Shown here one piece after another: positions 1 through 29,041 of a stretch of 29,041 nt of DNA. Source of the stretch: a virus; IMG/VR virus record IMGVR_UViG_3300036766_000162, positions 1 to 29,041 of that record; one strand, given 5' to 3'. A program made the translations under genes and the position numbers. Every line of letters begins with the position of its first letter. Position 1 is the stretch's first letter. A model generated the notes under the pieces. That model saw nothing but the letters and a program-made list of their open reading frames with translations, was not told where the DNA came from and did no database searches.

Positions 1-2
1 AA

Positions 3-137
3 ACCGCCGTCCTCTACGAGATCGCAAAGGCAAAGGTAACAACGATCAAGCCCCACCGGGGGGAAAAGTACGCTTTCAAGGTCGTCACAATCAAAGAAGT
101 AAGGGAATCTGCCGAGTTTATTTGGATATTGACCTAG
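3..137 (+). CDS. C-terminal end of an unknown protein (partial)
   Basis: An open frame runs in from the left edge and ends at a TAG at 135-137, giving 44 residues with a mixed charged/hydrophobic composition (it ends in FIWILT). The other two + frames hit stops at 37-39 or continue only into the promoter region. No domain is recognisable in so short a piece. It lies just upstream of the first promoter and is presumably the last gene of an upstream operon. The frame choice is an inference from composition only. Confidence 0.4.
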   Translation, partial: TAVLYEIAKAKVTTIKPHRGEKYAFKVVTIKEVRESAEFIWILT

Positions 138-147
138 TTTATACTAC

Positions 148-176
148 TTGACACGAGGACGGAGAGCTTTTAGACT
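148..176 (+). promoter_or_regulatory. sigma70-like promoter, leaderless start
   Basis: TTGACA at 148-153, a 17-base spacer and TAGACT at 171-176. The ATG of the HTH gene begins six bases later at 183, so the expected transcription start coincides with the start codon. A perfect 8-bp dyad (ACGGAGAG at 159-166, CTCTCCGT at 175-182) covers the spacer and -10 and ends at the base before ATG. Confidence 0.75.
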
Positions 177-182
177 CTCCGT
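159..182. repeat. operator-like inverted repeat over the promoter
   Basis: ACGGAGAG (159-166) and CTCTCCGT (175-182) are exact reverse complements separated by eight bases. The dyad overlaps the spacer and -10 of the first promoter. Because transcription is expected to begin at about 183, the dyad would not be transcribed, so it fits a DNA operator better than an RNA hairpin. The gene just downstream encodes a small HTH protein, so autoregulation is a reasonable guess. Confidence 0.55.
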
Positions 183-377
183 ATGACCCTCGACTACATT
201 CTATCAAATCCCAGCCAATCTTTCTCGTCTATAGATCTTGCCAAAGCGTTAAGGGTAGATCCTGTGAGTATTCGTCGGCGATTGGAGTCTGGAGTTCTCA
301 AGGGTGAATATGTTGCCGGACGGTGGATCATTCGGGGAGAGTGGATTAGTAATTACCTCTCCAAACAAAATGAGTGA
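183..377 (+). CDS. small helix-turn-helix DNA-binding protein (excisionase/MerR-like)
   Basis: 64 residues. The central part (about residues 17-60) reads as a winged-helix/excisionase-type HTH: SIDLAKALRVDPVSIRRRLE provides the two helices, followed by a GxxxGRWIIRGEWISNYL wing and last helix typical of helix_turn_helix_17 proteins. The start is fixed by the promoter, whose -10 ends six bases before this ATG. The stop overlaps the start of the replication initiator gene by eight bases, so the two are probably translated together. Likely roles are transcription control of the early block or an accessory origin-binding protein; there is no integrase nearby to support a true excisionase. Confidence 0.75.
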   Translation: MTLDYILSNPSQSFSSIDLAKALRVDPVSIRRRLESGVLKGEYVAGRWIIRGEWISNYLSKQNE

Positions 378-948
378 CGGTTGGATAAAAATTCATAGGA
401 AAATGAGGAAAAATCCTATTTACGGGAATCCTATTTCTCTGAAGATATGGATTGAGTGTTTGTTTGCTGCTACCCACGTGGATATAAAAATTGATTATTG
501 CGGAAAAGAAACTGTTTTGAAAAAGGGTTGGTTTGTGTTCGGCCGTTTAGAATGGGCAAAAAGACTAAAGATACCAGCAAGCACAATAAATGACTGGATT
601 TGCAAATTAGTTGATAGGGGGATGATTTCCCGACAGGTAACCCGACAGGGCAAATCAACCATTTTCGAGGTCAAAAATTGGGAAAAATATCAAGAACCCG
701 ACAGGTCTGGTGACAGCAAGGTGACAGCTGGCCGACAGCTGGCCGACACTAACAATAATTACAAGAATTACAAGAAAGATACATATGGGAAAAATCCCAT
801 TAGAGAAGACCCCGATTATGTCAAACTGAAAGCCCTAGACTTGACTACCGATCACGGGTCTAGACTTCAACCAGCCCTGCTAGATAAGCTTAACCGCCGT
901 TACCCCCTGTACCGTTTTGAAAAAGAATGGAATGATCTTAAAATATGA
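370..948 (+). CDS. phage replication initiator / replisome organiser-like winged-helix protein
   Basis: 192 residues from the ATG at 370, which overlaps the upstream stop; a longer in-frame start at 304 would lie inside the HTH gene and is less likely. The N-terminus (GWIKIHRKMRKNPIY, then a KKGWFVFGR segment) and a winged helix at about residues 53-108 (WAKRLKIPASTINDWICKL, ending VKNWEKYQ) match the N-terminal domain of phage DnaD/RepO-like replication proteins. The family binds origin repeats and loads the helicase. Residues 109-145 form a low-complexity linker whose DNA carries phased repeats and then an AT-rich stretch. The C-terminal helicase-loader-type domain is short, and no DnaD motif is obvious. 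Confidence 0.75.
   Translation: MSDGWIKIHRKMRKNPIYGNPISLKIWIECLFAATHVDIKIDYCGKETVLKKGWFVFGRLEWAKRLKIPASTINDWICKLVDRGMISRQVTRQGKSTIFEVKNWEKYQEPDRSGDSKVTAGRQLADTNNNYKNYKKDTYGKNPIREDPDYVKLKALDLTTDHGSRLQPALLDKLNRRYPLYRFEKEWNDLKI
629..749 (+). repeat. iteron-like YGACAG repeats inside the initiator gene (candidate origin)
   Basis: CCCGACAGG occurs three times (629-637, 641-649, 697-705). The core YGACAG begins at 631, 643, 699, 711, 722 and 733, with a variant CGACAC at 744. Spacing within clusters is 11-12 bases, about one helical turn. The stretch just downstream (750-784) is AT-rich, and a 6-bp dyad ATGGGA/TCCCAT lies at 785-800. Iterons plus an AT-rich region inside the initiator gene is the lambda O arrangement. 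The same DNA encodes a low-complexity protein linker, which could also produce repeats. Confidence 0.5.
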
Positions 949-1190
949 TCTGCTACTACTGTCAGGATCTGGAAATCCCGGACTCTGAGAAAAAGGAAGC
1001 CGTTCTCGATACCTATTTCTGTTGTCTGGAACACCAATCTCTTTATCAGAAGAGAAATTACACCGGCGGAAAACGCGACGGCCACTCAAATCTCACCGTT
1101 CCCGAGATGCAGGCGAGATTAAAGGAGATGGGTAGGAAAGCACGCACAGTAACCGACGCTGAGGCTATTTTTGGAGGATCGGACAATTGA
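945..1190 (+). CDS. small Cys-rich protein, possible zinc binding
   Basis: 81 residues, overlapping the initiator stop by four bases. The N-terminus has CYYC (residues 3-6), then CCLEH at about 26-30, giving four Cys plus a His that could form a zinc knuckle or treble-clef. The C-terminal half is charged (EMQARLKEMGRKAR). It is reminiscent of small phage zinc-finger proteins, but no specific family is recognised. It is the last gene of the first operon; the next promoter follows 15 bases after the stop. Confidence 0.55.
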   Translation: MICYYCQDLEIPDSEKKEAVLDTYFCCLEHQSLYQKRNYTGGKRDGHSNLTVPEMQARLKEMGRKARTVTDAEAIFGGSDN

Positions 1191-1205
1191 AGCTTTAGGG
1201 TGACA

Positions 1206-1234
1206 TTGACAGGGTGGGGGTTAAGTGGCATACT
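1206..1234 (+). promoter_or_regulatory. sigma70-like promoter
   Basis: TTGACA at 1206-1211, a 17-base spacer and CATACT at 1229-1234. The expected start is about 1241, leaving a leader of about 43 bases to the ATG at 1284. The sequence after the -10 (TACTACTCTTAAGATG) resembles the leader of the next promoter (TACTACCATTTAAGATG at 1510-1526). Confidence 0.7.
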
Positions 1235-1283
1235 ACTCTTAAGATGAGGGGTAGGCTGTCCTCCTACTCCTTATCTCCTAAAT

Positions 1284-1484
1284 ATGGGAAAAGAAAATCT
1301 ATTCCACTGGCAAAGTAACGACGTCACGACCTCTAAGGCCACGGAGCTGTCGACTCTCTTGGGATATGACCGTCCCCAGAGTTACGGCAGTGTCGGCCCC
1401 AACATCTCCCGCGTCGTCCGGGCGGCCGTAAACTACCTCTATAAGCACCGTTTTGGCCTCAAAGTCAGCGACTTGACACAGTAG
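1284..1484 (+). CDS. small hypothetical protein
   Basis: 66 residues, not recognised. The sequence is plausible coding, ending in a basic/aromatic stretch (VVRAAVNYLYKHRFGLKVSDL) that could be a helix or DNA-contact region. It is monocistronic, sitting between two strong promoters; the -35 of the next promoter (1473) lies inside its last codons. No Shine-Dalgarno is present. A competing 24-codon frame starts at 1244 nearer the predicted transcription start, so the start here is the better composition-based choice rather than a certainty. Confidence 0.5.
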   Translation: MGKENLFHWQSNDVTTSKATELSTLLGYDRPQSYGSVGPNISRVVRAAVNYLYKHRFGLKVSDLTQ

Positions 1485-1501
1485 GCGACGTATGGCATAA
1501 T
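1473..1501 (+). promoter_or_regulatory. strong sigma70-like promoter
   Basis: TTGACA at 1473-1478, a 17-base spacer and CATAAT at 1496-1501. The expected start is near 1508, a leader of about 22 bases to the nuclease ATG at 1530. An ATG-TAA minimal start-stop at 1524-1529 lies directly before the gene start. Confidence 0.75.
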
Positions 1502-1529
1502 GGGGGTATTACTACCATTTAAGATGTAA

Positions 1530-2258
1530 ATGCCTACCACAATCACGCCCCAGGGCCACTCCATTATAAAAAAGGTCATCGACGGAACCCACTACTATTA
1601 CGTTGACGGCGAATTCTACCCAGCCGTTACCCGGATCCTCGACGTCGCCGGCCCCGTAGAGTACGGCCTCCGCGCCTACTTCAAAAACAACACTCCCGAG
1701 GATATCGAGGAGAAGTCCCGCGTCTCCCTTGAGAAAGGCTCTCTGGTTCACGATGCAATAGAGCAGTTACTCAATGGCGTTGTCCTCCCCCTCGACAACT
1801 ACGAGGATCCGATGAAGAAGCTGATCGTCCGCTTCTATGAGTGGTATCAAACTTTCAAACCGACCGACTATCTCACCGAACAGACTATCTTCTCCCTGAA
1901 GTTCAAATACGCCGGTACCTGCGATTTGGTTGCCACGATCGGCGACAAGCGTGTCCTAATTGATTTCAAGACCAACAAGAACGGCATCTACTTCAATAAC
2001 AAGCTCCAGGTTATGGCCTACAAGCAGGCTTATGAGGAAACGACCGGCGAGCACATCGACGAGTGCTATGTCTTGCGTCTTGGAAGCCAACACAAGGCGG
2101 GTTACGAATTCAAAGAAATAGACGACGCCTCAATCGACGATTTTATGCAGGTCTACAACACCTACATCACAATGAACGGCGGAAAGATCCCGGAGCCGCC
2201 GATGGTTGAGGACTATCCCAAAACCCTACAATTACCAATTATCAGCTTACGCAAATGA
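1530..2258 (+). CDS. PD-(D/E)XK exonuclease, Cas4/RecB-like
   Basis: 242 residues with the RecB/Cas4 nuclease motifs in order: KGSLVHDAIEQL (about 69-80, motif His74), the TEQTIF strand (117-122), AGTCDLVATIG (128-138, metal-binding Asp132), VLIDFKTNK (142-150, Asp145 and Lys147) and QVMAYKQAY (160-168, QxxxY). Such phage enzymes act in recombination or DNA end processing in the cytoplasm. No iron-sulphur cysteine cluster typical of Cas4 is seen, so it is nearer to single-domain PDDEXK_1 phage nucleases. It is followed by overlapping genes ending in the ssDNA-binding-like protein, which suits a replication/recombination operon. Confidence 0.85.
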   Translation: MPTTITPQGHSIIKKVIDGTHYYYVDGEFYPAVTRILDVAGPVEYGLRAYFKNNTPEDIEEKSRVSLEKGSLVHDAIEQLLNGVVLPLDNYEDPMKKLIVRFYEWYQTFKPTDYLTEQTIFSLKFKYAGTCDLVATIGDKRVLIDFKTNKNGIYFNNKLQVMAYKQAYEETTGEHIDECYVLRLGSQHKAGYEFKEIDDASIDDFMQVYNTYITMNGGKIPEPPMVEDYPKTLQLPIISLRK

Positions 2259-2659
2259 AGAAAGTAAGAAAAGGTGTCGAGAAAAAGTTCGACATGGTCA
2301 AAGTTCTCCAAAAACTTAATCTAACTGCCTCTCAGATCGGGGGCATTGTTGAAACCAGCACCGCTACGGTTCAAAGAATGGAAAAGTTCGACACTCTTGA
2401 TGAGTATCGTATGTACTGTAACAGAACCAACCTACGGCAAAAAATGAAAAGGGAGAGGGAACTGATGAATCAAGTACAACCGCCTACTGAAGTTGACGAA
2501 ATAGAGCAACCACTGCCGGTGATCAAGCCAGAAATGGACGATTTGGCAAAGTTGCTCGATACTCACAGCCAAACAGTCATTGCCTCTCTAAACGGAGTCA
2601 TTGCCCTGTTAAGATCAATCGAGTTCAACACTCGCAAAAAAGGATTATTTAATAATTAA
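2255..2659 (+). CDS. hypothetical protein with possible HTH and coiled-coil tail
   Basis: 134 residues, overlapping the nuclease stop by four bases (ATGA). Residues about 18-45 (LNLTASQIGGIVETSTATVQRME) look like a helix-turn-helix of the resolvase/transposase kind. The middle is Pro/Glu-rich, and the end (DLAKLLDTHSQTVIASLNGVIALLRSIEFN) is an amphipathic helix that could oligomerise. No family is named. Its position between nuclease and ssDNA-binding-like genes suggests a replication or recombination accessory role. Confidence 0.6.
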   Translation: MKKVRKGVEKKFDMVKVLQKLNLTASQIGGIVETSTATVQRMEKFDTLDEYRMYCNRTNLRQKMKRERELMNQVQPPTEVDEIEQPLPVIKPEMDDLAKLLDTHSQTVIASLNGVIALLRSIEFNTRKKGLFNN

Positions 2660-2664
2660 AATAA

Positions 2665-3147
2665 ATGCCCATAAAATCAATTGATCTGAAGACGTATATT
2701 AAGCCGTCTGATTACATTAAGTTCTCCCAAGGTGACACCACCCTCACCATTGTCAGCAAGGGAGGCGGGATGGCCAAGATCCACAGTATGAAAACCTCCA
2801 AAGGGTTTATCAATCTGGGCATCTGTACCGAGGACTCAACCTGTGAGCATTGTAAGAAAGGCTACGAAGCTAAACTCAAGTGGATCTGGGTCGTTTACTG
2901 GAAAGAAAAGAAAGCTGTCCGCCTCTTGGAGGCTGGTACTCAAATAGGCGATGGAATTTGTCAAGTTACCCAAAAGGGCGGCCTGGAGGACTTTACCTCC
3001 AATGACTACATCATCACCGCGACCGGCGAGGGGTTTGGTAGCCGGAAGTACAGCGTTCGCTTGGGGGGAAAGGTTAGCCTTACTCCCGAGGATGAGGCGA
3101 TAATCGGCCCGGCAAAGGATTATTTAATTAAGAAACACCTAAAATGA
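2665..3147 (+). CDS. single-stranded DNA-binding-like protein with zinc motif
   Basis: 160 residues. The core layout resembles the T4 gp32-type ssDNA-binding fold seen in many phages: a Cys/His cluster CTEDSTCEHC (about residues 52-61) followed by KGYEAKLKWIWVVYW and a KAVRLLEAG strand. The expected product coats ssDNA during replication and recombination. It has no acidic tail, so partner binding would differ from T4. It sits five bases after the preceding gene with no Shine-Dalgarno. The assignment rests on motif layout, not a database match. Confidence 0.6.
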   Translation: MPIKSIDLKTYIKPSDYIKFSQGDTTLTIVSKGGGMAKIHSMKTSKGFINLGICTEDSTCEHCKKGYEAKLKWIWVVYWKEKKAVRLLEAGTQIGDGICQVTQKGGLEDFTSNDYIITATGEGFGSRKYSVRLGGKVSLTPEDEAIIGPAKDYLIKKHLK

Positions 3148-3437
3148 CAGAAAAAGTAAAGATGGGGGACTTGGTGAGCGACTCGATTACAGGTTACAAG
3201 GGGACTTGTATCGCGATTATGAACCATATTAACGGTTGCCGGAGGATTGGCATTCAGGGTGTAGAGCGCGACCAGAACAACCTCCCTGTTGAGCTTTACT
3301 GGGTTGACGAGACTACCGTGTCGGTAGAGAAAAAGCAGGTTAAGAAAACCGAGCAGGCGAAGACGGGCGGAATCAGTGGTGTCTTAAGGCTAAATGACGT
3401 TCCTAATCTTCCCAAAAACTGGGGCAAACTAAGGTAA
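3144..3437 (+). CDS. conserved small phage protein of unknown function
   Basis: 97 residues, four-base overlap with the upstream stop. The N-terminal part (GDLVSDSITGYKGTCIAIMNHINGCRRIGIQ) followed by YWVDETTV is a recurrent small phage protein pattern: an SH3-like beta domain with the motif D-x-VTG-x-KG and an NGC-R turn. Function is unknown. The C-terminal 35 residues are a basic, probably flexible extension. Confidence 0.65.
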   Translation: MTEKVKMGDLVSDSITGYKGTCIAIMNHINGCRRIGIQGVERDQNNLPVELYWVDETTVSVEKKQVKKTEQAKTGGISGVLRLNDVPNLPKNWGKLR

Positions 3438-4109
3438 ATGACCAGTCTAACGGCCCTCATCAGAATATCTCCTAAAATGCCGATGTCGGGCCAGCCCCCG
3501 TTCTTCACCGACAAATTTACGTTGGTCAACGCCTGTCACCTATCGTTCTTCTCCGCTGGCGACTGTGATCGTCACTACTTCCTCGATAACTGCCCGGTTG
3601 AATGGGACAAGCACTTCGAGTTTGCCGGCACCGTCCACCGAGGGATATGGGGAAAGCTGGAGAGTTTACACAACGTTTTCGACTTTGCCCGTAACCTGTC
3701 GGGTGACCTCCTTTTCTTGGAGGACGATTACCTTTGGCGCCCGGGGACGCTCCCTACCCTTGTTGAGGGTTTGGATCGCTTTGGCATGGTTTCTCCCTAT
3801 GATCACCCGGACTTCTACCACAAGGAGGGAATTACCTGTACTGAGGTCTACCGCCTTGGGGATCACCTCTGGCGCTGGTGTCCGACCAATACCCACACCT
3901 TTGCCGTCCGATCGGATATCCTCCGCGAGCACTTTGACGCGTTCCGTAACAACAATCTCCACGATTGGCAGATGTTCACCGAGCTCCAGATAGAGGGTGT
4001 GAGGCTCTATACGCCCCTCCTGTCGCTTGCTACCCACTTAGTTGAGGGAAAGCTGGCTTTAGGGGTAGATTGGGCTAAAGTCGCCGGGGGACTTGACTTT
4101 GGGAGTTAG
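3438..4109 (+). CDS. glycosyltransferase-like protein (GT-A fold)
   Basis: 223 residues. LLFLEDDYLWRPG at about 91-103 is the metal/nucleotide-sugar DxD region of a GT-A glycosyltransferase (E95 D96 D97), preceded by a helical segment and followed by a plausible acceptor region (HLWRWCPTNTHTFAVRSDIL). It starts one base after the preceding stop. Likely activity is transfer of a sugar from an activated donor to protein, DNA or cell-surface glycan. It is the first of four glycosyltransferases in the window and the only one in the early block. Its end overlaps the spacer of the next promoter. Confidence 0.7.
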   Translation: MTSLTALIRISPKMPMSGQPPFFTDKFTLVNACHLSFFSAGDCDRHYFLDNCPVEWDKHFEFAGTVHRGIWGKLESLHNVFDFARNLSGDLLFLEDDYLWRPGTLPTLVEGLDRFGMVSPYDHPDFYHKEGITCTEVYRLGDHLWRWCPTNTHTFAVRSDILREHFDAFRNNNLHDWQMFTELQIEGVRLYTPLLSLATHLVEGKLALGVDWAKVAGGLDFGS

Positions 4110-4122
4110 GTGGGACTATAAT
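4093..4122 (+). promoter_or_regulatory. sigma70-like promoter with consensus -10
   Basis: TTGACT at 4093-4098, an 18-base spacer and TATAAT at 4117-4122. The -35 lies within the last codons of the glycosyltransferase gene. A leader of about 43 bases runs to the ATG at 4172 and includes a small GAGC/GCTC hairpin. Confidence 0.75.
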
Positions 4123-4171
4123 ACGTCACAAGAGCTAATTCAGGCTCGGTACCTTAAGGAATTCAACCACT

Positions 4172-4384
4172 ATGGCTGATCCAACTCCTGCCGACTTCGG
4201 GGCAGACCACATCACCTCCGAGTCCACGCCTGATGGCGGTACTCACTCCACGGCCTATTCCGATACCGGCGGTCAGGTGTCTTGGAACACCGACAAGCAG
4301 GGCAACTATCAGGACGGCTCCGTCCATATGTCTGACCGCAATGACGGCCCAGACAATACGGACAATCCGAGCGTCTGGTGGTAG
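4172..4384 (+). CDS. small acidic low-complexity protein
   Basis: 70 residues, rich in Asp, Thr, Gly, Ser and Asn, with no hydrophobic core and a C-terminal VWW. It has its own strong promoter. An AAGGA lies 13 bases before the ATG, rather far for a ribosome-binding site. The composition suggests an unstructured or beta-type secreted or virion-associated peptide, or a nucleic-acid mimic; none of these can be decided. A structured RNA candidate follows directly. Confidence 0.5.
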   Translation: MADPTPADFGADHITSESTPDGGTHSTAYSDTGGQVSWNTDKQGNYQDGSVHMSDRNDGPDNTDNPSVWW

Positions 4385-4389
4385 CCGAC

Positions 4390-4520
4390 GGGGGGCTTAA
4401 CCGCCCCCCAAACCTATGGGGGTGAAGCGTCTAGGGCAGACGACTGGCCGCAAGGCTGGGGATAGCCACGCGCAAGCGTGAGAACCCTGCTCATACTCAA
4501 GTTATGACACCCCCGTCATA
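4390..4520 (+). ncRNA. candidate structured RNA with GCAA tetraloops and pseudoknots
   Basis: Helices visible by pairing: GGGGGGC 4390-4396 with GCCCCCC 4403-4409; CGTCT 4428-4432 with AGACG 4438-4442; TGGCC 4445-4449 with GGCTG 4454-4458, closed by GCAA; CACGC 4467-4471 with GCGTG 4476-4480, closed by GCAA; TATGAC 4503-4508 with GTCATA 4515-4520. The loop ACCCCC (4509-4514) is complementary to GGGGGT (4418-4423), and the loop AGGG (4433-4436) to CCCT (4485-4488), giving two possible pseudoknots. It is not coding in any convincing frame. The first hairpin has no U-run after it, so it is not a standard terminator. It matches no family I can name. Confidence 0.55.
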
Positions 4521-4539
4521 TTTAGCCTCAAACCCGAGC

Positions 4540-4568
4540 TTGACTTACCCCACTAATGGGAGTATAAT
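4540..4568 (+). promoter_or_regulatory. strong sigma70-like promoter
   Basis: TTGACT at 4540-4545, a 17-base spacer and TATAAT at 4563-4568. A short dyad CCCA/TGGG (4549-4552, 4557-4560) sits in the spacer. The leader to ATG 4592 is about 17 bases. It probably drives the operon of small genes from 4592 onwards. Confidence 0.8.
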
Positions 4569-4591
4569 GGGCTACAATTATCAAATAGTAG

Positions 4592-4834
4592 ATGTATATG
4601 ACTTCCAAAACAAACTACATAGAAAAGGCTCTAAATGTCTTTAACGCCACAGGTAAGGCTATCTGCCCGGATTGTGGTATTGGTATGGTAGAGCTTGACG
4701 CCCGCGACAACGGCGACGATGACTACAACGTTTATCATTTATTGGAGTGCCCCACGTGTCTTATCCAGATCGAGTTGGACGGTCACTACGACGATCCGAC
4801 CGATATGGACGACGACTCCGGGGACGAGCAATAA
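4592..4834 (+). CDS. small zinc-ribbon protein
   Basis: 80 residues. CPDC (about residues 25-28) and CPTC (about 53-56) form a four-cysteine zinc ribbon separated by an acidic loop; the C-terminus is strongly acidic (DDPTDMDDDSGDEQ). Function is unknown. Acidic zinc-ribbon peptides in phages often act as transcription or host-takeover factors, but nothing here proves that. A second ATG two codons in (4598) could also start it. First gene of its operon. Confidence 0.65.
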   Translation: MYMTSKTNYIEKALNVFNATGKAICPDCGIGMVELDARDNGDDDYNVYHLLECPTCLIQIELDGHYDDPTDMDDDSGDEQ

Positions 4835-4835
4835 T

Positions 4836-5012
4836 ATGAGAACAATCGATGAAATGCGCCGGGACACATTTAGAGACTTGATTACCGCCTGTATCAAGGC
4901 CACCGATCTCACCCTTGACCAATGCCTCGATGAGCTAAACAAGCTGGTCTACGACTTTGATAAAGTGGCTAATGTTAAGAAATTACTGAAAAACGCCAAT
5001 GACAAACATTAA
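4836..5012 (+). CDS. small helical hypothetical protein
   Basis: 58 residues from the ATG at 4836, one base after the preceding stop; the longer frame to the left is a shadow of the zinc-ribbon gene. The sequence is charged and predicted helical (DEMRRDTFRDLITACIKATDLTLDQCLDELNKLV). No family is recognised. It overlaps the start of the membrane peptide gene by 14 bases. Confidence 0.6.
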   Translation: MRTIDEMRRDTFRDLITACIKATDLTLDQCLDELNKLVYDFDKVANVKKLLKNANDKH

Positions 5013-5130
5013 AATTATTGTTTTCTGGTTACTCCTCCAAGTTGTCGAGTGGATCGCCGGAGCCGTTACCCTACTCTTTATCGTCCTCTTGATTACTTGG
5101 GCGTTACGAGTTATCACCCTCACCCTGTGA
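4999..5130 (+). CDS. 43-residue membrane peptide
   Basis: ATG at 4999, stop TGA at 5128-5130. After a short MTNIK start the peptide is almost continuously hydrophobic (IIVFWLLLQVVEWIAGAVTL then LFIVLLITWAL), enough for one long or two short transmembrane helices. It overlaps the gene before it by 14 bases and the gene after it by four (GTGA), which supports real translation. It could be a small holin-like, superinfection or membrane-anchoring protein; there is no lysis cassette here to favour holin. Confidence 0.6.
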   Translation: MTNIKIIVFWLLLQVVEWIAGAVTLLFIVLLITWALRVITLTL

Positions 5131-5363
5131 ACGAGTACCGCACCAAGGACTTTGATACCGCCGTCGTCCTCCTTACCTACGGCTTGAAGATTGTCCGGGT
5201 CGAGTCTGATCCAAACGGCCGGACGCGTTACTTCGTCTTTGACGCTACCGACAATAGCACAGAGAATATCCTGACCGATTACTACTCTGGAGTTTTCACG
5301 GCGTCAGTGAGAGAGGTCTTAGCTAACGTTAAACTATTAAAAAGTATGATCTTCAATCAATGA
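5127..5363 (+). CDS. DUF5659-like small protein
   Basis: 78 residues from a GTG at 5127 that overlaps the membrane peptide stop (GTGA). An upstream in-frame ATG at 5049 lies wholly inside the membrane peptide gene and is rejected. The pattern KDFDTAVVLLTYGLKIVRVE, then RYFVFD, then ILTDYYSG and LANVKLLKSMIF matches the DUF5659 layout of small phage/plasmid proteins of unknown function. It overlaps the next gene by four bases. Confidence 0.65.
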   Translation: MNEYRTKDFDTAVVLLTYGLKIVRVESDPNGRTRYFVFDATDNSTENILTDYYSGVFTASVREVLANVKLLKSMIFNQ

Positions 5364-5758
5364 CAACTAATTGGACACTCCCTACGGCCGATGAGTACGG
5401 TGAGATAACCAACTCAAAGGCAACCTATAGGGCGATAGTCGAGAAGCTTTCTACCCAAAGAGCCGTCTTGGTTGGCTGGACTGAGGGAAGTTCTCACTTT
5501 GATATACTCTTTACGCTTAAACCAAGCTACTTTTCAGGTAATATTAAGGCCTGGCAGAGGGGTATGCGCCGGGACTACCTCTACGTTTCTATAATCGGGA
5601 TCGGATCCTTTGGTTTCAGTTACATCGGCCCTGAATTCTCTGACCCCAAATACTACGTTGAAAAGTTCGGCCATACCTTTGGGGCAACCGACAGACAATT
5701 GGCTACACTACTCAATGGTGTCAGATATGAACTGTATATGCAGGGAAAGGAGTTCTAA
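5360..5758 (+). CDS. hypothetical protein
   Basis: 132 residues, four-base overlap with the upstream stop. It has alternating beta-type segments (AVLVGWTEGSSHFDILFTL, YLYVSIIGIGSFGFSYIG) and no Cys or transmembrane helix. The family is not recognised. It lies within the small-gene operon directly before the candidate diversified protein gene. Confidence 0.6.
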   Translation: MTTNWTLPTADEYGEITNSKATYRAIVEKLSTQRAVLVGWTEGSSHFDILFTLKPSYFSGNIKAWQRGMRRDYLYVSIIGIGSFGFSYIGPEFSDPKYYVEKFGHTFGATDRQLATLLNGVRYELYMQGKEF

Positions 5759-5768
5759 AATTACCATC

Positions 5769-6371
5769 ATGACAACTAAAAAATACAAAGTCCTTGTCCA
5801 CTACGACAAATCAGTTAAAGAGTTAGTTAAAGATGGCAAGTACGACGATATTAACTCCAACATTACTGGCAAAAACTTTCCTTTTGACGAAAGTTGTGGA
5901 GATAAGGAATGTTCAACCAAAGAAAGTCTTGACATCTACCTCCTCAACTTCAAGCGAGACATCTCAAGCGAAAAAATATTAAAAATTATTGAAAAACGGG
6001 GCTATCGTGTCTGTAATCTTAAAGAATTGTTAAGTTTGGGTGCTCAATATCCCGACTTACAGAGAAAAGACTACATAGTTGCTTTAGGTAGTCAGTGGCA
6101 GGGCCCGTTCGGTAGCCCCTACGTCCCGTACCTCGGCGGGCACGACTCCTATCGGCACCTCAGCCTCACTTGGCTCGAGGGCGACTGGAGCTCGGGCTGG
6201 CAGTTTGCTTGTTTGAAAGTAGAATCTAACTCCTTTGAACCCTTGCATGAAGAATATGACAAACATGTTAACCTTGACCCTTTTACCCTTACCGAGGTAG
6301 GCGAAAAACTAGACTTACTTCAGGCCGGCTTAGAGGGGATACAGGAAAGGTTAAATAATATCTTTAAGTAA
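5769..6371 (+). CDS. candidate diversity-generating-retroelement target protein (C-type-lectin-like)
   Basis: 200 residues from ATG 5769. Residues about 82-100 (KRGYRVCNLKELLSLGAQYP) and IVALGS (about 105-110) are followed by a segment at 112-146 with the scaffold VPYL-x(6)-R-x-L-x-L-x-W-x-E-x-x-W-x(3)-WQFA. This resembles variable C-type-lectin/FGE-like proteins of Patescibacteria diversified by retroelements. The DNA of this segment (6102-6200) is about 70% GC with few A (about 12 per 100), no AAN codon, and 21 of 33 codons end in C, whereas the rest of the gene is AT-rich. That is what adenine mutagenesis of an AAC-rich template leaves. No reverse transcriptase or template repeat is in the window. 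Unusually, about 54 residues follow the segment. Confidence 0.65.
   Translation: MTTKKYKVLVHYDKSVKELVKDGKYDDINSNITGKNFPFDESCGDKECSTKESLDIYLLNFKRDISSEKILKIIEKRGYRVCNLKELLSLGAQYPDLQRKDYIVALGSQWQGPFGSPYVPYLGGHDSYRHLSLTWLEGDWSSGWQFACLKVESNSFEPLHEEYDKHVNLDPFTLTEVGEKLDLLQAGLEGIQERLNNIFK
6099..6205 (+). other. putative variable region (VR) of the 5769 gene
   Basis: A GC-rich, adenine-poor island inside an AT-rich gene, with mostly NNC codons at loop positions and invariant hydrophobic/Trp scaffold codons between them. The flank after it (cagtttgcttgtttgaaag) returns to AT-rich sequence abruptly. I read it as the mutagenised window of a C-type-lectin-like fold. A template repeat copy was looked for by eye and not found. 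Confidence 0.55.
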
Positions 6372-6372
6372 A

Positions 6373-6765
6373 ATGAAAGACCAAATTAACAGAGAAAAGA
6401 TAGAGGACATTATCCAACACGACACTACTTGCGGTTCGGAAGCTAGTGAGGCGATGGGTTACGAAGTTCCATGCACTTGTGGTGCTGACCAGAAGACTAA
6501 AACCATCCTAGACATTCTCACCCAAGCCATACAGGAAGCCTACTGGGAGGGGATACACGTCATGGAGAAAGAATCTGACAGAGCAATAGCTTTAACAAAG
6601 GAGGAAGCAAGGAAAGAGGGAGAGAGGAGTGTGGTGGAGAAGATAAGGAAGATAAGGAAATATGATTGTGATGAGGAGGGGTGCTGTGGCAAAACAGGGT
6701 TAGCAAAAATAAAGGCTTTCAACTCTGCTCTTGACTGCTTACTTTTGGAAATGGATAAAAAGTAA
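6373..6765 (+). CDS. hypothetical Cys-containing charged protein
   Basis: 130 residues. There are two Cys groups: PCTCG with an upstream Cys (about 20-37) and CDEEGCC (about 98-104), separated by a long charged helix (EKESDRAIALTKEEARKEGERSVVEKIRKIRK). The layout may bind zinc. The first third resembles a recurring small phage protein with a PCTCG motif. One base separates it from the upstream stop. Function unknown. Confidence 0.6.
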   Translation: MKDQINREKIEDIIQHDTTCGSEASEAMGYEVPCTCGADQKTKTILDILTQAIQEAYWEGIHVMEKESDRAIALTKEEARKEGERSVVEKIRKIRKYDCDEEGCCGKTGLAKIKAFNSALDCLLLEMDKK

Positions 6766-6813
6766 ATGAAAACAACTAACACAAACTGGAGATTAGTAAA
6801 AGATAAAAAGTAA
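6766..6813 (+). CDS. 15-residue micro-ORF, repeated copy 1
   Basis: ATG directly follows the preceding stop and the frame ends one base before the next ATG. The product shares the core TNTNWRLVKDK with the micro-ORF at 7226. The two sit on a 34-base direct repeat with a single mismatch. It could be a leader peptide, a translational-coupling device, or a remnant of the repeat rather than a functional peptide. Confidence 0.4.
   Translation: MKTTNTNWRLVKDKK
6775..6808 (+). repeat. 34-base direct repeat, copy 1
   Basis: Matches 7229-7262 at 33 of 34 positions (G versus T at position 22). The copies are 454 bases apart and flank the 135-residue gene at 6815; each lies immediately upstream of a gene and encodes most of a micro-ORF. 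Confidence 0.85.
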
Positions 6814-6814
6814 G

Positions 6815-7222
6815 ATGAAATACCAAGTAACAAAAAAACAATGTCAGTCAAAAATAGATAGCAATGGTAAGCCTGTGTGTTCTAGGTGTGGACTGCCAAT
6901 AGTTCCTCTAAAGACAGTTAACAATGGTGGAACTCCTACCTATTGGTCTGGTTGTTATCATGGCTCAAAGGGTGAAAACTCATGGGGGCATTTTGATAGC
7001 GGATACAGCAGGGAAGTATATGATTTGGCGGTAGCAATGACCCTAGAAAATGATAGTGATTTTTTGGTAGGCAAGAAATACTACGGCTCACTTGAAAGCT
7101 GGGTTATGGAGTGTAGAAATAAGTGTTGCCGAATAATTACTCAAGTTGAGTATCTTAAAAACAACGCCCCTCGCTTTACCAAAGAAGAATTTGAAAAGTT
7201 TAATAAAGATGGTTTTGACTAA
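6815..7222 (+). CDS. hypothetical protein with Cys motifs
   Basis: 135 residues. CSRCG (about 22-26) followed by a Cys/His-bearing segment (WSGCYHGSKGENSWGHF, about 44-60) could bind zinc; CRNKCC lies at about 100-105. No family recognised. The gene is AT-rich in codon use compared with the structural genes. It is flanked by the two copies of the 34-base repeat, so the gene plus one repeat may be an inserted or duplicated cassette. Confidence 0.6.
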   Translation: MKYQVTKKQCQSKIDSNGKPVCSRCGLPIVPLKTVNNGGTPTYWSGCYHGSKGENSWGHFDSGYSREVYDLAVAMTLENDSDFLVGKKYYGSLESWVMECRNKCCRIITQVEYLKNNAPRFTKEEFEKFNKDGFD

Positions 7223-7225
7223 CCT

Positions 7226-7270
7226 ATGACTAACACAAACTGGAGATTATTAAAAGATAAAAGAGTATGA
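7226..7270 (+). CDS. 14-residue micro-ORF, repeated copy 2
   Basis: ATG at 7226, stop TGA at 7268-7270, overlapping the next gene's ATG (7267) as ATGA, the usual coupling arrangement in this genome. The product shares TNTNWRLLKDK with the micro-ORF at 6766. The conserved frame and coupling argue for translation; the tiny length argues for caution. Confidence 0.45.
   Translation: MTNTNWRLLKDKRV
7229..7262 (+). repeat. 34-base direct repeat, copy 2
   Basis: Second copy of the repeat at 6775-6808, with one mismatch. It lies directly before the gene at 7267. Confidence 0.85.
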
Positions 7271-7635
7271 ACAAATGGTACTGGCGTGACGGAACATTAG
7301 CGGTAAATATGAGCCAGCCTGACTGGATAGAAAAAATGGATTTACTGGAGGAGAAGTTCAGGGACTTTGATTACAAAGTCGTCAAACAGGAAGCCTTATC
7401 TGACGGCAAATGGATCTCAACCGTCTGGTTGGGGTTAGATCATAGAATGCTGGAATCTGGTAAACCCTTAATCTTTGAAACTATGGTCTTCTCTAAATGG
7501 GGTGATTACGGGGAGTTGGATATGGAGCGTTACTCAACCGAGTCCGAAGCTTTGGCAGGCCACAAGCGAATGGTTAAAAAGTGGGAGGCATTATCAACCC
7601 CTCCTACTGGGAAGAAAGAAAGGATAGAGATATGA
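7267..7635 (+). CDS. conserved phage protein of unknown function
   Basis: 122 residues. The core SDGKWISTVWLGLDHR, then PLIFETMVFS, then ERYSTESEALAGHKRMV follows a well-known small phage protein pattern (often annotated only as hypothetical). It is translationally coupled at both ends (ATGA with the micro-ORF and with the phosphatase gene). Function unknown. Confidence 0.7.
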   Translation: MNKWYWRDGTLAVNMSQPDWIEKMDLLEEKFRDFDYKVVKQEALSDGKWISTVWLGLDHRMLESGKPLIFETMVFSKWGDYGELDMERYSTESEALAGHKRMVKKWEALSTPPTGKKERIEI

Positions 7636-8081
7636 ACGTCGACAAAATACTTACCAAAGGTACGGCCGTAGTTTGTGATTTAGACGGTACGCTTGCCATC
7701 TTGAATGGACGCAACCCTTACGATGCCTCGCAGTGCGAGACTGACACTCTAAACGAGGAGTTGGCAGAGGTGATCAACTACCTCGATCTTGTCTGTGGAC
7801 ATGCTGTAATCATCCTTACTGGCCGATCGGAGGCCTATCGTGAGGCGACAGAGCAGTGGCTGAAAGATAAGGGGATACGTTACGACAAACTGTTTATGCG
7901 CCCAGGAGAGATGCAGTCTATGCCGGCCGCTGAGTTCAAGGAGATAATGCTCGACAACGACATCCTCCCTGATTACCATGTCTATCTGGCTTTTGATGAT
8001 ATGTATCAGGTGTGCGATATGTTCCGGCGTAAGGGGATACCGTGCTGGCAAGTTAACCCAGATCCGTACAAGCTAAAGTAA
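7632..8081 (+). CDS. HAD-family phosphatase, polynucleotide kinase 3'-phosphatase-like
   Basis: 149 residues from ATG 7632, overlapping the upstream stop by four bases; a longer in-frame start at 7581 lies inside the previous gene and is rejected. HAD motifs are clear: VVCDLDGTLA (13-22; nucleophile Asp16, acid Asp18), IILTGR (60-65) and AFDDMYQVCDMFRRKGIPC (120-138; Asp122 Asp123). The layout follows the phosphatase domain of T4 Pnk, which removes 3'-phosphates (and 2',3'-cyclic phosphates) from nucleic acid ends. The kinase domain is absent. A role in repairing broken tRNA or DNA ends is plausible, and a tRNA gene lies 170 bases downstream. Confidence 0.8.
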   Translation: MNVDKILTKGTAVVCDLDGTLAILNGRNPYDASQCETDTLNEELAEVINYLDLVCGHAVIILTGRSEAYREATEQWLKDKGIRYDKLFMRPGEMQSMPAAEFKEIMLDNDILPDYHVYLAFDDMYQVCDMFRRKGIPCWQVNPDPYKLK

Positions 8082-8258
8082 ATGGCCCGCAACGAGAAGA
8101 AGAATAAGCTACCCCACTTTGGAGCACTTATCTTAGGTCATCGATCGCACATCAGCGGTAATAGGCGCCGAGGGAGCAACGGCAGGGCGGAAGCGTTCCT
8201 GAGCAAGTGGGATGGTATTCTAAAGGACTTTATGGCACACTACCGCAAGTTGGAGTAG
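8082..8258 (+). CDS. small basic protein ending inside the tRNA
   Basis: 58 residues from ATG 8082 directly after the phosphatase stop. It is basic (NRRRGSNGR in the middle) with a C-terminal amphipathic helix (EAFLSKWDGILKDFMAHYRKLE). Its TAG stop (8256-8258) forms part of the tRNA 5' acceptor strand, so translation and tRNA processing compete for the same RNA. No family is recognised. Confidence 0.55.
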   Translation: MARNEKKNKLPHFGALILGHRSHISGNRRRGSNGRAEAFLSKWDGILKDFMAHYRKLE

Positions 8259-8330
8259 TAGCTCAGATAGGAAGAGCGCCAGACTGTGTCTACAGTCTGT
8301 CGGCCACAGGTTCGATCCCTGTCTACTCCG
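8252..8330 (+). tRNA. tRNA with expanded anticodon arm (isotype uncertain, Asn/Asp-like)
   Basis: Cloverleaf parts: acceptor GGAGTAG (8252-8258) pairs perfectly with CTACTCC (8323-8329); D arm GCTC/GAGC with GG in the loop; T arm ACAGG/CCTGT with loop TTCGATC. The discriminator is G and no CCA is encoded. Between the D and T stems there are 28 bases instead of the usual 23. The anticodon stem CCAGA/TCTGT (one C-U mismatch) encloses a 12-base loop CTGTGTCTACAG rather than seven, and the loop ends CTGT/ACAG can pair. The anticodon therefore cannot be assigned; G73 suits Asn or Asp. It may be a functional odd tRNA, a tRNA mimic or a decayed copy. Confidence 0.7.
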
Positions 8331-8332
8331 TT

Positions 8333-8677
8333 ATGCGATGGAATACAAATAAGTTTCACGCCCACAGGTCAATCGTCGATGGGGTAACCTTTGACTCAAG
8401 GAAAGAGGGGGGTAGGTACGCGGAGCTCAAGCTTTTAGAGAAAGGTAAACAGATCGAGCAGTTGATACTCCAACCGATGTATATTCTTCAACCTAAGTTT
8501 GACAAAGGTGGCATTCACTATCGAGCGATTACCTATACAGCCGACTTTTACTACTATGACAAGGCTTTGGAGAGATACATTGTCGAAGACTCAAAGGGAT
8601 TCGAGACACAAATGTTCAAAATGAAGAGGAAGATGTTCGAGTATCGTTACCCTGAGTTATTCCTCTTGGTGACGTAG
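8333..8677 (+). CDS. DUF1064 family phage endonuclease-like protein
   Basis: 114 residues from ATG 8333, two bases after the tRNA end; the longer open frame to the left reads through the tRNA and is rejected. The pattern TFDSRKEGGRYAELKLLEKGKQIEQLILQP, then AITYTADFYYYD and YIVEDSKGFET-x-MFKMKRKMF is the DUF1064 signature: a PD-(D/E)XK-like fold with E-RY-EL, ADF and VED-KG catalytic strands, related to Holliday junction resolvase-like nucleases. These genes often sit near the terminase and may resolve branched DNA before packaging. Confidence 0.8.
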   Translation: MRWNTNKFHAHRSIVDGVTFDSRKEGGRYAELKLLEKGKQIEQLILQPMYILQPKFDKGGIHYRAITYTADFYYYDKALERYIVEDSKGFETQMFKMKRKMFEYRYPELFLLVT

Positions 8678-8713
8678 CAGTGATTTTTACAGTGGTACTA
8701 TACGTGCGAGGAC

Positions 8714-8785
8714 GCCCCGGCTCCAGTTGTCGGCTAGGTTGAAGCCCCAATGGGTTATCCGACCTTGAACCGTTAGGGCTGGGGC
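8714..8785 (+). ncRNA. candidate structured RNA upstream of the packaging genes
   Basis: GCCCCGGCTC (8714-8723) pairs with GGGCTGGGGC (8776-8785) over 10 positions (two G-U). Inside, GTCGG (8729-8733) pairs with CCGAC (8759-8763) and CCC (8746-8748) with GGG (8752-8754). GGTT (8737-8740) in the inner loop is complementary to AACC (8768-8771) outside it, a possible pseudoknot. A TACTAT at 8696-8701 preceded by TGG resembles an extended -10 just upstream. No open frame is convincing. It could be a free RNA or a cis-regulatory leader; the gene at 8828 has its own promoter further down. Confidence 0.45.
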
Positions 8786-8793
8786 TATCCCAT

Positions 8794-8822
8794 TTGAAGC
8801 TTTAGAGCGCCCTTGATAAGAT
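8794..8822 (+). promoter_or_regulatory. sigma70-like promoter, near-leaderless
   Basis: TTGAAG at 8794-8799, a 17-base spacer and TAAGAT at 8817-8822, with ATG five bases later at 8828. This spacing supports ATG 8828 over the upstream TTG at 8813. Confidence 0.5.
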
Positions 8823-8827
8823 TGGTG

Positions 8828-9142
8828 ATGGAATACGAACAGAACGAGGAGAGACTCAAGAAGCTTTCAAATGCGATCTCAAAAGCAGAGAGCAAATACG
8901 ATGTCGCTGATAAGGGTTGCTATTGCGGGGACTGTCTGAAGAGAGTTGCGGAGGAAGCCAACGACGCGATTTGGGATTTGCTTTGCGAGAATGAAGAGAT
9001 AGATGACATTGATCGGAGAGGATTGATGGCCGAGTTACAGTTCTACGTTATCCGCAACGGTATACACTCCAAGCTGGTCAGGGGAATTCAAGAAAGAGAT
9101 GGGTCTCGTCAACAGATGGAAATGAAAGGCTTAGGACTGTAA
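8828..9142 (+). CDS. small hypothetical protein before the terminase
   Basis: 104 residues from ATG 8828; a TTG at 8813 is possible but would lie across the -10. Mostly helical and acidic, with CYCGDC at about 34-39 that could hold a metal. Its position directly upstream of the large terminase would suit a small terminase subunit, but it shows no convincing DNA-binding HTH, so that is only a positional guess. Confidence 0.55.
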   Translation: MEYEQNEERLKKLSNAISKAESKYDVADKGCYCGDCLKRVAEEANDAIWDLLCENEEIDDIDRRGLMAELQFYVIRNGIHSKLVRGIQERDGSRQQMEMKGLGL

Positions 9143-9145
9143 ACT
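9140..9145 (+). promoter_or_regulatory. -10-like hexamer for leaderless terminase mRNA
   Basis: TAAACT begins at the stop codon of the upstream gene and ends exactly six bases before the terminase ATG (9152). The matching -35 position holds only TGGAAA (9117-9122). Weak alone, but the spacing repeats that of stronger promoters here. Confidence 0.35.
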
Positions 9146-9151
9146 ACCCCC

Positions 9152-10663
9152 ATGGAAGTCACCACACTCGAAAGCGAGATGGATCAGGGACACGACAGGT
9201 TTCGTGAGTTGTTGGAGATCCGCTATCACCGCCTTGTCAATGAGCCTCACCGCTATTTCACACCTACGGGTAAGTTTGAGGAGTTCATCAATCAAGCGAT
9301 GAGTGGCAAGTATATGGTTAACCTCTTTGAGGCGGCCAATGGCGTCGGCAAGACGTACGGGATGTCAATGTTGCTGGCCAATCTGTTCTGGCCTGTCAAC
9401 AACAAGTGGTGCAGAGCGCCTTTATTTAAACTTTGGCCTTTTCTCAAGAGGGGTCGTATTGTCTCCTATCCCAATACTGTTACTGAAACGCTCATCCCCA
9501 CTCTAAAGGCGTGTTTCCCTGTGGGTCGATACGGTCTGAGTCGTTATCAGACGACTAAGGAGGGCAAACGTTACGCCTCTCATTGGGTTACCGATACCGG
9601 CTTTGAGTTTACAATTATGACCTACGACCAAGAACCCCGGGAGTTTGAGTCGGCTAACCTGGGTTGGTTCTGGGAGGATGAACCGGCTACGCGTCCCATT
9701 CATACCGCTAACTACTCCCGTCTTCGTATGGGTGGCGTCGGATTCCTCACCGAGACGCCGCTTAAGGGCTCACAGTGGCTTTATGACGACATTGTCGACA
9801 AACCATACGACCAATTGGAGAAAGAGCATAAGTCCGTCATCACTGCGGACTTGGAATCGGCCTGTCAAGAGCACGGAATGCGAGGCTTTATGGCACACGA
9901 CAGGATTGAGGAGTTGGTTGCCGGCTATCCTGAGGAGGAGCTTCAGGCCCGCGTCTTTGGTAAGCACCACCACCTTTCGGGCTTGGTGTTTAAGAAGTGG
10001 ACGCCTGAGATACACGTCATCGATCCGTTCACTATTAATCCAGAGGACTACGTTGTTGTCCACTCTCTCGATCCTCATCCCCGGACGCCAGACGCTGGTA
10101 TCTGGGTAGCTATCGACCGCTACGGCCGGCACATTGTCTGCGACGAGTTATTTGAGGCGATTGAAACGACAGAGCTGGCCGCCAAGGTAAAGGCTAGAAA
10201 TAACGGTCTGCGTATCGTCAAGCAGTTGATTGATCCCGCCGCGTTCATTATTGACAAGCACACCGGCTATCAGTTAGCTAACGACCTGGATCGAAATTAC
10301 CAACTGACGTACGAGCCGGGAAGCAAGGAGAGGACTTTGGCTGTGAGCAAGATCCGAGAAGCTCTAGACTTCAAAATGGTCAATGGAGAGATGTTGGTTC
10401 CTCCCAAGCTTTATGTATTCAGGACGTGTCCCCACACTGCTTGGGAGATCAGCCGTTGGCAATGGCAGGACTGGCGTGGGCTGTCAGCACAGTTTAAGAA
10501 TCCTAAAGAGAAGCCGATGGATAAGGACGATCATATGGTGGAAGCTCTAGGAAGAGTTTTAGTAGCGGACATACACTTTGAAGAGATGTCGGCTCCGACG
10601 GACTTCACCGTTCGTGATACTATTGCGCGTAAGAATAATACCAATCTCGATCCCTATAAATGA
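9152..10663 (+). CDS. terminase large subunit
   Basis: 503 residues. The ATPase domain has Walker A AANGVGKT (61-68) and Walker B-like LGWFWEDEP (170-178). The nuclease domain has HSLDPHPRTPDAGIWVA (304-320; metal-binding Asp307), a LIDPAAF strand (359-365) and a late DKDDHMVEALGR segment supplying the last acidic residues. It pumps DNA into the prohead through the portal and cuts the concatemer. Length is normal. It is followed by overlapping small genes. No recognised small subunit is adjacent. Confidence 0.9.
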   Translation: MEVTTLESEMDQGHDRFRELLEIRYHRLVNEPHRYFTPTGKFEEFINQAMSGKYMVNLFEAANGVGKTYGMSMLLANLFWPVNNKWCRAPLFKLWPFLKRGRIVSYPNTVTETLIPTLKACFPVGRYGLSRYQTTKEGKRYASHWVTDTGFEFTIMTYDQEPREFESANLGWFWEDEPATRPIHTANYSRLRMGGVGFLTETPLKGSQWLYDDIVDKPYDQLEKEHKSVITADLESACQEHGMRGFMAHDRIEELVAGYPEEELQARVFGKHHHLSGLVFKKWTPEIHVIDPFTINPEDYVVVHSLDPHPRTPDAGIWVAIDRYGRHIVCDELFEAIETTELAAKVKARNNGLRIVKQLIDPAAFIIDKHTGYQLANDLDRNYQLTYEPGSKERTLAVSKIREALDFKMVNGEMLVPPKLYVFRTCPHTAWEISRWQWQDWRGLSAQFKNPKEKPMDKDDHMVEALGRVLVADIHFEEMSAPTDFTVRDTIARKNNTNLDPYK

Positions 10664-10881
10664 ACGTAGAAAAGCGCATCAGTGTTCCACTCTCACTCAA
10701 AGAGGTTGCCCTCATCAATGAGTTACGTCGCGTTCCTTTTGGTACGATTGAGGTTCACAAGGTAAACGATATCATCGAAAGAATCGTCATTAGTCAGAGT
10801 GTTAAGGTGACTGAGGTTGCTGGCGCACAGGAGATAATGCGACAAGGTTTATTATCAACTAACATTATCGAACTAAAATGA
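10660..10881 (+). CDS. small hypothetical protein
   Basis: 73 residues, four-base overlaps at both ends with its neighbours, so part of the terminase operon. It reads as a possible ribbon-helix-helix-like or short alpha/beta protein (RISVPLSLKEVALINELRRV). No family is recognised. Confidence 0.6.
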   Translation: MNVEKRISVPLSLKEVALINELRRVPFGTIEVHKVNDIIERIVISQSVKVTEVAGAQEIMRQGLLSTNIIELK

Positions 10882-11096
10882 GCGACGCACGCAGTGACTT
10901 CGAGCAACAGAGTAGAGAGTTGATAGGCAGAAACCGACTGGAAGAGCTTGCCCGGCAACGGATGGAGATATTATCCGATACGGAGTTAGGTGACGCCACC
11001 ATACTCGCTCAAGCAATCATTGACGAGGTGGACAAACGATTCCCCCAACCCACTAGACCCGACCCGTGGGGACGCTACACGGGACTAGAGAAGTGA
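10878..11096 (+). CDS. small helical hypothetical protein
   Basis: 72 residues, mostly charged helix (QQSRELIGRNRLEELARQRM) then a Pro-rich end (FPQPTRPDPWGRYTG). Overlaps the upstream and downstream genes by four bases each. Unknown function. Confidence 0.55.
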   Translation: MSDARSDFEQQSRELIGRNRLEELARQRMEILSDTELGDATILAQAIIDEVDKRFPQPTRPDPWGRYTGLEK

Positions 11097-11449
11097 ATCG
11101 AATCGTTGTTAAGACTATTCCATACTCTAAACAAAGGTATCCGAGTTTGGATGATTTTTATGTCGACAAAGAGGGGGTAATCCAATTTCGGATAAGCAAA
11201 CGTAAGGACGAGAGAGAGGAGTGGTTAATCCTATTCCACGCCTTTGTAGAGGCGATGTTGGCGAGGTTTGAGGGGGTGAGCTGGGAATCTATAGATAAGT
11301 TCGATATCCTGCTTGATAAAGTTGATCCTGATGCTCAACCTGGTGACCACCCTGACGCGCCATACCGACATCAACACTGTATCGCTGAGATACTTGAAAG
11401 GCTTTTGTGTGAAGAGTTAGGAATACGTTGGGACGATTATTTGAAATGA
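11093..11449 (+). CDS. conserved phage protein of unknown function
   Basis: 118 residues from a GTG at 11093 overlapping the previous stop (GTGA); the ATG at 11066 lies deeper in the upstream gene and is less likely. The core LFHAFVEAMLARFEGVSWESIDKFD, then PGDHPDAPYRHQHCIAEILERLLCEELGI-W follows a widespread phage family with conserved His and Glu residues that could form a metal site. Its function is not established. Confidence 0.65.
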   Translation: MNRIVVKTIPYSKQRYPSLDDFYVDKEGVIQFRISKRKDEREEWLILFHAFVEAMLARFEGVSWESIDKFDILLDKVDPDAQPGDHPDAPYRHQHCIAEILERLLCEELGIRWDDYLK

Positions 11450-12177
11450 AAATATCTATTTGTCTGCCTAGTGTCAGGTGGGATTCAGTTCAAATCAACT
11501 ATCAGAGCTTACTCAAACAAACATTTCCTCAGAGAGATTTTGAAGTTCTTATATGTGCTCCGTTTAATAGATTTGAATTCACCAACGTGCGTTGGTTAGA
11601 CAATCCATCCAAGAATCCTGGTGACTATTATTCTTTAATGAAATCCTGGAACCGTTTGTTCTCCAACGCCAAGGGAGAGCTGTTCGTCACCGTTTGCGAC
11701 AATGAGTGGATAGACAGAGAAGCATTAGAGAGATTATGGAACCGATACGAGGAGAATCCGCGAGCACTTGTCTCTGGTATCGGTAATCACTATCGAGACG
11801 TTTTGTCTGACGGAATAGGTATTGATCTTGTTGCCCCAGACGTTCGCCCATCTCAAATGCTTAAGCGATTTCAGATGTCTTCCGTTGCCAACTGCGATCA
11901 GGCTCTCTGTTCTATCCCCCGCAGGGCTGTATACGATGTGGGTGGCGTTGAGGAGGAGTTTGACAAGGTCGCCTCCAATGGTGAGCAGGAGATGCTTGAG
12001 CGTATGATTCAAGCTGGCTACACTACCTGGGTTGATCAGGACGTCAAATATGTTGCCAAATACCACGAGCGACTTAATGTCGACTGGAACCGCAAGTTTG
12101 CTGAGGGTCGTGAGCTATACTTCAAATACAAGCCGTCAATTCTCGCCGGTGATAGACTAAAGTTAGAGTATATTTAA
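11446..12177 (+). CDS. family 2-like glycosyltransferase
   Basis: 243 residues from ATG 11446 (ATGA overlap with the previous stop). The N-terminus MKISICLPSVR, the SLLKQTFPQRDFEVLICAP repeat of the GT2 fold, and GELFVTVCDNEWID at about 77-90 in the place of the DxD strand indicate a GT-A glycosyltransferase. A GGVEEEFD segment in the second half is typical of GT2 acceptor-side loops. The DxD is not canonical (CDNEW), so activity is inferred. It sits between terminase and portal genes. Confidence 0.75.
   Translation: MKISICLPSVRWDSVQINYQSLLKQTFPQRDFEVLICAPFNRFEFTNVRWLDNPSKNPGDYYSLMKSWNRLFSNAKGELFVTVCDNEWIDREALERLWNRYEENPRALVSGIGNHYRDVLSDGIGIDLVAPDVRPSQMLKRFQMSSVANCDQALCSIPRRAVYDVGGVEEEFDKVASNGEQEMLERMIQAGYTTWVDQDVKYVAKYHERLNVDWNRKFAEGRELYFKYKPSILAGDRLKLEYI
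12169..12174 (+). promoter_or_regulatory. -10-like hexamer before portal gene (weak)
   Basis: TATATT ends six bases before the portal ATG (12181), the same spacing as at other leaderless starts. No -35 or extended -10 is visible, so this may be chance. Confidence 0.25.
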
Positions 12178-12180
12178 GCT

Positions 12181-14232
12181 ATGCCAGACGCATCACCAGC
12201 CCCAGCCAAAGAGATCGTTACCAACTACCCCGATGGAGCCAAAAGATATCGGCAGTTGAATGGTGGGGCTGACGACTATAACAACGATCAGTCGCCGTAC
12301 AAGACCCTCATTGCTCAGATCCGTGTTGAGTATGAGATTGCTTACCGTGCGCAAGCGTCACGCATCCAGTTGTTACTTAACCGGCTTCGACTTTTCAACA
12401 ATCAGCGTCGGGATCCAGATACCGTAGGTGACAACCTACTGTTTACCATATTTCAATCCGTTCTTTCGGCTTTGTACACCGACAGAATGAGCGTTGAGTT
12501 CGTCGGCCGTTCAGCGGCTCGGGACGACATCGCGGAGTCTCTCAACAACACCGCCAAGTTTGACTACGACGAGATGGGTAAGGCTCAGGTCGACTACACC
12601 TGGGACTGGGACACCCTATTCTTCGGTACAGGATTGGTGGCTATATCTGAGTTTGACCGTGAGCGTATGGTTCCCAAGTTAGACAACTGGGACTATATGT
12701 GTACTCTCCACGATCCCGACGCAATCTCCGTTAACGGTGGTCAGGACGGCAAGGGTGCGGCTCGGTTCTTTGGCCGCGAGATCATGGTTCGTGGTATCGA
12801 TGTCGAGGATATCCCCTCGGTCTTTGACTTCGACCACATGAAGACGACACGACCCAATCGATCTCTCTTTGAACAAGCACGTCAGCAACGAGAGTCCGCG
12901 CAAGGGCTCAACAACCAAATCAAGTACGACGAGAAAGATATGGGAGTCAACGCCCGTAAGCCTCTGTTGGAATGGTTAACGTGGTGGGAACACCCGGATC
13001 TAACCGGGGGAGTTCCGAAGCAGGTACTCGTCTGGGTTGGCAACGATCAGCAAAAGGTTTGCCGATTCAAAGTGTTGGAGCACCCCTACTGGCCCGTCGT
13101 CCATCGCAAACTATTCCCGACGGCCCACCAATGGGACTCGGTCTCCATTCCCGATCTTACTGAAGATAAACAGCGCTTGCGTGCTATTCTCCTGAACCTT
13201 GGTATCAAACAAATGAAGTCTGGGTTGTTCGGGATGTACCTCTACGACAAAAACAAGATCAAAAACAAAGCTGACCTTAACTTTGACTTTGACAAACAAA
13301 TTCCCGTTGACGTTAAGAAAGGCGACAGTCTTGTCAATACTGTTCAGGCAATGCCCCGCGACTACGCCAACCTACAGTTCTTCAACAACATTATGCAGGC
13401 TCTCGATATATCGGCTCAAAGGGCAACATCAACGCCTGAGATGCAGATGGGTGTTCCTACACAAAAGGGAGGAAAGAAAACAGCCACAGAGGTTCAGAAG
13501 ACTGATACCAGCTCAACAATTCACTATTCTCTCTCTACCCGTATCTGGGGTTGGTCGGAAATGGAGTTCTGGGAGCAGTGGTACGGTCTCTATGAGGAGC
13601 ACTTCAAGTCACGAATCGATGAGAAGTTGGTTCGTATCAACACCACCTTTGGGCCGAAGTTCAAGTGGATTATCCGATCGGATATCATCTCAAAGACTAC
13701 GCCCGACGTTGTCATTACCTCAAAACTTGTATCAGATCAGCAGAAAGCGGCCGAAAGGGTTCAGTTACTTAACTTGGGTCAGTTAATTATCGGCTTGCCC
13801 GGCTCCAATATCCGCTACTACACCAAGAAGATGGCGAAGCTTCACGGCTTGTCCTCGGATGAGGTTGATCGTATCATCCCTCCGACGCCCGATGAGCTGA
13901 ATGCGCGCAACGAGAATATCGCCTTGGAGGACAACAAGTTCGTTCCGATCGGCCAGCAAGACAACGATGAAGAACACTTGGAGGAGCACGCTAAGGGATA
14001 CGAGACTCCCGATATGATCGCTCACATTGCCGCTCACCAACATCAACGTGAACTCAAGAAGAGCAACCCCAATCTATTCCCCGGACAGCAACAGAAACAG
14101 CAGGCGGATCAACAGAACCGTGACAGTATGGGCAATACAATGGGTAAGGTTAACAAGAAGAAGCCGAACCAACCGGCCACTCAACCCGGCCAGATGGGTA
14201 TGGCGCCTAGTGTTGGAGCAATGCCCCAATGA
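12181..14232 (+). CDS. portal protein
   Basis: 683 residues, typical for a large phage portal. The N-terminal part (PDTVGDNLLFTIFQSVLSALYTDRM, then ESLNNTAKFDYDEMG and DTLFFGTGLVAISEFD) matches portal clip/wing segments. The middle contains an LRAILLNLGIKQMKSG stem region and a TEVQKTDTSS segment, and the C-terminus is Gln/Asn-rich and flexible. The portal forms the dodecameric channel at one capsid vertex and docks the terminase. Its position after terminase and before scaffold and capsid supports this. Confidence 0.85.
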   Translation: MPDASPAPAKEIVTNYPDGAKRYRQLNGGADDYNNDQSPYKTLIAQIRVEYEIAYRAQASRIQLLLNRLRLFNNQRRDPDTVGDNLLFTIFQSVLSALYTDRMSVEFVGRSAARDDIAESLNNTAKFDYDEMGKAQVDYTWDWDTLFFGTGLVAISEFDRERMVPKLDNWDYMCTLHDPDAISVNGGQDGKGAARFFGREIMVRGIDVEDIPSVFDFDHMKTTRPNRSLFEQARQQRESAQGLNNQIKYDEKDMGVNARKPLLEWLTWWEHPDLTGGVPKQVLVWVGNDQQKVCRFKVLEHPYWPVVHRKLFPTAHQWDSVSIPDLTEDKQRLRAILLNLGIKQMKSGLFGMYLYDKNKIKNKADLNFDFDKQIPVDVKKGDSLVNTVQAMPRDYANLQFFNNIMQALDISAQRATSTPEMQMGVPTQKGGKKTATEVQKTDTSSTIHYSLSTRIWGWSEMEFWEQWYGLYEEHFKSRIDEKLVRINTTFGPKFKWIIRSDIISKTTPDVVITSKLVSDQQKAAERVQLLNLGQLIIGLPGSNIRYYTKKMAKLHGLSSDEVDRIIPPTPDELNARNENIALEDNKFVPIGQQDNDEEHLEEHAKGYETPDMIAHIAAHQHQRELKKSNPNLFPGQQQKQQADQQNRDSMGNTMGKVNKKKPNQPATQPGQMGMAPSVGAMPQ

Positions 14233-14591
14233 GCAAACACAAATCTGAACGGAATAACCGTAAGATAAAAACACCAAAGACAAAGAACAGCCTCGCACTC
14301 GCCGACGTGTTGGATACCCCTGACAAAGTTAAGGCCGCGTTGACGATCCTGATGAACGGTAAGGACTCGGACTTTTGGAAACTGATACTTCGCAACCTCG
14401 ACTACAACATCCAGACAATTGAAGAAGAGATACTGGAGAATGACGATCTGACGTTTGAGAAGCGTGAGGAGTTACGCTGGCGCCGTTATTACCAAGTAGA
14501 GTTGAGGAATACCCCTGACAATCTTATCGCTCAATGGACTCCAAAGACTGCTGAGGGCAGTAAACTTGAAGACCTTGACCCTTATGATTAG
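14229..14591 (+). CDS. hypothetical protein of the head block
   Basis: 120 residues, four-base overlap with the portal stop. It has a basic N-terminus, then helical charged segments (FWKLILRNLDYNIQTIEEEILENDDLTFEKREELRWRR split by short turns). Similar helical proteins sit beside portal genes in other phages, but no function is known. Its last codons include the -35 of the next promoter. Confidence 0.6.
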   Translation: MSKHKSERNNRKIKTPKTKNSLALADVLDTPDKVKAALTILMNGKDSDFWKLILRNLDYNIQTIEEEILENDDLTFEKREELRWRRYYQVELRNTPDNLIAQWTPKTAEGSKLEDLDPYD

Positions 14592-14603
14592 AAGTAGTAT
14601 TGT
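14575..14603 (+). promoter_or_regulatory. sigma70-like promoter, leaderless start
   Basis: TTGACC at 14575-14580, a 17-base spacer and TATTGT at 14598-14603; ATG follows after exactly six bases at 14610. Confidence 0.65.
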
Positions 14604-14609
14604 ACCGAT

Positions 14610-15161
14610 ATGGCAGAGGAGAAAACTCCAGCACAAGATTTAGTTGACGGTCTATTTGGCGATCCGCCAGCAGAACCAGTTACCCCACTGGAAACTCCTC
14701 CCGCCGTTCCCCCAATTGCGCCTCCTGCGACTCCACCCGAAACTCCTCCTTTAAACGAAGACTCTATTGTGACCAAAGTTGTCGCACAGCTTAAGCCGAT
14801 GCTGGCTAATACTGAGGGCTCTATCTACCGTCAACAGGCGCTCACCGCTTGGTACAACTCTCCCGATGGCCAGATGTTCGTTCCCTATAAGGAGTTCATC
14901 GATAAAGCCGCCAGAGACCCCCGATTTGCCGGACTTGATGTTGCTCAATTGCCAGCCGCTATCCTAAAGCCTGCCGCATACAATAAACTCCTAATGGATG
15001 CCAAAGAAGCCGCTGACAAAGCCGCCAAGGATGGAAAGATGGGCGGAGGTTCCAGTGCTCGTCCCGCCGATGATAATGAACCCCCCATCGACTACAAAAA
15101 TATGCCACGCGATGAGTTTAAGAAGACTGTCGATGCAAACAGAGCCGCCGGTAGACGCTGA
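14610..15161 (+). CDS. scaffold-like protein
   Basis: 183 residues directly before the capsid gene, where scaffolding proteins usually sit. The N-terminus is Pro/Thr-rich and disordered (several TPPxxPP runs in 25-47), then a helical part (SIVTKVVAQLKPML, KEAADKAAKDGK) and a charged C-terminal end (DEFKKTVDANRAAGRR) that could bind capsid. The composition fits phage scaffolds. It shows no protease motif. Own leaderless promoter. Confidence 0.6.
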   Translation: MAEEKTPAQDLVDGLFGDPPAEPVTPLETPPAVPPIAPPATPPETPPLNEDSIVTKVVAQLKPMLANTEGSIYRQQALTAWYNSPDGQMFVPYKEFIDKAARDPRFAGLDVAQLPAAILKPAAYNKLLMDAKEAADKAAKDGKMGGGSSARPADDNEPPIDYKNMPRDEFKKTVDANRAAGRR

Positions 15162-15166
15162 CCCTA

Positions 15167-15195
15167 TTGACAAGAGTATTTAGAACCTCTATTCT
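15167..15195 (+). promoter_or_regulatory. sigma70-like promoter for the major capsid gene
   Basis: TTGACA at 15167-15172, a 17-base spacer and TATTCT at 15190-15195. The expected start is near 15202, giving a leader of about 80 bases, the longest here, which includes two hairpins. Confidence 0.75.
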
Positions 15196-15224
15196 CAAAC
15201 TAGTTAGACATAAGTGAAAACACT

Positions 15225-15261
15225 GTGTCCCCTCAGATCAGTCTGTGGCGGACACTTTTTT
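15225..15261 (+). terminator. intrinsic-terminator-like hairpin in the capsid leader
   Basis: GTGTCC (15225-15230) pairs with GGACAC (15250-15255), extended inside by CC/GG and CAGA (15234-15237)/TCTG (15242-15245) around TCAG, and is followed at once by six T (15256-15261). A smaller AGTG/CACT hairpin (15213-15224) precedes it. It lies between the capsid promoter and the capsid ATG (15283), so it could stop read-through from upstream, attenuate capsid transcription, or stabilise the mRNA 5' end. Confidence 0.65.
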
Positions 15262-15282
15262 ATTATCAACTAGAACCAAAAA

Positions 15283-16248
15283 ATGAACACAGGTACAGGT
15301 CAAGTTACAAACGCCGTTAACAACTACTACGACAGATTACTTCTGGAGCGAGCAGTTCCCTCTTTTATCCAAAACCGCTACGCTGACATCCGTGACATCC
15401 CCCAGGGAAACACGAACATAATTAAATTCCGACGCTACACCAATTTAGTCGCCAAGACGACTCCTCTAGTTGAGGGCGTCACTCCTCTTGGTTCCCAGCT
15501 TGCTATCACTGACCTCACGGCCACTGTCCAGCAATATGGTGACTACGTCACTCTCACTGACTTCTTGGAGATGACGACCCAAGATCCAGTCTTGAATGAG
15601 ACTGCCGAACTTCAGGGTGACCAAGTTGGCGACACTCTTGACCAACTTACCCGAGACGTACTAGCTGGTGGAACCAACCAATACTTCCAATCCCCCGCAA
15701 CTTCTCCCGGCACGGTCACTTCCGCTATGAAGCCGGTTATCGCAGACTTCAAAAACATTGTTAAGATTCTAAAAGAGAACCAAGCCAAGAGAATCACCGA
15801 GATGCTCGACCCCTCCACTGGCCTCGCCACTCAGGGTATCATGCCCGCCTACATCGGCTTCGTTCACACGGACACGACCCGCGACCTCAAAGACACGGCT
15901 GGGTTCTTCCAGATTGCTTCCTACCCCCGCCCAGAGCAGATTATGCCCGATGAAGTTGGAGCAATGGACGAAGTTCGTCTGATCGAATCTAGCAACTGTA
16001 AGATCCTCGCAGGTGTCGGTGTCGGCGGAATCGATGTCTATCTCACCGTAGTCATCGCCAAGCACGCCTACGCCATCACCCGGATCTCTGGCGAAGCACT
16101 CCATATGATTATTAAGCCTCTAGGTAGTGCCGGCACCGCTGACCCTATCGACCAGCGCTCCACCTCTGGTTGGAAAGCAACTCACGTCACCGTTCGTCTT
16201 AACGAAAGCTGGATGATCGGGTTCTACCACGCTACGTCGAGCTCTTAA
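15283..16248 (+). CDS. major capsid protein, N4-gp56 family
   Basis: 321 residues. The N-terminal layout (YYDRLLLERAVPSFIQNR, IPQGNTNIIKFRRY, LVEGVTPLGSQLAITDLTA, QYGDYVTLTDFLEMT, LNETAELQGDQVGDTLDQL) is the signature of N4-gp56-type capsid proteins with an HK97-like fold. It assembles the icosahedral head. Length is on the short side for the family, whose members are often 350-400 residues. The upstream leader has a terminator-like hairpin, and the start has an A-rich stretch instead of a Shine-Dalgarno. Confidence 0.9.
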   Translation: MNTGTGQVTNAVNNYYDRLLLERAVPSFIQNRYADIRDIPQGNTNIIKFRRYTNLVAKTTPLVEGVTPLGSQLAITDLTATVQQYGDYVTLTDFLEMTTQDPVLNETAELQGDQVGDTLDQLTRDVLAGGTNQYFQSPATSPGTVTSAMKPVIADFKNIVKILKENQAKRITEMLDPSTGLATQGIMPAYIGFVHTDTTRDLKDTAGFFQIASYPRPEQIMPDEVGAMDEVRLIESSNCKILAGVGVGGIDVYLTVVIAKHAYAITRISGEALHMIIKPLGSAGTADPIDQRSTSGWKATHVTVRLNESWMIGFYHATSSS

Positions 16249-16281
16249 TAATAATTAGTAATAAACTAAAGAAAACAACAT

Positions 16282-16611
16282 ATGAGCGTAACCATTAAAG
16301 CCGTACAATATGACGCACTTCGCGGCAACCACCTAGAAGTCGGTCAGTTCACACTGATCCCAGCAGACTTCTTCCCAGTTATCTCCGCCGGAACCGAAGT
16401 CGAGCTCTCAGTCGATGGATTGGTTTGCCAACCCGGTGATCAACTGTTCGTAAGTCCGATTGACCTAACCGCAGGCCTGGTCTGTAAGGACGCAGACGTG
16501 GATGGAGTCAATAGTGCTGATGTCACTCTGATTAACGTCAGTACTAGCAATATAACTGACTCGACCGAGACGGCATACGACTACCAGCTCTACCACTACA
16601 CGACACCGTAA
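16282..16611 (+). CDS. capsid-adjacent beta protein, paralogue A (possible decoration protein)
   Basis: 109 residues, clearly homologous to the next gene: both begin MSVTIK-VQYDALRG-HLEVG-FTLIPAD and end in SNITDSTE-x(4)-Y-L-HY-TP. The alternating polar/hydrophobic sequence suggests a beta sandwich. The position right after the capsid gene suits a head decoration or capsid-stabilising protein; that role is inferred from position. It is preceded by an A-rich 33-base gap without a promoter. Confidence 0.65.
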   Translation: MSVTIKAVQYDALRGNHLEVGQFTLIPADFFPVISAGTEVELSVDGLVCQPGDQLFVSPIDLTAGLVCKDADVDGVNSADVTLINVSTSNITDSTETAYDYQLYHYTTP

Positions 16612-16612
16612 T

Positions 16613-16945
16613 ATGAGCGTAACAATCAAGTCCGTCCAATACGACGCCCTCCGTGGGAGTCACCTAGAGGTCGGTAGATTTACCCTAATCCCCGCAGATC
16701 AAGAGGTAGTTATCAGTGCTGGCACCGAAGTAGGGTTTACGACACAAATTCCCACCGCAGTGGGAGATCAAATCTTCGTTATTCCGACAGATCTGTTCGC
16801 AGGTTTAGTTTTAAAGGCGGCTGACGCCAATGCTGACCCTGGAAACTTTGTCGATATCGTTCTGGCCAACATTACGAATAGCAATATAACTGACTCGACC
16901 GAGGAAGAGTTTAACTACCTACTTTTCCACTACAACACTCCGTAA
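16613..16945 (+). CDS. capsid-adjacent beta protein, paralogue B
   Basis: 110 residues, tandem duplicate of the preceding gene, one base after its stop. Conserved N- and C-terminal blocks flank a diverged middle (residues about 35-85). At DNA level most codons differ at third positions, yet a 25-base block is identical in both (16545-16569 and 16879-16903). Role as for paralogue A. Confidence 0.65.
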   Translation: MSVTIKSVQYDALRGSHLEVGRFTLIPADQEVVISAGTEVGFTTQIPTAVGDQIFVIPTDLFAGLVLKAADANADPGNFVDIVLANITNSNITDSTEEEFNYLLFHYNTP

Positions 16946-16974
16946 TTGACAGACTGGCTTGGTGCTGTTAATCT
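16946..16974 (+). promoter_or_regulatory. sigma70-like promoter, leaderless start
   Basis: TTGACA at 16946-16951, a 17-base spacer and TAATCT at 16969-16974; ATG follows after exactly six bases at 16981. Confidence 0.75.
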
Positions 16975-16980
16975 ACCTCT

Positions 16981-17466
16981 ATGGCAAACCGAATAACGGA
17001 AGCTGATTTGAAGTCTGGTACTGACTTGGTTATGAAAGACGGAGTACCGACAGACGTTGAAACGAAATTACCCCAAGTTACTGACAAAGAGTTTAAGGAA
17101 ATTCAGACCAAAAAGGAGACTGATGTCGCAACGGTTACGATGAATGATCGGGATAAGGACTTTGCGTGGCATCGACAACACACCTTTGACATCATTAGTG
17201 CTCAACCAAGAGAGCCCATCTTGGTTCCTTTCAACACTGGCGAAGATCAAAACAACCGAGGCAACTGGTATCAGTTCTTCGGAATCAACGGAGCCTATTG
17301 GATGGTTCGTAAGGGACAGATCGTCTACGTTCCCCAGCGTATCGCCGAGATGTGGCGTGAGTCACAGGTAAAGGGAGTAACGGAGACAGATATGCTTTTG
17401 AGTAATCTCGGTAACAAAATTGACCCGGTCACTGGTGGTAAGAAAAACTCCGCAGTTCTTTCGTAG
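16981..17466 (+). CDS. hypothetical virion-block protein
   Basis: 161 residues. It has a charged, probably flexible first third (to about 55), then a compact part with PILVPFNTGEDQNN, WYQFFGINGAYWMVRKGQIVYVPQRIAEMW (about 80-128). The RKGQIVYVPQ-IAE motif recurs in small phage proteins encoded next to capsid genes; its function is unknown, possibly a minor head protein. Own leaderless promoter. Confidence 0.6.
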   Translation: MANRITEADLKSGTDLVMKDGVPTDVETKLPQVTDKEFKEIQTKKETDVATVTMNDRDKDFAWHRQHTFDIISAQPREPILVPFNTGEDQNNRGNWYQFFGINGAYWMVRKGQIVYVPQRIAEMWRESQVKGVTETDMLLSNLGNKIDPVTGGKKNSAVLS

Positions 17467-17471
17467 TGTAG

Positions 17472-17477
17472 TACACT
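17472..17477 (+). promoter_or_regulatory. -10 hexamer, leaderless start
   Basis: TACACT at 17472-17477 ends exactly six bases before ATG 17484. The -35 position (17449-17454, TCCGCA) is poor, so the promoter is likely weak or activator-dependent. Confidence 0.45.
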
Positions 17478-17483
17478 AGAACT

Positions 17484-18305
17484 ATGACCAATGCCCAATT
17501 TGCCTCATATTGTAGGCTTAAAACCAAGACCAACTCCACTACTTTTACTGATGCCAATCTCCAGCTTCTCACCAACATCTACAAGGATGAAATCGCCGGG
17601 AAATTAGTTGATATCGTAGACGAGGATTATTTTGGTGTACCGCAGTTTACCGACCTCGTTAATGGTCAACGTGAGTATCCACTTCCCGGTGACTTGCCCG
17701 GCAAATTCAAAAAGGTTGAGGCAGTGTTGGATCCGACGTTTCTTGATAATCAAGGAAACCCTGTATGGGTAGATTTAAGAAAGTTTGATTTGACACAACT
17801 CTCGGCCTTGTCTCAAAACCTAGTCGTTGGCGATCCTGATCAGGGTACGAGCTTTAGCGTTTCTCCGACAACCAATGAGGATAATATCCAGCAACTATTT
17901 GGCAACCGTCAGGGTTCAGCCGCCTTTATGGTATTCCGCAACTCTCTCTGGATATTCTCCGGCGCTCTCACAGGATTTGTCGCCAATAATCAGTATCTTA
18001 AGCTCTGGGGTTACGAATGGCCGGCCGACGTCAACAACTTCGCTCTCACTACTGATTTATCTACAGATCCCAACCCTACATCTGCCGGTATGCCTCGGCA
18101 GGTTCACCTCCCTTGGGCTGACAGAGTGGTCTTAGCTTGGAAGCAAACCTCGGACAAGAATTATCAGCCGGACGACTACGAAGCGGCTACCGAAACTCGC
18201 CTCCACGATGCCATTATGTCACTCATTCCCGTTGATAAGGCTGAGTCTTATACCTCTACCCAGCCAATGGGAGGACAGCTCTGGAATAACGGTTACAATC
18301 TGTAA
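17484..18305 (+). CDS. head-tail adaptor / neck protein-like
   Basis: 273 residues. The start with helical segments (DANLQLLTNIYKDEIAGKLVD) followed by YFGVPQFTDLVNGQREYPLPGDLPGKFKKVEAV is a familiar phage pattern of proteins that lie between capsid and tail genes and act as head-tail connectors. The C-terminal part contains VHLPWADRVVLAWKQTSDKNY and a last helix. The connector role comes from pattern and position; there is no single diagnostic residue. The last codons and stop form part of a 6-bp dyad (18291-18307). Confidence 0.6.
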   Translation: MTNAQFASYCRLKTKTNSTTFTDANLQLLTNIYKDEIAGKLVDIVDEDYFGVPQFTDLVNGQREYPLPGDLPGKFKKVEAVLDPTFLDNQGNPVWVDLRKFDLTQLSALSQNLVVGDPDQGTSFSVSPTTNEDNIQQLFGNRQGSAAFMVFRNSLWIFSGALTGFVANNQYLKLWGYEWPADVNNFALTTDLSTDPNPTSAGMPRQVHLPWADRVVLAWKQTSDKNYQPDDYEAATETRLHDAIMSLIPVDKAESYTSTQPMGGQLWNNGYNL

Positions 18306-18307
18306 CC
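18291..18307. repeat. 6-bp inverted repeat next to a promoter
   Basis: GGTTAC (18291-18296) and GTAACC (18302-18307) separated by AATCT. It ends two bases before the -35 at 18310. Just inside the promoter, TTGACAATT occurs twice, 11 bases apart (18310, 18321). Either could be a regulator site. Confidence 0.5.
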
Positions 18308-18309
18308 AG

Positions 18310-18338
18310 TTGACAATTGGTTGACAATTACTTATCCT
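18310..18338 (+). promoter_or_regulatory. sigma70-like promoter, leaderless GTG start
   Basis: TTGACA at 18310-18315, a 17-base spacer and TATCCT at 18333-18338; after exactly six bases comes a GTG (18345). This spacing argues for GTG 18345, not the TTG at 18321, as the start of the glycosyltransferase. Confidence 0.65.
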
Positions 18339-18344
18339 GCGGGG

Positions 18345-19454
18345 GTGAACGAAACCGAAAACGGTAAGACACTTAAGTTTACTTTCTACTCTGGTGAGAC
18401 GTTTGAGCCTTGGGACTTCCACAACCCTTTGGAGGTCGGTATTGGCGGTTCTGAGACGGCACAGGTCGAGATGGCGATCCGATTGGCACAGAGGGGCTAT
18501 GACGTCGTTTCCTACTCACCTAAGCCAACACACGAGGACGAGTTGTTCAGGGGAGTCTTATGGAAATCAAACGAGAGGGTCAACTACATCCGAGAGGGTG
18601 TCTGGGTGATCTCACGAGCCGCTACGGTGACTGACCACTTCCCAAAATCGCACCCCAAACAAAAATTATGGCTCGTCTGTCAAGATATTGATTACCATAG
18701 AGCCACCAAGAAGCAATTGGAGGCGTTTGACAGGGTCTTTCCTCTTTGTACCGCCCAACTTAAGCATTTCAAAAACATTTGTCCCTACCTAAAGGATCGT
18801 CTGACTGTCAGTTCAAATGGTATCAGAACGGATTATATTAACTCAATCAAGGAGATAGAGCGCAATCCTTTCCGACTTATGTTCGCTTCGTCTCCCGATC
18901 GAGGGCTTCTACCTTTACTTAAGATATTTAAGAAAGCGAAAGAGAGGATACCTCAACTTGAACTCCACGTTTTCTACGGTTTCAACAACATAAACAAGAT
19001 AATTGGCAGTGACACCGTGCCTCTGGGAATGGAACAGGTGACCAAGAGAGATATTCTTCAATGGATGAAGCAACCCGGGGTTACTGATCACGGACGGATT
19101 GGTCAGGGTGACCTTTACATTGAGTGGCTTAAGTCTGGTGTCTGGTGTCACCCATCAGCGGTTTTCCCCGAGACAAGTTGTATTACCTCAATGGACGCCC
19201 AAGCGTGTGGCGCTATCCCCATCACGGCGCCCCTGTGGGCTTTGGTAGACAATGTGAAGTACGGTTACTTGCTGGACGTGCTCCCCTTAACCGATCCTGT
19301 GGCCCGCCTAGACTATGTTGACGCCTTGGTTGACCTACTTGTTAAACGTGACTCTCAAGAGGTTGAGGCAATACGTGCGAAAATGCGGGAATACGCACTT
19401 ACCCGATTTGATTGGGAGAGGGTGGTTGATCAGTATTTAGAACTCGCAAAATGA
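18345..19454 (+). CDS. family 4-like (GT-B) glycosyltransferase
   Basis: 369 residues from GTG 18345. The N-terminal domain has VGIGGSETAQVEMAIRLAQRGYDV, the GG turn of GT-B enzymes. The C-terminal domain has a LMFASSPDRGL segment, HGRIGQGDLYIEWLKSGVWCHPS and then FPETSCITSMDAQACGAIPIT, the donor-binding E-x(7)-E-like region of GT4. It would transfer a sugar from a nucleotide donor to a phage or host acceptor. It overlaps the next gene, also a glycosyltransferase, by four bases. Confidence 0.8.
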   Translation: MNETENGKTLKFTFYSGETFEPWDFHNPLEVGIGGSETAQVEMAIRLAQRGYDVVSYSPKPTHEDELFRGVLWKSNERVNYIREGVWVISRAATVTDHFPKSHPKQKLWLVCQDIDYHRATKKQLEAFDRVFPLCTAQLKHFKNICPYLKDRLTVSSNGIRTDYINSIKEIERNPFRLMFASSPDRGLLPLLKIFKKAKERIPQLELHVFYGFNNINKIIGSDTVPLGMEQVTKRDILQWMKQPGVTDHGRIGQGDLYIEWLKSGVWCHPSAVFPETSCITSMDAQACGAIPITAPLWALVDNVKYGYLLDVLPLTDPVARLDYVDALVDLLVKRDSQEVEAIRAKMREYALTRFDWERVVDQYLELAK

Positions 19455-20143
19455 CAGATCTAGTCCAACCCAAAACCGCAGGGACGATCTGCTACTTCTC
19501 TTGGCCGATGAATTACAACGCTTTCACTCAATCGTGGGGGAAAATGATCGAGTACAATGCCCGCGTCAACTTCGGTGGCCGAGTTAACTACACCTCAATT
19601 CAGTCCTCAAGTATCTCTTACGCCCGGAATGTGGCCGCACAGAACATGAAAGGAGACTGGATCCTAATGCTCGACTGCGACGCACAGTTTGACCCCGATA
19701 TTGCCGAGAGAATGGTTAGAATAATGGAGGAATACAACACCGCCGTTCTTACTGGCGTTTACCTATACAAAAAGGAGCCTCACTACCCGGTTCTTTACAC
19801 CTACAATAAAATACACGGCAAGTTTGAGGTCTGCGCTGGCTGGCAGTCTGATGGAAAGGCTAAGATATTCAAAATAGACGGCGCCGGGGCCGGTTGTCTG
19901 TTAATCAAGCGAATAACCCTCTCCTACATCGCCCAGGAGCTTCACGAGAAGCCTTTTGACATCATTTCACCTCTCGGAGAGGATATGTCGTTCTTCGATC
20001 GCCTGCGTCGGCTCAAGGTTGACTCTTGGTGTGATCCGTCTGTCGTTGTCGAACACCTAACGCTCAAACCACTCGTTCCCGGCCTTGACTACAACACCAA
20101 TCCGTCTTTTGAGGGGTTTGGAATACACACTAAGGGACTTTGA
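19451..20143 (+). CDS. GT-A glycosyltransferase
   Basis: 230 residues, four-base overlap with the GT4 gene. SISYARNVAAQNMKGDWILMLDCDAQF (about 53-79) contains the conserved SRN-like segment and the DxD (Asp-Cys-Asp) of GT-A enzymes. A GAGAGCLLIKR segment (about 145-155) and EDMSFFDRLRRL (about 177-188) match the later acceptor and catalytic loop (ED) of GT2 proteins. It probably works with the upstream enzyme to build a short glycan. This is the last gene before a new promoter. Confidence 0.8.
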   Translation: MTDLVQPKTAGTICYFSWPMNYNAFTQSWGKMIEYNARVNFGGRVNYTSIQSSSISYARNVAAQNMKGDWILMLDCDAQFDPDIAERMVRIMEEYNTAVLTGVYLYKKEPHYPVLYTYNKIHGKFEVCAGWQSDGKAKIFKIDGAGAGCLLIKRITLSYIAQELHEKPFDIISPLGEDMSFFDRLRRLKVDSWCDPSVVVEHLTLKPLVPGLDYNTNPSFEGFGIHTKGL

Positions 20144-20172
20144 TTGACAACGCATACTAGAGATGTAATACT
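20144..20172 (+). promoter_or_regulatory. sigma70-like promoter
   Basis: TTGACA at 20144-20149 and AATACT at 20167-20172 (17-base spacer) or TAATAC at 20166-20171 (16). A leader of about 22 bases to ATG 20200 contains an 8-bp hairpin (20172-20179 with 20189-20196). Confidence 0.6.
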
Positions 20173-20199
20173 TTTGGTAGTTATCAGTTACCGAAAAAT

Positions 20200-20748
20200 A
20201 TGATTGCTCAATCTAAGATGAAATTAACAGGCTGGACAGAGTTCGCTCTGTTTGATAAATTTGGTAATCGTAAGCCTCTATTTCACGCCAACGCTCTGTG
20301 GAAACTGCTTCACAAAACTTTCAACGTTGATTTACGGGTTCCCTTTCTTCTTGGTAACTGGAGTCTCCGTTCTCTTAGTTTAAACACCGTCACTACCCGT
20401 GGTAAGCAAATCGCCGCCGAGCAAGTTGGTGGAACGACCGCCGTCCCAGTGACTGCTATCGCTATCGGTATCGGTTCCCCCTCAGCTACGGCCCTTGGGT
20501 CTGAGATCACTACTGGTGGTGGATCGCGCGGCGCCGCCGCCGTTACCAACACGATCACTACGACTACGGGTGACACCGAGCAATGGGTGAAAACATTTAC
20601 CTTTAGCCTTTCCTTTGCTGTTACCGAAGAGGGTCTGTTCGACAACAACACCTCTGGTGGAAATATGCTCTGCTCGCAAAGTTTCTCCGCCGTCAACGTC
20701 AACAACCTTGACTCACTACAAGTAACCCACAAAGTTAAGTTTGCTTAA
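20200..20748 (+). CDS. virion structural protein, tail block
   Basis: 182 residues. The second half (GIGSPSATALGSEITTGGGSRGAAAVTNT, DTEQWVKTFTFSLSFAVTEEGLFDN, SQSFSAVNVNNLDSLQVTHKVKF) follows a pattern of phage tail-associated beta proteins: an early Gly/Thr-rich turn, an AVTE-GLF strand and a DSL-VT end. A downstream ATG (20218) is also possible. Precise role unknown. First gene of the tail block. Confidence 0.6.
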   Translation: MIAQSKMKLTGWTEFALFDKFGNRKPLFHANALWKLLHKTFNVDLRVPFLLGNWSLRSLSLNTVTTRGKQIAAEQVGGTTAVPVTAIAIGIGSPSATALGSEITTGGGSRGAAAVTNTITTTTGDTEQWVKTFTFSLSFAVTEEGLFDNNTSGGNMLCSQSFSAVNVNNLDSLQVTHKVKFA

Positions 20749-20755
20749 TCATAGG

Positions 20756-20764
20756 TGTTATACT
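20756..20764 (+). promoter_or_regulatory. extended -10 promoter
   Basis: TGT followed by TATACT (20759-20764), an extended -10, without a clear -35. ATG 20774 follows nine bases after the -10, so the leader is two or three bases at most. Confidence 0.55.
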
Positions 20765-20773
20765 TTTTAGAGT

Positions 20774-21796
20774 ATGGCCTATGACTTTCACCCCCTTTTA
20801 GCCAAGAGTAATGTCGCGACTGCCCCGAGTCCTGCTACGTCGGGAACTTCCCTAACTGTAACCTTGAGTGAGGGAGCAAACTTCCCCAATCCCGCTTCTG
20901 TCGGTCAGTACAATGCCACCCTTGCCCCTGCCGGTAATGACCCCGATATCAACAACGCCGAGATCGTCCGTATCACTGCTAGAACTGGTGACGTTATCAC
21001 TATCGTTCGTGCTCAAGAGGGGAGTGCGGCTCGAAGTGTCCTCGTTGGTGATCGTATCTATGCTTCCGTCACTCCCAAGGTCTTAACTGACTTCGAGGTT
21101 AATGCTCCCGCCCCGGGCGGAGCGAACACAGTTCTCCACGGCACTGGCACCCCCGCTTACTCTGCTGTCGTTGAGGCGGACATCTCATTTTCTAACAACG
21201 CTACTGGTAATGCTTCTGCCTCCAAGCACGGCTTTCTACCCATTCTCGACAACGTATCTACGCACTTCTTAAACGGTCAAGGAAATCTTGTCACTGTCAC
21301 CGCCACAGGATCAATCCCCGGTTATCTTAGTCAGTCGTTTTCAGCCCAGACCTCCGTCAACGTCATTCACAACTTCGGTGTTCTGCCTGTTGTTCAGGTT
21401 GTCGACAACGCAGGTTCTCCGCTTCAGTTCGTTCCCCTGAACGTCACCCACAACTCTCTCAACGACTTCACCGTTACTTTCAGCGTCTCAAGTTCTGGTC
21501 AGATCCTCGCTTCTGCTGGATCAGCGCCGGTTCCCAACCTAACTGCCACTTCAACCAACTACGTTATCACTGCCAATGACAACATAATCAAAGCTACGAC
21601 TGTCAATATCACGATCACTCTACCCACCGCCGTTGGTCGTCAAGGAAAGGTGTATACGATCGACAACTCCACTATCGGAAATGTACTCACCAACACCACC
21701 TCGTCACAGACCATAAACGGTAACCTTACGCAAACCATTCCTACCCAGTCAGCGATGGAGGTTTACTCGGACGGAGCCAACTGGCGCATAAAATAG
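20774..21796 (+). CDS. tail/fibre structural protein
   Basis: 340 residues. The first 100 residues (TSGTSLTVTLSEGANFPNPASVGQYNATLAP, NAEIVRITARTGDVITIVRAQEGSAARSVLVGDRIYASVT) match an N-terminal module common in phage tail fibre and baseplate proteins. The middle has Gly/Ser/Asn-rich beta repeats, and the end (TNYVITANDNIIKATTVNITITLPTA, then SDGANWRIK) looks like the C-terminal domain found in many fibre proteins. Likely part of the host-binding apparatus. Confidence 0.7.
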   Translation: MAYDFHPLLAKSNVATAPSPATSGTSLTVTLSEGANFPNPASVGQYNATLAPAGNDPDINNAEIVRITARTGDVITIVRAQEGSAARSVLVGDRIYASVTPKVLTDFEVNAPAPGGANTVLHGTGTPAYSAVVEADISFSNNATGNASASKHGFLPILDNVSTHFLNGQGNLVTVTATGSIPGYLSQSFSAQTSVNVIHNFGVLPVVQVVDNAGSPLQFVPLNVTHNSLNDFTVTFSVSSSGQILASAGSAPVPNLTATSTNYVITANDNIIKATTVNITITLPTAVGRQGKVYTIDNSTIGNVLTNTTSSQTINGNLTQTIPTQSAMEVYSDGANWRIK

Positions 21797-21820
21797 AATT
21801 ATGAATTACAATAGAACCAA

Positions 21821-23038
21821 ATGAGTTACTTTTCTCAGATTAGTACCACCCCAGCAGATACAGGCGGAGTTGACGCCTTTCAGAGAGTCCGTGTTAGTTC
21901 CCCAGAGGGAGCTTTCGACTCACAGTTTACCTACAATCTATCTTCACTAACCTATGAGGCGATCACCAATGGTTCTGGAGCTTCTGTCGCTCACGACGCT
22001 ACCAATCGTATGGCTCTTATGACCTTTGCTTCTACCGCTACGGGGGGCAAGGCCTTTATGCAATCGTATGAGTATGTTCCCTACCAACCCGGCCACTCTC
22101 AACTAATCCACATCACTTTCAATATGGTTGAGACCAAGGCCAACACCCTGAAGTTTGCCGGCTACTCTGACGGTGTAAACGGCATCGAGTTTCAGTTGAG
22201 TGGCACCACCCTACAGTTCAAACTCTATTCTGGCGCTGGCAACGGCGATCAAACCGTCACTCAAAGCAACTGGAACTTGGACAAGCTTGACGGTACCGGC
22301 GTCAGCGCAATCAATCTCGACGTCACCAAGGTTCAGATCCTCGCCATTGATCTTCAAGCTCTCTATTCTGGTCGTGTCCGTATCGGATTTATCATCGGAG
22401 GTGTCTTTGTCCCGGCTCACCAATTTCTATCTGGTAACCTAATCGCTACTCCCTACATTCAGACCGCCAATCTCCCCGTCCGTTGCGGAATGACCTGCTC
22501 CGGCACCGTTTCTACCACAATGAACTTCATCTGTTCCTCGGTTATCTCCGAGGGTGGCATTCAGGAAGTTCGGGGACGCAACTTCTCGGTCGCCGGTTCG
22601 GTGACCGCAGGAAGTGGAACGAGAACACACCTTTTGTCTCTCAGACCCAAAACCACCTTTAATTCAATCGCCAACAGAATAAGATTCGAGTTAGACTCAG
22701 TAACCGTCGGTGTCACCGGCTCCAATGCTGTCTTAACTGAGATATGTATCGGTCAGGCTATCACTGGTGCAAGTTATGCCGACATCAACACTACCTATTC
22801 TGGCTTCGAGTCCAGTGCGGGCACTATTAGTGGATCGCCGGCTTTAGTTATAGCCTCTCTATACACTGGTCAGGCAACTGGTAGTGGTTCGTCCCTAACA
22901 GGAGTTCAAAGCAAGTATCCGATCACTCTCGACGCGGCAGGTGTTGTAAGAGCACTTGGAACGTTATCAGTTATCGTTACTGGCGTCGGCGGTGCTTCCG
23001 CTTGTAACGTAGCCCTCAACTGGCGGGAGGTTAGATAA
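21821..23038 (+). CDS. tail/virion beta-rich structural protein
   Basis: 405 residues of Ser/Thr/Gly/Asn-rich beta sequence. The start (TPADTGGVDAFQRVRVSSPEGAFDSQFTYN) is a recurrent opening of phage structural proteins with an R-RVS-PE-FD motif. No Cys-rich or catalytic motif. Probably a fibre or tail surface protein. The start has no Shine-Dalgarno; a TAGAACCAAA stretch just upstream also precedes the capsid gene. It shares one base with the next gene. Confidence 0.65.
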   Translation: MSYFSQISTTPADTGGVDAFQRVRVSSPEGAFDSQFTYNLSSLTYEAITNGSGASVAHDATNRMALMTFASTATGGKAFMQSYEYVPYQPGHSQLIHITFNMVETKANTLKFAGYSDGVNGIEFQLSGTTLQFKLYSGAGNGDQTVTQSNWNLDKLDGTGVSAINLDVTKVQILAIDLQALYSGRVRIGFIIGGVFVPAHQFLSGNLIATPYIQTANLPVRCGMTCSGTVSTTMNFICSSVISEGGIQEVRGRNFSVAGSVTAGSGTRTHLLSLRPKTTFNSIANRIRFELDSVTVGVTGSNAVLTEICIGQAITGASYADINTTYSGFESSAGTISGSPALVIASLYTGQATGSGSSLTGVQSKYPITLDAAGVVRALGTLSVIVTGVGGASACNVALNWREVR

Positions 23039-23526
23039 TGGTAATTCAGGAACCCTCTATTGCCGATCACACCCTTGCTGGACACGACCACACAACCACC
23101 GGACAAGGTTCAACTGTTAAGTTTGTACCGGCACCGTCCGCGGGGGTTGCTCAGGGGATCCAAATTACTCTCACCTCTACTGAGACTCAAGCAATTGGAG
23201 ACGTTTGCCAAATTGACTCCTCTGGTCACGCCCACCTCGCTAAAGCAGACGCAATCGCCAACGCCTCAGCCATTGTGTTGGCCGATCACGCTGTCACCAA
23301 CAGTGCCTCCAACACCTATATCGTCCACGGAGTCTGTAAGTTAGCCTCAAGTCCCTCTTGGACGATTGGTGGACTGATTTACCTCTCCACTACAGGTACA
23401 ACCACCAACACCCTCACCCAAACACCTCCGTCTGGGGCAAATAATGTTATTCAAATCGTCGGAGTCGCTCTTGCGGCTGACATTATTTACTTCAACCCCT
23501 CGACGGTTCAAGTCGAGCACGCCTAG
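23038..23526 (+). CDS. small tail/fibre domain protein
   Basis: 162 residues. The second half (VCQIDSSGHAHLAKADAIANASAIVLAD, then YIVHGVCKL, GLIYLSTTGTTTNTLTQTPPSGANNVIQIVGVAL) follows a beta-domain pattern often fused to the C-termini of phage fibre proteins; here it stands alone. It may trimerise on a fibre tip. One-base overlaps with both neighbours. Confidence 0.65.
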   Translation: MVIQEPSIADHTLAGHDHTTTGQGSTVKFVPAPSAGVAQGIQITLTSTETQAIGDVCQIDSSGHAHLAKADAIANASAIVLADHAVTNSASNTYIVHGVCKLASSPSWTIGGLIYLSTTGTTTNTLTQTPPSGANNVIQIVGVALAADIIYFNPSTVQVEHA

Positions 23527-25364
23527 TGGCATTTCCAACCTCGTGGCTTTCCAAACGTAAGTTAACAATCGACCATACAAAAATTAGTGGTTCTTCTAAC
23601 CTGACCAATTTTCCAGTCTTGGTTGCTGATGGTAACTTCAATGCCCTTGTCTACGCTGGTGCGACTGTAAATGATACCCACTCATTAGACTTAGAGTTAA
23701 GTAGTAGCCAGTACGCCAAAATATCAGACGCTTCGCAAACAGGGTTGGACATAACAGGCAACATTACCATTGAGGCTTGGATTAAATTTGAGCAACTTCC
23801 CTCTACAGCTGGCACTGTCTTTGCTATCGCTACTAAATGGAAAGAGCCATCTTCGTTTGCCTACCGCTTCCAAATTGATTCTGTTAATTTTGTTGAGTTT
23901 TCATATTCAGCAGACGGTGATTTTACTAATGTTCGCAGGATGATTTCAGATGCGGCTGTTTTTACATCAGCCGATGTTGGTGTTTGGGTACACCTTGCGG
24001 CTTCAATCACGGTTGCGACTGGTACAATGCTTCTCTACAAAAACGAAACCCTTATTGCCAATACTTCTTCTGGTTCAGACACGGCAATTTTCAATTCTTC
24101 AGCTTCCTTTGCTATTGGAGCAACTGATGTTGATGGAACCCCAGCGTCTTTTTTTGACGGTTTGATTAAAGAGGTTCGGGTTTGGAATGTCGCTAGAACG
24201 GCGGCACAAATAATCGCTAATTATAAGTATTCACTATTGGGGACTGAAACGGGTCTTGTTGGTTATTGGAGAATGAACAACAACTACAATGACACCACTT
24301 CTGATGCCAACAATCTTACCTCATCTGGCTCTCCTGTCTTTAGCACCTCAACCCCCAACTTATTCCCCATTGACTTGAGATTTAGTAGTGACTCCGCAGG
24401 AACAACTGAGTTACCATTTGAGATTGTCGCTTGGGATGACGGCAACAGTCTGGCAGAGGTGTGGGTAAAAGTACCAAGTGTTACTACCGCCACCGATACG
24501 GTGTTCTACGTCTGGTACAACAATTCTGGTGCTTCTCCCTACGCTCCGACAGATACTTTTGGAAGTCAATCGGTGTGGACGGACTATGCCGCCGTCTACC
24601 ACGGACAAAACAACACCAATGACTCTACTGCTGGAGCAAGTAACGGTTCTGATACTTCAGTTTCTGATGCCGCTGGTGAGATAGGTAGAGGAAGAAGTTT
24701 CAACGGAACGACCAGTGTAAGCAATATCGGTTCAGCCGCCGCCTTGGACGGCTTGTTCACTTCTGGTGGAACATTTCAAGCTTGGTGTAATCCAGTTAGT
24801 TCTGGCGAGAGTGATTCTGGACGGTTCGTAGACAAAACAACTGACTCACTAACCGATGGCTATTTAATTTTGACGGACAATGTTAGCGGCTCAACCTCGG
24901 CCATTCGTATAATTCAAGGTTTTAACACGTCTCCTGGTCGCTGGGAGACTACTAGCCTTGATCTAACCTTTGCTGTTTGGCAAGTCGTGGCCGTCACTTA
25001 CAATAACAGCTCATCCTCTAACGATCCTCTCATCTACAAGAACGGCGTTAGCAAAGCTATCACCGAGGTCACAACCCCCTCTGGAACTGCTGGATCAGAT
25101 GCGGCCGCTACTGGCTATCTCGGCAACAGAGCCGCACAAGATAGAACGTTCGATGGTGTCCTAGATGAGATTCGCTTCAGGAAATCCATCTTGACTGCCG
25201 ACTGGTTGGTTACTGAATACAACAACCAAAACTCACCCAGTACTTTTATTGCCGATGGAGCACCGACCAACATCCTCAAAGTCTCTGGTGTTGCCTATGC
25301 CTCGATAGGTAAGATTGCTGGCGTTGCCATTGGGTCAGTTGGTAAGGTCGCTGGCGTCGCTTAG
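23526..25364 (+). CDS. DUF2341 protein with an inserted LamG domain and a second LamG
   Basis: 612 residues from a GTG overlapping the upstream stop. Residues 1-52 (KRKLTIDHTKISGSSNLTNFPVLV) start a DUF2341 domain that resumes at about 281 (PIDLRFSSDSAGTTELPFEIVAWDDG, AEVWVKVPSVTTATDTVFYVWYNN). In between, about 53-279 form a LamG/concanavalin-A-like domain (ITIEAWIKF, VHLAASI, DGLIKEVRVWNVARTAAQI). A second LamG follows (about 345-575; DGVLDEIRF near its end), and the C-terminus carries short KVSGVA/KIAGVA/KVAGVA repeats. LamG domains bind glycans, so host receptor binding is likely. The inserted part looks more AT-rich than its flanks. Confidence 0.75.
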   Translation: MAFPTSWLSKRKLTIDHTKISGSSNLTNFPVLVADGNFNALVYAGATVNDTHSLDLELSSSQYAKISDASQTGLDITGNITIEAWIKFEQLPSTAGTVFAIATKWKEPSSFAYRFQIDSVNFVEFSYSADGDFTNVRRMISDAAVFTSADVGVWVHLAASITVATGTMLLYKNETLIANTSSGSDTAIFNSSASFAIGATDVDGTPASFFDGLIKEVRVWNVARTAAQIIANYKYSLLGTETGLVGYWRMNNNYNDTTSDANNLTSSGSPVFSTSTPNLFPIDLRFSSDSAGTTELPFEIVAWDDGNSLAEVWVKVPSVTTATDTVFYVWYNNSGASPYAPTDTFGSQSVWTDYAAVYHGQNNTNDSTAGASNGSDTSVSDAAGEIGRGRSFNGTTSVSNIGSAAALDGLFTSGGTFQAWCNPVSSGESDSGRFVDKTTDSLTDGYLILTDNVSGSTSAIRIIQGFNTSPGRWETTSLDLTFAVWQVVAVTYNNSSSSNDPLIYKNGVSKAITEVTTPSGTAGSDAAATGYLGNRAAQDRTFDGVLDEIRFRKSILTADWLVTEYNNQNSPSTFIADGAPTNILKVSGVAYASIGKIAGVAIGSVGKVAGVA

Positions 25365-25367
25365 GGT

Positions 25368-25376
25368 TGCTATACT
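25368..25376 (+). promoter_or_regulatory. extended -10 promoter, leaderless start
   Basis: TGC followed by TATACT (25371-25376); ATG 25383 follows after exactly six bases. No good -35 is seen, as expected for an extended -10 promoter. Confidence 0.6.
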
Positions 25377-25382
25377 TGAACT

Positions 25383-26081
25383 ATGTTTGGAGGAATGAAT
25401 TACGGTCAGGGACTATTTGGAGGGGAGATACTATCAGGCGATACGAGAGTGACCTTTAGTGAGGTTACAACCGTGTCCGACCTCCTATCGAATGAAGCCC
25501 AAAAACTCTTGACGGAAACTACGACGGTTACTGACTCAATCATCAGAAAGACATCAAAGAGTCTGCTCGAGACGGTATCAATATCAGATATATTCAGCGC
25601 TGTCTTCATCTCCCTCCTCAGCTTACTGGACACAATAAACGTGATCGACAGCATAACCAGATTTATCACCAAGGTGCGCTCAGATATCTCTACCGTAACC
25701 GATACCCTTGCTAATAGACTATCTCGCGGTCTCTCCGACAACTTTTCTCTGACCGATACTTTATCCACTCTCCGTGCGTTCATTCGTACTTTCACAGATA
25801 CGTTCAGCTTGTCAGAGATATTTACCGCCGCCACCAATAAGGTTTTCGTATTCTTGGAGACGATTACAGCCTCCGACTCCGTGGTCAAACTCAAGACAAT
25901 CTTCAAGACTCTTACCGACAACATTGCCTTATCGGAAGTCATCACCCGATTTACTTCCAAGGTTCTTAGGGACACAACTGTTGTCTCCGAGATATTCCAA
26001 AAGTTCTTAAACGGACTATTACAAAACTGGAGCAAGGTTCCCAAGCCTACATCTTTGTGGACTAAGCAACCGAAACCCTAA
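25383..26081 (+). CDS. tail protein of about ten 18-21-residue repeats
   Basis: 232 residues. After a Gly-rich start (MFGGMNYGQGLFGGE), units of the form L-x-E/D-T-x-T-V-S/T-D-S/T-I/L-x(8-10) repeat about ten times (ETTTVTDSI, ETVSISDIF, DTINVIDSI, DISTVTDTL, DNFSLTDTL and so on), ending in a Pro/Lys-rich tail. The regular length suggests a beta-helical or fibrous rod, plausible for a tail or fibre shaft. Unequal repeat recombination could change its length. Own leaderless promoter. Confidence 0.6.
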   Translation: MFGGMNYGQGLFGGEILSGDTRVTFSEVTTVSDLLSNEAQKLLTETTTVTDSIIRKTSKSLLETVSISDIFSAVFISLLSLLDTINVIDSITRFITKVRSDISTVTDTLANRLSRGLSDNFSLTDTLSTLRAFIRTFTDTFSLSEIFTAATNKVFVFLETITASDSVVKLKTIFKTLTDNIALSEVITRFTSKVLRDTTVVSEIFQKFLNGLLQNWSKVPKPTSLWTKQPKP

Positions 26082-26083
26082 CT

Positions 26084-27535
26084 ATGGCTACACAAAAAGA
26101 GGGATCTATCATAGTTGAGAATGCTAATCTTGGAGGAATTGCCGACAGCATCTATACCGGCGTTAAAAACTCCTTGGCCTCAATCGTCGGTTTTGATCTC
26201 CATTCTATACCCGGCGTCCTCTTGGTCAACCAGAAGTTCACAAAGGAGGCTGGTAGCGCACCCACCGATCAGCTTTACAAGATCGTTCCCTGTTCAGACG
26301 GCAATATCTATCTGTTTGGCAAAACTGACGGCAAAGTCTACAAAAATGCGGCTGGAACTTATACCCTGCTTGGAACGGTAGTCCCTGGTGTGGGATCCGC
26401 TGGCATCTTGGATGCCATTGAATATAACGGCTTCCTTTATTATGCGATGCAGAACAAGTTGGGGCAATGGAACTTTGCTAATGCTTTTAGTACTCGTAAC
26501 GACACTTTTGGCGCTTTTACCAACGGTTCTACAACCGCCCATCCGATATTCTTTCTTGCTAATACACAGTTTATCTTCATTGGCGACGGAAATGTTATTG
26601 CTCAGGTTAGTAATTCTAATGTCTTTACTGCTGGTGGTCTGACTACGATCGCAAAGAACCTCCAGGTCGATTGCCTTGGAAGTCAGGGCTCTGACTTGCT
26701 GATTGGCGCCTCTAGCACGTCCCAGGTAGCCCGATCGTATGTTTTGCGCTGGAACACTTGGTCGCCCATTCCTACGACCTCCTACCCGATCAACGAGGCT
26801 GGGATCAACGCGTTCTTTCCCTCAGAGGACGAAGTTATCGTTCAGGCGGGCTTGTCGGGCAACCTTTATCACTTAAATGGCGCTCTATTTGAGATCATCA
26901 AGCAAGTCCCCCCGATCTTTCCTAACACCTATTCTCCGACCAATAAGGTAACAGTTTTCTATCCTGCTGTCGCCAACAAGCAGGGTATTCCAATCTTCGG
27001 GGTATCCAACGTGGCCGGCAACGTGGCTCTACAGGGTGTCTACTCGTGGGGTCGACGCAACATTGGCTACCCCAAGATCCTCAGCCTTGAGTTCCCAGTG
27101 TCTACCAATCATCTAGCTGGAATTACTATCTGGTCGCTGGCCGTCTCTGGCAATGACATCTATTGTTCGTCATTTGATAGCGCTGGGGGTGGAACCTATC
27201 AGATCGACAAGCTCGACTGGAGTAACAAATACTCTGGTGCTTACTTCGAGACTCTTATCATCCGGGCTACCCGCGTTTGGTTGGAGAACTTTGACCGATT
27301 CGTCACCAATCTCGCTCAAGCCCTACCCGCCAGTACAACTGTAACCGTATCATACCGTATCAATGGTGGTTCCTACGTTGCTTTTAGCAGTCTTGAGAAC
27401 TTCTCTGACACAATCAGAAACCAATTCGCCGCCGATCAGCGAGTCGATGCCCGAACTCTCCAGGTTAAAGTGGCTACCACAGCTTCAGCCAATACCGCAC
27501 CCGTCATCGAGGACTTAGTAATTTTGGTTAAATAA
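26084..27535 (+). CDS. beta-propeller-like tail protein
   Basis: 483 residues, starting two bases after the repeat-protein stop. Many short beta segments with recurring G-x-I-Y-L-F, L-Y-Y-A and G-D-x-N-V motifs (GNIYLFGKTDGKVYKN, GFLYYAMQNKLGQW, FIFIGDGNVIAQVSN, LSGNLYHLNGALFEI) suggest a beta propeller, as in some tail tubular or distal-tail proteins. The last 90 residues (TVTVSYRINGGSYVAFSSL, VIEDLVILVK) form a separate beta domain seen at the end of such proteins. Confidence 0.6.
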   Translation: MATQKEGSIIVENANLGGIADSIYTGVKNSLASIVGFDLHSIPGVLLVNQKFTKEAGSAPTDQLYKIVPCSDGNIYLFGKTDGKVYKNAAGTYTLLGTVVPGVGSAGILDAIEYNGFLYYAMQNKLGQWNFANAFSTRNDTFGAFTNGSTTAHPIFFLANTQFIFIGDGNVIAQVSNSNVFTAGGLTTIAKNLQVDCLGSQGSDLLIGASSTSQVARSYVLRWNTWSPIPTTSYPINEAGINAFFPSEDEVIVQAGLSGNLYHLNGALFEIIKQVPPIFPNTYSPTNKVTVFYPAVANKQGIPIFGVSNVAGNVALQGVYSWGRRNIGYPKILSLEFPVSTNHLAGITIWSLAVSGNDIYCSSFDSAGGGTYQIDKLDWSNKYSGAYFETLIIRATRVWLENFDRFVTNLAQALPASTTVTVSYRINGGSYVAFSSLENFSDTIRNQFAADQRVDARTLQVKVATTASANTAPVIEDLVILVK

Positions 27536-28863
27536 TGGACTTAACAAATCAGGCATTCTCTTGGCTTCCGCCCATATTCGGCCAGCAAAACCTCCAGCAG
27601 AGTCTTCTTAATATGAACGGCGACCAGTCTATTGGCAATATGTCCTCGTTGGCCGTTGGCTTTGGCAACACGGCTATGTACACAGACAGACAGGGGATCT
27701 TCCTCGGTAACACCAAGTTTGCCTCAGCACCTTTCAGTGTCGATATGAACGGCGCTCTGGTGGCGAGTGGGGCAACTATAAGCGGAACGATTACGGCCAC
27801 TTCGGGAACCATTGGTGGATGGAATATCGGAGCAACTACTTTATCTAACAACAACACGACTCTTGATAGTGGTGGAAGCGTCAGGGTAGGAACAGGAAAC
27901 GATATTGCTATTTTGAACGCTCTTGACGCTAACTATCGCATTTGGGTCGGTAACGCTACTCCCGCCTCGGCACCATTCTCAGTTAAGAAAAATGGTGACG
28001 TTCTGTGTAACAATTTGACAGCTACTGGAAGCATTGTTAGTAGTGCGAGTAATGACAGAATCTTTTTTGACAATTCTGACAATTCTTTGAAGATCTACAA
28101 TGGGGGTGTAGTTAGAGGCCAGATGAGAGGAGCAAGTTCGGGTCTTGGTTTCGTAGCTGAAGTAGGAAGTTATATTACCAGACGCGACGAGGGATTTTAC
28201 TCAAGTTCAAGTACAACCACTTTTACCGATTTCTCCAAGTTTTATTCGGCTAACCTGTCACCATTTGGGCTTATAACGGTAGTAGAAATGTTGGCTAATA
28301 ACAAGTTCGGTGTGTTTGGTTCTGGTCAGACTGGGCCGTACTTAACCGTCTCTGCGGCGGCAGTTGGTCTGTTGGCTAACAAAGTTACTCTCAAAGATGA
28401 CACGAATATTGAGGGGATCGATGTTCTCAAGGGTTTCAACGATGTACGTATACAGACTAACAAGACCGGCAGTGATGTCGATAACAGCGTCAAGATCCTT
28501 GACGGAAACGGAACGGAGTTAATGAGCCTAAAACCAATCGGCGCGACAACCTCCCGACTAGATATGAATGGTCATTCACTTACCCTTGGATCAGACAAAA
28601 CCGCCATTGTACCCGTTGCCGGAGAATTCAGAGCACTTTATGCGGTTGAATCGCCGGACGTATGGTTCTGTGATTTCTGCGACAACAAGGACAGTATTTC
28701 CAAGCTATTTTTAGACGTTACAGAGGGGGATATGAGGTTCATCAAGGCCGACAAGGGCTATCAGGTGTGGCGGAGACGCAAGGGACACGCCAATAAGCGG
28801 TTCGAGAAGAAGAGCTACCTCCAATTTATTAAGAACGAAGCCTTTTTGTCGATGGCTAAGTAA
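27535..28863 (+). CDS. tail fibre / spike-like protein
   Basis: 442 residues, sharing one base with the upstream gene. Beta-helix-type segments SGTITATSGTIGGWNIGATTLSNN (about 82-106) with the IGGW motif are typical of fibre shafts; the middle is beta-repetitive. The last 80 residues (YAVESPDVWFCDFCDNKDSISKLFLDVTEGDMRFIK, then YQVWRRRKGH) form a distinct C-terminal domain found on phage and prophage tail proteins. Likely a receptor-binding fibre. No autoproteolytic chaperone motif is obvious. Confidence 0.65.
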   Translation: MDLTNQAFSWLPPIFGQQNLQQSLLNMNGDQSIGNMSSLAVGFGNTAMYTDRQGIFLGNTKFASAPFSVDMNGALVASGATISGTITATSGTIGGWNIGATTLSNNNTTLDSGGSVRVGTGNDIAILNALDANYRIWVGNATPASAPFSVKKNGDVLCNNLTATGSIVSSASNDRIFFDNSDNSLKIYNGGVVRGQMRGASSGLGFVAEVGSYITRRDEGFYSSSSTTTFTDFSKFYSANLSPFGLITVVEMLANNKFGVFGSGQTGPYLTVSAAAVGLLANKVTLKDDTNIEGIDVLKGFNDVRIQTNKTGSDVDNSVKILDGNGTELMSLKPIGATTSRLDMNGHSLTLGSDKTAIVPVAGEFRALYAVESPDVWFCDFCDNKDSISKLFLDVTEGDMRFIKADKGYQVWRRRKGHANKRFEKKSYLQFIKNEAFLSMAK

Positions 28864-28864
28864 G

Positions 28865-28873
28865 TGTTATCAT
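28865..28873 (+). promoter_or_regulatory. extended -10 promoter, leaderless start
   Basis: TGT followed by TATCAT (28868-28873); ATG 28880 follows after exactly six bases. No -35 is seen. Confidence 0.5.
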
Positions 28874-28879
28874 AACTGC

Positions 28880-29041
28880 ATGGATCAGATCAAAGCCAAA
28901 GTTGAGGAATTACAAACAAAGAAGTCACAGATCCTCGACGAACTGAATGCCATTAAGAATAAAGAATCGGAGTTGACTTTAGAATATGCCAAATTAGATG
29001 GAGCAATTCGAGAATTATCAAATCTAGTTCCCCACGAAGAT
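28880..29041 (+). CDS. coiled-coil protein, N-terminal part (runs off the window)
   Basis: 54 codons open to the right edge. The sequence is a heptad-rich helix (IKAKVEELQTKKSQILDEL, then KESELTLEYAKLDGAIREL), i.e. a coiled coil with many Glu/Lys. Short coiled-coil proteins at the end of tail blocks are common but this one cannot be assigned. The start is supported by the -10 six bases upstream. Confidence 0.6.
   Translation, partial: MDQIKAKVEELQTKKSQILDELNAIKNKESELTLEYAKLDGAIRELSNLVPHED

Follow-up and report, generated by a model that had tools for sequence, protein, structure and literature searches.

Gene starts and promoter-like motifs in the window

The analysed stretch (the window) is the 29,041-nt IMG/VR record IMGVR_UViG_3300036766_000162, a fragment of a tailed phage with a G+C content of 48%. 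We defined the motif offset as the number of bases between the end of a TANNNT hexamer and the start codon; offset 6 thus equals 12 bp from the first T. TANNNT stood at offset 6 before nine start codons (183, 9152, 12181, 14610, 16981, 17484, 18345 (GTG), 25383 and 28880). The first-pass annotation had named these nine, with a tenth start (8828) preceded by a -10-like hexamer at five bases, and all ten coordinates were verified. TTGACA or TTGACC at a 17-base spacer upstream of 183, 14610, 16981 and 18345 was likewise present in the sequence, as were the extended -10 elements claimed at 25383 and 28880, where TGC and TGT were read directly. The sites are listed below; G001 is the nearest relative of the phage.

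148 to 185, + strand: predicted leaderless promoter of gene 183; TTGACA, 17 bases, TAGACT, 6 bases, ATG
8811 to 8830, + strand: weak -10-like hexamer TAAGAT, 5 bases, ATG 8828; -35 not found
9140 to 9154, + strand: TAAACT, 6 bases, ATG 9152 (terminase large subunit, phrog_2); -35 matches at just 4/6
12169 to 12183, + strand: TATATT, 6 bases, ATG 12181 (portal-like, from an SU10_portal match below cut-off); -35 matches at 2/6; overlaps the 3' end of the preceding gene
14575 to 14612, + strand: predicted leaderless promoter of gene 14610; TTGACC, 17 bases, TATTGT, 6 bases, ATG; retained at G001 gene 7091
16946 to 16983, + strand: predicted leaderless promoter of gene 16981; TTGACA, 17 bases, TAATCT, 6 bases, ATG; retained at G001 gene 9325
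17472 to 17486, + strand: TACACT, 6 bases, ATG 17484; the G001 ortholog 9829 has TTGACG, 17 bases, TACAAT, 6 bases, ATG
18310 to 18347, + strand: predicted leaderless promoter of gene 18345; TTGACA, 17 bases, TATCCT, 6 bases, GTG
25368 to 25385, + strand: extended -10 TGCTATACT, 6 bases, ATG 25383; TGC ahead of TATACT
28865 to 28882, + strand: extended -10 TGTTATCAT, 6 bases, ATG 28880; TGT ahead of TATCAT; the gene runs off the record

We assessed how often the motif would fall at this position by chance. Nine of 46 hand-listed starts carried it at offset 6, compared to 0-3 starts at any other offset from 0 to 39. The enrichment over shuffled sequence that the annotation predicted was found: dinucleotide shuffles (n = 1000) averaged 1.18 at offset 6, and their highest count was 6, short of the nine observed. 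Among non-start ATGs on the + strand, 2/377 had the motif at offset 6.

Because the hand list was made with the claimed coordinates already known, and 8828 and 18345 were preferred over TTG codons further upstream, the peak could reflect the choice of start codons, or chance in A+T-rich upstream sequence. A gene caller that ignores upstream sequence, however, returned the same starts, with 9/47 at offset 6. This caller is our own unpublished script, and its start rule was altered once, by a per-codon bonus, since genes came out truncated; at its first setting 183 and 28880 were missed and the remaining seven offset-6 starts were kept. The same peak was observed in G001, whose starts were called without prior coordinates, and alignments of three orthologs start at residues 1-6. 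We consider such an artefact scarcely credible.

G001 (G+C 39%) served as an independent replicate. Offset 6 was occupied at 9/63 called starts (9/62 with full upstream sequence); because this genome is A+T-rich, 1.1% of its shuffles reached nine at some offset. We next separated uncoupled starts, which lie 3 or more bases from the preceding gene, from coupled ones (25 and 21 in the window). None of the coupled starts carried the offset-6 motif, either in the window (0/21, P = 0.002, Fisher) or in G001 (0/22, P = 0.02). Among uncoupled starts in the window, offset 6 was found at 8/13 on the virion side and 1/12 on the replication side (P = 0.011); the G001 halves (virion 7/23, other 2/18, P = 0.25) showed a trend at most. 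The annotation's rule for nearly every uncoupled gene was overstated: the exact offset was found at about 60% on the virion side and at about a third (9/25) overall.

Promoter elements and ribosome-binding signals around the starts

Six of the nine offset-6 sites had additional elements of the sigma70 type: a -35 matching at least 5/6 bases at 183, 14610, 16981 and 18345, and TGN at 25383 and 28880. The other three (9152, 12181 and 17484) had neither. A -35 of this quality accompanied 4/9 offset-6 sites in the window, where the rate across all TANNNT hexamers was 3.5%; the G001 figures were 7/9 and 3.6%. A search of both strands of the window and G001 for perfect TTGACA, a 16-18 spacer and a -10 match gave 13 sites, 6 of which predict a transcription start exactly at a start codon. 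The offset-6 motif was common to the window and G001 in three orthologous pairs (14610/7091, 16981/9325 and 17484/9829). In the first two, TTGAC and TA...T were conserved, with spacer identity of just 5/17 and 4/17. The G001 orthologs of 9152, 12181 and 18345 lacked the offset-6 motif.

These elements bear on whether the hexamer might be an A+T-rich translation signal, either a site for ribosomal protein S1 or a region of low structure, and no promoter at all. Non-Shine-Dalgarno genes of several phyla are biased toward A+T between about -20 and -10, which the authors of that study attribute possibly to Pribnow boxes or S1 sites (PMC5397173). A translation signal would not account for the strong association of the hexamer with TTGACA at 16-18 bases, for orthologs that keep the -35 bases but not the spacer, or for the enrichment of TGN ahead of the hexamer in Patescibacteria. 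We regard this explanation as very unlikely. We rejected all three of these alternatives, namely chance, biased choice of start codons and a signal acting in translation alone.

We also considered whether the phage supplies its own sigma factor or polymerase for the late promoters, in place of a host sigma70-type factor. Nine genes might share a late-specific factor, and many genes of the window matched no family. Yet the sites consist of ordinary TTGACA/TANNNT or TGNTANNNT, as found before replication-side and Patescibacteria genes, and scans of 30 proteins with PHROGs and 10 with Pfam gave no match to sigma or polymerase families. A phage-specific late factor is unsupported by these results, and we judge it highly improbable.

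The wider terminase relatives were profiled on 59 contigs, each 6,000 bases or longer, with near-identical upstream stretches merged (1190 to 1088 starts); control groups were picked by the analyst. Their offset-6 peak was weaker (59/1088 non-redundant starts compared to 22.4 per background offset), with a -35 at 7/59 offset-6 sites compared to 3/228 control sites. Offset 8 was likewise elevated (51 compared to 22.4), and therefore the exact spacing is not fixed in these phages. Ortholog by ortholog, motif conservation beyond G001 was poor (terminase 1/58, portal-like gene 2/47), and the portal-like protein had no relatives among the viral contigs or phage records searched. Phages sharing only structural gene 21821 (group C) showed a weaker offset-6 rise (31/417 compared to 15.1), and distant terminase relatives showed no peak (5 compared to 4.6 expected).

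Shine-Dalgarno signals were assessed as GGAG, GAGG or AGGA at 5-15 bases before starts, relative to a control stretch. The motif was not enriched in the window (4/47 starts, 6/47 in the control) or in the terminase relatives (78/1088, control 87), and no such signal was detected in group C. G001 has some Shine-Dalgarno use (11/62 compared to 3), and distant terminase relatives do use it (119/228).

Leadered promoters and organization of the late region

Six genes had sigma70-like promoters with leaders of ~17-81 bases (1284, 1530, 4172, 4592, 15283 and 20200):

1206 to 1286, + strand: leadered promoter of gene 1284; TTGACA, 17 bases, CATACT, 43-base leader, ATG
1473 to 1532, + strand: leadered promoter of gene 1530; TTGACA, 17 bases, CATAAT, 22-base leader, ATG
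4093 to 4174, + strand: leadered promoter of gene 4172; TTGACT, 18 bases, TATAAT, 43-base leader, ATG
4540 to 4594, + strand: leadered promoter of gene 4592; TTGACT, 17 bases, TATAAT, 17-base leader, ATG
15167 to 15285, + strand: leadered promoter of major capsid gene 15283; TTGACA, 17 bases, TATTCT, 81 bases, ATG
20144 to 20202, + strand: leadered promoter of gene 20200; TTGACA, 17 bases, AATACT (TG precedes the -10), ~21 bases to ATG

The major capsid gene is an exception to the leaderless rule. Its leader contains a hairpin at ~15225-15255, followed by T6, ahead of ATG 15283. The G001 major capsid gene has a like layout, with a leader of 58 bases. The terminator-like hairpin could serve as an attenuator or as an mRNA stabilizer.

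The first-pass annotation had described many small late transcription units in place of one operon. This was not upheld: we observed 15 terminator-like sites between late genes compared to 18.6 expected, and hence no excess. Nested transcripts with internal start sites explain the late region as well as separate units do. It is also quite possible, though short of probable, that the promoters are real and most late mRNA is read-through of one long operon, with leaderless starts as minor internal boosts. The late genes are tightly packed, with 3-39-base gaps before motif-bearing starts, and a strong leadered promoter lies mid-region ahead of the capsid gene; these features and the lack of excess terminators favor read-through. 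Without a Shine-Dalgarno signal, however, genes located 9-39 bases after a stop codon would need another means of ribosome loading, and it is those genes that bear the motif, whereas coupled genes never carry it at offset 6.

A separate observation concerns the relatives L098, L132 and L134, where late-gene leaders have a repeated small hairpin fused to a terminator-like hairpin. A motif scan found no copy of the small hairpin in the window or G001, and no Rfam family matched it. One form of it occurred in 28 stretches of the collection, with a following terminator only in the L098 and L134 copies.

Candidate host and proposed leaderless expression

We assessed offset 6 in candidate host groups. 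In a Patescibacteria sample (the 35 of 40 genome stretches that reached 5,000 bases), 47/420 uncoupled starts carried the motif at offset 6 compared to 14.8 expected. TGN preceded the -10 in 22/47 of these sites compared to 15/139; a -35 was not linked to offset 6 (3/47 compared to 6/139), unlike in the phage. The peak was not found in the Bacteroidota-side (5 compared to 5.4) or Verrucomicrobiota-side (2 compared to 2.7) samples. The best two of five terminase matches in genomes fell in Patescibacteria MAGs; their contigs may be mis-binned, and the composition of both MAGs agrees with the phage contig. One close match apiece was found in a Verrucomicrobiota MAG and a Bacteroidia MAG. At E 1e-10, terminase matched 1/379 Patescibacteria genomes and 1/296 and 2/194 genomes in two other phyla; with such similar frequencies, whole-genome terminase presence does not separate the phyla. 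The tetranucleotide correlation of the window with its best host candidate was just 0.55. We infer that the phage probably infects ultra-small Patescibacteria.

Host sigma70-type promoters yielding leaderless mRNAs probably explain the offset-6 motif. As judged from sequence, this reading is well supported by the positional enrichment, the link to the -35, the lack of the motif at coupled genes, the G001 replicate and the host-phylum peak. The annotation's central proposal, that mRNAs begin at the start codon, is accordingly well supported by sequence statistics as a prediction, while its generality and its separate units were overstated. Under the leaderless reading, many genes would be reached via translational coupling (overlapping ATGA or adjoining stop/start). 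Many of the remaining genes, chiefly on the virion side, would be served by host sigma70-type promoters with the -10 at offset 6. Transcription would initiate on the first base of the start codon (A or G), and the resulting leaderless mRNA may be translated through direct ribosome binding to its 5'-terminal start codon. A smaller set, mostly replication genes plus the major capsid gene, would use promoters with true leaders.

Leaderless transcription in phages is known yet rare, and leaderless expression has been described in Actinobacteria, Deinococcus-Thermus, archaea and a few phages. Leaderless phage transcripts were known beforehand from phiYS40, a Thermus phage whose original study is reportedly that of Sevostyanova in 2007. 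Most of its middle and late mRNAs are reported without a leader, and leaderless mRNAs are predicted for many virion genes here; the host phylum is different and a shift in IF2/IF3 has been proposed there (review, PMC3594737). In another Thermus phage, P23-45, middle and late promoters are of the extended -10 class and resemble those at 25383 and 28880; gp39 shuts off -10/-35 promoters there, whereas 4/9 sites here retain a -35 (review, PMC7403470). Zheng et al. 2011 surveyed 953 bacterial and 72 archaeal genomes and interpreted TANNNT ~12 bp upstream of the start, counted from the first T, as a -10 box that marks leaderless genes; they reported an extended TG in low-G+C groups (PMC3160421). 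The position, 12, is the same here; our sites are in a phage and its relatives, not in cellular genomes. In Deinococcus-Thermus, TANNNT ~6-7 bp before the ORF was shown experimentally to be the -10 of leaderless genes, and adding a -35 increases expression; several sites here possess a consensus -35 already. That work concerns a different phylum, and the text searched analyzes no phage (PMC12340547). The Page-like Bacillus podoviruses (Page, Pony and Pascal), which have other hosts, encode a homologous major capsid protein (~33% identity).

A broader picture, which we hold tentatively at a little under even, would combine a sizeable, phylum-wide share of leaderless mRNAs transcribed from extended -10 promoters at offset 6 in Patescibacteria, a fully adapted phage lineage and the capsid leader hairpin. 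Full adaptation would comprise the lack of Shine-Dalgarno sites, coupling within gene pairs and leaderless host-type promoters for many virion genes. If true, leaderless expression would also occur in a phage lineage that lacks a Shine-Dalgarno signal and, judging by the same offset test, in a bacterial phylum that is large and uncultured. A -10 at offset 6 would then point to the genuine start codon, which would improve the calling of gene starts in these phages and genomes.

Start codons and the TANNNT motif

The first-pass annotation had placed a −10-like hexamer (TANNNT) exactly six bases before the start codons at 183, 9152, 12181, 14610, 16981, 17484, 18345 (GTG), 25383 and 28880, and five bases before 8828. 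We confirmed all of these sites. Among the 46 hand-listed starts of the 29,041-base virus record, all on the + strand, offset 6 (the hexamer ending six bases before the start codon) held TANNNT in nine, and no other offset between 0 and 39 held it in more than three. An upstream-blind gene caller recovered the same nine sites among its 47 starts. The predicted enrichment over shuffled sequence was borne out: in 1000 dinucleotide shuffles the count at offset 6 averaged 1.18 and peaked at six, and nine was not reached at any offset. Non-start + strand ATGs in the window carried the motif in 2/377 cases.

A search of phage records returned no near DNA match to window bases 1–25000. The nearest relative found was G001 (IMGVR_UViG_3300027826_000002, 40,356 bases), with identities of 78% for the capsid and about 61–62% for the terminase. 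A −35 matching at least five of six bases at 16–18 bases accompanied 4/9 offset-6 sites in the window (vs 3.5% of all TANNNT) and 7/9 in G001 (vs 3.6% of all TANNNT), and TGN preceded the −10 at two further window sites. Scanning from the promoter side, we found 13 sites on both strands of the two genomes that joined a perfect TTGACA, a 16–18 base spacer and a −10 match; the predicted start fell on a start codon in six. In the window/G001 ortholog pairs 14610/7091 and 16981/9325 (genes are named by start-codon coordinate), the −35 agreed at 5/6 bases and the −10 at 4/6, while spacer identity was only 5/17 and 4/17, respectively. The pair 17484/9829 kept the −10 (5/6) and not the −35. Together, these observations argue for reading the motif as a promoter, with mRNAs predicted to begin at the start codon.

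TANNNT near −12 is an established mark of leaderless genes (PMC3160421; PMC12340547). Leaderless phage mRNAs are already known, as a review describes mostly leaderless middle and late mRNAs in phiYS40 (PMC3594737). Among the matches listed in searches of one open-access library, and as far as titles and abstract openings show, no paper described leaderless genes or mRNAs for Patescibacteria or for phages infecting them.

Gene coupling, leaders and transcription units

The window carries a replication side and a virion side, the latter with further virion proteins.

Main genes of the window (start, strand, product)
370, +, DnaD-like helicase loader (replication side)
1530, +, exonuclease (replication side)
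2665, +, possible single-strand binding protein (replication side)
7632, +, polynucleotide-kinase-type protein (replication side)
8333, +, Holliday junction resolvase (replication side)
9152, +, terminase large subunit (virion side)
12181, +, portal-like protein, SU10_portal below the Pfam cut-off (virion side)
15283, +, major capsid protein, phrog_1357 (virion side)

The adjacent genes 16282 and 16613 (16282–16945) resembled tandem duplicates, both matching the single G001 gene 8958 (46% and 44%). A tRNA gene at 8251–8331 (Rfam, 53.1 bits) had an irregular anticodon arm; ARAGORN returned the four-base anticodon 'gtct' without an assignment. In two contigs, L076 (6576–8291) and L131 (6691–8331), ~700 bases split the capsid gene match near residue 86, and the terminase was likewise split in G006 and G007. 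These splits are possibly introns or homing elements.

The motif was absent from coupled genes, whose starts overlap or adjoin an upstream stop (0/21 in the window, 0/22 in G001). It preceded 9/25 uncoupled genes in the window and 9/41 in G001; the earlier proposal that nearly every uncoupled gene follows the offset-6 rule was overstated. The virion side of the window was favored over the other side (8/13 vs 1/12, Fisher P = 0.011); the G001 halves pointed the same way (7/23 vs 2/18, not significant). Replication-side promoters had leaders of 17–43 bases instead. Two promoterless "uncoupled" genes actually follow tiny reading frames ending at their start codons.

Mini reading frames of the window
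6766–6813, 15 codons, ending at the start of gene 6815
7226–7270, 14 codons, ATGA overlap with gene 7267

The two frames are alike (shared TNTNWRL) and are placed as if delivering ribosomes by coupling. Therefore, a gene start is served by coupling, a start-codon promoter or a short leader. In some genes, the first two replace each other between the window and G001: the terminase-adjacent 10660 is coupled, its G001 counterpart 4250 has TTGACC, 17 bases, TAGAAT, six bases, ATG, and 18345 showed the reverse.

We observed no Shine-Dalgarno signal (GGAG/GAGG/AGGA 5–15 bases before the start) in the window (4/47 starts vs 6/47 in a control stretch). G001 showed slight use (11/62 vs 3 in the control), with nine such starts outside the virion half (9/34 vs 2/29 inside, P = 0.05).

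Many small late transcription units had also been proposed. This was not supported, as terminator-like sites in 9042–29041 were not in excess (15 vs 18.6 in shuffles). The sequence is equally compatible with independent late units and with transcripts that overlap and have leaderless starts inside them.

The capsid gene leader

The capsid gene is an exception, with a predicted promoter followed by a leader.

Promoter and terminator-like hairpin with T-run before the capsid ATG
Window, 15167–15285
L061 (relative's contig), 7894–7989

The window arrangement is TTGACA, 17 bases, TATTCT and an 81-base leader with a stable hairpin and T6. In G001 it is TTGACA, 17 bases, TATATT, then 58 bases ending in hairpin, T7 and ATG, the T-run touching the ATG. 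Both hairpins folded more stably than shuffled sequence (z = −3.65, window; −5.35, G001). L080 and L132 share this arrangement; in most of the remaining relatives, a short A+T-rich stretch takes its place. G001 gene 12539 is a second case of the hairpin-T7-ATG plan. The capsid-leader hairpin could be an attenuator, a stabilizing 5' structure or a transcript separator.

A separate repeated leader element preceded late genes in L134 (9870, 12961, 13011, 15168, 16001), L132 (10702) and L098 (8145), and by eye L132 7786 and 9338 and L098 9662. It consists of a ~20-base hairpin (GCTYA-CGG-AAATA-CCG-ARGC type), in which 4/6 stem pairs vary on both sides, joined directly to a terminator-like hairpin. 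Two tandem copies lie upstream of the L134 capsid gene. It had no Rfam match and resembles an attenuator or a leader involved in antitermination.

Relatives and host

Across contigs with a terminase at least about 40% identical (window and G001 excluded; non-redundant starts), offset 6 held the motif in 59/1088 starts, compared with 22.4 per background offset; offset 8 was also raised (51). The trait is therefore lineage-wide and sharpest in the window and G001. These relatives also lacked a Shine-Dalgarno signal (78/1088 vs 87 in the control). Distant terminase relatives (<30% identity) had the Shine-Dalgarno motif in 119/228 starts and no offset-6 peak.

In bacterial genomes, the terminase profile matched five loci. 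Two in Patescibacteria MAGs scored best, followed by Verrucomicrobiota, Bacteroidia and a weak Desulfobacterales match. The two Patescibacteria contigs may be mis-binned phage contigs; by composition they fit their own MAGs (tetranucleotide correlation 0.91 and 0.99). Terminase frequency across whole genomes did not help in telling the host phylum.

In 35 Patescibacteria genome stretches, 47/420 uncoupled starts had the offset-6 motif (14.8 expected), and the second of two samples alone gave 27 (6.7 expected). The excess was absent from samples of two other phyla (5 vs 5.4 and 2 vs 2.7 expected). Because of this trait test, the phage host is probably a member of the Patescibacteria. TGN occurred at 22/47 of the Patescibacteria sites compared with 15/139 control sites. 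Unlike the phage sites, they were not associated with a −35 (3/47 vs 6/139 control). The peak in these stretches was sharp, with an extended TGN, and judging from this sequence pattern, leaderless genes appear to be common in Patescibacteria.

What the first reader, a model, noticed from the sequence alone, without database searches (positions are those of the whole stretch)
6099..6205. Adenine-poor variable-region-like island in an accessory protein: candidate retroelement (DGR) target carried by a phage
Seen: in a gene that is AT-rich on both sides, 6101-6200 has about 70% GC and only about 12 A per 100 bases; of 33 codons at 6102-6200, 21 end in C and none is AAN. The protein keeps a hydrophobic/Trp scaffold (VPYL, R-x-L-x-L-x-W, E-x-x-W, WQFA) with changing residues between. 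Known: DGRs mutate A in a template, mostly AAC codons, diversifying C-type-lectin folds, and Patescibacteria and their phages carry many. Inference: this is a VR fixed after mutagenic retrohoming. No reverse transcriptase or template copy is visible here, so it would depend on a part outside the window or act in trans from the host.
Basis: partly seen in the sequence, partly recalled or inferred. Interest (0 to 1): 0.85.

Follow-up and report, generated by a model that had tools for sequence, protein, structure and literature searches.

The report
Phage-carried hypervariable gene lacking its mutator
A virus of bacteria carries a small binding-protein gene whose middle 100 bases bear the marks of a targeted mutation machine (a diversity-generating retroelement) that the virus record itself lacks, so the rewriting was probably done by a machine outside it, most likely that of its bacterial host.

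Summary
Codons at 6102-6200 are 70% GC and 12% A, 21 of 33 end in C, and this is the GC-richest 100-mer of the window. The gene (5769-6371, 200 aa) belongs, up to the end of its variable region (VR), to a protein family of Patescibacteria. In nine loci of that family a separate A-rich template repeat (TR), mostly with a DGR reverse transcriptase nearby, differs from the VR almost only where the TR has A. Against a consensus of 20 TRs, the window changes 11 of 20 A-columns but 4 of 32 others. The closest homologue (Collierbacteria, 51% identity) has the RT next door. The predicted fold is C-type-lectin-like. The window has no RT and no TR. Six more phage records carry the family, also without RT or TR. 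Phage copies arose at least twice. In phages the VR keeps template-like third bases (window GC3 0.92) while the rest of the gene is AT-rich (0.38). The VR was therefore probably copied from a template outside the phage, most likely a host DGR. The cognate TR, the host and present activity were not shown. The window alone has lost the usual VR 3' motif and may be frozen.

The parts
5769..6371 (+). 200-aa phage-borne member of the Patescibacterial DGR target-protein family (ATG 5769, TAA 6369-6371)
   Evidence: profile built without the window protein finds it at E 2.2e-47; 51% identity to L028 (Collierbacteria)
5769..6092 (+). N-terminal alpha/beta domain, residues 1-108; AT-rich (GC about 0.35, GC3 0.38)
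6093..6200 (+). variable-region (VR) island, residues 109-144, C-type-lectin-like core; GC 0.69, A 0.13, GC3 0.92
   Evidence: 11/20 TR-A columns changed against 4/32 non-A columns
6201..6221 (+). position of the VR 3' constant segment (initiation-of-mutagenic-homing side, IMH); reads CAGTTTGCTTGTTTGAAAGTA instead of the family's CGNTTC..GCCGTTCGC type
   Evidence: motif kept by nearly all family members listed there and by the other phages
6222..6368 (+). C-terminal extension after the VR, including a long predicted helix (residues 171-199); absent from most host members
5360..5758 (+). preceding phage ORF, 132 aa, function unknown, 10 nt upstream
6373..6765 (+). following phage ORF, 130 aa, function unknown, 1 nt downstream; gene tightly packed in a co-directional accessory cluster

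Best explanation
The island is a variable region of a diversity-generating retroelement (DGR), inside a phage copy of a soluble C-type-lectin-like target-protein family that Patescibacteria diversify with their own DGRs. A cDNA made by error-prone reverse transcription of an A-rich, otherwise GC-rich template repeat overwrote codons of about 6093-6200 and randomised the bases opposite template adenines. The reverse transcriptase and template are not on the phage record, so the copying was done by a DGR outside it: most likely the host's, either acting in trans on the phage or just before the phage captured the gene. SHOWN: family membership, VR-type sequence and composition, concentration of change at template-A columns, absence of RT and TR from the window and from six other phage records. 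INFERRED: copying in trans from the host, Patescibacterial host, binding function of the protein. In this phage the VR may now be frozen, because the 3' constant segment has degenerated.
For: Family: a pattern scan of GTDB contigs gave 28 loci, mostly Patescibacteria, with homologues along the gene; leave-window-out profile E 2.2e-47. The family is DGR-diversified: nine loci of this family (twelve pairs in all) show TR/VR pairs with 0-1 mismatch outside TR-A in 80 nt, and DGR RTs lie close by in many, including next to the nearest homologue. VR signature: 11/20 consensus-A columns changed against 4/32 non-A columns, Fisher p 0.0015; family VRs have A 0.06-0.18, and the diverged members L054 and L055, without VR signature, 0.28-0.33. 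No RT or TR in the window. Six other phage records (22-40 kb) carry the family, none with RVT_1 at E<=1 or a TR. In phages the VR keeps high third-position GC while the N-terminal part does not (window 0.92 against 0.38; mean difference about 0.38 in six phages, about 0.09 in 18 host members), as expected if VRs are rewritten from an outside GC-rich template. Fold: pLDDT 88.5, Foldseek hits almost all C-type lectins. Precedents: remote VRs in cyanobacteria (PMC7517822); DGR supplied from a plasmid targeting a gene on a replicating phage (PMC3240598).
Against: No cognate TR found: best 7/47 non-A mismatches, against 0-1 for true pairs. No TR of the common type in 374 genomes of the nearest host class. 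The usual 3' motif of the VR is lost. The record is linear, so RT and TR could lie in an unassembled part of the phage. Host not shown: terminase and capsid genes have only one weak or moderate match each in about 375 genomes. Foldseek E-values are individually weak (best 0.04). The Fisher test shares columns with surface residues under selection.
Confidence: 0.75

Rival explanations
1. Frozen passenger: the phage captured an already diversified host gene, with its VR written in the host, and no rewriting has happened since. The island is a snapshot maintained or decaying under ordinary selection.
For: Loss of the 3' constant motif only in the window; nearest relatives are host genes; no cognate TR; other phage members (L149, L150) look degenerate.
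Against: The N-terminal part has 56% identity to the nearest host over the tree columns and GC3 0.38, so much time has passed, while VR GC3 is 0.92 and only 4/32 non-A columns differ from the TR consensus. Six other phages show the composition contrast with the motif intact.
Confidence: 0.4
2. The phage has its own complete DGR, and RT and TR lie in a part of the genome missing from this linear 29-kb record.
For: The record is linear and may be incomplete.
Against: In host loci of this family TR and RT usually sit within 0.5-2 kb of the VR, and they are not there in the window. Six other records of 22-40 kb also lack them. Published DGR clade 2 is almost entirely cellular (PMC8144416).
Confidence: 0.1
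3. The island is a chance GC-rich, A-poor stretch, or an imported segment, that merely codes for a conserved lectin-like domain without retroelement history.
For: Surface-exposed variation and scaffold conservation can arise by selection alone; A-poverty alone is not unique in the window.
Against: Codon shuffles, TR-A concentration, the diverged members L054 and L055 without the island, and the family's TR/VR pairs.
Confidence: 0.04

Closest known systems
Patescibacterial (CPR) DGRs, 'clade 2' of Roux et al. 2021 (PMC8144416), and their small soluble target proteins
   Same: Target gene is homologous along its length to the end of the VR, same VR scaffold, same TR-A mutation pattern, no transmembrane or known domain
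   Different: Carried by a phage, no RT or TR on the record, tail after the VR, 3' constant motif lost; clade 2 is reported as almost entirely cellular and that survey could not see remote VRs. That the RTs found here belong to clade 2 is inferred from their hosts, not tested by a tree
Bordetella phage BPP-1 DGR (mtd)
   Same: A phage gene with a VR in a C-type-lectin-like domain written by mutagenic retrohoming
   Different: BPP-1 carries its own RT, avd and TR and diversifies a tail-tip protein; here none is on the record and the gene lies in an accessory cluster, not the tail module; no hairpin after the VR
Remote variable proteins of cyanobacterial DGRs (PMC7517822)
   Same: VRs away from the RT, served in trans
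   Different: There within one cellular genome; here the target is on a phage and the source DGR is not identified

Membership tests
Diversity-generating retroelement target (VR) | Homology to a target family with TR/VR pairs | tested here: met
Diversity-generating retroelement target (VR) | Differences from a TR confined to TR adenines | tested here: inconclusive
   Against the consensus of 20 TRs: 11/20 A columns and 4/32 others; cognate TR not found
Diversity-generating retroelement target (VR) | C-type-lectin (or Ig-like) fold around the VR | tested here: met
   consistent but individually weak Foldseek scores
Diversity-generating retroelement target (VR) | 3' constant/IMH segment shared with the TR | tested here: inconclusive
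   The family's motif is absent in the window and present in six other phages; whether the window's own TR shares the divergent segment cannot be told without that TR
Diversity-generating retroelement target (VR) | Variation within the population at template-A positions | not testable with these tools
   Needs metagenomic reads
Complete DGR | DGR-type reverse transcriptase on the same record | tested here: not met
   window; six other phage records
Complete DGR | Template repeat on the same record | tested here: not met

The most novel reading that the evidence does not exclude
Phages of Patescibacteria have, at least twice independently, taken up DGR target genes without the retroelement, and let the DGR of the infected host rewrite them in trans: phage genes that borrow the host's hypermutation machine for a soluble, non-tail, lectin-like protein.
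Probability: 0.45. Interest if true: 0.82.

Novelty: new variant of a known kind. Interest (0 to 1): 0.66.

Why it matters
Known phage DGRs carry their own reverse transcriptase and mostly diversify receptor-binding tail proteins. An RT-less phage branch of a Patescibacterial target family would mean that phages exploit a host mutator in trans, and that surveys keyed on RT genes miss such targets. It also gives a handle on the unknown role of these soluble hypervariable proteins, since the phage keeps one in an accessory gene cluster.

Tried and rejected
Single-sequence and two-sequence searches of IMG/VR found nothing; the first strict patterns found one phage, and only a pattern without VPYL found the phage branch. 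Pfam, NCBIfam and PHROGs have no model for the family. The weak OspC and Avs1a hits were rejected as below cut-off or seen in one member only. BFVD gave no useful match. A BPP-1-like hairpin after the VR was looked for: absent in the window and in most VRs of the family, though several TRs have one. Host assignment by terminase and capsid gave at most weak matches. Phages sharing the terminase (L058-L079) have neither the gene nor an RT in the parts fetched. The L022 pair is a palindromic repeat, not a TR/VR pair.

Full report
Observation. No codon shuffle of 5000 reaches the GC maximum. It is the GC-richest 100-mer of the 29,041 bases.

What the gene is. A degenerate pattern for VPYL-x6-RxLxLxW-x4-W gave 28 loci in 84,980 genomes, mostly Patescibacteria. 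Many encode proteins homologous to the window protein along its length up to the end of the VR; a profile without the window protein finds it at E 2.2e-47. The nearest is a Collierbacteria protein (L028, 51% identity) with a DGR-type reverse transcriptase next to it. No Pfam, NCBIfam or PHROGs model covers the family (weak hits in single members only).

The family is diversified by DGRs. In nine loci of this family (twelve pairs in all) a separate A-rich copy pairs with the VR; mismatches outside TR adenines number 0 or 1 in 80 nt. A comparison of each VR with all TRs recovers the own TR with 0-1 mismatches at about 49 non-A sites in most loci that have one (further targets of a multi-target locus can differ more), and even finds a TR on another contig (L005 with L020), so the method can see remote templates.

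The window as a VR. Against the consensus of 20 TRs the window changed 11 of 20 A columns and 4 of 32 others (p 0.0015); another phage, G001, 12 of 20 and 0 of 32. Two further phages give p 0.003, one p 0.022, and two (G391, G395) are not significant. VR composition matches bona fide VRs; the diverged members L054 and L055 lack it. AlphaFold2 predicts an N-terminal alpha/beta domain, a lectin-like core and a C-terminal helix (pLDDT 88.5); Foldseek hits are almost all C-type lectins, with weak E-values, the most probable being Bdellovibrio Bd2740.

No machine on the phage. The window has no RT by a profile of 15 DGR-type RTs and no TR-like copy. A second scan of IMG/VR found further phage members; six whole records of 22-40 kb hold no RVT_1 at E<=1 and no TR (of the 40,043-bp record the last 43 bases were not read). 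In phages the VR is usually followed by a tail of some 30-50 residues, unlike the near-universal C-terminal VR reported in PMC8144416, although a few host members also run on past the VR.

Two captures. A tree of the N-terminal domain places the window with Collierbacteria (99/95) and the seven other phage rows in one clade (98/90) near Kaiser-/Adlerbacteria-type genes.

Recent rewriting. Third codon positions of the VR stay GC-rich in phages (window 0.92) while the N-terminal part is AT-rich (0.38). The mean difference over six phages is about 0.38, over 18 host members about 0.09. Old vertical inheritance without copying would be expected to level this. This is an inference: the test does not date the last copying.

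What argues for a frozen VR here. The 3' constant segment (RF[LA]AVR, CGNTTC..GTTCGC) is kept by nearly all family members and by the other phages, but reads CAGTTTGCTTGTTTGAAAGTA in the window. No cognate TR was found: the best TR mismatches at 7 of 47 non-A sites, and 374 genomes of the nearest host class hold no TR of the common type.

Host. Not shown. Terminase and capsid give one weak and one moderate match in 380 and 374 Patescibacteria genomes. A Patescibacterial host is inferred from the gene's relatives only.

Conclusion. The island is a DGR variable region in a phage-borne, RT-less member of a Patescibacterial target family. The most likely source of its sequence is a host DGR, in trans or shortly before capture.

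Noticed in passing
window 6775-6808 and 7229-7262: 34-nt direct repeat, 97% identical, 454 nt apart, between small accessory genes
   Followed up: no
window 16282-16611 and 16613-16945: Two tandem, duplicated ORFs of 109-110 aa
   Followed up: no
window 8251-8331: tRNA-like hit with a four-base anticodon (gtct) overlapping an ORF
   Followed up: no
window 3438-4109, 11428-12177, 18321-19454, 19451-20143: Several ORFs that look like glycosyltransferases by reading of the sequence; no family search done
   Followed up: no
L005 and L020: VR of a Patescibacteria contig matches at 0/47 non-A sites the TR on a contig binned as Bacilli: misbinning or a remote target
   Followed up: partly
L006 (Rokubacteria MAG), L024 (Bradyrhizobium erythrophlei): Family members outside Patescibacteria; L006 has three target genes in a row with TR and RT
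   Followed up: no
L008, L038, L153, L154, L156, L159: TRs followed by perfect 7-11 bp hairpins, while VRs mostly are not
   Followed up: no
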